This document shows positions 1-64,000 of a stretch of 64,000 nucleotides of DNA, one piece after another. This DNA comes from Eudorina sp. 2006-703-Eu-15. Its lineage: Eukaryota > Chlorophyta > Chlorophyceae > Chlamydomonadales > Volvocaceae. The stretch spans positions 186,001-250,000 of the forward strand of contig BDSI01000147.1 of NCBI GenBank assembly GCA_003117195.1, written 5' to 3'. The notes beneath the pieces are model-generated. The model was not told the origin of the DNA. It did not search any database and worked only from the letters and a program-made list of their open reading frames with translations. A program made the translations under genes and the position numbers. How positions within the stretch are numbered: the stretch's first letter is position 1; the number at the start of each line of letters is the position of its first letter.

Positions 1-903
1 AGGCGGTAAACAGGGTGATGCCAGCAAGCGTTGCCCAGCTACGATTTCCTTATCCAGATCCTAACGCGCCGCGTAGCATGTTGCATGTCCCCTATCAAAG
101 GCAGTGTACGTGGTACCCATAAAGCCCGCCCCTCGCCCAGTCGTTTACCTGCTGTCAAAATGGCCGCTGCCACCTGTGCCGTTGCCGCCGCAACCCGCTC
201 CGCCGCCAACGTGCCAAGCTCAGAACGCTGCGCCGCTGGCCTGTGAGCAACTTAATCATGAACTCGGTAAAGGAGCTCCTAACGGCATTCTCGTACACCC
301 CAAGCGTCCGAACTAAGCGCTGGCGTTTCGAGCGTCTTCCGACGCGAGGGCGAGGAGGAAGAGACATTGTCCAAGCGCTTCCGAAACTTGCCGAGCTCAG
401 CGACGCGGTCTGAGAACTCTCCAGCCGCCTACAACGTGGAGGATCGACAGCTCCTCGGGAGACGCGTTAATTAGTGTCGCACCTTCTTCTGCAAACCGGG
501 TCCTTCTCTTCCAAAACACCCACATTGTATGCTCCAGTTTGGTTTGCTTCACCGCTGGCGAGTGCATCCTCAAGGGAAGCAAGCACGATAGCTCCCACAA
601 CTACCATTACAGTAAGAGCAAACATGAAATCAGCCAGAACTACCAATTCATTACTTGCCCGATAATGGTCGGTCTTAGTTCCCCCTGAAAATATTCACAC
701 TCTGAAAGGATATGGTCGCTGACTTTTCAGCAACCAATAAGCTTTCGCGATCAATCAGCAATGGTGTTCTTATTATTGGCATGATGCTTGATAATACTTG
801 TAACCCCTCAAGCCGTTGTTCCGTACTTCAGGATCCAAAGACAACATAACTTCATGTGGCTTGCCAATGTGGAGCTACCTAAGCAGATGAGATTTTTAAA
901 TGA
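1..903. other. No recognisable gene
   Basis: Short open frames on both strands overlap each other and show no family motif, no codon-periodic conservation and no splice-linked partner. I see no repeat shared with the rest of the window. The stretch ends where the 149-bp satellite begins. Confidence 0.5.
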
Positions 904-2088
904 TTGACAGTAATGTATGGGAATGCTTCAGCTTTGACCTCTCCGCCGCGGGCGCAAGAGGTCCGGTTCGATGCACAGCTAGCCCCACCTGACCACAAGT
1001 CCCTGGCAGGGGGGCAAGCTCGCCCGACAAAATTATTAAAAGGATGGATTTGTGGTGACTGCTGCGGTTCAGCTTTGATCACTCCGCCGCAGGCGCAAGA
1101 GCTCCGGTTCGATGCACAGCGAGCACCAACGCCGCAACTGACCGCAAGTCCCCGGCTGGGGCGCAAGCTCGCCGGACAAAACTATTAGAAGGATGGATTT
1201 GAAGCTATTGCTGCGGCTCAGCGTTGACTCAATTGCCGCGGGCGCAAGAGCTCCGGTTCGATGCACAGCGAGCACCAACGCCGCAACTGACCCCAAATCC
1301 CCGGCTGGGGCGCAAGCTCGCCGGACAAAACTATTAGAAGGATGGATTTGAAGCTATTGCTGCGGCTCAGCGTTGACTCAATTGCCGCGGGCTCAAGAGC
1401 TCCGGTTCCATGGACAGCGAGCACCGACGCCGCAACTGGCCGCAAGTCCCCGGCTGGGGCGCAAGCTCGCCGGACAAAACTATTAGAAGTATGGATTTGA
1501 AGATACTGCTGCGGCTCAGCGTTGACCCCTTTGCCACGGGCTCAAGAGCTCCGGTTCCATGGACAGCGAGCACCGACGCCGCAACTGGCCGCAAGTCCCC
1601 GGCTGGGGCGCAAGCTCGCCGGACAAAACTATTAGAAGTATGGATTTGAAGGTACTGCTGCGGCTCAGCGTTGACCCCTTTGCCACGGGCTCAAGAGCTC
1701 CGGTTCCATGGACAGCGAGCACCGACGCCGCAACTGACCGCAAATCCCCGGCTGGGGCGCAAGCTCGCCGGACAAAACTATTAGAAGTATGGATTTGAAG
1801 ATACTGCTGCGGCTCAGCGTTGACCCCTTTGCCACGGGCTCAAGAGCTCCGGTTCCATGGACAGCGAGCACCGACGCCGCAACTGACCGCAAATCCGTGG
1901 TAATGGCGCAAGCTCGCCGGACAAAACTATTAGAAGTATGGATTTGAAGATACTGCTGCGGCTCAGCGTTGACCCCTTTGCCACGGGCTCAAGAGCTCCG
2001 GTTCCATGGACAGCGAGCACCGACGCCGCAACTGACCGCAAATCCGTGGTAATGGCGCAAGCTCGCCGGACAGAACGCGTGATATATT
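904..2088. repeat. 149-bp tandem satellite, about 8 units
   Basis: A unit of 149 bp recurs head to tail; the landmark ACTATTAGAA starts at 1181 and 1330 and continues at the same spacing through about 1927. The first unit (from about 925) is the most divergent. The last four or five units are nearly identical and share a changed segment (GGTTCCATGGACAGCG instead of GGTTCGATGCACAGCG), which suggests recent amplification from the right-hand side. A degraded partial unit follows to about 2160. The period is not a multiple of 3, so the 75-aa open frames that repeat every 149 bp are shadows of the repeat rather than genes. Confidence 0.9.
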
Positions 2089-2639
2089 AATTTATGAATG
2101 CTTAAGCGGTTCGGTCTGCCGCGGGCTCGAGAGCTCAGGTTCCATGGACAGCGAGCATAGCGAGCAGCGAAGAGCGCGCCAGTCTTATTCCGACGGTAAG
2201 TCCATGTGCTTTCACGCTCATTTCATTCTAGCTATTACATATGGAGGACTACAATGACCTGAGTTTTAGCGCGTGGCTGTTTTTACGGTGGGCATGAAGG
2301 CCTCTGCTCGGCAGGCAGTTCTCCAAATCCTTCGGCAAACGAACATGCTCTCCTCATCAAAGAAAATCATTATCAGATTTGTATCTTTACAACCATTTTG
2401 ATGGGAGATTCGCCGCGTAGTGCGGAACAGGACTTAGGTGCTAATGTCTTGGAAGCGTTCGCCTCGGAAAGCAGGGTAACTACCATGCTCGCATCATATA
2501 TTAATAGGGCGGAATTAATTATATACTTGTAAGCTATTATCATGGCGAATTGCGGTGTGATGCTCGCTGCCGGCTAGTCCGGTAATTACCGAGCATGCTC
2601 GGAGCACGGTTGTCCGGTCCAGTCGCTGCCTCCACGAGC
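2089..2639. other. Spacer between satellite and 2-kb array
   Basis: After a degraded satellite fragment to about 2160 there is AT-richer sequence with no long open frame and no recognised repeat. The first sequence of the 2-kb array appears at about 2640. Confidence 0.5.
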
Positions 2640-3423
2640 CGCTTTGCTCGTCATCACATTCTTCAACCGTCGTTCTGCAGCGCTGCGCACCTCTTGTTAC
2701 GTGACAACAATTACGGTGTTTTGCGATAAAATTTCATCGCGGTGTGCATCATAAGCAGCTTCGTCCCGACTTGCCACACATCGCTCGACTGCAAGGCAGT
2801 ACACCATTATGGTCAGTTGCTTCCCCCTTATTTAACGAGCAAAGCATTTATTGCATTGTTCCTGATCTAACAATATAACGGTGCGGCCCGGGCTGAACTG
2901 CGCGTTCATGTTGCGATTAATCGTATTTCGTTCATGTTCCGACATTGCTTTAAGTTGCTCTCCGCAACAGTACTGTGATTTATTTTAACACCACTAGCAT
3001 TCCTTTTCAATTTCCTTCTTTACGCTTTTCAGTCGCATGCGTTTCTGACCTCTCTTAACGTCATCACCTGCCGGCCTCTTCGTGACATCCTTCAACCGTC
3101 ATTTTCAGGCGATGCGCACCTCTTCTTACGTGACAGCAATTACGGTGTTGTTAGATGATGTTTCAGTGCGGTGTGCTTGTGATAAGGTAGGCTTGCCGCT
3201 CTTTTCCTTGTGCGGATCGGGCTCCGTGATTCGCAACTCACTTTCCGACGTTAATGTCTTTGCAGCACTACGTAGGAACCCTTTAGCATACTTCCTTACT
3301 TTTAGCGTCGCGGCTCGGGATAACTCTTCGTTTCGTCATCCACTTTCCAAGCGCTTGCACGCCTCACTCCAACACTCTTCCACTCTTCCAATAAACCGCC
3401 TGTTCAAACCCACAATCCTACAT

Positions 3424-3492
3424 TATCATGGCAGCTTGCTTCCCATCGTCGTGATGGGCCACCACAACGATGAATTGCAAGCTGCCATGATA
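3424..3492. other. 16-bp perfect inverted repeat of array unit
   Basis: TATCATGGCAGCTTGC at 3424-3439 is answered by its exact reverse complement at 3477-3492, with a 37-nt loop. The loop itself holds a smaller stem (CCCATC...GATGGG). The structure recurs in nearly every array unit, for example near 27797, 29920 and 31995, with occasional changes. It could be a cruciform or an RNA hairpin; the function is unknown. Confidence 0.85.
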
Positions 3493-3770
3493 CTGTACCT
3501 GCCTCATGCAAGTGCATTGTCATGCATGTGTAGTATACCTGCTTGCAGAGTCTCATAATCATGCACATCCTTCCGTCAGCTGCTATGTGGGTTCTCATGT
3601 CTGCTTTCCTTTCATGTCTGCCATGTGGCTCTTCTCTATCCATCACAGCACTGACTCGTCATGCCAGGGGGGGTCGACAGGGGGGGTTCCCCCCATGTCC
3701 ATTAAGGGGGGTGCGGGGGGCATAGCCCCCCGCGGAACCCCTCTTCATCCCTGGATAGTCTTTCTAATGG

Positions 3771-3816
3771 GGCGGGGGCTGTTATTATTATTAGTATTAT
3801 TATTATTGCCCCCGCC
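3771..3816. other. GC stem with TAT-rich loop, array hairpin
   Basis: GGCGGGGGC (3771-3779) pairs with GCCCCCGCC (3808-3816) across a loop of TTATTATT-type triplets. Just upstream (from about 3667) are further G-run/C-run stems around GTCGACAG. The same block recurs in nearly every array unit and serves as the best anchor for the unit period. Downstream of it the units switch between alternative sequences. Confidence 0.85.
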
Positions 3817-4087
3817 TCTTATACACTCGCTACGCAATCTTGACGAGCAAGTACATCTCGGTCGTACAGCACATCCAAGCCACACATCGCGAAGATCCTT
3901 CAGATGTGAGATGCTTGATGCACATGCCCAAACAAGCCGTCAGTAGTAGTAGTAGTCTCGTTGTCATCTCGTTGTCAACCATTCCACAACGCAAACCATC
4001 CGCTCCATTATCCGCAACGTTATCATCTATTTCCGTGCGCTTGCCAGCAGCACAATAAAGCATTACAACAACAACGCTCGTGAGCAC

Positions 4088-4091
4088 CGCT
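4088..4091. repeat. Target-site duplication (left), CGCT
   Basis: CGCT at 4088-4091 is repeated at 24049-24052. The empty-site sequence can be read in a homologous array unit near 50978-50996, where GAGCAC-CGCT-CGCTTCC is continuous. This sets both element ends to the base. Confidence 0.85.
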
Positions 4092-4146
4092 TGTCATGCC
4101 GCGTTACTGGCTCGCCGGGTTTCACGTACGGAACGCACCAACACTT
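4092..4146 (-). repeat. Split repeat arm B2 (55 bp)
   Basis: Identical to 4823-4877 over all 55 bp. It is the 3' terminal segment of the element and ends in CATGACA against the CGCT duplication. At its junction with A2 the minus strand reads CAG-GTAAGTG, a perfect consensus 5' splice site. Confidence 0.85.
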
Positions 4147-4820
4147 ACCTGGGTGATGTAGAAGAACTGATGCAACCGTATATGGCTGCGGTCGAGCAAT
4201 GAACTCCGTGTAAATACTGAGCTCCGCCGATGTCCTGTTTGAATCCAAATCAACTGATCACTATCCGCTATCGGCTCCAGATACCAATTCACGTTCCCAG
4301 ATGAAACTCAGGTATTACAGCAATTGTCGGTGCCTCAGGTGCTCTCCTAGCAACCTCTCTCGGCCCGCCGGGACTTATCCCTGCCCGATGCTGCGTCTCC
4401 GAAACAGTCTCAATCTGTTACGCAGTCACTTAATGTACCTAGGGCGTGGAGAACACTTTCTACGCATGCCCAGGAGCGCGGACTATGGCCGCGCTCAGCC
4501 ACAAAACTACCGAGATTCCCAAACATGCGCCCTCCTGGAGCGACGCGATCACTCAGACAGATCACGACGTCGGCAAACTAGCTACCAACTAGTAATATCG
4601 AAAGCTACTTAACCAGGAGAATTATGCCTGGTAATACCTTTAACAAAGCGGAAGCATCCGACGCGCGAGCGACCAACCGACCCATGGGTACACGCATCGA
4701 ACCCAACCAACCGCGGTCCTCTTCTATGGTTCTCCTAACCAACCCTGCCGACAGCTGGCGCGGAATTAGGCTCAAACCTCTTGCCGGTAAAACGAATGCT
4801 GCCGGTAATCCAGCACGACA
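4147..4820 (-). repeat. Split repeat arm A2 (674 bp)
   Basis: Nearly identical to 23381-24048. The only differences seen are a 6-bp tandem expansion (CCAACC) near 4700 and one transition near 4791. A TGTAA motif on the minus strand (plus-strand TTACA at 4315-4319) could be a poly(A) signal, as expected if this arm holds the transcript's end. It carries no believable ORF. Confidence 0.88.
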
Positions 4821-4822
4821 GC

Positions 4823-4877
4823 TGTCATGCCGCGTTACTGGCTCGCCGGGTTTCACGTACGGAACGCACCAACACTT
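4823..4877 (-). repeat. Split repeat arm B1 (55 bp)
   Basis: An exact copy of B2, placed directly before A2 with only GC between them. The B1-GC-A2 junction forms the palindrome GACAGCTGTC and resembles a joined pair of LTR ends. B1 is immediately preceded (sense direction) by a run of seven G. Confidence 0.85.
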
Positions 4878-4885
4878 CCCCCCCA
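4878..4885 (-). promoter_or_regulatory. Polypurine-tract-like G run
   Basis: On the minus strand CTGGGGGGG ends exactly where arm B1 begins (AAGTGTTGG). A purine run touching the 3' repeat is where plus-strand DNA synthesis is primed in LTR elements. If this is the true primer, the reverse-transcription unit would begin at B1 rather than A2, which bears on how the split repeats arose. The upstream neighbours are not otherwise purine-rich, so the assignment is tentative. Confidence 0.4.
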
Positions 4886-5002
4886 GCCGACAGAAACAGC
4901 GGAAAGCGCTGCGAGGGCGGCTGACGCGCAAGTTCACCCTTACTGCCCTGCGCATATCACAGCGCGGTGACTGATAACCCCACCCGAAAGCTGAAACCCT
5001 GC

Positions 5003-5788
5003 TCACAAGAACAACGCAGATGACTGATACTGCGCCTTCATCATGCGCTTCGCAATCAGCGCATTGGCGAACACGATCAACCAGACAAACCGGCGACCGT
5101 TCGCGCTTCGCGGCAAACACGCAGCGACAATCAACCGACCCCCATCACGCAAACCCTTCAGGAACCTCACCCGGGGCTCCGGTGCCTCCGTCAAGTAGGT
5201 ACCCGGCACCAGAATGCACGCGACAAAGGTGGCATATCGCGCCGCCAAAGGAAACGCCACGTCGAGTAACGACGCCTCGGGGCAGGACACGATTGCATCC
5301 AGCTTGCCCTCCAGCTGCAAGCGCTTGTAGAACACCGGCTGCAACGCATCCTCGTGCGTATCAGCGTCCCGTCGCGGATCCAGGTCGTCCGTGACCATGC
5401 GGAACCCACGCTCCTTGAACACCCACGCGATACCCCCGGTACCGACCCACGGGTCACAGACCCACGACACGGAGGACCAATCAAGCCGCTCGAACAGCGA
5501 CTCCACCACCGCAGGCGATGTAGAGGCCGACCCCATCATACCACGGGACGCAGCCTCGCCCGACAGAACACGACTCGGCGCGGACATCGACATCCTGGTG
5601 AGGCCTTGGGCGGTATGGCTCCCCGGCATCAGGTATTCCAGAGCCGCCCTCAGCCCCTCTCGGCGGTCGGTCGCCCAATAATCAGGCAGCTGGACGTCCT
5701 GCACCACCACCGTCGCAAAAGCGCGAGGCGGTTTCTTGCCCTCCGGCACCAGGAAGGACCGCACCGATTCATAATCAAACCGCTCCTC
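5003..5788 (-). CDS. Retroelement polyprotein, C-terminal part: Tudor-like end and SAM-methyltransferase-like domain
   Basis: This is the displaced end of the Ty3-type polyprotein. The LINE inserted within a Tudor/Agenet-like motif whose first half ends at 11714 (KRFLVKYEDGS) and whose second half resumes here (EERFDYESVRSFLVPEG). After a spacer comes a class I SAM-methyltransferase-like domain: motif I DPWVGTGG at 5432-5455, an acidic VTDDLDP strand-2 region, and SCPEAS (about 5270-5287) where amino-methyltransferases have (D/N/S)PP(Y/F/W). The changed motif IV suggests the catalytic site is altered or absent. The stop codon is at 5003. The frame is open throughout. A role in modifying or reading target chromatin is inference; an inactive relic is equally possible. 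The first residues of the open frame (before 5788) come from LINE sequence. Confidence 0.6.
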   Translation of the reverse strand, partial: EERFDYESVRSFLVPEGKKPPRAFATVVVQDVQLPDYWATDRREGLRAALEYLMPGSHTAQGLTRMSMSAPSRVLSGEAASRGMMGSASTSPAVVESLFERLDWSSVSWVCDPWVGTGGIAWVFKERGFRMVTDDLDPRRDADTHEDALQPVFYKRLQLEGKLDAIVSCPEASLLDVAFPLAARYATFVACILVPGTYLTEAPEPRVRFLKGLRDGGRLIVAACLPRSANGRRFVWLIVFANALIAKRMMKAQYQSSALFL

Positions 5789-5803
5789 ACTCCCATCCTC
5801 ATA
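5789..5803. repeat. LINE target-site duplication (3' side of LINE)
   Basis: ACTCCCATCCTCATA here is repeated at 11699-11713. The last three bases could also belong to the ATT-repeat tail, so the duplication is 12-15 bp. Confidence 0.88.
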
Positions 5804-5926
5804 ATAATAATAATAATAATAGTACGCCGGCCGAAGCCTGGCGTGTATTAAGGGGGTGGGGAACTGAGGGGTGGCGTAGTCACCCCTGTATGCCCGCACC
5901 ACCGGGGAAGCCTAGGTTGGTTATTA

Positions 5927-8110
5927 TCATTTTATCCCACCCTCCATCACTCGCCGGGTCCGGATGATTGCGCCTGCGGTTTCTATCGTGTGTCGATGGA
6001 TGTGCAGGCAGGTGCTGTGGGCCTGGTCGGTAGTCGCTCCGAGTCTGCAGAGGAGCGACTTAAGTGTAGTCGGCAGGGTTCCAGTACTGCCCAGTGTAAC
6101 TATTTGCTCCTCAGCGTAGTGCACTGTCCACCCCGCCTTTGTTAGTTCCTCTTTGAGTCTGGCATGCTGCGTTGTCTTCTGTGTTAGTTTGTCGGCATGC
6201 TGTAGGTCGCCAGTGTACCCCACTTCGATGATGTACACCTCGTGCTTGGTCTTGTCCACGGGTCCCTGGTAGCGTTTGCGCTTGGTTTTGTGAGAGGCGA
6301 GTGTGGGTATGAACATTATGTCAGGTCGGAGGCGTCGGATCTCTTCTTCAGTCAGATGCGGCAGCATCCATTGGGGTACCCGCGTGCTACTGCAGAACGG
6401 TGGGGTATCCTCTGCCTTGCCCGCGTCCATGACCATGAAACCGCCTCCGTAGCGGCCCCTGTTGAGGCAATCCGCAATAATGCGTGTCGCCTGGTTGTGC
6501 CGGTTGATGTACATGCCTTTAAACGTCGCGTGCTGGCAGCCTCCAAGTATGTGGGCTCCGGAGTCCGTTGTGGGGCCCGACGGGTTGCAATTGCGGCAGA
6601 CCGGGCAGTGGCCATCCCCGCCGCGACCGTACAATTTCTTCAGCTTCGCATTATACAAGAGTCCGTACCGTGCCTTCAGCACTTGGATTTTTAGCCAATG
6701 ACTAGTGTGAGAGCTGTTCAAGTAGGCGTTGCTGCATTTAGAGTCTAGCTTTGTCGACGCGTCGCGCCATTTTTCAGTTAGGGTCGTGTCGGTTGTATAT
6801 CCCGCGAACGTTTTCTTTTGGAGACCTTTGAGGATGCCCCTATTAAGGTCATTGATATATAGTCCTGTATCTTTTTGTCGTAGCCAGACCAGCTTATCGT
6901 ACGGGGCGTTATCTGCGGCCTCAATTACGGTTGGCTCGGCATTACCATGTGCTACCGCAGTTGCGCCTTCATCGGCCTTATCGTTTCCATGAACACCAGT
7001 ATGTGATTTTACCTTTATGAAATGGACAGTCGTGTTTTGTTGGGTGCAGTCGTACAGCATCTCAACAATTTCCATAAGCAAGGCTTTATGTTTGGAAATA
7101 TGCAATTTATTGGGTTCATTGATGGCTCTTTTTATGAGATCCAGTGATGCTTGTGAGTCAGTTGCTATGGTTAATGCGCGACTCGTGGTTTTGTGCTGCG
7201 CGATGGCCGCACGTATAGCCGACAACTCAGCCCGCTGGATTGTATTTGTACACCCTTCCCCGGCCGGGTCTACATGTAAGGTTTCCCCGGTAAGTTCGCA
7301 GTATGCTGCCGCACCAAGTCTGTTCGGGCCGTCGCCTGCGAGCGGTTTGACGCAACTACCATCAGTCCAAATTATAGTATGCAATGGGATACGTAGAGGC
7401 ATGGTGCCCGGGAACGCTTCCGCGAGCTCCCGCCGGAGCTCCTGTGCCTCTCGTCGGGGCACTTGTACTGTGGGCCTGGGCCTGGGCGTTGCCGAGTCGT
7501 TCATTCGTCGCATGGTCTGGGCAACCTTGCACGGGTAGGGTCGTTGGGTATGGCGACAATGTTCCTCGCTGTCGTGCTTGCGTAGGTGTTTCTTAGGTAG
7601 GCCGAAGGCCTCCGCGTCTTGGAGTTTCTGGAGGAGCGCCTTCATCGAGCGGGCATTCAGCCCACGCAGAGCTGTGTCGTTGGCAATGACGAAAATGTCC
7701 AAGCCCCCTTTGTACCCAGGGGCCAGGGTATCGGTGCCAACGCCTCCGGCGAGTGAGCACGTCAGACCGCGGCTGATCCGGCCGAGGTAAAACATGTAAG
7801 GGGTATCCAGAAGCGAGGTGTGGGCCCCGCTTTTGGTGTGAGGGGCAACGAGCAGTGTAGCTGTGGGTGCTGCGGACGCTGTGGTGTGCATCGCGCCAGC
7901 AACCGCCCACATTGCTGCCTTCTTGACACTGACGGGGTCAGGGTCTGGATGCGCAATTGAGAGCCCTGTGAATGGTTGGGAATAGGCGTCCACGTTGGCC
8001 CCGAACAGTTGATCTTCTGCATGTACACTGAAGTAGCATTCAATTTCTTCGGCACTGTTCAGTGGTGATGAGAACCGCTCCGCGACAGGGCCGGAGTCTA
8101 GGTCCTGCAA
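5927..8110 (-). CDS. LINE polyprotein, C-terminal part: RNase H, zinc knuckle, RLE-like
   Basis: 727 codons. RNase H type I is clear: IIWTDGS (about 7365), the acidic IQRAELSAIRAAI, ATDSQASL, and VKSHTGVHGNDKADEGA (about 6990). Then comes CPVCRNC...HILGGC...RHNQATR (about 6610-6480), the CCHC pattern that precedes the endonuclease in R2-like LINEs. Next are RPDIMFIP (about 6320) and YIIEVGYTG followed by K...HARLKEEL (about 6240-6130), resembling the PD-(D/E)XK core (RPD, then E/D-x-K-like). These would remove the RNA template and nick the target. The start at 8110 is simply the first ATG of the open frame; the protein probably continued from the 8098-10305 frame through a frameshift in the 13-bp overlap. 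Confidence 0.7.
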   Translation of the reverse strand: MQDLDSGPVAERFSSPLNSAEEIECYFSVHAEDQLFGANVDAYSQPFTGLSIAHPDPDPVSVKKAAMWAVAGAMHTTASAAPTATLLVAPHTKSGAHTSLLDTPYMFYLGRISRGLTCSLAGGVGTDTLAPGYKGGLDIFVIANDTALRGLNARSMKALLQKLQDAEAFGLPKKHLRKHDSEEHCRHTQRPYPCKVAQTMRRMNDSATPRPRPTVQVPRREAQELRRELAEAFPGTMPLRIPLHTIIWTDGSCVKPLAGDGPNRLGAAAYCELTGETLHVDPAGEGCTNTIQRAELSAIRAAIAQHKTTSRALTIATDSQASLDLIKRAINEPNKLHISKHKALLMEIVEMLYDCTQQNTTVHFIKVKSHTGVHGNDKADEGATAVAHGNAEPTVIEAADNAPYDKLVWLRQKDTGLYINDLNRGILKGLQKKTFAGYTTDTTLTEKWRDASTKLDSKCSNAYLNSSHTSHWLKIQVLKARYGLLYNAKLKKLYGRGGDGHCPVCRNCNPSGPTTDSGAHILGGCQHATFKGMYINRHNQATRIIADCLNRGRYGGGFMVMDAGKAEDTPPFCSSTRVPQWMLPHLTEEEIRRLRPDIMFIPTLASHKTKRKRYQGPVDKTKHEVYIIEVGYTGDLQHADKLTQKTTQHARLKEELTKAGWTVHYAEEQIVTLGSTGTLPTTLKSLLCRLGATTDQAHSTCLHIHRHTIETAGAIIRTRRVMEGGIK

Positions 8111-10305
8111 GGCTTTAATGAGTACGCACCACAGGTGTTCGTTAATAGTGGCCTGCGATCTTTGACCGCTCGATCGTTGGGGTCTCTGCTGTACCTCAGG
8201 AGGAGCCGCGCGACGTCTTCAGCAAAGCCGCCCTGGGCCGCGAGGCTTCGGTGGACCTCGGGGTAGGCCGTCGATGCGTGGTGATAGCGCTTTCGCAGGG
8301 TATCAAGGCGTTGCATGCTGAGTGTCCCCACACATTTCCCTCTTGGGTCATAGACGAAGGCCGTTGCGTCGTCGGTCATATTGCCATCAGCTGTGCGCCG
8401 GCCCAGCTGTATCTGGTACCGCCCCGTGGGTTGCGTGTCCGTGTACGGGTTACACGGCGAAGCCTCAAAGGTAGTGTTCGCGCGGATGAGTCGTGCGCGG
8501 TGTGCGTGGTCCAGGGTTGGCTGGTCCCATCGGCCTTGCCTCTGCTGGTTCGTGAGGGCGGTGTCGCGGGGCTTGGTGTACACCAATCGGGGAGCCGCGC
8601 TGCGCAGCTGTTTCTGCTTAAACCTAGCCAGGGCGTCTGGTCCGCTCGGCAGCCTCTCCAGATGTGCCGCGGGGATGTCTGACGGTTCCCACACCGCCCG
8701 TCGGAAGTAACGGTCCATCCGGGTGCCGTAGAGCCCCTTCACCGGCAGGAGCTGTTTCGGCACGTACCCCATGCTTTTGTACGCGTCGACAACTGACATC
8801 GGGATGATTGTGTCGTTCCATCGGACTGTGTAGTACCGTTCATGTGTCACTGCTGATTTGCCCGTCCCGACTTTCTGCTTCTTGGAGGATCTCGCGCTTG
8901 TGGGTGCGACTCGTTTAGTGATTGGGCCCGCGAGGACCTCGGCGATGTCCTCCGCTTCATTGTACAGGTCGTATACTAATTGCTGCTGTCCCGTGGTGTC
9001 CTCGGCTTTGCCCTTTCCAGACTTCCAGGGGATACAGTTTTGGAGGATCTGCTTCCGAGCGACTTGCCACTGTGGCCACCACCACTGGGGGATAAGATGC
9101 TCCTGATGTGGCGTCGGTGCTGGCGACACTATGTACGGTCCGGATGTTCGCGGCTCGTCGCCGAGTTCCACCTCTACAGTAGTCATTACAGCGGCGTCCT
9201 CGGCGCCATCGCTCCGCCGAGCGCGGGGCGCCGCTGGCGTGTCATCAAGCCCTTTGCTGGCGAGGTACGCTAGGACAGGGTTTGGGGATTCTGTGCCCTG
9301 CTCCTCGTCTAGCCTGGGGGCCCTCCTGATACACGGTGTTTCACGGGTTATTGGGTTCGGGGGTGGCCGCGGTCCTTGTGCGACTGGTCCTTGCAGGGTG
9401 CCAAGGCTGGGCACGCATTTGCGTGTGTCCTGCCGCAGCGCGGCCATGACTCGCCGTGTTTCCATGCATGAGGTGCGATGTTCAGGAGTGGGATCGTGCA
9501 GCTGCACTCTGTGGATAGCCGCGTTTTCTGTTCCGACCGCCTTGTTATCACAACGTGTGTTGTTGTTGATGAAGTCTAGTTGCCTTTGTCTAAGTGAGCT
9601 CTTGCGCTTGCACCCAACTCGCTCGGCTTCCGCAGGCATATCCAGTGGTGGTGACGCTTCGGACTCCGGTGTATTTGCCGGCGACGTGGCCTTCTGACGG
9701 GTCCTTGTCGCGGTCGCACTCCACACAACTGGTGCGTTGCGGCTGACGTGCGGGTCAAGGGATGGCGTTATGACCGGTGTCGGGAGGCTCGATTTGTGCC
9801 TTAGGCCGGTGAATGTCGGGTTATCCGGGATCGCACGGAGTTTTCTGTCTTCCAGCGGCATCGCGGATGTCCATTTGCGTGGGTCGTGCATGCACGAGTG
9901 TGGGGCGTCGGGGCATTGGGAGCTTACGGCCAGACTCAGTCTGTTCAGCGCTACCTTGTGCCGGTGCTGCACCTTACCCCGGGGGAAGAGTTTTTGAAGC
10001 TCAGCGGTCGTGATCAGGTGCCGTTTGGTGTTCTTATCTATAAGTGAGTGCATATCAAGACCCAGCTCTGTCAGCGGGAGCAAGAGCCTGTACGGCAGAA
10101 TCTCTTCACGCGATTCCTGCTCGGCATTGACGGCGGTGGCTGCCGCCATAAGTGTGTTCAGGGAGGTGTTGTACGGCCTGCCTTTATCGGTCACCACGAT
10201 GCCGTGGTCGCGGGCGAGCGTGAGTTGCTTCAGAGTCGTGTAGAAGCTGCTTTCGCGCTGAGGCGCCTCAGCGTGTGCATCCTGGTGTCGGCGGCTAACT
10301 GACAC
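8098..10305 (-). CDS. LINE polyprotein, middle spacer region
   Basis: 735 codons between RT and RNase H. No family is recognised. It is rich in Pro, Arg and Thr in its middle (about 9700-9100) and contains a compact segment near 8870-8750 (YYTVRWNDTIIPMSVVDAYK) and a conserved-looking basic C-terminal part. The N-terminal residues (LTLARDHGIVVTDKGRPYNTS) look like the continuation of the RT thumb/linker, joined to the RT ORF by frame changes near 10270 and 10480. The first ATG is therefore unlikely to be a real start. Confidence 0.5.
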   Translation of the reverse strand: MSVSRRHQDAHAEAPQRESSFYTTLKQLTLARDHGIVVTDKGRPYNTSLNTLMAAATAVNAEQESREEILPYRLLLPLTELGLDMHSLIDKNTKRHLITTAELQKLFPRGKVQHRHKVALNRLSLAVSSQCPDAPHSCMHDPRKWTSAMPLEDRKLRAIPDNPTFTGLRHKSSLPTPVITPSLDPHVSRNAPVVWSATATRTRQKATSPANTPESEASPPLDMPAEAERVGCKRKSSLRQRQLDFINNNTRCDNKAVGTENAAIHRVQLHDPTPEHRTSCMETRRVMAALRQDTRKCVPSLGTLQGPVAQGPRPPPNPITRETPCIRRAPRLDEEQGTESPNPVLAYLASKGLDDTPAAPRARRSDGAEDAAVMTTVEVELGDEPRTSGPYIVSPAPTPHQEHLIPQWWWPQWQVARKQILQNCIPWKSGKGKAEDTTGQQQLVYDLYNEAEDIAEVLAGPITKRVAPTSARSSKKQKVGTGKSAVTHERYYTVRWNDTIIPMSVVDAYKSMGYVPKQLLPVKGLYGTRMDRYFRRAVWEPSDIPAAHLERLPSGPDALARFKQKQLRSAAPRLVYTKPRDTALTNQQRQGRWDQPTLDHAHRARLIRANTTFEASPCNPYTDTQPTGRYQIQLGRRTADGNMTDDATAFVYDPRGKCVGTLSMQRLDTLRKRYHHASTAYPEVHRSLAAQGGFAEDVARLLLRYSRDPNDRAVKDRRPLLTNTCGAYSLKPCRT

Positions 10306-10411
10306 TGCAGTTCCAGCATGGCTCTTGTCACAACGCCGAGCCGTCCCTCGTCGTTTAGGGAGAGAATCAGGGCGCGCGTTGCAGTGCGCGCATAGATCGG
10401 GAGCAGGGATC

Positions 10412-11698
10412 CTACCCCCAGTCCGTATTGCTCGGCTGGTAGTAGCACGGCGCGCGTGGGGAAGCTGGAGGGCAGGCCGTGGCGATGCGTGCTATCATCG
10501 CATCCAGGAGTCGTACATCGTTTGGAGTATACGCCATGGTGGGAAAGCTGTATGTCACCACTGTTTGGATACAGCTCTGTATAATCCTTATACACTGATC
10601 TGGCGTCGCCATGGAGCCTTGTAATAAGTCTCCCTTATCCCGTACTGCTTCGCAGACATGAGTCATTTGGGCGCTCCAGTTGAGAGTCATCGTTATAAGC
10701 ACCCCAAGGTACTTGTATGGTTCGGTGGGGGAGATGTACGGCACTGGCCGATCACTGATTTTGACTTTCGCATCCAGAGCCGCTTTGAGCGTGCGTTCGC
10801 ATGTCGGTCCATTCAGACCGCGGTCGGACCATGCCTTGCGGTGCAGGATGCCTGTCACAGCGCATTTCGAGTGATTCACTTGTAGACCCGCCCACTGGGA
10901 GTACAGGCTAATCTTGTCGCACTGTGTCTGCAGGTCCCGCGTGGTGTTGGTCAGCACCGCAAGATCGTCGGCATAAGCAGCCGAGCTGCAGTGATAGCGA
11001 GCGTTCAGGTCGTCGGAGAGGCATCCGTACTGGTGCCCTCGCCCGCCAACATGGAGCCATCGTAGGAGGGGCTCAAGAAAGATTATGAAGAGCACTGGTG
11101 AAAGTGTATCCCCCTGGACCGTGCCTCTTTCGATTTGGATTGGCGCTGTGGTACCATGTTCTGTCCGGATGCTTGTTCGGGCCTGGCTGTAGAGGTTGCG
11201 GACAACACGGATAAGGTCGTCTGGCAGCCCAAGGTCGTACATGATTTGAAGCAGCAGGTCGTGGTTGATCGTGTTGAACGCCGAGGAGAAGTCCACGTAT
11301 AGGACGTACAGGTCATTCCGCGTGAGCCCGGCATCTTCGATTGCGTGGAGCAGGTTCTGAATTTGCCGCTCTGTGTTTCTGTACCGAAGGAAGCCTTCTT
11401 GGGCCTCGCTAAACAGGGCCAGCTCCGGTGCGACGTCTCCGATAGACACCGTGATGAGGCTGGTCCAGAGCTTGTACAGCGTATTTGCTAGGGCGATGGG
11501 TCTCCTGTTCTTGAGGAGGAGCCCATCGCCAGGTTTAGGGAGCAGCACCGTGACAGACTCTGTCCAATCCTTCGGCGTGTGGGATTTGACCCACATAACT
11601 TTCATGAGGTCGTGGATGGTGGCCTGTAGGGCATCGGGCAGCGCCTTGAGGAGTTCGTTGGGAAGGCCGTCGGGTCCCGGCGTTTTGTTTCGGGCTAA
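10412..11698 (-). pseudogene. LINE reverse transcriptase, fused in frame to Ty3-type polyprotein
   Basis: Non-LTR RT motifs appear in order: TPGPDGLPNELL, RPIALANTLYKLW, FSEAQEGFLRYRNT, LYVLYVDFSSAFNTINH, RGTVQGDTLSPVLF, and AYADDLAVL with the catalytic YADD at 10964-10975. These belong to the LINE class, not the Ty3 class. The frame happens to be continuous with the host element's polyprotein across the insertion point (11698/11699), giving one 3301-codon open frame with two unrelated RTs. It stops at 10412. Conserved-looking sequence continues in a second frame (to about 10270) and then a third (from 10305), which points to two frameshifts. Confidence 0.8.
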
Positions 11699-11713
11699 AC
11701 TCCCATCCTCATA
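11699..11713. repeat. LINE target-site duplication (5' side of LINE)
   Basis: Second copy of ACTCCCATCCTCATA (see 5789-5803). It lies inside the Tudor-like coding segment of the Ty3-type polyprotein and marks the LINE 5' truncation point. Confidence 0.88.
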
Positions 11714-14700
11714 CTTCACCAAGAAACGTTTCTCGCCCTCACCCTCGTATGCAACGCGACCCCACATGTTGCGTGGCGCTCCCCGCCTGCCCGTTGAGCG
11801 CTTGCGCACCACATAGCGCCCATCAAGACGCTCCTCCCGCATGGCTTGTGATTGTGCCTTAGCCACTGCCTTGCGCTGCTCCGGCGTCAAAGGCCGACCC
11901 CTCTCCGCACCCATAGCTGCTGCGGCCCCCGTCTTGGTGCAATCAGGGCAGATCCAATCGCCCTCAGGCACACTCGGCAAGCCCACACACTGGTAATGCC
12001 AGCCGGTGTTGCAGCTGTCACAAAGAAGCATGTCGGCCTCCCCGGACGGAACATGGCACACCTCGCAGCAGAGATCCGCCGGTGGCCTGGCCAGCGAAGG
12101 GTCGATGGTGGCGTCAATGTCAGGCAGGTGGCAGGGCGCCAACTGACTCGGGTGCACCGTCATCTCACTCCCACATTTCCCTTGTAACACCATCAACCCC
12201 TGGTCCGTCTCATCCACCACCCGGTAAATCTCCGGGCGCACGCTCGGCTCTAGAGCATGACTCGCTACCCCCCGGACATACACGAAATCACCAGGCATAA
12301 AGCGAAACAGGCGCGGGGCATTGGGCCCCTTCCGGCGCTTGGCATACCAGTGCTTGTCCCGCTGTTGAGCGATCAAAGCGTTACCGGCAGCAATCTTGCG
12401 CGCTTCCCCCGCACGCCTCACCAACTCAGACGCCACGCTCGTCACATTGTCAAAACTCAACGTCGACCCAAACTTCTCCTTCACGGCAGCTGGCACACTT
12501 GGGGGCACGCCGTACAGCAGCTCGTAGGGGGAGTATCCCGTACTCGCTTGAGGGCTCAACCGATACCCCATGACAGTCCAGTACAACGCCTCCTCCCAAT
12601 CTACACTCTGACCCTCGCGTTGGGCCTGCTGAAGAGTCTTGGTCAAGGCCGCCTTTATGGTCTGCACACATCGCTCGGCCAGACCATTCGCCTGGGGGCG
12701 ACGGGGCGAGATTCGTCGGTGGTCGATGTAGCTCCGGTGGAGAAGCCGATCAAATTCTCCCGCGAATTCACCCCCGTTGTCCGTAACCACCTCAGCGCAA
12801 GCTCCAAACCGCGACAAAACATGCTTATGAAACGCACGCGACGTATGCTGCGGCTCCTTCGACGGCAAACCCTCCACCTCGACATGCTTGGAAAAACTCT
12901 CCACCATGATCATGGTGTAACGGTTACCATGCGAAGAGGCCTCGAAAGGACCCGCCAAATCGGCGTGCCAACGGTAGAACAGGCCCATAATCGGAAGTGG
13001 CCGCAAGTCGGCGGACTCCGTAGACAGGCCCACTCGCACCCGATCGCAATCCGGGCAGTGCCGAACCTGCAACGCCACGTCTTCAGCCATGCCGTACCAC
13101 CAGTGCGACAAAGACACCAAATGCAAAGTGCGCTTCACTCCAAAATGCCCCGTGCTGTTATGCCACTTATTGATGATGCCCGCACGCTCCAGCGGCTTGG
13201 GCACGTGACGCCAGGACCCATCGGGCATGTGCCGATGCAGCACCCCTCGTTCCATCCGGTACGCAGAGGCCCGCCGGGTAATACGGCGGATCTCAGCGTC
13301 AGGGAGGTCTTGCCGGATGTGATGCCCATGCCGTATATAATAGATAGTGCTGCCATCAGCCCAGATATCCGGCGCCCGGGGGCTAAGGGTGCCCTCGACC
13401 GCCTGAGTAGTGTACATCAGGGCGTGCACTCGCGGGATCTCGAACTCTTCGAGCTCGTACCCATCTTCCCTAGATATATTCCGCCCCTCTACACCCACAC
13501 GGAAAGGCAGGCACCCAGGTGCCGCACGCTCGTACAGGGCCAAGGAGATGTTGAGCACAAACGTGAGGGCGCGCAGATCAGGGATGATGCTGGTGACCGC
13601 CCACCTCTGCTGCTCAGTCGCCCATGGCAGAGCCGTGGTACCCGCCCTGTACCCTAACGCATTCTCTCGCTCCTCCACAGGAAACCTTGACCCATCACGA
13701 CTATGCTCCCCAATGGTAGTAGACGAGGACTCATGAACTCCCCCCCCAGACGCAACCACAGGGGTAAGGGGTGTCGACGTCTGCGACATGACAGCATCCC
13801 ACGCTGCAGTATACAACAAATTCGACCACACGTACACCGACCTGCTCGGATAGGGCCCAACTGCAGCCGCGTTCAAGGCACACGGGTCACCCAACAAACG
13901 GGACACCGAGGCCGCAAAGGGGGCAGGGGTCAAGGTAGACGACCTAGACTCCATCTGGACAATATAACCCACATTCCCGGTTCCTCGTAACCGCTGCAAA
14001 CAAGCCAAGACCCGCTCAACCTCCTCGACCTTCCTCAGGGACGTCTCGGCATCGTCGCCTGCCTCTGGGCACCGGAGGGTAGCTATCACCAGCCAAGGTC
14101 CCGCCTCCGAGCCCGTCCTTTCGGCCAAGACAGCCTGAGTCAGCTCGCTCACCCGATCTGGCAAAGCAAACACAGATTCACGCCAAGCCCGGAAGGGTAG
14201 GCGCGTCGGAAAAATGCCACTCAACTCAGCGCATTGCTGCGCCGTGGCCGCGCGCACGACAGGATCATCCGCAATATAAAAATAACGGCGAACCGGAACA
14301 CCCACACGCAACGCCACCTCCAGGGCCGCTGCCGGCCCATCAGACAAATCCAGGATCGAAACCCCGGCCTCAAACGCAGAAGGAAAGAACGAACTCGCAA
14401 CAACACACTTCTGCAATTGCCCCAAACCCGTTTCCCTCTCACCAAACATCGGACGAGAGGTATACGTGCGGTAATTCGGCGCATCAGGCAACACAGCCTG
14501 CGAGGCGATCTCGGTGGCCTCCCTCCGGAAAGCTTGATACACGGACACCTCAGACTGATCATCGCTCTCCGGGGCAGCAAGGAAAGGATCGTGGATGTGG
14601 CCGTCGTCGCCTTGCGCCAGCTCCCAGCTGGTAAAGAGCGCGCCGTCCATCACAGCTGACCCCGGCACCCAGGTGCACATGACGGCATGGAGAACCCCGG

Positions 14701-17700
14701 CCGACGCACGTCGCTCGTCACCATTCTGAGGGCTCTGCGCCAGCCAAGACGCCATAGCCTTCGGTCCCTCCTCCTCAGGCCGAACTAGCTCATCAGGTCC
14801 GGGGAGCGGAGACCCATCCAACCTGGCACCCCTGAGGTCCACTGCACTCTCAAGTGGCATGCGCGAAGGCAAGTCAGCTAACTGCTGCCCGCCAGGCAAA
14901 TACGCTATGTCAAAGTCGTATTCCTGCAAACACAACGCCCAACGCAACGACTGCCCAGACAAAGACTTGGTAGTTATGAGCCACCTTAAAGCCTGGTGAT
15001 CGGTGTAAATGGAGAACCGCCTCCCGTGCAAATAGCAACGAAGGGTCTTGCAGGCCCACACCACCGCCAGAAGCTCACCCTTCGTCGGCTCATAATTGCG
15101 CTCGTGCTTATTAAGGGACCGCGATATGCACAGACACAACCGCTCGTTACCCTCTTCGTCCTCCTGCGTAAGAACGGCCCCCAATCCCTGCTTGCTCCAA
15201 TCCGTGTAAAGACGTAGAGGGTGCACAGAATCAATGCGCTTAAGCACCCGATCAGTAGCGAACTCATGCTTCAAGCGTTCAAACGCATCCTGCTGTTCAG
15301 CACCCCACAACCACGCAACCCCTTTCCCCAGGAGGTCGTACAACGGGCGGCATATGCTGGAAAAGGCCGGAATGTAGCGCTGGTACCAGACCATGCTACC
15401 TAGAGCAGCTCGCAGCTCTGAAAGATTGCGTGGCGGCCGCATTTCCAAAATCGCAGCCACCTTCGCCCTCACCATCGAAGTACCCTCCGGCATGACCATA
15501 TGTCCCACAAATTCCACTTCCCGAGCACCGAAGTAGCTCTTATCGGGATGTAGGAAAAGGCCCTCCGAACGCATAGCCACCAACAACTTCTCCACATGCT
15601 CGAGGTGTTCCTCCCAAGTAACCGAGTGAATCATCACGTCATCGACATAAACCTTACAGAAATCCGACAACCCATGCCGTACTACTAACGAATCCATGAC
15701 ACGCTGGAACTTCGCACCAGCATTCATTAACCCGAACGGCATCGACTGAAACATCCACAACTGATTGCGCCACCAAAAAGCAGTCTTCGGCTGATCCTCA
15801 GGATGTACCGGAATCTGGAAGAACCCTGAACGCGCGTCAACCTTAGAGAAGAACTTGCACCCCGCCAGAGACTGCAGATGGTCGTCGATACGATGCAGAC
15901 CATAATAATCGCGCTGGGTATGTGTGTTGAGGCCCCGAAAGTCGATGCAGAACCGGACGTCAGTCCAATTCCCCTCAGTGTCCCGCTTGGCGGGCATTGT
16001 GGGACACGACGCATACTTAGTTTCCCCCTTGCACGGCACAATTATTCCCGCATCCCGCATCTCTTCACACTTCTTATCCCCGCACGCCAACTCTCCTGGG
16101 CTGTAACGCCTAGGTGGACTCACGATGTGGGCGTCAGTCATGAGATTTATACGGAAAGGCCCCTCAGGCCCAGAATAGCCCGTGAGATCCTTCAACGAGT
16201 AAGCAAAACTGCTCTTATTGCGCATCAAAATATCACGCATCTGCAGCCATCCTTCTTCACCAACCTCGGGGTGACCGCCGTAAATCCACCCGTGGTCAGG
16301 ATCCTTCACGTATCGCTTGTCAGGCGGCATGCTACTTTGCCCGTCCGGAAACAGCGACCCAATCGGCGAGACACCAGGTTCCCAACGAATGCCACCAACC
16401 ACGTGGCCAGGCGCAGTGGGTGCACGTTGACCAACAACTCCCCCGACGGCAGAAAAGACAGCGGAGTTTGCGCGCATCGCTTCCCCTGTCGCATTAATGA
16501 TCCCAGGTCCAACACCTGCCGTGAGCATGCCGGCGGCGCAAGCACTGAGGATAAAAAGGATGCCCAAAACTAAAGATGCAACACCACGTTTCCGCCCACG
16601 GCTCCAGAAGGGAGGCCTAGGCGGCGGCTCCTTACGGCGCTTCAAGATCTGTAAGCGACGGTACTGGCGCCGTGACATGCGAGGAGACGGGGATTCCCTC
16701 AAATTCGCAATATCAACTAACAGAGACACGCCACTCCAGGACTGCCGAACGGCCCACAACGGCACCCCCAGCAGATATAGCGCAATGTCTGCGGCCCACA
16801 CCAAAGGGGACGACAACGCCACAACTGGCCCCCAACACCACCACAAAAACAACAGACGCATCACCCACCAAACATCACCCAGCACCGAACCCTCGGCGAC
16901 ACCCACCACATCAACAGGCGGAGCCACCTTCTCACGCGCCACATGGCCCGCCAATGCCGCGATGTATGGGGGCCCCGCATCCATCTTCTCGCTGGGCGCC
17001 TCCGCCGGGTTATCAGGCGGCTCGCAACAACCGGCGTCTGCACTCGCAGATCTCCCCCCCCCAGCGCCGGTTGTTGCCACTACGATGTCCGGCGGCCCGG
17101 TGCCAGCCCCCATGCTGGCGGCCTCAGCAGAGGCGGGGTCTTCCTCCTTGCAAGCCGCCTCCGCAGCGGTATCCGACGGCGCAAGGTCCGCCTCCTTGCA
17201 GTCGGCCTCTGCAGCGGTATCCGGCGGCGCAGGGTCCGCCTCCTTGCAGTGTGCCTCCGCAGCGGTATCCGGCGGCGCAGGGTCCGCCTCCTTGCAGTCC
17301 ACCTCCGCAGCGGTATCCGGCGGCGCCGGGTCCGCCTCCTTGCAGTCCACCTCCGCAGCGGTATCCGGCGGCGCCGGGTCCGCCTCCTTGCAGTCCACCT
17401 CCGCAGCGGTATCCGGCGGCGCCGGGTCCGCCTCCTTGCAGTCCACCTCCGCAGCGGTATCCGGCGGCGCCGGGTCCGCCTCCTTGCAGTCCGCCTCCGC
17501 AGCGGTATCCGGCGGCGCCGGGTCCGCCTTCATTCGGGCCACGTTACGCATTTGGGCACGATGAAGCACCATTTCCCTCGCAATCCTCGCACGGGTATAC
17601 CGCCCCATTAGCCCACCGAGGCACAAGGAACGGCGTAGCTCGTCCGGATGAAACGGACGACCATACAGCTGTGGAGACCATGGAGGCAAGCACGGCTGAA

Positions 17701-19118
17701 TGTCGCGGCCGGGATCGTCGCCGTCCTCCAAATCCACCGATGAAACCGCCGCCGCAGTGTGAACACGCGGGCAGAATACTGACGTGAGGGCCGCCTGACA
17801 GGTAGACGGTCCGAAATCGATGCTGGGCACCGAAATGTCGAGGCTGTCGACGACTTCTGGACGGCCTTCGGGCAGATCAGGCCGGTAGAACAGCCGAGGC
17901 CGCGGGTACGGATCCACGTATGCAGCGACCTGGTTGGAATCGACCTTGCCCCACAAAAAGTCAAACTCGCCGTCGCCGTCGATTACTAACACCAATGACA
18001 TGGGCCGCAGGACCCGTCGCCGCTCAGGGTCATGCGGGCACAAGACCGTGCAGAGGTTAGCGACCTCGCACAGTTTCTCCGAGACGCCCATCGTCGTGGT
18101 GAGTCGAACCTTAGACGTCCGGTAGTTGATGCCATACCGCTGGCAGAACTTTCGGTCAACACAAGAGACGTTGGCCCCCTCGTCCTTCAACGTAGCCCGC
18201 AAAGGAATGTCTCGTCCGTTGTACCACAACCCCATCTGCTGGGGCCCAAGCAGGTAAAGACTGGAGTGGTTCAGGCCGCGGTATAACCGCAACTCTTCCG
18301 GCTCATCTGGCGCGCCGCTACACGAAACCGCCACGACTTTCATGGAGTGCGCAGCCATCCGCATGGCGTGATGCGGGCGAACGACTGGGATTGACGGAGC
18401 CCCCAACGATGGCGACGGCGGGACCCCGGGCGTTGATGGCGGTAGGTTAACCGGCCCCGGCGCTGTGGACGGGTGGGTCGCATCTGTCAAATGCGGCGCA
18501 CCCTCAGTAGACACTTGCGCAGCCGCCGTTGTGCTGCCGGTCGGATCCTTGGGGCTCCCTTTCCCCGCGGTCACGTTCACACAGACAGATATCCCTCCCG
18601 CAGCCATCGTAGTAGCTATCGGGTTGGCCAGCTGCACCGGCACCATGATTACCAAGTGGCTGTCTGTGTTGGGTTCCTGCGTGGAGGCTTCCTTGCTCCC
18701 CTGCCGGCGGGGACGCAGGCCCAGATCGGGAGGCGCTGGCGCATGGAAGGGTTTCGGCCGCGGCTGACCGCCAAGCCAAGCGGCGTGCGTTCCAGCCATG
18801 TCGTATGGGAAAAACAAGTCATCCGGCGACGGAGGCGGTGGCGACGTCGGCGAAGGCTGCGGCAGCGCGGCCTCCGGTAAAGCGCGCAGGGACGGCGGCG
18901 GCAGCGATGAAGGTGGTGGCGGTGCGGCCTCCAGCACAGCACGCGGGGACGGCGGCGGCAGCGATGAAGGTGGTGGCGGTGCGGCCTCCAGCACAGCACG
19001 CGGGGACGGCGGCGGCAGCGATGAAGGTGGCGGCGGTGCGGCCTCCAGCACAGCACGCGGGGACGGCGGCGGCAGCGATGAAGGTGGCGGCGGCGCGGCC
19101 TCCAGCACAGCACGCGGG
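11699..19118 (-). CDS. Ty3-type pol: protease, RT, RNase H, C5-methyltransferase-like, integrase, PHD finger
   Basis: One open frame. In order: protease-like LKDEGANVSCVD (about 18160-18187); a 16-residue repeat ADPAPPDTAAEVDCKE (17137-17530); hydrophobic segments at about 16740-16873 and 16490-16590; RT with YVDD at 15638-15649; RNase H (LYTDWSK, about 15190-15215; LADLPSR, about 14870). A DNMT-like domain follows: ILDLSDGP at 14333-14356, RCPEAG near 14060, and SRSVYVWSNL near 13830. The integrase has HHCC at about 13050-13165 and D, D, E at 12959, 12779 and 12674. A C4HC3 PHD finger lies at 11930-12071, and the first half of a Tudor-like motif ends at 11714. Ty3-like elements integrate cDNA through this integrase; PHD and chromodomain tails usually steer integration to chromatin. 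The reading frame upstream of 19118 is out of register because of minisatellite indels, so the polyprotein start is in gag. Confidence 0.8.
17137..17530 (-). repeat. 48-bp tandem repeat inside pol, about 8 units
   Basis: The unit GCCTCCTTGCAGTCCACCTC... has a 48-bp period and encodes 16 residues (ADPAPPDTAAEVDCKE) on the minus strand. The length is a multiple of 3, so copy number can change without a frameshift. Inner units are nearly identical; the outer ones differ at one or two codons. It sits between the protease-like and hydrophobic segments. Confidence 0.9.
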
Positions 19119-19650
19119 ACGGCGGCGGCAGCGATGAAGGTGGCGGCGGCGCGGCCTCCAGCACAGCACGCGGGGACGGCGGCGGCAGCGATGAAGGTGG
19201 CGGCGGCGCGGCCTCCAGCACAGCACGCGGGGACGGCGGCGGCAGCGATGAAGGTGGCGGCGGCGCGGCCTCCAGCACAGCACGCGGGGACGGCGGCGGC
19301 AGCGATGAAGGTGGCGGCGGCGCGGCCTCCAGCACAGCACGCGGGGACGGCGGCGGCAGCGATGAAGGTGGCGGCGGGGCGGCGGGGGGGCGGCGCGAGG
19401 TGGCGGCGGCGCGGCCTCCAGCACAGCACGCGGGGACGGCGGCGGCAGCGATGAAGGTGGCGGCGGCGCGGCCTCCAGCACAGCACGCGGGGACGGCGGC
19501 GGCAGCGATAAAGGTGGCGGCGGCGCGGCCTCCAGCACAGCACGCGGGGACGGCGGCGGCAGCGATGAAGGTGGCGGCGGCGCGGCCTCCAGCACAGCAC
19601 GCGGGGACGGCGGCGGCAGCGATGAAGGCGGGGTCCCCAATAACCGGGCG
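18895..19650 (-). repeat. 57-bp minisatellite joining gag to pol, about 13 units
   Basis: The anchor AGCACAGCAC recurs every 57 bp. In the gag and pol frames it encodes PRAVLEAAPPPPSSLPPPS. Two units break the period: 56 bp between 19104 and 19160 (one G lost in the run at 19116-19118), and 89 bp between 19331 and 19420 (a 32-bp insertion). Together they put gag and pol out of frame. No stop codon occurs in any of the six frames of the unit, so several long open frames cross it. Confidence 0.92.
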
Positions 19651-22600
19651 TACGACCAATGACTGTAGTATGTGCCACCGTAGTCGTAGTCATCCACGTA
19701 CGTCGCCAAATGCGACGATGGAGGATCACGTTCATCGGCAAAGCTGACCCGCCTCTGACGGTTGGAAGGCGCCGCAGCCACGGGCGGCTCGGCGGGTTGC
19801 GAAGACCCAGCTTGCCCGACAGCGGCGTGGGCCCCAGACGGCCCCGACGGCGGCGGCGGCTCGCCGTAGCCCCTAAAATGCTGATCCTCATCGCGCCTGT
19901 AGACTCTGCCTCGGTCGCCAACATGGGTACCATGTCCACCTCCACGGCCGCCATCAGGGTCGCCATACCCATTGCGAGCATCTCCACGGCCGCCTGGAGC
20001 AAACCCGTGACCGCGACCACGCCCGGCGTCGTAGCCACCCATCGGCCCACCGTAGACGCCGCCTTGGCCTTGCCAGCCGCGGTGAAAGCCGCCAGAAGGC
20101 GGAGGGTATGCCTCCGACTGCCCACCGTGGTACCCATGGCTGGGCGACGCAGCGTATCCATCCCCCGGTCCACGGCCCGGGCCGTTGCCGTAGCCGCCGC
20201 CCCAATATTCGGCGGAAGGCCCCGCAGGGCCCCCGCGCCCCCGGCCTCGCCCAGCTCCCACGCCTCCCGACCAGTTTCGCCCGTAACACATATTCGGCGG
20301 ATGAAATCTCCGACCACAGATCCCGCACAGGTCCTTCTTCATCTCCTCCAGCCACCGAGGGCAGGCATACACGTCATGCCCGTTGGACCCGCAGCAAAGA
20401 CACTGTGGAGGCGTGGGCCCCGTCGTCTGCGGCGGAGCAGGCGACGGAGGTGGCCGTTCCGCGACCGGGAACGGGGCAGGAACAGCGACCGGCGGTGCAC
20501 TTGACTCGCTTTCCTGCTGCTTCCCTTTACGACGAGCTCCTGATGACGCCACCGATGCGGTATTATTGGCGCGCGCCTGCTGCTGCTGTTTGGCAGGCGT
20601 CTGACGCCGTATGAACCCCCATTGGAGCAGAGGCTCGTGGTCATGCTGCGCCTCCAGGACCGCCTGCTCCAAGGCTTGCAGAAACTGCCCCAAATCGCCC
20701 GACACCGACACACCCGCCGCTTGGAACCGGCGTCCCACCTCTTGTCGCAGGAAGTCGTGGTTGATCCCTTCGATGAACCAACGAAACACGTCGACCACAG
20801 GTACCCCCTGCGTACTGAATTTAGGCAACGTCAGGATTGCCCGCATCCGCGCTACGCAGTCCTGCAGCGGCTCGCCATTCTGCTGCTGTACTTCCGCCTT
20901 TATCCATTCCCGGTCCTCCATGGTGAGATGTTCGCCGTACACCTCGCCCAGCTCCTGCCATAGCTGGGCCATCGGATTCATCACGGTAAAAGTAGGGTCT
21001 CGAAGGCATGCCCGTTGGCTCTGTTCATACTTTGCTCGTACGTCCAGGTATCGCTGGTGAAGACTTGCCGTAAACGGGGCCGGCCGCTTCGGCAAGAATT
21101 TTGGGAAATAATCGAAGAGGAGAGGGTCGTCATAACGGCACACCCCCAAGCCGTTCTGACTGGCCCACAGGAGCATGTTTCGCTGCAGTTGGAGGATGTG
21201 CAACCGGGACGTCCCCTGGATCCGCTGTTCATCCGACGGTTCGGACACCTTCAGCTGCGACATGCCGTATATGCGCCCGTGGTAACCAGGTGGAAGAGTC
21301 GGCGCCACGACGGTCGGTAGCGGCGATGCATACGGCAGTGCGGGTTGCCCCAGCGGTGGGGAGGCCGATTGTGCCGACGGCCGAGGTGGTGGCGGAACCG
21401 GCAGCGGCTGCACGTATTGCGGCTGAGGCAGAGACGGAGCCTCCGGCTGCGGCGGCGGTGGAGGAACCGGCGGTGACTGCAGTGCGTAATACGACAACAG
21501 AAATGACGAGACCTGCTGCTGTGGTTGCGGGGGCGGAACCGGAGTCGGTGATGGCGCATACTGCTGCTGTGGCTGCAGCGGAGCCTGCTGCTGCGGCGGC
21601 GGCGGCGGAACCGGCGGCGGCGGCTGCGCATACTGCGGCTGCAACGGAGGCGGGGCCTGCGGCTGCGGGCCCGCCGGCGGCGGCGGCGCATACTGCGGCT
21701 GCGGCGGCGGCGGCGGAACCGGAGGCGGCGGCTGCACATACTGCGGCTGCGGCGGAGGAGGGGCCTGCGGCTGCGGGCCCGCCGGCGGCGGCGGCGCATA
21801 CTGCGGCTGTGGCGGCGGCGGCGGAATCGGAGGCGGCGGCTGCGCATACTGCGGCTGCGGCGGAGGCGGGGCCTGCGGCTGTGGCGGCGGCGGCGGAACC
21901 GGCGGCGGCTGCTGCGCACCCTGCGGCTGCGGCGGAGGCGGGCCCTGCAGCTGCGGCAGCGGAGACGGAACCGTCGGCGGCGGCTGCGCATACTGCGGCT
22001 GCGACGGAGGCGGGCCCTGTGGCTGCGGCGGCGGCGGCGGAACCGGAGGCGGCGGCTGCGCATACTGCGGCTGCAACGGAGGCGGGGCCTGCGGCTGCGG
22101 GCCCGCCGGCGGCGGCGGCGCATACTGCGGCTGCGGCGGCGGCGGGGGAACCGGAGGCGGCGGCTGCGCATACTGTGGCTGCGGCGGAGGCGGGGCCTGC
22201 GGCTGAGGGCCCGCCGGCGGCGGCGGCGCATACTGTGGCTGCGGCGGCGGCGGCGGAACCGGAGGCGGCGGCTGCGCATACTGCGGCTGTGGCGGAGGCG
22301 CGGCCTGCGGCTGTGGCGGAGGCGGCGGAACCGGCGGCGGCGGCTGCGCACACTGCAGCTGCGGCGGAGGCGGGCCCTGCGGCTGCGGCAGCGGAGACGG
22401 AACCGTCGGCGGCGGCTGCGCATACTGCGGCTGCGACGGAGGCGGGCCCTGTGGCTGCGGCGGCGGCGGCGGAACCGGAGGCGGCGGCTGCGCATACTGC
22501 GGCTGCGGCTGAGGCTCGTACGGCACTGGCTGCTGCTGAGGCTGCGGGAGCTGCGGCGGCTGCGGCTCCATCGGCAGATCCGGCTGCGGCAAGTACGGCA

Positions 22601-23093
22601 CCGGCTGCTGTCCGGCCGCACACTGGTACTCCGCGGGGCCCTGCGGCCACCCTGGAAGATGAGCCGCGACCCCGGGAGGAGGGTCCGGGGCTGGTGGAGG
22701 CCGTTGGCCACGGCCGCCAATCGTAACCGACCCGTGGGGCGACACTGACCGCCGCCGCTCGACAAGATCCGCCTGAGCAGCAGCTTCCGCAGGCAGCCAC
22801 TGCTCCGCGGGGGGAAGGCCGAGGCCAGAGAGCAAACGCCGCGACGGTGACCACTCATCCGCCTCGACTCGGCGCCCCCCAGGCGCAACCCGACTCGGGT
22901 CACTGGGCCCAGGCCCTCCAACGGCCAGATCGTCCATATGCAACGCACTACCGGATGCACGGGCGCGCACTAGGGCAGCCGCAAGGAGCGCGGCGTCGGA
23001 CGTTGCAGGCGGGCGAGGGATGCCGCTGACTCCAGCACACGGTCGAGCGGCACCTGATGCCGCGGTGTCCGCCAACGCAGGCCCAGCGTACAA
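19390..23093 (-). CDS. Retroelement gag with capsid-like region and two CCHC knuckles
   Basis: The frame runs from ATG at 23093 to the minisatellite. The N-terminal 160 residues are Ala/Pro-rich. A long Pro/Gln low-complexity region (about 22610-21400) follows, then a helical gag-like region (about 21260-20600; YFPKFLPKRPAPFTASLHQRYL, LWQELGEVYGEHLTMEDREW). Two knuckles of CX2CX4HX4C type come next (CLCCGSNGHDVYAC at about 20362-20403; CGICGRRFHPPNMC at about 20287-20330), then a Gly/Arg-rich region resembling RGG RNA-binding tails (about 20260-19870). Its role is packaging of element RNA into particles. The open frame continues to 18819, but past about 19390 it is out of register and reads the minisatellite in a different frame. 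Confidence 0.75.
21400..22610 (-). repeat. Pro/Gln low-complexity tract in gag
   Basis: Imperfect repeats of PQPQYAQPPPPVPPPPP and APPPPAGPQPQ (about 90-130 bp periods with variants) make up about 400 residues. All complementary frames stay open because of the GGC/GCC bias, which creates an apparent 541-aa Ala-rich plus-strand ORF that is not a gene. Confidence 0.85.
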
Positions 23094-23380
23094 CGGGTTG
23101 TCGTGTACAGACGCAGACTGAATGCCCCCTGGGTCGCTTGACGGTCGGAGAGCGCGACGTAGCCTAGCGCTCCGTTCAATCTCCGGGTCCAGCGGGGCGA
23201 GTGGAGCTCCGGACGAACGAGTAGGCCTACGACCCTCCGCTGGCGGCCGCCGCGACGACGTAGGCCCAGCTGGCGCCTCCAGCGTATAAGACTAAACCAC
23301 AAAGGCCAAAACGACTCGAAAAACTCTCCACCGCTCCCGATGGATCAATCCTGGCCGATGCCAGGGATGGCTCCTGGGCA
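23094..23380 (-). other. Element 5' leader
   Basis: 287 bp between arm A1 and the gag ATG. On the minus strand it begins TTGCCCAGGAGCCATCC right after A1's CACCCAGG. No TGG-starting tRNA primer-binding site is visible next to A1. The short CCCAGG-TTG-CCCAGG direct repeat lies across the boundary. Confidence 0.5.
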
Positions 23381-24048
23381 ACCTGGGTGATGTAGAAGAA
23401 CTGATGCAACCGTATATGGCTGCGGTCGAGCAATGAACTCCGTGTAAATACTGAGCTCCGCCGATGTCCTGTTTGAATCCAAATCAACTGATCACTATCC
23501 GCTATCGGCTCCAGATACCAATTCACGTTCCCAGATGAAACTCAGGTATTACAGCAATTGTCGGTGCCTCAGGTGCTCTCCTAGCAACCTCTCTCGGCCC
23601 GCCGGGACTTATCCCTGCCCGATGCTGCGTCTCCGAAACAGTCTCAATCTGTTACGCAGTCACTTAATGTACCTAGGGCGTGGAGAACACTTTCTACGCA
23701 TGCCCAGGAGCGCGGACTATGGCCGCGCTCAGCCACAAAACTACCGAGATTCCCAAACATGCGCCCTCCTGGAGCGACGCGATCACTCAGACAGATCACG
23801 ACGTCGGCAAACTAGCTACCAACTAGTAATATCGAAAGCTACTTAACCAGGAGAATTATGCCTGGTAATACCTTTAACAAAGCGGAAGCATCCGACGCGC
23901 GAGCGACCAACCGACCCATGGGTACACGCATCGAACAACCGCGGTCCTCTTCTATGGTTCTCCTAACCAACCCTGCCGACAGCTGGCGCGGAATTAGGCT
24001 CAAACCTCTTGCCGGTAAAATGAATGCTGCCGGTAATCCAGCACGACA
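23381..24048 (-). repeat. Split repeat arm A1 (668 bp)
   Basis: The 5' terminal arm (sense). It begins TGTCGTGC against the CGCT duplication and matches A2 except for one 6-bp indel and one substitution. It lacks the 55-bp B segment that follows A2; the match ends at 23381, the same base at which A2 meets B2. A minus-strand TGTAA is present (plus TTACA at 23549-23553). Confidence 0.88.
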
Positions 24049-24052
24049 CGCT
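24049..24052. repeat. Target-site duplication (right), CGCT
   Basis: Partner of 4088-4091. Sequence after it (CGCTTCCTTTTCGCTGC) matches the uninterrupted array unit near 50987-51010. Confidence 0.85.
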
Positions 24053-24099
24053 CGCTTCCTTTTCGCTGCAAAATATGCTTCTGCCTAGTTCTGCTGATG

Positions 24100-25000
24100 A
24101 TGACGTTCATTGCTATTGCGATAATTCATTATTATGACGATTCCGCTGAGTAGTATTCCATTCCGCTTGCGAGCAGACAGTGCAACGCTACGTTCACGAA
24201 CGCCGCGCGGCGTTTGCTAGTTTGGACGACCACGTTCGTCCTGCCCATTCTTCAGCGCATTCAACATTCGTCACGTACATACCACTGCCAGAGACGCCAC
24301 GTTGGTGCTGTGTCCTTTGCTGCTGAGGTCGGTGAACGGGTTCAAATCACTCCTCGCTTTCCACTTTCATTGCGCCGCCGTTTTGTGAAGCCGCGCAGCT
24401 CTCTATTAATGACCATACTATTTACCGCCCGAAAGCTGTTAGTATGCGTACAGACTGCTGCCTTCTTACAGGCCAGCTTCCTGCCGAGTTGCCACACATC
24501 GCTCGACTGCAAGGCAGTACACCTCTATGGCCCGCAGTTTTCTCCGTTCTTAACCTAACAACACGTCCATCACATTATTGCTTATTTCATATTATAACGG
24601 TGCGGCTTTGGCGCGCGGCTGAACTCATTGTTCATGTTGCCATTGATCGTAATATTTCATGTTCCCGCCGACATAGCTTCAAGTTGCTTTCCGCTTCAGT
24701 ACTGTCAATGGTTCTTACACCACTGGCATTCGTTTTAAATTTCCTTTTGGATGCTTTTCAGTCGCATGAGTTTCTTAGCTCACTAAACGTCATGTTCCGA
24801 CATTGCTTTAATAAGTTGCTGTTCGCATCAGTACTGGGGATTGTTTTTACACCACTGGCATTCGTTTTAAATGCCTTTCTGGATGCTCATCAGTCGCACG
24901 CGTTTCTTACCGCACATAACGTCACGTTACGTATCTGTGGCCCGCCGCTTCGTCAATTCGTCAACCGTCATTTTCAAGCGCTGCGGACCTCTTATTTCGT
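24100..25000. repeat. Array unit variant IV, partner of 51050-51950
   Basis: This segment matches 51050-51950 closely (TTGAGTAGTATTCCATTCCGC-like start, then GAACGGGTTCAAATC, then CATTGCTTTAATAAGTTGCTG). The other units have a different sequence at this position. Together with the left flank (3817-4091 matching 50800-50995) it shows the interrupted unit was of type IV. Confidence 0.75.
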
Positions 25001-28000
25001 GACAGTCCATTCTCAAGTTATCAAAACGTTCCTCGCATTATTGCGTATCTAATTTTATAACGGCGCGGCTTTGGCTGAACTGTGCGTTCATGTTGCGATT
25101 CATTACATTCATCATCGTTCATGTTCCGAACTTGCTTTCCACTTCAGTACTGTTCATTGTCTTTATACCACTGGCATTCGTTTTAAATTGCGTTCTGGAT
25201 GCTGTCCAGTCGCATGCGTTTTTTAGCTCGCTTAACGTGTTGCCACATTGCTTAATAACTTCCTTTCCGCATCAGTACTGTGAATTCTTTGTACACCACA
25301 GGCATTTCTTTTAAATTCCCTTCTATGTGCTTATCAGTCGCATGCGTTTTTTTACCTCGCTTCACGTCATGTTACGTACTTGTGGCCCTGTTCGTCACAT
25401 CCTCAACCGTCACTTTCAGGTGCTGCGCAGAACTGTTTACGTGGCTGAAATTACGGTGTTGTTTTATGATGTTTGGTTGCGGTAACGGTCTGCATGCTTC
25501 ATAACGCCTGACGCTCTTTTTCTTGTGCCGAACGGCCTCCGTGATTCACATTACTGTCCGCACAGCTGTGCAATTTCGGTGCAGTACGTATGAGCACTTT
25601 CGCATACTTCCTTATTTATAGCGTCACGGCTCGGGAGAACACGTCCAACCGTCATCCACTTTCCAACCGCTTGGGCAACCTTGCTTGCCTGCACGCCTCG
25701 TTAACACTCTTCTTATAATCGGGCTGTCCAAACCCACAACCGTGCATTATCATGGCAGCTTGCATTTCATCGTCGTGGTGGGTGATGCACCACAACGCTG
25801 AATTGCACATGCCATGATAGTGTACGTTCCTTACTGCACTGATTCCTTTTCATGTGCCTTACTGTGCCTGCTTGCACAGCCTCATCATCATGCACATCCT
25901 GCCGTCAGCTGCTATGTGTTTTTTGCTGTCCGATTTCCTTTCATGGCCGACATGTGCCTCTTCGTCATCCATCACAGCACTGACTTGTCATGCCTGGGGG
26001 GGTCGACAGGGGGGGTTCCCCCCCTGTCCATTAAGGGGGGGTGTGGGGGGGCATAGCCCCCCCGCGGAACCCCTTTTCATCCCTGGATAGTCTGTCTAAT
26101 GGGGCGGGGGCTCTTATTATTATTAGTATTGTTATTATTGCCCCCGCCTCTTATATACTCGCTACAAAATCTTCATCTCACTCGTACGACACACATCTCT
26201 GTGTACTGCACGCGCCCCGAAACCTCTTCCGAGACCTGTTTAGGAAAGCAGCTTTGCTACATTCCAACCGTCGTGATTCGTAGATTCCTGCTTCCGATAC
26301 CTCTCCTTATTACCATACCAGTAGTTCTGCTATAGTCCTTTCCGATACTACTCTCGCTCGCACCGCTCGCTTCCTGTTCCTTGGTTGCTGAAATATGAGT
26401 ATGCTTCTGCCCAGTGCTGATGATTATTATGGCATTCATGGCTATTCCACTGATTCATTCGCCGCCGCGCGTTTGCGAGTACTGCTGATGACCTGAGACT
26501 GTCCTGTCCATTCTTCGTTTGCTGAGGTCGGTGAACGAGGAATTGAAATCGTTCGTCGCAGCTCACTTTGGTTCGGCCGTCGTTTTGTCAAGCCGCGCAC
26601 CTAGCTCTGTATTAATGATGAACGTATTAATTTCGTTCCCGAAAGCTAATGGTAAGCCTACAGGCTGCAGCCATATTACATTCCAGCTTCCTCACGACTT
26701 GCCTCACATCGCTCGACTGCAAGGCAGTACACCTGCATGACCCGCTGTTTCCTCCATCCTGAAGTTAACAAAACGTTCCTCGCATTTTTGCGTATCTAAT
26801 ATTATAACGGCGCGGTTCTGGCTCAACTGTGCGTTCATGTTGCGATTCATCGTCTTTCATGTTCTGAACTTGCTGTCCGCGTCACTTCTGTAAATTGTTT
26901 TTACACCACTGCGATTGATTTTAAATTCCCTTCTGGATGCTTCTCAGTTGCATGCCTTTCGGAACTGCCTTGACGTCATGGTAAGCCCGCTTTGCTCGTC
27001 ATCACATTCTTCAACCGTCGTTCTGCAGCGCTGCGCACCTCTTGTTACGTGACAACAATTACGGTGTTTTGAGATAAAATTTCATCGCGGTGTGCATCAT
27101 AAGCAACTTCCTCCCGACTTGCCACACATCGCTCGACTGCAAGGCAGTACACCATTATGGTCAGTTGCTTCCCCCTTCTTGAACGAGCAAAGCATTTATT
27201 GCATTCTTCCTTATCTAACAATATAACGGTGCGGACCGGGCTGAACTGCGCGTTCATGTTGCGATTCATCGTATTTCGTTCATGTTCCGACATTGCTTTA
27301 AGTTGCTCTCCGCATCAGTACTGTGATTTGTTTTAACACAACCAGCATTCCTTTTCAATTTCCGTCTTTACGCTTTTCAGTCGCATGCGTTTCTTACCTC
27401 TCTTAACGTCATCACCTGCCGGCCTCTTCGTGACATCCTTCAACCGTCATTTTCAGGCGCTGCGCACCTCTTTTTACGTGACAGCAATTACGGTGTTGTT
27501 AGATGATGTTTCAGTGCGGTGTGCTTGATAAGGTAGGCTTGCCGCTCTTTTCCTTGTGCGGATCGGGCTCCGCGATTCACAACTCACTTTCCGACGTTAA
27601 TGTCCGCACCACTGTGAAATGTCTGTGCAGCACTACGTAGGAACCCTTTAGCATACTTACTTACTTTTAGCGTCGCGGCTCGGGATAACACGTCCACTCT
27701 TCGTTTCGTCATCCACTTTCCAACCGCTTGCAGGCCTCGCTCCAACACTCTTCCACTCTTCCAATAAACGGCCTGTTCAAACCCACAATCCTACATTATC
27801 ATGGCAGCTTGCTTCCCATCGTCATGATGGGGCACCACAACGATGAATTGCAAGCTGCCATGATACTGTACCTGCCTCATGCAAGTGCATTCTCATGCAT
27901 GTGTACTATACCTTCTTGCAGAGTCTCAGAATCATGCACATCCTTCCTTCACCTGCTATGTGGGTTCTCATGTCTGCTTTCCTTTCATGTCTGCCATGTG

Positions 28001-30160
28001 GCTCTTCTCTATCCATCACAGCACTGCCTTGTCATGCCAGGGGGGATCGACAGGGGGGGTTCCCCCCCTGTCCATTAAGGGGGGGTGCGGGGGGGCCTAG
28101 CCCCCCCACGAAACCCCTTTTCCATCCCTGGATAGTCTGTCTAATGGGGCGGGGGCTGTTATTATTATTAGTATTGTTATTATTGCCCCCGCCTCTTATA
28201 TACTCGCTACAAAATCTTCATCTCGCTCGTACGACACACATCTCTGTGTACTGCACGCGCCCCGAAACCTCTTCCGAGACCTGTCTAGGAAAGCAGCTTC
28301 GCTACATTCCAACCGTCGCGATTCGTAGATTCCTGCTTCCGCGATTCGTAGATTCCTGCTTTATTACGATACCAGTTCTGCTATAGTCCTTTCCGATACT
28401 ACTCTCGCGAGCACCGCTCACTCGCACCGCTCGCTTCCTGTTCCCTGTTTGCTGCAATATTAGTATGCTTCTGCCTAGTGCTGATGATTATTATGGCATT
28501 CATGGCTATTCCGCTGATTCATTCGCTGCGCGTTTGCTAGTACTACTGATGACCTGAGACTGTCCTGTCCATTCTTCGGCGCATTCATCATTCCTCACTT
28601 ACCACTGCCAACGAAATTACGTCACGTTTCGCGCTGGTCTACAGTTCTTTGGTGCTGTGTCGTTAGTCATGAGGTCGCAGCTCACTTTGGTTCGGCCGTC
28701 GTTTTGTCAAGCCGCGCACCTAGCTCTCTATTAATGATGAACGTATTCATTTCGTTCCCGAAAGCTAATGGTAAGCCTACAGACTGCAGCCATGTTACAT
28801 TCCAGCTTCCTCCCGAGTTGCCTCACATCGCTCGACTGCAAGGCAGTACACCTGTATGACCCGCTGTTTCCTCCATTCTGAAGTTAACAAAACGTTCCTC
28901 GCATTTTTGCGTATCTAATATTATAACGGCGCGGCTCTGGCTGAACTGTGCGTTCATGTTGCGATTCATCGTCTTTCATGTGCTGAACTTGCTGTCCGCG
29001 TCACTTCTGTAAATTGTTGTTACACCACTGCGATTGATTTTAAATTCCCTTCTGGATGCTTCTCAGTTGCATGCCTTTCGGAACTGCCTTGACGTCATGG
29101 TAAGCCCGCTTTGCTCGTCATCACATTCTTCAACCGTCGTTCTGCAGCGCTGCGCACCTCTTGTTACGTGACAACAATGTTACGGTGTTTTGAGATAAAA
29201 TTTCATCGCGGTGTGCATCATAAGCAGCTTCGTCCCGACTTGCCACACATCGCTCGACTGCAAGGCAGTACACCATTATGGTCAGTTGCTTCCCCCTTCT
29301 TGAACGAGCAAAGCATTTATTGCATTCTTCCTTATCTAACAATATAACGGTGCGGCCCGGGCTGAACTGCGCGTTCATGTTGCGATCAATCGTATTTCGT
29401 TCATGTTCCGACATTGCTTCAAGTTGCTCTCCGCATCAGTCCTGTGATTTGTTTTAACACCACTAGCATTCCTTTTCAATTTCCGTCTTTACGCTTTTCA
29501 GTCGCATGCGTTTCTGACCTCTCTTAACGTCATCACCTGCCGGCCTCTTCATGACATCCTTCAACCGTCATTTTCAGGCGCTGCGCACCTCTTTTTACGT
29601 GACAGCAATTACGGTGTTGTTAGATGATGTTTCAGTGCAGTGTGCTTGATAAGGTAGGCTTGCCGCTCTTTTCCTTGTGCGGATCGGGCTCCACGATTCG
29701 CAACTCACTTTCCGACGTTAATGTCCGCACCACTGTGAAATGTCTGTGCAGCACTACGTAGGAACCCTTTAGCATACTTACTTACTTTTAGCGTCGCGGC
29801 TCGGGATAACACGTCCACTCTTCGTTTCGTCATCCACTTTCCAACCGCTTGCAGGCCTCGCTCCAACACTCTTCCACTCTTCCAATAAACGGCCTGTTCA
29901 AACCCACAATCCTACATTATCATGGCAGCTTGCTTCCCATCGTCATGATGGGGCACCACAACGATGAATTGCAAGCTGCCATGATACTGTACCTGCCTCA
30001 TGCAAGTGCATTCTCATGCATGTGTACTATACCTTCTTGCAGAGTCTCAGAATCATGCACATCCTTCCTTCACCTGCTATGTGGGTCCTCATGTCTGCTT
30101 TCCTTTCATGTCTGCCATGTGGCTCTTCTCTATCCATCACAGCACTGACTCGTCATGCCA

Positions 30161-33100
30161 GGGGGGGTCGACAGGGGGGGTTCCCCCCATGTCCATTAAG
30201 GGGGGGTGCGGGGGGCATAGCCCCCCGCGTAACCCCTTCTCCATCCCTGGATAGTCTTTCTAATGGGGCGGGGGCTGTTATTATTATTAGTATTATTATT
30301 ATTGCCCCCGCCTCTTATATACTCGCTACAATCTGGACGAGCAATCTCTGTACTGCACGCGCCCCGAAACCATGCGCCGCCGAATGGGATCCCATTCGTA
30401 GAGACCTGCTTCCGATACCTGCTTCTGATACCTGTTTCCCATACCTGTTTCGCTATATTCCAACCGTCGCGATTCGTAGATTCCTTTGCGATACTCTCGC
30501 GAGCACCGCTGTTCGCTGCAAATTTAATATATGCTTCTGCCTAGTGCTGATGCTGATGACATTCATGGCTATTCTGCTGATTACACTGATTCATTGGCCG
30601 CGTGTTTGCTAGTACTGCTCATGACGGTGTCCTGCCCATTCTTCGGCGCATTCATCATTCCTCACTTCCCACTGCCAAGAAAATGACGTCACGTTTCGCG
30701 CAGCACGTTTGGTGCTGTGTCGTTTGTCGAGGGATTGAAATCGCTCGTCGCAGCTCACTTTGGTTCGGCCGTCGTTTTGTCAAGCCCGCCGCGCACCTAG
30801 CTCTCTATTAATGATGAACGTATTAATTTCGTTCCCGAAAGCTAATGGTAAGCCTACAGGCTGCAGCCATATTACATTCCAGCTTCCTCACGACTTGCCT
30901 CACATCGCTCGACTGCAAGGCAGTACACCTGTATGACCCGCCGTTTCCTCCATTCTGAAGTTAACAAAACGTTCCTCGCATTTTTGCCTATCTAATCTTA
31001 TAACGGCGCGGCTCTGGCTGAACTGTGCGTTCATGTTGCGATTCATCGTCTTTCATGTTCTGAACTTGCTGTCCGCGTCACTTCTGTAAATTGTTTTTAC
31101 ACCACTGCAATTGATTTTAAATTCCCTTCTGGATGCTTCTCAGTTGCATGCCTTTCGGAACTGCCTTGACGTCATGGTAAGCCCGCTTGGCTCGTCATCA
31201 CATTCTTCAACCGTCGTTCTGCAGCGCTGCGCACCTCTTGTTACGTGACAACAATTACGGTGTTTTGAGATAAAGTTTCATCGCGGTGTGCATCATACGC
31301 AGCTTCCTCCCGACTTGCCACACATCGCTCGACTGCAAGGCAGTACACCATTATGGTCAGTTGCTTCCCCCTTCTTGAACGAGCAAAGCATTTATTGCAT
31401 TCTTCCTTATCTAACAATATAACGGTGCGGCCCGGGCTGAACTGCGCGTTCATGTTGCGATTCATCGTATTTCGTTCATGTTCCGACATTGCTTCAAGTT
31501 GCTCTCCGCATCAGTCCTGTGATTTGTTGTAACACCACTAGCATTCCTTTTCAATTTCCGTCTTTACGCTTTTCAGTCGCATGCGTTTCTTACCTCTCTT
31601 AACGTCATCACCTGCCGGCCTCTTCGTGACATCCTTCAACCGTCATTTTCAGGCGCTGCGCACCTCTTTTTACGTGACAGCAATTACGGTGTTGTTAGAT
31701 GATGTTTCAGTGCGGTGTGCTTGATAAGGTACGCTTGCCGCTCTTTTCCTTGTGCGGATCGGGCTCCACGATTCGCAACTCACTTTCCGACGTTAATGTC
31801 CGCACCACTGTGAAATGTCTGTGCAGCACTACGTAGGAACCCTTTAGCATACTTACTTACTTTTAGCGTCGCGGCTCGGGATAACACGTCCACTCTTCGT
31901 TTCGTCATCCACTTTCCAACCGCTTGCAGGCCTCGCTCCAACACTCTTCCACTCTTCCAATAAACGGCCTGTTCAAACCCACAATCCTACATTATCATGG
32001 CAGCTTGCTTCCCATCGTCATGATGGGGCACCACAACGATGAATTGCAAGCTGCCATGATACTGTACCTGCCTCATGCAAGTGCATTCTCATGCATGTGT
32101 ACTATACCTTCTTGCAGAGTCTCAGAATCATGCACATCCTTCCTTCACCTGCTATGTGGGTCCTCATGTCTGCTTTCCTTTCATGTCTGCCATGTGGCTC
32201 TTCTCTATCCATCACAGCACTGACTCGTCATGCCAGGGGGGGTCGACAGGGGGGTTCCCCCCATGTCCATTAAGGGGGGGTGCGGGGGGGCATAGCCCCC
32301 CCGCGTAACCCCTTCTCCATCCCTGGATAGTCTTTCTAATGGGGCGGGGGCTGTTATTATTATTAGTATTATTATTATTGCCCCCGCCTCTTATATACTC
32401 GCTACAATCTGGACGAGCAATCTCTGTACTGCACGCGCCCCGAAACCATGCGCCGCCGAATGGGATCCCATTCGTAGAGACCTGCTTCCGATACCTGCTT
32501 CCGATACCTGTTTCCCATACCTGTTTCGCTATATTCCAACCGTCGCGATTCGTAGATTCCTTTGCGATACTCTCGCGAGCACCGCTGTTCGCTGCAAATT
32601 TAATATATGCTTCTGCCTAGTGCTGATGCTGATGACATTCATGGCTATTCTGCTGATTACACTGATTCATTGGCCGCGTGTTTGCTAGTACTGCTCATGA
32701 CGGTGTCCTGCCCATTCTTCGGCGCATTCATCATTCCTCACTTCCCACTGCCAAGAAAATGACGTCACGTTTCGCGCAGCACGTTTGGTGCTGTGTCGTT
32801 TGTCGAGGGATTGAAATCGCTCGTCACAGCTCACTTTGGTTCGGCCGTCGTTTTGTCAAGCCCGCCGCGCACCTAGCTCTCTATTAATGATGAACGTATT
32901 AATTTCGTTCCCGAAAGCTAATGGTAAGCCTACAGGCTGCAGCCATATTACATTCCAGCTTCCTCACGACTTGCCTCACATCGCTCGACTGCAAGGCAGT
33001 ACACCTGTATGACCCGCCGTTTCCTCCATTCTGAAGTTAACAAAACGTTCCTCGCATTTTTGCCTATCTAATCTTATAACGGCGCGGCTCTGGCTGAACT

Positions 33101-36100
33101 GTGCGTTCATGTTGCGATTCATCGTCTTTCATGTTCTGAACTTGCTGTCCGCGTCACTTCTGTAAATTGTTTTTACACCACTGCAATTGATTTTAAATTC
33201 CCTTCTGGATGCTTCTCAGTTGCATGCCTTTCGGAACTGCCTTGACGTCATGGTAAGCCCGCTTGGCTCGTCATCACATTCTTCAACCGTCGTTCTGCAG
33301 CGCTGCGCACCTCTTGTTACGTGACAACAATTACGGTGTTTTGAGATAAAGTTTCATCACGGTGTGCATCATACGCAGCTTCCTCCCGACTTGCCACACA
33401 TCGCTCGACTGCAAGGCAGTACACCATTATGGTCAGTTTGCTTCAAGTTGCTCTCCGCATCAGTCCTGTGATTTGTTGTAACACCACTAGCATTCCTTTT
33501 CAATTTCCGTCTTTACGCTTTTCAGTCGCATGCGTTTCTTACCTCTCTTAACGTCATCACCTGCCGGCCTCTTCGTGACATCCTTCAACCGTCATTTTCA
33601 GGCGCTGCGCACCTCTTTTTACGTGACAGCAATTACGGTGTTGTTAGATGATGTTTCAGTGCGGTGTGCTTGATAAGGTACGCTTGCCGCTCTTTTCCTT
33701 GTGCGGATCGGGCTCCACGATTCGCAACTCACTTTCCGACGTTAATGTCCGCACCACTGTGAAATGTCTGTGCAGCACTACGTAGGAACCCTTTAGCATA
33801 CTTACTTACTTTTAGCGTCGCGGCTCGGGATAACACGTCCACTCTTCGTTTCGTCATCCACTTTCCAACCGCTTGCAGGCCTCGCTCCAACACTCTTCCA
33901 CTCTTCCAATAAACGGCCTGTTCAAACCCACAATCCTACATTATCATGGCAGCTTGCTTCCCATCGTCATGATGGGGCACCACAACGATGAATTGCAAGC
34001 TGCCATGATACTGTACCTGCCTCATGCAAGTGCATTCTCATGCATGTGTACTATACCTTCTTGCAGAGTCTCAGAATCATGCACATCCTTCCTTCACCTG
34101 CTATGTGGGTCCTCATGTCTGCTTTCCTTTCATGTCTGCCATGTGGCTCTTCTCTATCCATCACAGCACTGACTCGTCATGCCAGGGGGGGTCGACAGGG
34201 GGGGTTCCCCCCATGTCCATTAAGGGGGGGTGCGGGGGGGCATAGCCCCCCCGCGTAACCCCTTCTCCATCCCTGGATAGTCTTTCTAATGGGGCGGGGG
34301 CTGTTATTATTATTAGTATTATTATTATTGCCCCCGCCTCTTATATACTCGCTACAATCTGGACGAGCAATCTCTGTACTGCACGCGCCCCGAAACCATG
34401 CGCCGCCGAATGGGATCCCATTCGTAGAGACCTGCTTCCGATACCTGCTTCCGATACCTGTTTCCCATACCTGTTTCGCTATATTCCAACCGTCGCGATT
34501 CGTAGATTCCTTTGCGATACTCTCGCGAGCACCGCTGTTCGCTGCAAATTTAATATATGCTTCTGCCTAGTGCTGATGCTGATGACATTCATGGCTATTC
34601 TGCTGATTACACTGATTCATTGGCCGCGTGTTTGCTAGTACTGCTCATGACGGTGTCCTGCCCATTCTTCGGCGCATTCATCATTCCTCACTTCCCACTG
34701 CCAAGAAAATGACGTCACGTTTCGCGCAGCACGTTTGGTGCTGTGTCGTTTGTCGAGGGATTGAAATCGCTCGTCACAGCTCACTTTGGTTCGGCCGTCG
34801 TTTTGTCAAGCCCGCCGCGCACCTAGCTCTCTATTAATGATGAACGTATTAATTTCGTTCCCGAAAGCTAATGGTAAGCCTACAGGCTGCAGCCATATTA
34901 CATTCCAGCTTCCTCACGACTTGCCTCACATCGCTCGACTGCAAGGCAGTACACCTGTATGACCCGCCGTTTCCTCCATTCTGAAGTTAACAAAACGTTC
35001 CTCGCATTTTTGCCTATCTAATCTTATAACGGCGCGGCTCTGGCTGAACTGTGCGTTCATGTTGCGATTCATCGTCTTTCATGTTCTGAACTTGCTGTCC
35101 GCGTCACTTCTGTAAATTGTTTTTACACCACTGCAATTGATTTTAAATTCCCTTCTGGATGCTTCTCAGTTGCATGCCTTTCGGAACTGCCTTGACGTCA
35201 TGGTAAGCCCGCTTGGCTCGTCATCACATTCTTCAACCGTCGTTCTGCAGCGCTGCGCACCTCTTGTTACGTGACAACAATTACGGTGTTTTGAGATAAA
35301 GTTTCATCGCGGTGTGCATCATACGCAGCTTCCTCCCGACTTGCCACACATCGCTCGACTGCAAGGCAGTACACCATTATGGTCAGTTGCTTCCCCCTTC
35401 TTGAACGAGCAAAGCATTTATTGCATTCTTCCTTATCTAACAATATAACGGTGCGGCCCGGGCTGAACTGCGCGTTCATGTTGCGATTCATCGTATTTCG
35501 TTCATGTTCCGACATTGCTTCAAGTTGCTCTCCGCATCAGTCCTGTGATTTGTTGTAACACCACTAGCATTCCTTTTCAATTTCCGTCTTTACGCTTTTC
35601 AGTCGCATGCGTTTCTTACCTCTCTTAACGTCATCACCTGCCGGCCTCTTCGTGACATCCTTCAACCGTCATTTTCAGGCGCTGCGCACCTCTTTTTACG
35701 TGACAGCAATTACGGTGTTGTTAGATGATGTTTCAGTGCGGTGTGCTTGATAAGGTACGCTTGCCGCTCTTTTCCTTGTGCGGATCGGGCTCCACGATTC
35801 GCAACTCACTTTCCGACGTTAATGTCCGCACCACTGTGAAATGTCTTTTCAGCACTACGTACGAACCCTTTAGCATACTTACTTACTTTTAGCGTCGCGG
35901 CTCGGGATAACACGTCCACTCTTCGTTTCGTCATCCACTTTCCAACCGCTTGCACGCCTCGCTCCAACACTCTTCCACTCTTCCAATAAACGGCCTGTTC
36001 AAACCCACAATCCTACATTATCATGGCAGCTTGCTTCCCATCGTCATGATGGGGCACCTCAATGATGAATTGCAAACTGCCATGATACTGTACCTGCCTC

Positions 36101-36260
36101 ATGCAAGTGCATTCTCATGCATGTGTACTATACCTGCTTGCAGAGTCTCATAATCATGCACATCCTTCTTCAGCTGCTATGTGGGTCCGCATGTCTGCTT
36201 TCCTTTCATGTCTGCCATGTGGCTCTTCTCTATCCATCACAGCACTGACTCGTCATGCCA
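30161..36260. repeat. Three near-identical array units (variant I)
   Basis: Units starting at 30161, 32235 and 34184 carry the same variant (TATACTCGCTACAATCTGGA then GAAACCATGCGCCGCCGAAT) and differ at only scattered bases, so they arose by recent tandem duplication. The second interval is about 125 bp shorter because of a deletion at about 33436. Confidence 0.85.
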
Positions 36261-39200
36261 GGGGGGGTCGACAGGGGGGGTTCCCCCCATGTCCATTAAG
36301 GGGGGGTGCGGGGGGGCATAGCCCCCCCGCGAAACCCCTTCTCCATCCCTGGATAGTCTTTCTAATGGGGCGGGGGCTGTTATTATTATTAGTATTGTTA
36401 TTATTGCCCCCGCCTTTAATAGACTCGCTACATTTTTTATACGACATGCTCGTCCCACATAGCAGTACACACAAATCAGCGATTCCGCGACCGCGAAACT
36501 CTGCTCTTAATAGCTGGAAATAATCCTCACCAATTTCCCTTTCAATGTATGTTTTCAAAATTTGAAGCCATGAAGGGGCGCCTTCGCGCCAGCCTCGCGC
36601 GGCACTTGCTCGCGACCTCACATTATTCCTGCCCACTTGTGCGCGCGATTTCCGGCTCTTGCAGCTGAAGCACGCTTCCTCTGTAATGTCTTTCATCAAA
36701 ATCTATCGAATGGTATGATTGCTGTCGCGCTCCCGGCGGAAACGGGCGTCAGCTGGCCGCCTGCGACTTGCTGTCATCCGCCAGTGTCCTTGCGTACGTC
36801 AGCACATACCTGTCATTCCGAGTTTGCTGTCGTCCTTCCGTTCCATTCTTCCATTCAGACTACACTTCTTGAAAGCGCTCGTCGCAGCTCACTTTGGTTC
36901 GGCCGTCGTTTTGTCGAGCCGCGCACCTAGCTCTCTATTAATGATGAACGTATTAATTTCGTTCCCGAAAGCTAATGGTAAGCCTACAGGCTGCAGCCAT
37001 ATTACATTCCGACTGCAAGGCAGTACACCTGTATGACCCACCGTTTCCTCCATTCTGAAGTTAACAAAACGTTCATCGCATTTTTGCGTATGAAATATTA
37101 TAACGGTGCGGCTCTGGCTCAACTTTGCGATCATGTTGCGATTCATCGTCTTTCATGTTCTGAGCTTGCTGTCCGCGTCACTTCTGTACATTGTTTTTAC
37201 ACCACTGCGATTGATTTTAAATTCCCTTCTGGATGCTTCTCAGTCGCATGCGTTTCGGAACTGCCTGAACGTCATGGTAAGCCCGCTTTGCTCGTCATCA
37301 CATTCTTCAACCGTCGTTCTGCAGCGCTGCGCACCTCTTTTTACGTGACAACAATTACGGTGTTTTGAGATAAAGTTTCATCGCGGTGTGCATCATAAGC
37401 AGCTTCGTCCCGACTTGCCACACATCGCTCGACTGCAAGGCAGTACACCATTATGGTCAGTTGCTTCCCCCTTATTTAACGAGCAAAGCATTTATTGCAT
37501 TGTTCCTTATCTAACAATACAACGGTGCGGCCCGGGCTGAACTGCGCGTTCTTGTTGCGATTCATGGTATTTCGTTCATGTTCGGACATTGCTTTAAGTT
37601 GCTCTCCGCATCAGTCCTGTGATTTGTTTTAACACCACTAGCATTTCTTTTCAATTTCCTTCTTTACACTTCTCTGTCGCATGCATTTCTTACCTCTCTT
37701 AACGTCATCACCTGCCGGCCTCTTCGTGACATCCTTCAACCGTCATTTTCAGGCGCTGCGCACCTCTTTTTACGTGACAGCAATTACGGTGTTGTTAGAT
37801 GATGTTTCAGTGCGGTGTGCTTCAGATAAGGTAGGCTTGCCGCTCTTTTCCTTGTGCGGATCGGGCTCCGCGATTCGCGGACGTTAATGTCCGCACCACT
37901 GTGAAATGTCTGTGCAGCACTACGTAGGAACCCTTTAGCATACTTACTTACTTTTAGCGTCGCGGCTCGGGATAACACGTCCACTCTTCGTTTCGTCATC
38001 CACTTTCCAACTGCTTGCACGCCTCGCTCCAACACTCTTCCACTCTTCCAATAAACGGCCTGTTCAAACCCACAATCCTACATTATCATGGCAGCTTGCT
38101 TCCCATCGTCATGATGGGCCACCACAACGATGAATTGCAAACTGCCATGATACTGTACCTGCCTCATGCAAGTGCATTCTCATGCATGTGTACTATACCT
38201 GCTTGCAGAGTCTCATAATCATGCACATCCTTCCTTCAGCTGCTATGTGGGTTCTCATGTCTGCTTTCCTTTCATGTCTGCCATGTGCCTCTTCTCTATC
38301 CATCACAGCACTGACTCGTCATGCCAGGGGGGGTCGACAGGGGGGGTTCCCCCCATGTCCATTAAGGGGGGGGGCAAAACCCCTTCTCCATCCCTGGATA
38401 GTCTGTCTAATGGGGCGGGGGCTGTTATTATTATTAGTATTGTTATTATTGCCCCCGCCTTTAATAGACTCGCGGCACTTTTTATACGACATGCTCGTCC
38501 CACATAGCAGTACACACAAATCAGCGATTCCGCGACCGCAAAACCCATGTCCATTAAGGGGGGGTGCGGGGGGGCATAGCCCCCCCGCGAAACCCCTTCT
38601 CCATCCCTGGATAGTCTTTCTAATGGGGCGGGGGCTGTTATTATTATTAGTATTGTTATTATTGCCCCCGCCTTTAATAGACTCGCTACATTTTTTATAC
38701 GACATGCTCGTCCCACATAGCAGTACACACAAATCAGCGATTCCGCGACCGCGAAACTCTGCTCTTAATAGCTGGAAATAATCCTCACCAATTTCCCTTT
38801 CAATGTATGTTTTCAAAATTTGAAGCCATGAAGGGGCGCCTTCGCGCCAGCCTCGCGCGGCACTTGCTCGCGACCTCACATTATTCCTGCCCACTTGTGC
38901 GCGCGATTTCCGGCTCTTGCAGCTGAAGCACGCTTCCTCTGTAATGTCTTTCATCAAAATCTATCGAATGGTATGATTGCTGTCGCGCTCCCGGCGGAAA
39001 CGGGCGTCAGCTGGCCGCCTGCGACTTGCTGTCGTCCGCCAGTGTCCTTGCGTACGTCAGCACATACCTGTCATTCCGAGTTTGCTGTCGTCCTTCCGTT
39101 CCATTCTTCCATTCAGACTACACTTCTTGAAAGCGCTCGTCGCAGCTCACTTTGGTTCGGCCGTCGTTTTGTCGAGCCGCGCACCTAGCTCTCTATTAAT

Positions 39201-42200
39201 GATGAACGTATTAATTTCGTTCCCGAAAGCTAATGGTAAGCCTACAGGCTGCAGCCATATTACATTCCGACTGCAAGGCAGTACACCTGTATGACCCACC
39301 GTTTCCTCCATTCTGAAGTTAACAAAACGTTCATCGCATTTTTGCGTATGAAATATTATAACGGTGCGGCTCTGGCTCAACTTTGCGATCATGTTGCGAT
39401 TCATCGTCTTTCATGTTCTGAGCTTGCTGTCCGCGTCACTTCTGTACATTGTTTTTACACCACTGCGATTGATTTTAAATTCCCTTCTGGATGCTTCTCA
39501 GTCGCATGCGTTTCGGAACTGCCTGAACGTCATGGTAAGCCCGCTTTGCTCGTCATCACATTCTTCAACCGTCGTTCTGCAGCGCTGCGCACCTCTTTTT
39601 ACGTGACAACAATTACGGTGTTTTGAGATAAAGTTTCATCGCGGTGTGCATCATAAGCAGCTTCGTCCCGACTTGCCACACATCGCTCGACTGCAAGGCA
39701 GTACACCATTATGGTCAGTTGCTTCCCCCTTATTTAACGAGCAAAGCATTTATTGCATTGTTCCTTATCTAACAATACAACGGTGCGGCCCGGGCTGAAC
39801 TGCGCGTTCTTGTTGCGATTCATGGTATTTCGTTCATGTTCGGACATTGCTTTAAGTTGCTCTCCGCATCAGTCCTGTGATTTGTTTTAACACCACTAGC
39901 ATTTCTTTTCAATTTCCTTCTTTACACTTCTCTGTCGCATGCATTTCTTACCTCTCTTAACGTCATGTCCGGCCTCTTCGTGACATCCTTCAACCGTCAT
40001 TTTCAGGCGCTGCGCACCTCTTTTTACGTGACAGCAATTACGGTGTTGTTAGATGATGTTTCAGTGCGGTGTGCTTCAGATAAGGTAGGCTTGCCGCTCT
40101 TTTCCTTGTGCGGATCGGGCTCCGCGATTCGCGGACGTTAATGTCCGCACCACTGTGAAATGTCTGTGCAGCACTACGTAGGAACCCTTTAGCATACTTA
40201 CTTACTTTTAGCGTCGCGGCTCGGGATAACACGTCCACTCTTCGTTTCGTCATCCACTTTCCAACTGCTTGCACGCCTCGCTCCAACACTCTTCCACTCT
40301 TCCAATAAACGGCCTGTTCAAACCCACAATCCTACATTATCATGGCAGCTTGCTTCCCATCGTCATGATGGGCCACCACAACGATGAATTGCAAACTGCC
40401 ATGATACTGTACCTGCCTCATGCAAGTGCATTCTCATGCATGTGTACTATACCTGCTTGCAGAGTCTCATAATCATGCACATCCTTCCTTCAGCTGCTAT
40501 GTGGGTTCTCATGTCTGCTTTCCTTTCATGTCTGCCATGTGCCTCTTCTCTATCCATCACAGCACTGACTCGTCATGCCAGGGGGGGTCGACAGGGGGGG
40601 TTCCCCCCATGTCCATTAAGGGGGGGTGCGGGGGGGCCTAGCCCCCCCGCAAAACCCCTTCTCCATCCCTGGATAGTCTGTCTAATGGGGCGGGGGCTGT
40701 TATTATTATTAGTATTGTTATTATTGCCCCCGCCTTTAATAGACTCGCGGCACTTTTTATACGACATGCTCGTCCCACATAGCAGTACACACAAATCAGC
40801 GATTCCGCGACCGCAAAACCCATGTCCATTAAGGGGGGGTGCGGGGGGCATAGCCCCCCGCGAAACCCCTTCTCCATCCCTGGATAGTCTTTCTAATGGG
40901 GCGGGGGCTGTTATTATTATTAGTATTGTTATTATTGCCCCGCCTTTAATAGACTCGCTACATTTTTTATACGACATGCTCGTCCCACATAGCAGTACAC
41001 ACAAATCAGCGATTCCGCGACCGCGAAACGCTGCTCTTAATAGCTGGAAATAATCCTCACCAATTTCCCTTTCAATGTATGTTTTCAAAATTTGAAGCCA
41101 TGAAGGGGCGCCTTCGCGCCAGCCTCGCGCGGCACTTGCTCGCGACCTCACATTATTCCTGCCCACTTGTGCGCGCGATTTCCGGCTCTTGCAGCTGAAG
41201 CACGCTTCCTCTGTAATGTCTTTCATCAAAATCTATCGAATGGTATGATTGCTGTCGCGCTCCCGGCGGAAACGGGCGTCAGCTGGCCGCCTGCGACTTG
41301 CTGTCGTCCGCCAGTGTCCTTGCGTACGTCAGCACATACCTGTCATTCCGAGTTTGCTGTCGTCCTTCCGTTCCATTCTTCCATTCAGACTACACTTCTT
41401 GAAAGCGCTCGTCGCAGCTCACTTTGGTTCGGCCGTCGTTTTGTCGAGCCGCGCACCTAGCTCTCTATTAATGATGAACGTATTAATTTCGTTCCCGAAA
41501 GCTAATGGTAAGCCTACAGGCTGCAGCCATATTACATTCCGACTGCAAGGCAGTACACCTGTATGACCCACCGTTTCCTCCATTCTGAAGTTAACAAAAC
41601 GTTCATCGCATTTTTGCGTATGAAATATTATAACGGTGCGGCTCTGGCTCAACTTTGCGATCATGTTGCGATTCATCGTCTTTCATGTTCTGAGCTTGCT
41701 GTCCGCGTCACTTCTGTACATTGTTTTTACACCACTGCGATTGATTTTAAATTCCCTTCTGGATGCTTCTCAGTCGCATGCGTTTCGGAACTGCCTGAAC
41801 GTCATGGTAAGCCCGCTTTGCTCGTCATCACATTGTTCAACCGTCGTTCTGCAGCGCTGCGCACCTCTTTTTACGTGACAACAATTACGGTGTTTTGAGA
41901 TAAAGTTTCATCGCGGTGTGCTTCATAATGCTTCACCTCTTTTCCTTGTGCGGATTATGGATCGGCCGCCACCATTCGCAACTGACTGTCCGTCCGACAT
42001 TTATACTGTCCGCACGACTGTGTAATGTCTTTGCAGCACAACATATGCACCCTTTCGCATTCGTCGTAATTCCTAGCGTCGCGGCTCATCTCCGAAAAAC
42101 ATGTCCACTTTTCGTTTCGTGATCCCGTTTCCAACCGCTTGCACGCCTCGCTGACATTCTTCCAATGAACGGGCTGTTCAAACCCACAATCCTACTTTCT

Positions 42201-42444
42201 CATGGCAGCTTGCTGTCCATCGTCGTTATGGGGCACCACAATGATGACTTCCAAACTTCCATGATAGTGTACCTACCTGCCGCATGCAAGTGCATCCTCA
42301 TGTGAGCTATGCCTGCTCGCACAGTCTCAGAATCATGCACATCCTTCCTGCAGCTGCTACGTGGCTTTTGCTGTCTGCTTTCCTTTCATGTCCGCCATGT
42401 GCCTCTTCTTAATTCATCCATCACAGCACTGACTCGTCATGCCA
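36261..42444. repeat. Array units of variant III, two with an internal duplication
   Basis: Variant III (CCTTTAATAGACTCGC, then ATACGACATGCTCGTCCC, then ATGAAGGGGCGCCTTCGCGCC) follows the hairpin. In the units at 38327 and 40581 the hairpin block plus the first part of variant III is duplicated (second copies near 38548 and 40825). Both carry it, so the duplication came first and the enlarged unit was then copied. Confidence 0.82.
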
Positions 42445-45400
42445 GGGGGGGTCGACAGGGGGGGTTCCCCCCCTGTCCATTAAGGGGGGGTGCGGGGGGC
42501 ACAGCCCCCCTGCGGAAAATATCATATCATGGATGTAGCCCTAATCAAGGTGGGGGCTCTTATTATGATTAGTATTATTATTATTGCCCCCGCCTCTTAT
42601 ATACTCGCTACAATCTGGACGAGCAATCTCTGTACGGCACGCGCCCCGAAACCATGCGCCGCCGAATGGATTCCCATTCGTAGACACCTGCTTACGATAC
42701 CTGCTTGCTTGCGATACTGTACTGCGTAGATTCCTTTGCGATACTCTCGCGAGCGGTGCTCTCTGATCCCTGTTCGCTGCAAATTTAATATATGCTTCTG
42801 CCTAGTGCTGATGCTGATGATATTCATGGCTATTCTGCTGATTACACTGATTCATTGGCCGCGTGTTTGCTAGTACTGCTCATGACGTTGTCCGGCCCAT
42901 TCTTCGGCGCATTCATCATTCCTCACTTCCCACTGCCAAGAAAATGACGTCACGTTTCGCGCAGTACGTTTGGTGCTGTGTCGTTTGTCGTGAGGTCGGT
43001 GAACGAGGGATTGAAATCGCTCGTCGCAGCTCACTTTGGTTCGGCCGTCGTTTTGTCAAGCCCGCCGCGCACCTAGCTCTCTATTAATGATGAACGTATT
43101 AATTTCGTTCCCGAAAGCTAATGGTAAGCCTACAGGCTGCAGCCATATTACATTCCAGCTTCCTCACGACTTGCCTCACATCGCTCGACTGCAAGGCAGT
43201 ACACCTGTATGACCCGCCGTTTCCTCCATTCTGAAGTTAACAAAACGTTCCTCGCATTTTTGCCTATCTAATCTTATAACGGCGCGGCTCTGGCTCAACT
43301 GTGCGTTCATGTTGCGATTCATCATCTTTCATGTTCTGAACTTGCTGTCCGCGTCACTTCTGTGAATTGTTTTTACACCACTGCGATTGATTTTAAATTC
43401 CCTTCTGGATGCTTCTCAGTTGCATGCGTTTTGGAACTGCCTTAACGTCTTGGTAAGCCCGCTTTGCTCGTCATCACATTCTTCAACCGTCCTTCTGCAG
43501 CGCTGCGCACCTCTTGTTACGTGACAACAATTACGGTGTTTTGAGATAAAATTTCATCGCGGTGTGCATCATAAGCAGCTTCGTCCCGACTTGCCACACA
43601 TCGCTCGACTGCAAGGCAGTACACCATTATGGTCAGTTGCTTCCCCCTTATTTAACGAGCAAAGCATTTATTGCATTGTTCCTTATCTAACAATACAACG
43701 GTGCGGCCCGGGCTGAACTGCGCGTTCTTGTTGCGATTCATGGTATTTCGTTCATGTTCGGACATTGCTTTAAGTTGCTCTCCGCATCAGTCCTGTGATT
43801 TGTTTTAACACCACTAGCATTTCTTTTCAATTTCCTTCTTTACACTTCTCTGTCGCATGCATTTCTTACCTCTCTTAACGTCATCACCTGCCGGCCTCTT
43901 CGTGACATCCTTCAACCGTCATTTTCAGGCGCTGCGCACCTCTTTTTACGTGACAGCAATTACGGTGTTGTTAGATGATGTTTCAGTGCGGTGTGCTTCA
44001 GATAAGGTAGGCTTGCCGCTCTTTTCCTTGTGCGGATCGGGCTCCGCGATTCGCGGACGTTAATGTCCGCACCACTGTGAAATGTCTGTGCAGCACTACG
44101 TAGGAACCCTTTAGCATACTTACTTACTTTTAGCGTCGCGGCTCGGGATAACACGTCCACTCTTCGTTTCGGCATCCACTTTCCAACTGCTTGCACGCCT
44201 CGCTCCAACACTCTTCCACTCTTCCAATAAACGGCCTGTTCAAACCCACAATCCTACATTATCATGGCAGCTTGCTTCCCATCGTCATGATGGGCCACCA
44301 CAACGATGAATTGCAAACTGCCATGATACTGTACCTGCCTCATGCAAGTGCATTCTCATGCATGTGTACTATACCTGCTTGCAGAGTCTCATAATCATGC
44401 ACATCCTTCCTTCAGCTGCTATGTGGGTTCTCATGTCTGCTTTCCTTTCATGTCTGCCATGTGCCTCTTCTCTATCCATCACAGCACTGACTCGTCATGC
44501 CAGGGGGGGTCGACAGGGGGGGTTCCCCCCATGTCCATTAAGGGGGGGTGCGGGGGGGCCTAGCCCCCCGCAAAACCCCTTCTCCATCCCTGGATAGTCT
44601 GTCTAATGGGGCGGGGGCTGTTATTATTATTAGTATTGTTATTATTGCCCCCGCCTTTAATAGACTCGCGGCACTTTTTATACGACATGCTCGTCCCACA
44701 CACAAATCAGCGATTCCGCGACCGCAAAACGCTGCGCTGAATAGCTGGAAATAATCCTCGCCAATTTCCCTTTCAATGTATGTTTTCAAAATTTGAAGCC
44801 ATGAAGGGGCGCCTTCGCGCCAGCCTCGCGCGGCACTTGCTCGCGACCTCACATTCCTGCCCACTTGTGCGCGCGATTTCCGGCTCTCGCAGCTGCAACA
44901 CGCTTCCTCTGTAATGTCTTTCATCAATATCTATCGAATGGTATGATTGCTGTCGCGCTCCCGGCGGAAACGGGTGTCAGCTGGCCGCCTGCGAGTTGCT
45001 GTCGTCCGCCAGTGTCCTTGCGCACGTCAGCACATACCTGTCATTCCGAGTTTGCTGTCGTCCTTCCGTTCCATTCTTCCATTCAGACTACACTTCTCTA
45101 GCGCTCCTTAACATCCTGGCCTTCCATGCAACATTGTGCGCGACCTTTGCATCGTAACCGCTTCCCCACTGAATCGTACCCGTAATTCTGCCTATCAGCG
45201 TCACCGGCCGTTTCGGCTGGATTCTTTGTTGGTCTGACATGTTCTTAATTTTCCAGATCGTTATGCTCAGTCTTGATTCATGCCGGGGTGGCGGAACCTG
45301 TGGGCGGACTTCGCAGCTCGGCAAAGTACGTCCATATGGACGTATGTTCATCTCCGCGCTGGTCTACAGTTCTTTGGAGCTGTGTCGTTTGTTGTGAGGT

Positions 45401-48400
45401 CGGTGAACGAGGGATTGAAAGCGCTCGTCGCAGCTCACTTTGGTTCGGCCGTCGTTTTGTCGAGCCCGCCGCGCACCTAGCTCTCTATTAATGATAAACG
45501 TATTAATTCCCTTCCCGAAAGCTAATGGTAAGCCTACAGACTCCAGCCATATTACATTCCGACTGCAAGGCAGTACACCTGTATGACCCGCCGTTTCCTC
45601 CATCCTGAAGTTAACAAAACGTTCCTCGCATTTTTGCGTATCTAATATTATAACGGCGCGGCTCTGGCTGGACTGTGCGTTCATGTTGCGATTCATCGTC
45701 TTTCATGTTCTGAACTTGCTGTCCGCGTCACTTCTGTAAATTGTTTTTACACCACTGCGATTGATTTTAAATTCCCTTCTGGATGCTTCTCAGTTGCATG
45801 CGTTTCGGAACTGCCTTAACGTCATGGTAAGCCCGCTTTGCTCGTCATCACATCCTTCAACCGTCGTTCGGCAGCGCTGCGCACCTCTTGTTACGTGACA
45901 ACAATTACGGTGTTTTGAGATAAAATTTCATCGCGGTGTGCATCATAAGCAGCTTCGTCCCGACTTGCCACACATCGCTCGACTGCAAGGCAGTACACCA
46001 TTATGGTCAGTTGCTTCCCCCTTCTTTAACGAGCAAAGCATTTATTGCATTGTTCCTTATCTAACAATATAACGGTGCGGCCCGGGCTGAACTGAGCGTT
46101 CATGTTGCGATCAATCGTATTTCGTTCATGTTCCGACATTGCTTTAAGTTGCTCTCCGCATCAGTACTGTGATTTGTTTTAACACAACTAGCATTCCTTT
46201 TCAATTTCCGTCTTTACGCTTTTCAGTCGCATGCGTTTCTTACCTCTCTTAACGTCATCACCTGTCGGCCTCTTCGTGACATCCTTCAACCGTCATTTTC
46301 AGGCGCTGCGCACCTCTTTTTACGTGACAGCAATTACGGTGTTGTTAGATGATGTTTCAGTGCGGTGTGCTTGATAAGGTAGGCTTGCCGCTCTTTTCCT
46401 TGTGCGGATCGGGCTCGGCCATTCTCAACTCACTTTCCGACGTTAATGTCCGCACCACTGTGAAATGTCTGTGCAGCACTACGTAGGAACCCTTTAGCAT
46501 ACTTACTTACTTTTAGCGTCGCGGCTCGGGATAACACGTCCACTCTTCGTTTCGTCATCCACTTTCCAACCGCTTGCACGCCTCGCTCCAACACTCTTCC
46601 ACTCTTCCAATAAACGGCCTGTTCAAACCCACAATCCTACATGATCATGGCAGCTTGCTTCCCATCGTCATGATGGGGCACCACAACAATGAATTGCAAG
46701 CTGCCATGATACTGAACCTGCCTCATGCAAGTGCATTCTCATGCATGTGTACTATACCTGCTTGCAGAGTCTCAGAATCATGCACATCCTTCCTTCAGCT
46801 GCTATGTGGGTTCTCATGTCTGCTTTCCTTTCATGTCTGCCATGTGCCTCTTCTCTATCCATCACAGCACTGACTCGTCATGCCAGGGGGGGTCGACAGG
46901 GGGGGTTCCCCCCATGTCCATTAAGGGGGGGTGCGGGGGGCATAGCCCCCCGCGAAACCCCTTCTCCATCCCTGGATAGTCTTTCTAATGGGGCGGGGGC
47001 TGTTATTATTATTAGTATTGTTATTATTGCCCCCGCCTGTTATATACTCGCTACAAAATCTTCATCTCGCTCGTACGACACACATCTCTGTGTACTGCAC
47101 GCGCCCCCAAACCTCTTCCGAGACCTGTTTAGGAAAGCAGCTTCGCTACATTCCAACCGTCGCGATTCGTAGATTCCTGCTTCCGACACCTCTTTATTTA
47201 TTACGATACCAGTAGTTCTGCTATAGTCCTTTCCGATACTACTCTCGCGAGCACCGCTCTCTCGCACCGCTCGCTTCCTGTTCCTTGGTTGCTGAAATAT
47301 TAGTATGCTTCTGCCTAGTGCTGATGATTATTATGGCATTCATGGCTGTTCCACTGATTCATTCGCCGCCGCGCGTTTGCGAGTACTGCTCATGACCTGA
47401 GACTGTCCTGTCCATTCTTCGTTTGCTGAGGTCGGTGAACGAGGGATTGAAATCGTTCGTTGCAGCTCACTTTGGTTCGGCCGTCGTTTTGTCAAGCCGC
47501 GCACCTAGCTCTCTATTTATGATGAACATATTAATTTCGTTCCCGAAAGCTAATGGTAAGCCTACAGGCTGCAGCCATATTACATTCCAGCTTCCTCACG
47601 ACTTGCCTCACATTGCTCGACTGCAAGGCAGTACACCTGTATGACCCGCCATTTCCTCCATTCTGAAGTTCACAAAACGTTCCTCGCAATTGTGCCTATC
47701 TAATCTTATAACGGCGCGGCTCTGGCTGAACTGTGCGTTCATGTTGCGATTCATCGTCTTTCATGTTCTGAACTTGCTGTCCGCGTCACTTCTGTAAATT
47801 GTTTTTACACCACTGCGATTGATTTTAAATGCCCTTCTGGATGCTTTTCAGTCGCATGCGTTTTGGAACTGCCTTAACGTCATGGTAAGCCCGCTTTGCT
47901 CGTCATCACATTCTTCAACCGTCGTTCTGCAGCACTGCGCACCTCTTATTACGCGACAACAATTACGGTGTTTTGAGATAAAGTTTCATCGTGGTGTGCA
48001 TCATAAGCAGCTTCCTCCCGACTTGCCACACATCGCTCGACTGCAATGCAGTACACCATTATGGTCAGTTGCTTCCCCCGTCTTTAACGAGCTAAGCATT
48101 TATTGCATTATTCCTGATCTAACAATATAACGGTGCGGCCCGGGCTGAACTGCGCGTTCATGTTGCGATTCATCGTATTTCGTTCATGTTCCGACATTGC
48201 TTTAAGTTGCTCTCCGCATCAGTACTGTGATTTGTTTTAACACCATAGCATTCCTTTTCAATTTCCGTCTTTACGCTTTTCAGTCGCATGCGTTTCTTAC
48301 CTCTCTTAACGTCATCACCTGTCGGCCTCTTCGTGACATCCTTCAACCGTCATTTTCAGGCGCTGCGCACCTCTTTTTACGTGAAAGCAATTACGGTGTT

Positions 48401-51400
48401 GTTAGATGATGTTGCAGTGTGGTGTGCTTGATGTGAAGGTAGGCTTGCCGCTCTTTTCCTTGTGCGGATCGGGCGCCGCGATTCTCAACTCACTTTCCGA
48501 CGTTAATGTCCGCACCACTGTGAAATGTCTGTGCAGCACTACGTAGGAACCCTTTAGCATACTTACTTACTTTTAGCGTCGCGGCTCGGGATAACACGTC
48601 CACTCTTCGTTTCGTCATCCACTTTCCAACCGCTTGCACGCCTCGCTCCAACACTCTTCCACTCTTCCAATAAACGGCCTGTTCAAACCCACAATCCTAC
48701 ATTATCATGGCAGCTTGCTTCCCATCGTCATGATGGGGCACCACAACGATGAATTGCAAACTGCCATGATAATGTACCTGCCTCATGCAGGTGCATTCTC
48801 ATGCATGTGTACTATACCTGCTTGCAGAGTCTCAGAATCATGCACATCCTTCTTCAGCTGCTATGTGGGTTCTCATGTCTGCTTTCCTTTCATGTCTGCC
48901 ATGTGCCTCTTCTCTATCCATCACAGCACTGACTCGTCATGCCAGGGGGGGTCGACAGGGAGGGTTCCCCCCATGTCCATTAAGGGGGGGTGCGGGGGGG
49001 CGAAACCCCTTTTTCATCCCTGGATAGTCTTTCTAATGGGGCGGGGGCTGTTATTATTATTAGTATTGTTATTATTGCCCCCGCCTTTTATATACTCGCT
49101 ACAATCTGGACGAGCAATCTCTGTACTGCACGTGCCCGGAAACCATGCGCCGCCGAATGGATTTCCATTCGTACATACCTGCTTCCGATACCTGCTTCCG
49201 ATACCTGCTTCCGATACCGTTCCAAACGCCGTTTGTAGATTCCTTTCCGATACCTCCTCTTTCCGATACCATTTATTACTCTTTCCGTTTGCTTGGTCTT
49301 CGTACATTCCTTTCCGATACTCTCGCGAGCACCGCTCGCTCTCTGATCCCTGTTCACTGCAAAATTAATATATGCTTCTGCCTTGTGCTGATGCTGATGA
49401 CATTCATGGCTATTCCGCTGATTACGCTGATTCATTGGCCGCGCGTTTGCTTGTACTGCTCATGACGTTGTCCTGCCCATTCTTCGGCGCATTCATCATT
49501 CCTCACTTCCCACTGCCAAGAAAATGACATCACGTTTCGCGCTGGTCTACAGTTCTTTGGAGCTGTGTCGTTTGCTGAGGTCGGTGAACGAGGGATTGAA
49601 ATCGCTCGTCGCAGCTCACTTTGGTTCGGCCGTCGTTTTGTCAAGCCGCGCACCTAGCTCTCTATTTATGATGAACGTATTAATTTCGTTCCCGAAAGCT
49701 AATGGTAAGCCTACAGGCTGCAGCCATATTACATTCCAGCTTCCTCACGACTTGCCTCACATCGCTCGACTGCAAGGCAGTACACCTGTATGACCCGCCG
49801 TTTCCTCCATTCTGAAGTTAACAAAATGTTCCTCGCATTTTTGCGTATCTAGCATTCTAACGGCGCGCCTCTGGCTGAACTGTGCGTTCATGTTGCGATT
49901 CATCGTCTTTCATGTTCTGAACTTGCTGTCAACGTCACTTCTGTAAAGTGTTTTTAGGCCACTGCGATTGATTTTAAATTCCCTTCTGGATGCGTTTCAG
50001 TCGCATGCGTTTCGGAACTGCCTGAACGTCATGGTAAGCCCGCTTTGCTCGTCATCACATTCTTCAACCGTCGTTCTGCAGCGCTGCGCACCTCTTGTTA
50101 CGTGACAACAATTACGGTGTTTTGAAATAAAATTTCATCGCGGTGTGCTTCATAATGCTGCAGCTCTTTTCCTTGTGCGGATTATGGATGCCGCCACGAT
50201 TCGCAACTGACTGTCCGACATTTATACTGTCCGCACGACTGTGTAATGTCTTTGCAGCACAACATATGCACCCTTTCACATACGTGTTACTTTCTAGCGT
50301 CGCGGCTCGGCTCGGATGAACATGTCCACTCTTCCTTTCGTCCACGCCTCGCTCACAATCTTTTAATGTACGGGCGGTTCAAACCCACAATCCTACTTTC
50401 TCATGGCAGCTTGCTTTCCATCGCCGTTATGTATGGGGCACCACAAGGATGATTTCCAAACTGCCATGATAGTGTACCTACCTGCCGCATGCATGTGCAT
50501 CCTCATGTGTACTATGCCTGCTTGCAGAGTCTCAGAATCATGCAATCCTTCCTGCACCTGCTACGTCGCTTTTCATGCCTGCTTTCCTTTCATGTCCGCC
50601 ATGTGCCTCTTCGTTATCCATCACAGCACTGACTCGTCATGCCAGGGGGGGTCGACAGGGGGGGTTCCCCCCATGTCCATTAAGGGGGGGTGCGGGGGGG
50701 CCTAGCCCCCCGCGAAACCCCTTTTCCATCCCTGGATAGTCTGTCTAATGCGGCGGGGGCTGTTATTATTATTAGTATTGTTATTATTATTGCCCCCGCC
50801 TCTTATAGGTTCGCTACACAAAATTGACGAGCTACTATTCCTTGTCGTACATCATCTCGTACGTAGTAGACCATTCCGGAGCGCAAACCATTATCCGCTC
50901 CATTATTCGCAACGTTATCATCTATTTCCGTGCGCTTGCCAGCAGCACCACAAAGCATTACAACAACAACGCTCGCGAGCACCGCTCGCTTCCTTTTCGC
51001 TGCAAAATATGCTTCTGCCTAGTTATGCTGCGTGATGATGACATTCATTGCTATTGCGATGATTCATTATTTTGACGATGCCATTGAGTAGTATTCCATT
51101 CCGCTTGCGAGCAGACAGTGCAACGCTACGTTCACGAACGCGTTCATGAACGCGTTTGCTAGTTTTGACGACCACGTTGTCGTGCCCATTCTTCAGCGCA
51201 TTCAACATTCGTCACGTACATACCACTGCCATAGACGCCACGTTGGTGCTGTGTCCTTTGCTGCTGACGTCGGTGAACGGGTTCAAATCGCTCCTCGCTT
51301 TCCACTTTCGTTGCGCCGCCATTTTGCGAACGAAGCCGCGCAGCTCTCTATTAATGACCGTACTATTTACCGCCCGAAAGCTATTGGTATGCGTACAGAC

Positions 51401-54400
51401 TGCTGCCTTTTTACAGGCCAGCTTCCTGCCGAGTTGCCACACATCGCTCGACTGCAAGGCAGTACACCTGTATGGCCCGCAGTTTGCTCCGTTCTTAACC
51501 TAACAACACGTCCATCACATTATTGCTTATTTCATATTATAACGGTGCGGCTTTGGCGCGCGGCTGAACCCATCGTTCATGTTGCGATTGATCGTATTAT
51601 TTCATGCTCCCGCCGACATAGCTTCAAGTTGCTTTCCGCTTCACTACTGTCAATTGTTCTTACACCACTGGCATTCGTTTTAAATGTCCTTTTGGATGCT
51701 TTTCAGTCGCATGAGTTTCTTAACTCACTTAACGTCATGTTCCGACATTGCTTTAATAAGTTGCTGTCCGCATCAGTACTGGGGATTGTTTTTACACCAC
51801 TGGCATTCGTTTTCAATCCCTTTCTGGATGCTTATCAGTCGCACGCGTTTCTTACCGCACTTAACGTCGTACGGTATCTGTGGCCCGCCGCTTCGTCAAT
51901 TCCTCAATTGTCATTTTCAAGCGCTGCGGACCGCTTATTTCGTGACAGTAATTAAGGTGTTGTTGGAGGATATTCCATCGCGGTGTGCTTCATAATGCTT
52001 GCCGCTCTTTTCCTTGTGTGGATAAGGCTCCATCCGCGATTCGCAACTCATAGCCAACGTTACTGTCCGCACGCACGACTGTGTAATGTCTTTGCAGCAC
52101 TACGCCTGACGCATGTCGCATGCATACTGCCTTATTGATAGTGTCGCGCCTCGGGATAACACGTCCACTCTTCGTTTTGTGAGCCACCTTCCAACCACTT
52201 GTGTGCACTCCTCGCTAACACACTTCCAATGAACAGGCCCTCCAATCCCACAATCCTACATTATCATGGCAGTTTGCTTTCCATCGTCATCGTGGGGCAC
52301 CACAACGATGAATTGCAAACTGCCATGATAGTGTACCTGCTGCCTTGCCATGCATCCCTGCACTGCTGCCTATCATGTGTGCTGTTGCCTCACTGTGCCT
52401 GCATCCTCATTTAACATGCACATACATCTCTTCTTTCAGCTCCCATCCGATGCATGGTGTTTGTATCCTTTCATGTCATCAGTCATTTCCCTCTTAGTAC
52501 TTCATATATGACAGCACTGCCTTGTCATGCCAGGGGGGATCGACAGGGGGGGTTCCCTGAAACCCCTTTTTCATCCCTGAATAGTCTTTCTAAGCCCGCT
52601 TTGCTCGTCATCACATTCTTCAACCGTCGTTCTGCAGCGCTGCGCACCTCTTGTTACGTGACAACAATTACGGTGTTTTGAGAGAAAGTTTCATCGCGGT
52701 GTGCATCATAAGCAGCTTCCTCCCGACTTGCCACACATCGCTCGACTGCAAGGCAGTACACCATTATATTCAGTTGCTTCCCCCTTCTTTAACGAGCAAA
52801 GCATTTATTGCATTGTTCCTTATCTAACAATATAACGGTGCGGCCCGGGCTGAACTGCGCGTTCATGTTGCGATTAATCGTATTTCGTTCATGTTCCGAC
52901 ATTGCTTTAAGTTGCTCTCCGCATCAGTACTGTGATTTGTTTTAACACAACTAGCATTCCTTTTCAATTTCCATCTTTACGCTTTTCAGTCGCATGCGTT
53001 TCTTACCTCTCTGAACGTCATCACCTGCCGGCCTCTTCGTGACATCCTTCAACCGTCATTTTCAGGCGCTGCGCACCTCTTTTTACGTGACAGCAATTAC
53101 GGTGTTGTTAGATGATGTTTCAGTGCGGTGTGCTTGATAAGGTAGGCTTGCCGCTCTTTTCCTTGTGCGGATCGGGCTCCGCGATTCACAACTCACTTTC
53201 CGACGTTAATGTCCGCACCACTGTGAAATGTCTTTTCAGCACTACGTTGGAACCCTTAAGCATACTTACTTACTTTTAGCGTCGCGGCTCGGGATAACAC
53301 GTCCACTCTTCGTTTCGTCATCCACTTTCCAACCGCTTGCACGCTTGCTCCAACACTCTTCCACTCTTCCAATAAACGGCCTGTTCAAACCCACAATCCT
53401 ACATTATCATGGCAGCTTGCTTCCCATCGTCATGATGGGGCACCACAACGATGAATTGCAAACTGCCATGATAATGTACCTGCCTCATGCAAGTGCATTC
53501 TCATGCATGTGTACTATACCTGCTTGCAGAGTCTCATAATCATGCACATCCTTCTTCAGCTGCTATGTGGGTTCTCATGTCTGCTTTCCTTTCATGTCTG
53601 CCATGTGCCTCTTCTCTATCCATCACAGCACTGACTCGTCATGCCAGGGGGGGTCGACAGGGGGGGTTCCCCCCATGTCCATTAAGGGGGGGTGCGGGGG
53701 GGCGAAACCCCTTTTTCATCCCTGAATAGTCTTTCTAATGGGGCGGGGGCTGTTATTATTATTAGTATTGTTATTATTAATAGACTCGCGGCACTTTTTA
53801 TACGACATGCTCGTCCCACATAGCAGTACACACAAATCAGCGATTCCGCGACCGCGAAACACTGCGCTGAATAGCTGGAAATAATCCTCGCCAATTTCCC
53901 TTTCAATGTATGTTTTCAAAATTTGAAGCCATGAAGGGGCGCCTTCGCGCCAGCCTCGCGCGGCACTTGCTCGCGACCTCACATTCCTGCCCACTTGTGC
54001 GCGCGATTTCCGGCTCTCGCAGCTGCAACACGCTTCCTCTGTAATGTCTTTCATCAATATCTATCGAATGGTATGATTGCTGTCGCGCTCCCGGCGGAAA
54101 CGGGCGTCAGCTGGCCGCCTGCGAGTTGCTGTCGTCCGCCAGTGTCCTTGCTGTCCTTGCGCACGTCAGCACATACCTGTCATTCCGAGTTTGCTGTCGT
54201 CCTTCTGTTCCATTCTTCCATTCAGACTACACTTCTCTAGCGCTCCTTAACATCCTGGCCTTCCATGCAACATTGTGCGCGACCTTTGCATCGTAACCGC
54301 TTCCCCACTGAATCGTACCCGTAATTCTGCCTATCAGCGTCACCGGCCGTTTCGGCTGGATTCTTTGTTGGTCTGACATGTTCTTAATTTTCCAGATCGT

Positions 54401-55700
54401 TATGCTCAGTCTTGATTCATGCCGGGGTGGCGGAACCTGTGGGCGGACTTCGCAGCTCGGCAAAGTACGTCCATATGGACGTATGTTCATCTCCGCGCTG
54501 GTCTACAGTTCTTTGGTGCTGTGTCGTTTGTTGTGAGGTCGGTGAACGAGGGATTGAAAGCGCTCGTCGCAGCTCACTTTGGTTCGGCCGTCGTTTTGTC
54601 AAGCCCGCCGCGCACCTAGCTCTCTATTAATCATGAACGTATTCATTCCGTTCCCGAAAGCTAATGGTAAGCCTACAGACTCCAGCCATATTACATTCCG
54701 ACTGCAAGGCAGTACACCTGTATGACCCACCGTTTCCTCCATTCTGAAGTTAACAAAACGTTCCTCGCATTTTTGCGTATCTAATATTATAACGGCGCGG
54801 CTCCGGCTGAACTGTGCGTTCATGTTGCGATTCATCGTCTTTCATGTTCTGAACTTGCTGTCCGCGTCACTTCTGTACATTGTTTTTACACCACTGCGAT
54901 TGATTTTAAATTCCCTTCTGGATGCTTTCCAGTCGCATGCGTTTCGGAACTGCCTTAACGTCATGGCAAGCCCGCTTTGCTCGTCATCACATTGTTCAAC
55001 CGTCGTTCTGCAGCGCTGCGCACCTCTTGTTACGTGACAACAATTACGGTGTTTTGAGATAAACTTTCATCGCGGTGTGCCTCTTAATGCTTCACCTCTT
55101 TTCCTTGTGCGGATTATGGATCGGACGCCACCATTCGCAACTGACTGTCCCACATTTATACTGTCCGCACGACTGTGTAATGTCCTTGCAGCACAACATA
55201 TGCACCCTTTCGCATTCATCGTAATTCCAAGCGTCGCGGCTCCGCTCCGAAGAACATGTCCACTTTTCGTTTCGTGATCCCTTTCCAACCGCTTGCACGC
55301 CTCGCTGACATTCTTCCAATGAACGGGCTGTTCAAACCCACAATCCTACTTTCTCATGGCAGCTTGCTTTCCATCGTCGTAATGGGGCACCACAACGATG
55401 ACTTCCAAACTTCCATGATAGTGTACCTACCTGCCCCATGCATGTGCATCCTCATGTGAGCTATGCCTGCTCACACAGTCTCAGAATCATGCACATCCTT
55501 CCTGCAGCTGCTACGTGGCTTTTGCTGTCTGCTTTCCTTTCATGTCCGCCATGTGCCTCTTCTTAATTCATCCATCACAGCACTGACGCGTCATGCCAGG
55601 GGGGGTCGACAGGGGGGGTTCCCCCGGAAAATATCATATTATGGATGTAGCCCTAATCAAGGCGGGGGCTCTTATTATGATTAGTATTGTTATTATTGGG

Positions 55701-56922
55701 CCGTATTATTATTGCAGGGTTAGTATTAGTATTGTATTCTGAGCGGCTCATACGTACATACAGGGAGCTGTGTGTGGGTTTGGCCACTGCTGCCGCCGGC
55801 TGCTATGTTACAGTCTTCGGCTGACGAGCGACCTGCTTGGTAAATGCGTTAATTCCTAAGTGTCCCTGGGCATATATGTGTGAGTGTGTCTGCTTCTGCT
55901 GCTGTGGGCGTGTGGCTGCTGACCTGCCTGCTGTTCTAAGTGCCTCATCATACATGAGGCTGTTTATTGCTGTGGCTGCTTTTACTACTGCCTTAGATGG
56001 GCTAACGACGTGGCTGCCAGTCCGGTGCACAAATAAAAAGGCATAGTGCTGAATGAATGAATGAACGTCGGTTACAGTAGTGGACCCCAAAGGGATCACG
56101 CACCGGTAGGTGTATACAGGGGCAAGCCCCAGCAGGCCCCACGGACTACACCGACAAGGTGGCACCTCAACGCCGCAAACAAAAAACACAGCGGGTTATG
56201 ACCCCACCCAGACAGACACCAAAACAAGCAGAGGCGCAAAGCGCGACAACACTACCAAAGGGATAGACACAGCATAGGGCGGGAACCGCAGATGTGGGTA
56301 AAGCCAAGCACAGGGAATACTGATGGACACAGCAGTAAACCTTATTCGTTGTTCGTGTCACATTTCCCCCTGTAGTAGTGAGTAAAATGGCAGCCGTGTG
56401 CATTGTCCTCGGAAAATAAACCAGCTCCTCATACATCCCCATAGAATATATATTATACCTGCGTGATAGCCTACACCAATGCTAAGGAGTACTTACACTC
56501 CTGTTGTTCTTAGTCGTCAACATTAGGCATCATACCTTCCCCACTGTGGATAACAGCGTTAGACACCGCCCACCAGCCACTGACAGCAGCCTGTCACATC
56601 AATTCTCATCGCGACCGTCCCTGACATTGCTGGGAACTGTCAGAGCTCAGACGGTACCTATATATTGAACAGCCAATAACAGCGGCGGAAATGTTGGCTA
56701 AGGCTGTCAGGCTAACATTTCCTGACAGGCTGGCCTGTCAGAGCCTGTCAGACCCCCTATATGTTGGTAGGGTTGATTGCCAGCTCTCACTCGCTCACCT
56801 ACTAATAATAACGAACTCGCCACCGCTACTAGCCAAATTGCCAAACATTCACACCACCAGCAGGTAACAATGTGAACAAATACCTAAACGTTACAGCTAT
56901 TGCTTTAACTCATGCACATGTA
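55701..56922. other. Region between array end and gene stop codon
   Basis: No supported coding region. It holds a (TGAA)-like short tract near 56052, a GGACCCC...GATCACGCACCGG segment (56080-56110) distantly like the small repeats at 60078 and 60969, and a cluster of TGTCA/TGACA pentamers at 56575-56760. Part of it is probably the 3' UTR of the minus-strand gene. Confidence 0.5.
56891..56895 (-). terminator. Candidate poly(A) signal TGTAA
   Basis: Plus-strand TTACA, that is TGTAA on the gene strand, 28 bp after the stop codon. TGTAA is the usual poly(A) signal in volvocine algae. Another candidate lies near 56492; the pentamer is short, so either could be chance. Confidence 0.35.
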
Positions 56923-59900
56923 TTAGTAAACTTGAAAACAGGCCTTATCAATGATCGTATTGTATTGCGTTGAGCCGCATCCGCCGCGCATTGCCTTCCA
57001 CTTGAGTACGCAACGCCCGTCGTACAGTCGTAGGAAAAAGCGGCAGTTGTTGCTGTCTCGGCAGGCCTCGCCGCACTGGTCGGTGCTGTAGCCACTGAAA
57101 GTCGCGAAGCAGTTTTGGTTGTCTGAGTGGTCCCCGTTGATGTCCCAGTTGTCAATACAGAAGAACCTCCCTGGTAAGGCGGATCCATGTACATATGTAC
57201 CGCGTGCAAGGAAACGGGGGTAAACATTATAATACTAATACTAACAATACTACTAATGATAACAGCCCCCGCCCGAATATTAGAAGAACGAATCAGGGAT
57301 GCACAAGGGAGCTCGTGTGGGGCCTATCTAGGCAACCCGCACAACCCCCCTTAAAGGACAGGGGGGGACCCCCTTTTGTCCACCCCCCCCTGGCATGACG
57401 AGAGCTTGCGGTGATCATCGATTACCAAGGGGCAGATCGATGGCGGACATGACATGAAAGCAGACAGCATAACCGACATAACAGCTCACTGATGAAAAGG
57501 ATGCACATGAAAATGTATGTGCAGACACAGGCTGTGCACGCAGGCACAGGCACAGGCCGTGCGGGCTCAGTGAGGCAGGAATCCATGCATGAAAATGAGT
57601 TGCTGCAGGCTCGGTGAGGCAGCTACACTATTTTGGCAGCTTGCATTTCATCGGTGTCGGTGGTGCGTGCCCCACCATGACGATTGAAAGCAAGGTGCCA
57701 TGATTACGAATGTTGGATTGAGGCTTTGGAGAGCTCGTTCGAATATGGATCAAGAAACGCAGGCAGACGTGTTAGCCCGAGGCGCGCCGTTATAAATAGA
57801 GAAGTATGCGAAGAGATGATAGTGCTGTGAAAACAATACACAGTCGTGCGGACAGTAATGTGCAATTAAATTGAATGACGAATCGCGGAGCCCGAATCGC
57901 ACCAAGCAAGTAGACAAAGAGAGGCAACCATTATCATGCACACCGCGATGAAATAGTATCCATCTAAAAACAGCGAAAGTACTGCCATGTAAGAAGAACT
58001 GCGATTTGCGAATAGTAAGTAACAACAACAATAACAATTCACTTTGCTTGGGTATTTCAGTATACTACGGCATATAACTGAGGTTATCTAAGTGCTACCA
58101 ATTGCAACATCGCCACACAAGCCCGCGGGCAAGCAAACAAGCAAGCACCACTGTGTTGTTGGGGGGTACGAGCGAGCGAGGTGAAAGGGAAGGCTCCACA
58201 CACACCAGCATCGGTACGAAATGGCGCGTACATGATGACTACCGACGGAATCTGAATGAATACCACCGTTCGGTGTGTATCGCATCATAGCACAGCTGTA
58301 TGCATGATTGAGGTTTGTAATCTATCTACTCACCGCGGTTCGCGCGCATCCAGCACGTCTGATCGACGAACGAATTGTAGTGGTTAGCGCCCCCGGTCCC
58401 AGTGATTGGATCCCTCTTCAAGTAGCAGTTACCGTCATTTGTGCGCACGGAGAAGATGCAACTGTAAGCACATACATGCATGACGAGCAAGGAACGGGGC
58501 ATCGGCAACTAGGTACGTAGCTTCCGTCCAGCTGGAATAATGTGACGAACAGCGACCGGCAGTGAATTCATATTTCACATAATTAATATGAGATGCGTCG
58601 CCGCCGACACCAGACTCAAGACAGACAGTTATACAATTGGCGACTGAACGCAAGCAGGGATGATATTATCATTAGTAGAATCGGTATACTTGGAGCATGA
58701 CCATGACCATTAGCACGAGCATGACCGTGAGCATGAACGTGAACATTATTGGGCGGGGCCCCAGCGCGAAGCGCGTTCGGGGGGCCCCGCCCCGTAGGAT
58801 TGCCCATGTCCGTGCGCCGTGCGCCGTGCGCCGTGCGTGGGTAACGGCAAAACGTTCATTATCCGCTAAACCAATTCACAAAGTTTGTCATATTGATTGT
58901 CCTCTATTGCAAGTTATCCTTGGTTTGGCTGAAAAAAATTCTTTGCGCACAAACGGTCAAAGTAAAGCTCCGCGGTCTCCATGGACCCGAGTCAACATCC
59001 ACCCAACGCCTCTCGCGCTCATATTTGTTGCAACAGGTGCCGCGTGATGAATAATGAATTTATGAATGGGCGGCGCATGCTAAATTGAACTTACATAGTG
59101 TTCTGATGTTTGAACATCAAGATGCCACCAACATCAAGATTTGCCTTTCTGTCTTGCCAGATGAATATAATTCAACAATATGTATTGAATCAAAGTTTCA
59201 AAATGCAAAGGGATAGCATATCGAGTATCAACGAGTTCTCCAGTTCCGATGGCCGAAGTCCGGGTCTCACCGCGGCTTTTTCGCACCCTGTTTTTGCCTT
59301 ACATTTGCTATGTAACAATTGATGGCAAACGGTCAGAGGTTCGCGTTTGCTGCGGGCGTGCAACTGAAGGGCTGCATGCTTGCCGACGGACCAAACAACT
59401 ACAGTTTCACGACAAAACAAGAATGCCTCAGGCTTGCTTTTCGATATCTGCTTGACAGACGGATGTGGTAGTGCATAGGCGTCTAGTGTTACGGTAATCG
59501 TTGGCGGCATGTACTGCAGCTTGCTTGGTTTCGGGGCTGCCCTACCTGCTTGAGCTTGCTCAATCTATGCACGCCGATCTACTTTCAACGTCAACGACAC
59601 CCTCGATGACACCCTTTCACTCTCTAACACTCTTGCGCGGTAACAGAGTTTCCGTTGTGAAGCAAGCGGCCTGTACGGATTGTAGGGGGCCCCCCCTTTT
59701 TCCGGCTTCAAGGAAGCCGACCCCTACTTGTCATTTTTAAATTGATGACTTTGATGCCGATGACTAAGTCTTTCACTATTACTCCAGTTATTGATTAATT
59801 CATATATTATTTGACCATGATTATGTTGCCGTCCTTGTTTGGAATGGCGATACATAACAATATTCACAAAGCGATCGAGGTCGGCAAAGTAGAACCGACC

Positions 59901-62477
59901 CTAACAGACAACAACTGAAGTGTTAGGCTGCTTTTCCCATTGCTTTCTGTGAGAAGTGAGCCAGTTACGAAGTTGTGACATCAGCATACAGTTCAGAAAA
60001 TATTAATGCCTTCATCTGTTCTCATACATGCAACTACCGTTAAATAAATAAAAAGTTATCTTTATTGGTAAGGATGATACAGCGGACCCCGCCGGTCATC
60101 GGTAACTGCCTCACACGACTGCATAAACGAACTTGACCACCATGGTGCACAGGACAGGCTCCGGATAGCAAAATTTTGGCATGCACGCGCGGAACCAACC
60201 CTTATCGCAACCCTATATCCTATGTACTAATCAAAAGCCATACGTTTGTTGAATGGTCTGCACTGTAAGGCGCAAAGGCTTACCGGATGGTTGGGAACCC
60301 ATTTGGGTTCCTTACATTGAGAGCTTCTGAACGGTGCACTTTGCGCCCAAATGGGTTCCCAACCATCCGGTAAGCCTTTGCGCCTTACATGCACCTACCT
60401 ACGTATTCATACTACATACACCCGCCCGCCAATTCATTTGGTGCATGCGATACATCCTAGCTGGGATCCGATAGATCCCAGCTACCTACCAACAGGCGCA
60501 CATAAGCGTCCAAAGATAAGCCACTTACGTGGGTTCCTTGTAGCACTCTTCTTGGCAAGCATCCATGTTCGCGGTTCGGACGTTGCGGATACCTGAGCCG
60601 GCTATGTCCGTCTGGGAATAGCAAGCCCATTTCGCACCTACATGTGCATAAGTGCATGTGTATGTCCGCTTTTAATTATTAGCAAGTAAAAATGTACACA
60701 CACGCAAAGTAAGGCGGCCCCCTGTTGTTGTCAATGCGCTATAACATTTAGCGGCGCAGTATCGTGTGACGTGACGTGGCTAACGATGAATGTAATGGTG
60801 CCCGCCGGCTCTTCGCACCTCGGGGCTCCACCGGTGGCGGGGGAGGCGGCGGGTGCGGCGGAGGCGAAGGTGGCCTGAAGGGGACTGCGCGCAGGATAGC
60901 AAACATCAATGCATACCTGTATGTATCAACGAGTAGACATTTACACCATACGTATTATTATTAGGATGTTACAGCGGACCCCTCGGGTCATCGGTGACAT
61001 ACAGCCCCGGCGACAGCCGAGGCTTCCTCATCACCATACACTGCCTAAATGAACTAACGCCACCATGGCGCTCCGGACAGGCTCCCCTAGTGCACCGAAA
61101 CACTCCCCGGGTCCACACTACCATACGTATGTATGTACACCCATCGTACACTCATACAGATGATGCTATGAGCCTATATATATCACTATCATTCACACAC
61201 ATTCACATGTGTATGGCTTAATTCATCCTATTTCTGTAACTGGTTTTTCATTGTGTTATCGACATTGTTTGCCGACACTTATGCACTCTGGATTCAAATG
61301 AACGTACGAATAATGCAAGCACATTTTGCACATTCGTTCGTACCTGTAAATGCATACAGGTGCGCACACGCATACACATAACCCACCGGCAGTGTCGCCG
61401 TTGCAAGTGAACTGGGTGGGAGCTGCGATGGTGAACACGGGTGTGGCCACCTGCCCCGGCTGGTTGGCCCCGCTGATAACGAAGCGCTGATTGTAGCCCC
61501 AGTGGCAGTCCCACTGCTGCACAGTTCCCCCTGCATTTCACATACATGTGTAGCAAGGTGGGGCATTACGTACTGCATACTAGCCCATTCAGATTTGTAT
61601 ACCGGTTAGGTCAAGTGACACTATCGCGATTAGGCGGTTTATTTACGCATAAGATTAAGGCCAGCTGCCGAGGTGTGGAGTTCAGGTCACAGTTGTTGGA
61701 TTGAGATGCCCAAGCTGCTGCCGTGGATTGGTTTATGAATTATATGAATGTGTCGGGCGGGGATCCTTAGTCGGCAGGATTAACCGCAGTGGACTTTCGG
61801 TTCGCATGGCGTAGGTTGACGGATTAGACGGATGGACTCAGTAAGGTGTCCTCTAGCGTCATAAAAGACGCGACATACGTAAACCATTCCTAAGGCATGG
61901 TCCGGAAGCCTAGATAGCTAAACACACTGTAACGGTACCATTACGTACATATATACAGCACATCGATGTGCAGTGGGATTGCATATGTCCATATGCGTCC
62001 CTTGCTTCCGTGCGTCCATACCGGCTATGGCATTCATCATCTCAGATGCAGCAGCCTATGTACATCACTCGGCCAACTTATAGGCTGGAGCGGTCTCGGA
62101 TTCGACTGATGAAGAGCCATTGTGGTGTATGTATGTGGATAATTACGTATCCTGCCTACATGTCCCTGTCCCTGCGAGTGGATATGACTAATAATATGAC
62201 ACGCATTTGCTTCAGATAGATCCCGCGTACTGATGTAAGATGAACAGATGCAAATATGTATCCATCCTGCTGCCATCCTTACTTTCCATGTCACGGCAAC
62301 TATTCAACTTCGTCATAAATTGCGCGAGCCCTACATACCCGAATTAATGTCCAGGCACTTGCGGCTGTGCTGCGCCACCAGGTGCACTTGCCCGGCCACG
62401 CAGGATCGCACAATGATCCATCGCCTGTGCGCCGGCGGCAAGCTGCCGTCTTGGTCCCGGCAGCTGTACAGGATTAC
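56923..62477 (-). CDS. Ricin-B lectin plus PAN/apple-like protein, 3' five exons (partial)
   Basis: Exons in transcript order: 62477-62339, 61530-61387, 60592-60529, 58461-58334, 57170-56923 (stop TAA). All junctions are GT-AG and the codon phases agree at all four introns, which strongly supports the model. Exons 1-2 give a beta-trefoil signature: HLVAQHSRKCLDINSG followed by GTVQQWDCHWGYNQRFVI, with a preceding repeat end (VILYSCRDQDG). Exons 3-5 give two cysteine-rich PAN/apple-like modules: NMDACQEECYKEPTC then DGNCYLKRDP and TCW; and CFATFSGYSTDQCGEAC then CRFFLRLYDGRCVLKW and KACF. Such modules bind sugars or proteins, so a secreted or surface protein is likely. About 240 residues are visible; the 5' part lies beyond the window or is not recognised. 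Confidence 0.78.
57222..58045 (-). repeat. Inverted, diverged copy of the 2-kb array repeat in an intron
   Basis: Read on the minus strand this follows the array unit in order: CGGAGCCCGAATCGC-type block, the GGCAGCTTGC/GCAAG..TGCCATGAT inverted repeat (about 57640-57705), the CCAGGGGGGG...GACAGGGG poly-G block (57355-57400), and the GCCCCCGCC plus AT-triplet loop (57225-57275). It lies wholly in the last intron of the lectin gene. It shows the array repeat also exists as a dispersed element. Confidence 0.75.
58751..59733. repeat. 1-kb dispersed repeat R1, copy a
   Basis: It begins with the hairpin GGGCGGGGCCCC-AGCGCG...GGGGCCCCGCCC and ends near GGCTTCAAGGAAGCC-GACCCC-TACTTGTCA. It is about 90% or more identical to 62904-63970 apart from a variable GT/GCC tract near 58815-58840. 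The first 12 bp recur inverted near the 3' end (GGGGCCCCGCCC, clearer in copy b). It has no coding capacity. It lies in the intron between 58461 and 60529. Confidence 0.85.
60078..60163 (+). repeat. Small dispersed repeat R2, copy a
   Basis: Shares CAGCGGACCCC, GGTCATCGGTRAC, CTGC-TAAA-GAAC, CCACCATGG and GGACAGGCTCC in order with 60969-61086. It is preceded by an AT-rich GGTAAGGATGATACAG. It may be a SINE fragment or a short LINE 3' end. Confidence 0.6.
60264..60389. mobile_element. 126-bp foldback MITE with 44-bp perfect terminal inverted repeats
   Basis: 60264-60307 is the exact reverse complement of 60346-60389 (arms begin TGTAAGGCGCAAAGGCTTAC), with a 38-nt loop. The element is flanked by a 5-bp direct repeat TGCAC at 60259-60263 and 60390-60394, as expected for a DNA transposon insertion. 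It codes for nothing. It lies in the intron between 60529 and 58461 of the lectin gene. Confidence 0.88.
60969..61086 (+). repeat. Small dispersed repeat R2, copy b
   Basis: Partner of 60078-60163, same orientation, preceded by ATTATTATTAGGATGTTACAG. It has a roughly 30-bp insertion relative to copy a (CATACAGCCCCGGCGACAGC region). It lies in the next intron of the lectin gene. Confidence 0.6.
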
Positions 62478-62903
62478 CTGGAACGGAACGAACGCACACA
62501 TGCATGCGTGCGGGCTTGTTAATACTGACTAGGTGGTGGCGGAAGAAACAGGCATGCCTGACGATCGGCGAACCACCATGGGTGATAAGAGGCTGATAGC
62601 GGAGGTATGTACACAGCAAGTGACGCTGGAGCGGCGACAGCAGCAAGGCAAAGTGAACAACTGAACTGCTCACATAAATTTAGGTACCCTGCACTGGACG
62701 CTGCGTTTAGTTCTGCAAGTCATACTCTAGCTAACCCGACCGCCATGCATAGATACATGCTTGCCTGTTCACCATTCCAACAGATGCACGCGGTGAATAA
62801 CAGGACCACAAATTGCTACGTGACCACAAATTATGTATATGAGGATAGCAACAATGATACAACGACTTTCATTATGATCAGCAGCATATAAGTACTTATT
62901 TTT

Positions 62904-63970
<1,067 letters not shown>

Positions 63971-64000
63971 ACATGAAGTATGTGTTTGATATAAGGGTAT

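Follow-up and report, generated by a model that had tools for sequence, protein, structure and literature searches.

Repeat structure of the element

How a Ty3-type retroelement with a DDE integrase comes to carry split direct repeats is the question raised by an element of Eudorina sp. 2006-703-Eu-15 (contig BDSI01000147.1). The element lies on the minus strand of a 64,000-nucleotide stretch, here called the window. On the coding strand it reads A1-internal-polypurine tract (PPT)-B1-GC-A2-B2 (Table 1). Sequence comparison indicates that this order probably arose when the integrase opened a circle with two LTRs, cutting at a palindrome within the repeat, and then inserted it.

The first-pass annotation had described split repeats A1-internal-B1-A2-B2 with B absent after A1, and both full copies (the window copy and one on contig C217) have this arrangement. 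It had also placed the A/B break flush in all copies; this was incorrect, as the GC dinucleotide at 4821-4822 separates B1 from A2. The TG...CA ends and 4-bp target site duplication (TSD) that it reported are present. A1 and A2 of the window copy are one substitution and one 6-bp indel apart, and B1 and B2 are identical across 55 bp. A nested non-LTR element takes up ~5.9 kb of the interval, which leaves ~14 kb for the element proper. A separate 55-bp nested insertion was rejected as the origin of B1: B1 and B2 have the same place in every copy having them, and B bears the CA end used for insertion.

Table 1. Features of the window copy (positions in the window)
Feature	Position	Strand	Basis
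TSD, left, 4 bp, CGCT on +	4088..4091		sequence
B2, outer 55-bp repeat, coding-strand end ...CATGACA	4092..4146	-	sequence comparison
A2, 674-bp repeat, TGTCGTG start, CCCAGGT end (coding strand)	4147..4820	-	sequence comparison
GCTCCTGGGCA within A2, complementary to predicted primer-binding site	4467..4477	-	sequence comparison
GC spacer, centre of CATGACA-GC-TGTCGTG palindrome, proposed integrase site	4821..4822	-	identical in 4/4 copies
B1, inner 55-bp repeat, adjoins PPT	4823..4877	-	sequence comparison
PPT GGGGGGG, predicted plus-strand primer	4878..4884	-	sequence
C-terminal end of the element's own frame, resumes past nested insert	5006..5803	-	frame comparison
Nested non-LTR retrotransposon: RT, RNase H, TAT-repeat tail, 15-bp duplication	5804..11698	-	Pfam, empty sites
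pol part of 3308-aa frame: RT, RNase H, HHCC, DDE integrase core, PHD finger	11699..18600	-	Pfam, PDB
gag-like open frame, CX2CX4HX4C motif near 20402	18822..23291	-	frame and motif
TGCCCAGGAGC, predicted primer-binding site, first base directly after A1	23370..23380	-	sequence comparison
A1, 668-bp repeat at 5′ end, without B behind	23381..24048	-	sequence comparison
GCTCCTGGGCA within A1, proposed RNA 5′ end and self-primer	23701..23711	-	sequence comparison
TSD, right, 4 bp, CGCT on +	24049..24052		sequence

Coding content

The HHCC/DDE integrase and Ty3-type assignment made at first pass were upheld by domain analysis. Pfam RVT_1, RT_RNaseH, Integrase_H2C2 and rve occur in the Ty3 order RT-RNase H-integrase (HHCC and DDE), and the best PDB match of pol was a Ty3 chain (E 2.9e-69). 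Integrase residues D1098, D1158 and E1193 are invariant in all 15 aligned rows, the window copy among them, and 34 residues lie between the second D and the E. The gag-like frame had no match in the Pfam scan. The C-terminal frame (5006-5911) matched no Pfam or NCBIfam family and had no PDB match below E 0.4. The site of the nested non-LTR element is empty in C217 and C42, and the map of the C178 copy is consistent with this.

Recurrence in independent insertions

The first-pass annotation had proposed looking for A-internal-B-A-B in insertions with different flanks. A second full copy (C217:60797-105143) has the same repeat order on another contig, with its own TSD (CAAT on the coding strand; AGCG in the window copy). 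These two are the complete unrearranged copies found, and the C217 copy holds three large inserts. The A1|internal junction lacks B at the same place in all four genome matches reaching that border (40 of 50 candidates scored, leaving aside low-complexity matches and C8:1626267 and C44:855107, which stop short of it). PPT-B1-GC-A2 is likewise present in 4/4 matches reaching its border (21/21 scored); short A pieces touching no border (C4, C29:618612 and others) fall outside both counts. Ordinary A-B repeats at both ends of other copies, which the annotation had regarded as decisive against its reading, were found in none of the scored genome matches. The nested Ty3-like element at C217:60923-68315, in contrast, has ordinary identical LTRs beside a G tract and a 5-bp duplication. 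It was recognised as conventional, so ordinary elements are detectable with the methods used.

Seven insertions have both ends. A perfect 4-bp TSD lies outside A-start and B-end in six of them (window, C217, C178, C62, C15 and C169), and the seventh (C19) matches at 3/4 bases. A1-A2 identity within a copy was 99.9% in the window, 97.7% and 99.3% in C217 (two A1 pieces) and 98.0% in C178 (95.9% once gaps were counted), whereas A differs by 8-20% over most of its length between these three copies. This pattern is the one expected of LTRs that are renewed with every cycle. The argument from within-copy identity rests on the window and C217 copies, since the C178 A is as close to those of C62 and C44 (97-99% identical) as its own A1 is to A2; the first 133 bp of the C217 A, moreover, are 97% like the window A.

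In contrast to the fixed borders described above, the A2|B2 border is variable: it is flush in the window, one base shorter in C217 and has GG added in C62. In C29, the 11-nt primer-binding site and 14 nt lie between A2 and B2. Such variation, with the other borders fixed, is as expected of end joining. Loose B pieces, several retaining GC, also occur elsewhere in the genome; the circle model leaves them unexplained.

The C178 copy is rearranged. A2 meets internal sequence exactly at its last base, the 3′ half is inverted, and a B2 shortened by 15 nt has its junction elsewhere. A2 continues into a second internal stretch, part of which is present twice. The insertion ends are normal (A-start and B-end; TSD GTGT). 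The inversion could in principle have arisen after insertion. With A2's end joined internally and normal insertion ends, the copy fits a circle route.

Reverse-transcription signals

From the PPT and a putative Tf1-like self-priming site, the ends of the reverse-transcription product are predicted to be B-start and A-end, which would make B-A the replication LTR. The 11-mer GCTCCTGGGCA is intact (11/11) in 14 of the 16 distinct A copies covering the site; L019 is included in this count, while C217_A1a (site uncovered), L009 (the C217_A1b locus), and L014 and L016 (site unreached) are not. The primer-binding site of C217 has one change. When the stretch was resampled 500 times, an inverted 11-mer arose somewhere in it in 30 trials; the self-primer case therefore rests on position and conservation. 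A tRNA primer was rejected: no TGG-type site lies directly after A1, although a candidate TGG occurs 17 bp further on. Neither a tRNA nor an Rfam match was found on scanning the window. The conventional nested element on C217 has a tRNA-like site directly inside its LTR.

Proposed insertion cycle

The repeat order, duplications, G tract, complementarity, palindrome and domains suggest the following cycle. RNA would start inside A, at GCTCCTGGGCA, and these 11 nt would fold onto TGCCCAGGAGC behind A1 and prime minus-strand DNA in the fashion of Tf1. The GGGGGGG tract upstream of B1 would prime plus-strand DNA. The DNA made in this way is predicted to read B-GC-A-internal-B-GC-A, the structure of an ordinary LTR molecule with B-GC-A as its LTR. 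Joining of A-end to B-start would close a circle. The integrase may then cut CATGACA^GC^TGTCGTG behind the CA of each strand. This cut alone would leave two 3′-processed ends with 2-nt 5′ overhangs, which the integrase would insert with a 4-bp stagger. Opening at one of the two B-GC-A sites of the circle would yield A-internal-B-GC-A-B; the unopened site would persist as B1-GC-A2, and the A2|B2 border would be the scar of circle closure. A DDE integrase recognising a fixed palindrome inside the LTR would thus make the insertion ends differ from the ends of reverse transcription, and the split order would result. The order is most likely explained by such opening of a circle inside the repeat, with the ends of linear DNA unused.

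Of the alternatives, it is unlikely that A-end is joined to B-start outside a closed circle, in reverse-transcription products linked head to tail into linear multimers, of which the integrase would then cut two B-GC-A sites. This would likewise produce A-internal-B-GC-A-B units with a variable A2|B2 joint, and C178, where A2 runs into a second, partly duplicated internal stretch, could derive from two joined molecules. However, cuts at neighbouring sites would often yield A-internal-B or A-B, and A-internal-B was seen in none of the four copies having a 3′ internal end. The circle, moreover, requires just one joining and one opening.

We regard it as improbable that the integrase trims 57 bp off the linear left end to A-start and that B2 is added by another step during or after insertion. 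The loose B pieces that retain GC could be such trimmed ends, but trimming offers no source for a B2 with the TSD directly outside it, as found in six insertions.

It is highly improbable that the element belongs to the PAT-like DIRS group, or that it is a Ty3 element mobilised in trans by a tyrosine recombinase. The PAT-likeness noted at first pass holds for repeat order, and both Chlamydomonas and Volvox have PAT-like elements (PMC3266345). Membership of that group is not supported: Pfam scans of seven reading frames spanning most of the element found no tyrosine recombinase, HHCC and DDE integrase motifs are there instead, and 4-bp TSDs are present, whereas the DIRS1-like model as outlined in PMC3266345 has none. 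Assembly error, or an ordinary LTR element changed after insertion by deletions or gene conversion, has a negligible chance of being correct, even though such events occur and A1 is 6 bp shorter than A2: the second full copy refutes it, identical borders recur on different contigs with different TSDs in independent insertions, and ordinary LTRs were recognised in the nested C217 element by the same methods.

Palindrome in related elements

Families were delimited by pol identity and spacing. Of the 26 pol loci that could be judged, 24, including four of the window element's family, have a similar palindrome ~1.4-1.7 kb past pol; C205, C222, C298, C405 and C802 (n = 5) were not judgeable. C32 and C73 lack it at the expected place among the matches listed. 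A palindrome with GC spacer was also found past pol in three distant relatives on environmental contigs (L053, L054 and L055). In these three and in the other families, the sequence covered ends before any terminal B2. L054 is a collapsed circular contig, with A running into gag. Its inverted 13-mer (7/500 resampling trials) is better than the weak 12-mer of L053 (86/500), and no inverted complement of at least 10 nt was found in the L055 stretch. Many of the 120 pol relatives listed (green-algal and metagenome) have PF00145 and a PHD finger. No pol relatives were found in viral contigs, and none of 75 motif-scan stretches had a pol match. On balance, we favour the view that a green-algal Ty3 clade, with at least four families in this genome plus the distant environmental relatives, inserts only from two-LTR circles.

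Comparison with known systems

In the textbook view, linear DNA is the form from which LTR retroelements and retroviruses insert, and two-LTR circles lead nowhere; the circle-precursor model was set aside for retroviruses. The anatomy of the window element could hardly be produced without prior joining of both ends. A Ty3 lineage lacking a tyrosine recombinase would then have acquired split direct repeats. The element would also offer a natural setting in which circle integration by a DDE integrase can be tested, and would account for possible misreading of its kind by LTR-finding programs. No described Ty3-type element with A-internal-B-A-B order was evident among the titles and abstract openings listed from the open-licence literature.

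With Ty3/gypsy elements (Metaviridae), the window element shares the RT-RNase H-integrase order, the HHCC and DDE core, and a short TSD of fixed length (4 bp; 5 bp in the conventional Ty3-like neighbour). In Ty3/gypsy, however, identical LTRs are uninterrupted and flush with primer site and PPT; here the LTR copies are split, and insertion takes place at ends internal to the LTR that the reverse-transcription signals predict. KnitGypsy-Dnmt3 is a Gypsy element with a cytosine methylase, whereas the corresponding stretch of the window element has no Pfam match. Tf1 has ordinary LTRs. In Tf1/sushi elements, 11 nt on the RNA side are complementary to the primer-binding site (PMC7175516); the window element has a conserved complement of that length, at what is a predicted RNA start.

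PAT-like DIRS elements (Pat1, TOC and kangaroo) share the A-internal-B-A-B split direct repeats, by the definition excerpted from PMC4157794. They use a tyrosine recombinase, whereas the window element has a DDE integrase and a 4-bp TSD; the DIRS1-like model, in the portion of PMC3266345 describing it, involves insertion without target duplication. For DIRS-type elements, a circular form of the DNA is a proposed intermediate (PMC4157794, PMC3266345 and PMC5890265). Foamy-virus integrase, as described in PMC1180852, cuts the palindrome of the two-LTR junction into 3′-processed ends with loss of 2 nt. The palindrome in that account lies at the LTR-LTR joint, whereas that of the window element is a fixed internal site 55 bp off the joint. 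If the circle route holds for the whole clade, the DIRS/PAT cycle would have a counterpart based on a DDE integrase, and the circle-precursor model a natural example.

Structure of the element

On the coding strand, the element consists of A1 (668 bp), the internal region, a GGGGGGG tract, B1 (55 bp), the dinucleotide GC, A2 (674 bp), and B2 (55 bp). A1 and A2 differed by one substitution and one 6-bp indel, and B1 and B2 were identical. The first-pass annotation had proposed the order A-internal-B-A-B with a flush B1/A2 border; the order was confirmed in the window sequence, but GC intervenes at the border. The structure A-internal-B-GC-A-B is close to certain.

A nested non-LTR retrotransposon (RT, RNase H, TAT-repeat tail) is flanked by a 15-bp target duplication, TATGAGGATGGGAGT (coding strand). 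Its insertion site is empty in contigs C217 and C42, and the map of contig C178 is consistent with this. By chance its frame continues that of the Ty3 pol, and together they form a chimeric open frame of 3308 aa. Outside the element, a 149-bp tandem array lies at the left end of the window, and a large array of diverged direct repeats, each roughly 2 kb, lies to the right.

Coordinates of the element, its copies and neighboring features
Feature	Position	Strand	Remark
Whole element	24048 to 4092	minus (coding)	4-bp duplications on both flanks
A1	23381-24048
A2	4147-4820
B1	4823-4877
B2	4092-4146
Nested non-LTR retrotransposon	5804-11698
Stretch corresponding to methylase	12300-16252	minus
Tandem array	982-2076
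Diverged direct repeats	about 25000-55000
Second complete copy	C217:60797-105143
Conventional Ty3-like element (L032)	C217:60923-68315		within A1
Rearranged copy	C178:18845-33001
Palindromic remnant	C44:855012-857557
Two B pieces, head to head	C20:951065-951176
Three palindrome matches	C134:5189, 6421, 7654		1232-1233 bp apart

Recurrence in the genome

Copies of the family were sought in one genome (assembly of 181 Mb, 3033 contigs) using the 5′ internal end, the 3′ internal end and the repeats (41 repeat matches); the best candidates were scored, and counts are lower bounds. These searches revealed one small family. All four matches reaching the A1 border (window, C217, C178, C44) read CCCAGGT-TGCCCAG[G/T]AGCC, with B absent between, and all four having the 3′ internal end (window, C217, C42, C178) read G tract-B-GC-TGTCGTG. 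The second complete copy, in C217, has the target duplication CAAT, vs. AGCG in the window (coding strand). A conventional LTR element interrupts its A1, and its internal region holds two more large inserts. The conventional element, which has identical 356-bp LTRs and a 5-bp duplication (CGATG), serves as a control; its primer site is presumably tRNA-like.

Perfect 4-bp duplications (AGCG, CAAT, GTGT, CGGA, CGCT, CGAC) were present in six of the seven insertions having both A-start and B-end; in the seventh, an old copy in C19, three of four bases match. Half of these six are solo A-B units (C62, C15, C169), two of them with internal losses. C44, a palindromic remnant with a large inverted segment, has an A-start, and no B-end was seen there. 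At C42, C29 and a second place in C19, the B-end was present and the outer A-start was not found.

Enzymes and relatives

Seven frames were scanned with Pfam. The domains found were RT, RNase H, an HHCC zinc domain, an rve core and a PHD finger; a tyrosine recombinase was not among them. The best PDB match was Ty3, and the integrase part also matched foamy-virus integrase. The three acidic residues of the integrase are invariant in all 15 rows compared (window and 14 relatives), the last two being 34 residues apart. The 120 listed pol relatives include the named eukaryotes Haematococcus, Pleodorina, Astrephomene and Cymbomonas, and a C-5 cytosine methylase domain is present in many of them. 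The host is probably a green alga. The stretch of the window element that corresponds to the methylase, between RNase H and integrase, had no Pfam match and looks degenerate. By its enzymes the element belongs to the Ty3 lineage, with repeats that depart from the LTR arrangement; it is not a PAT element.

Predicted reverse-transcription ends

Because the G tract directly precedes B1 in the window element, B-start is the predicted start of plus-strand DNA. TGCCCAGGAGC, which directly follows A1, is the exact complement of GCTCCTGGGCA within A. This 11-mer is unchanged in 14 of the 16 distinct A copies covering it, some of them with no more than about 80% likeness to the A of the window, and matches at 10 of 11 positions in the other two. 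The predicted primer-binding site of C217 carries one change. Such a complementary pair arose somewhere by chance in 30 of 500 trials with resampled stretches; the self-primer argument is carried by the position and conservation of the 11-mer. Minus-strand DNA would start at A-end, and the replication LTR would be B-GC-A.

Insertion ends and the proposed circle route

The insertion ends, A-start and B-end, lie at the palindrome CATGACA-GC-TGTCGTG, inside the predicted replication LTR. They form an inverted repeat with 15 of the first 20 bases in common; for one fixed comparison, the chance of this is about 4e-6. If both strands were cut after CA, each of the two resulting ends would carry a 2-nt 5′ overhang, as after 3′ processing by integrases. 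A linear B-GC-A-internal-B-GC-A molecule cannot be trimmed to A-internal-B-GC-A-B, because B2 lies past its right end. Exactly this order would result from a circle in which A-end is joined to B-start, once it is opened at either of the two B-GC-A sites. Of the explanations for the split repeats, this circle route has the best support, and we consider it probable.

Within copies, A1 and A2 were 99.9% identical in the window, 97.7 and 99.3% in C217 (two A1 pieces) and 98.0% in C178; between these copies A differed by 8-20% over most of its length. Two likenesses between copies count against the argument from within-copy likeness: the A of C178 matches those of C62 and C44 at 97-99%, and in C217 the initial 133 bp of A match the window at 97%. 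The argument therefore rests mainly on the window and C217.

If A2-B2 is a closure scar it should vary, and inherited borders should stay constant. The joint reads CCCAGGT-AAGTG in the window, CCCAGGT-AGTG in C217 and CCCAGGT-GG-AAGTG in C62. In C29 the 11-nt primer-binding site and 14 more bases lie between A and B, as would occur if copying extended into the primer. The remaining borders are constant in place, with small G-tract differences.

The most informative copy is C178. Here the 3′ half, including B1-GC-A2, is inverted; A2 is joined, precisely at its last base, to an internal point, and B2, without its first 15 bases, to another. Some internal parts are missing and one is present twice. 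The insertion ends are nevertheless normal: A-start, B-end (CATGAAA for CATGACA) and the duplication GTGT. The reverse-transcription ends were probably misjoined, and insertion still used the palindrome. A later genomic rearrangement that ended at the last base of A2 by chance is possible but unlikely.

B copies without A were also seen (L022, L024-L030; in C17, C2, C13, C73, C175 (two copies), C28 and C20, the last with two pieces head to head). CATGACA bounds one side and GC is kept in several; the other side lies near the predicted reverse-transcription end, with a few extra G-tract bases in C2 and C73. These pieces may represent trimmed ends captured at breaks, or may belong to another repeat.

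The palindrome in other families

ATGACAGCTGTCGTGC with up to two mismatches had 210 genome matches vs. 59 for the reversed control, and CTGACAGCTGTCRNGC had 132 vs. 0, some sites being counted on both strands; part of these matches are other repeats. Three matches in C134 may be a head-to-tail array of another family's repeats. A pol search revealed at least 31 loci (best 35 of 912 candidates scored). Five were left out of the palindrome count; in 24 of the 26 judgeable loci the palindrome lies downstream of pol at a near-constant distance. Among the matches listed, it was absent downstream of pol in C32 and C73.

Distance from pol to the palindrome
Loci	Distance (bp)	Remark
Family of the window element	1564-1567
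Window	7474	5910 of them nested insert and its duplication
C29, C228, C114, C69	1425-1434
C85, C513	1613-1614
C238	1709	extrapolated from RT part
Thirteen more loci	1444-1491	C38 extrapolated from RT part

Relatives with 41-46% identity in the best segment are encoded on five contigs from bacterial MAG records, and three of these contigs (L053, L054 and L055) contain CA-GC-TG. L053 and L055 have the identical palindrome ACGTGACA-GC-TGTCACG, 57 and 56 nt, respectively, after a G6 run; in L054, a G7 run is followed 108 nt later by ACGACA-GC-TGTCACG. The corresponding spacing in the window is 55. At a looser cut-off, first-order resamples of the five contigs gave 0.37 hits per set, and L053 and L055 gave four, both CA-GC-TG palindromes among them; L054 falls below the cut-off. 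No palindrome was seen in L051 or L052. These two contigs stop some 0.8-0.9 kb beyond the pol match; the distance to the palindrome is longer in L053 and L055 (1.4-1.5 kb) and not clearly longer in L054 (0.8 kb). Among these families and contigs, terminal B2 was seen only in the family of the window element.

Comparison with known systems

Among the open-licence papers listed, screened by title and abstract start, no Ty3 element with split repeats was seen. In PAT-like elements, split direct repeats occur with a tyrosine recombinase, the DIRS-type order being A-coding-B-A-B (PMC4157794, PMC5890265). The window element resembles PAT in repeat order, whereas the tyrosine recombinase of PAT was not found in its seven scanned frames. 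For DIRS1-like elements, a proposed circle model makes no target duplication (PMC3266345). In Tf1, the first 11 nt of the RNA pair with the primer-binding site (PMC7175516); the 11-mer within A of the window element would pair similarly with its predicted primer-binding site. Foamy-virus integrase cleaves both strands of a palindromic two-LTR joint, in each case after CA, yielding 3′-processed ends; the same paper notes that circles, originally put forward as the precursors in several retroviruses, have come to be called dead ends (PMC1180852). The palindrome lies at the two-LTR joint in foamy virus, but is a fixed internal site in the window element. Given an imprecise circle joint, such a mechanism would need a fixed internal palindrome.
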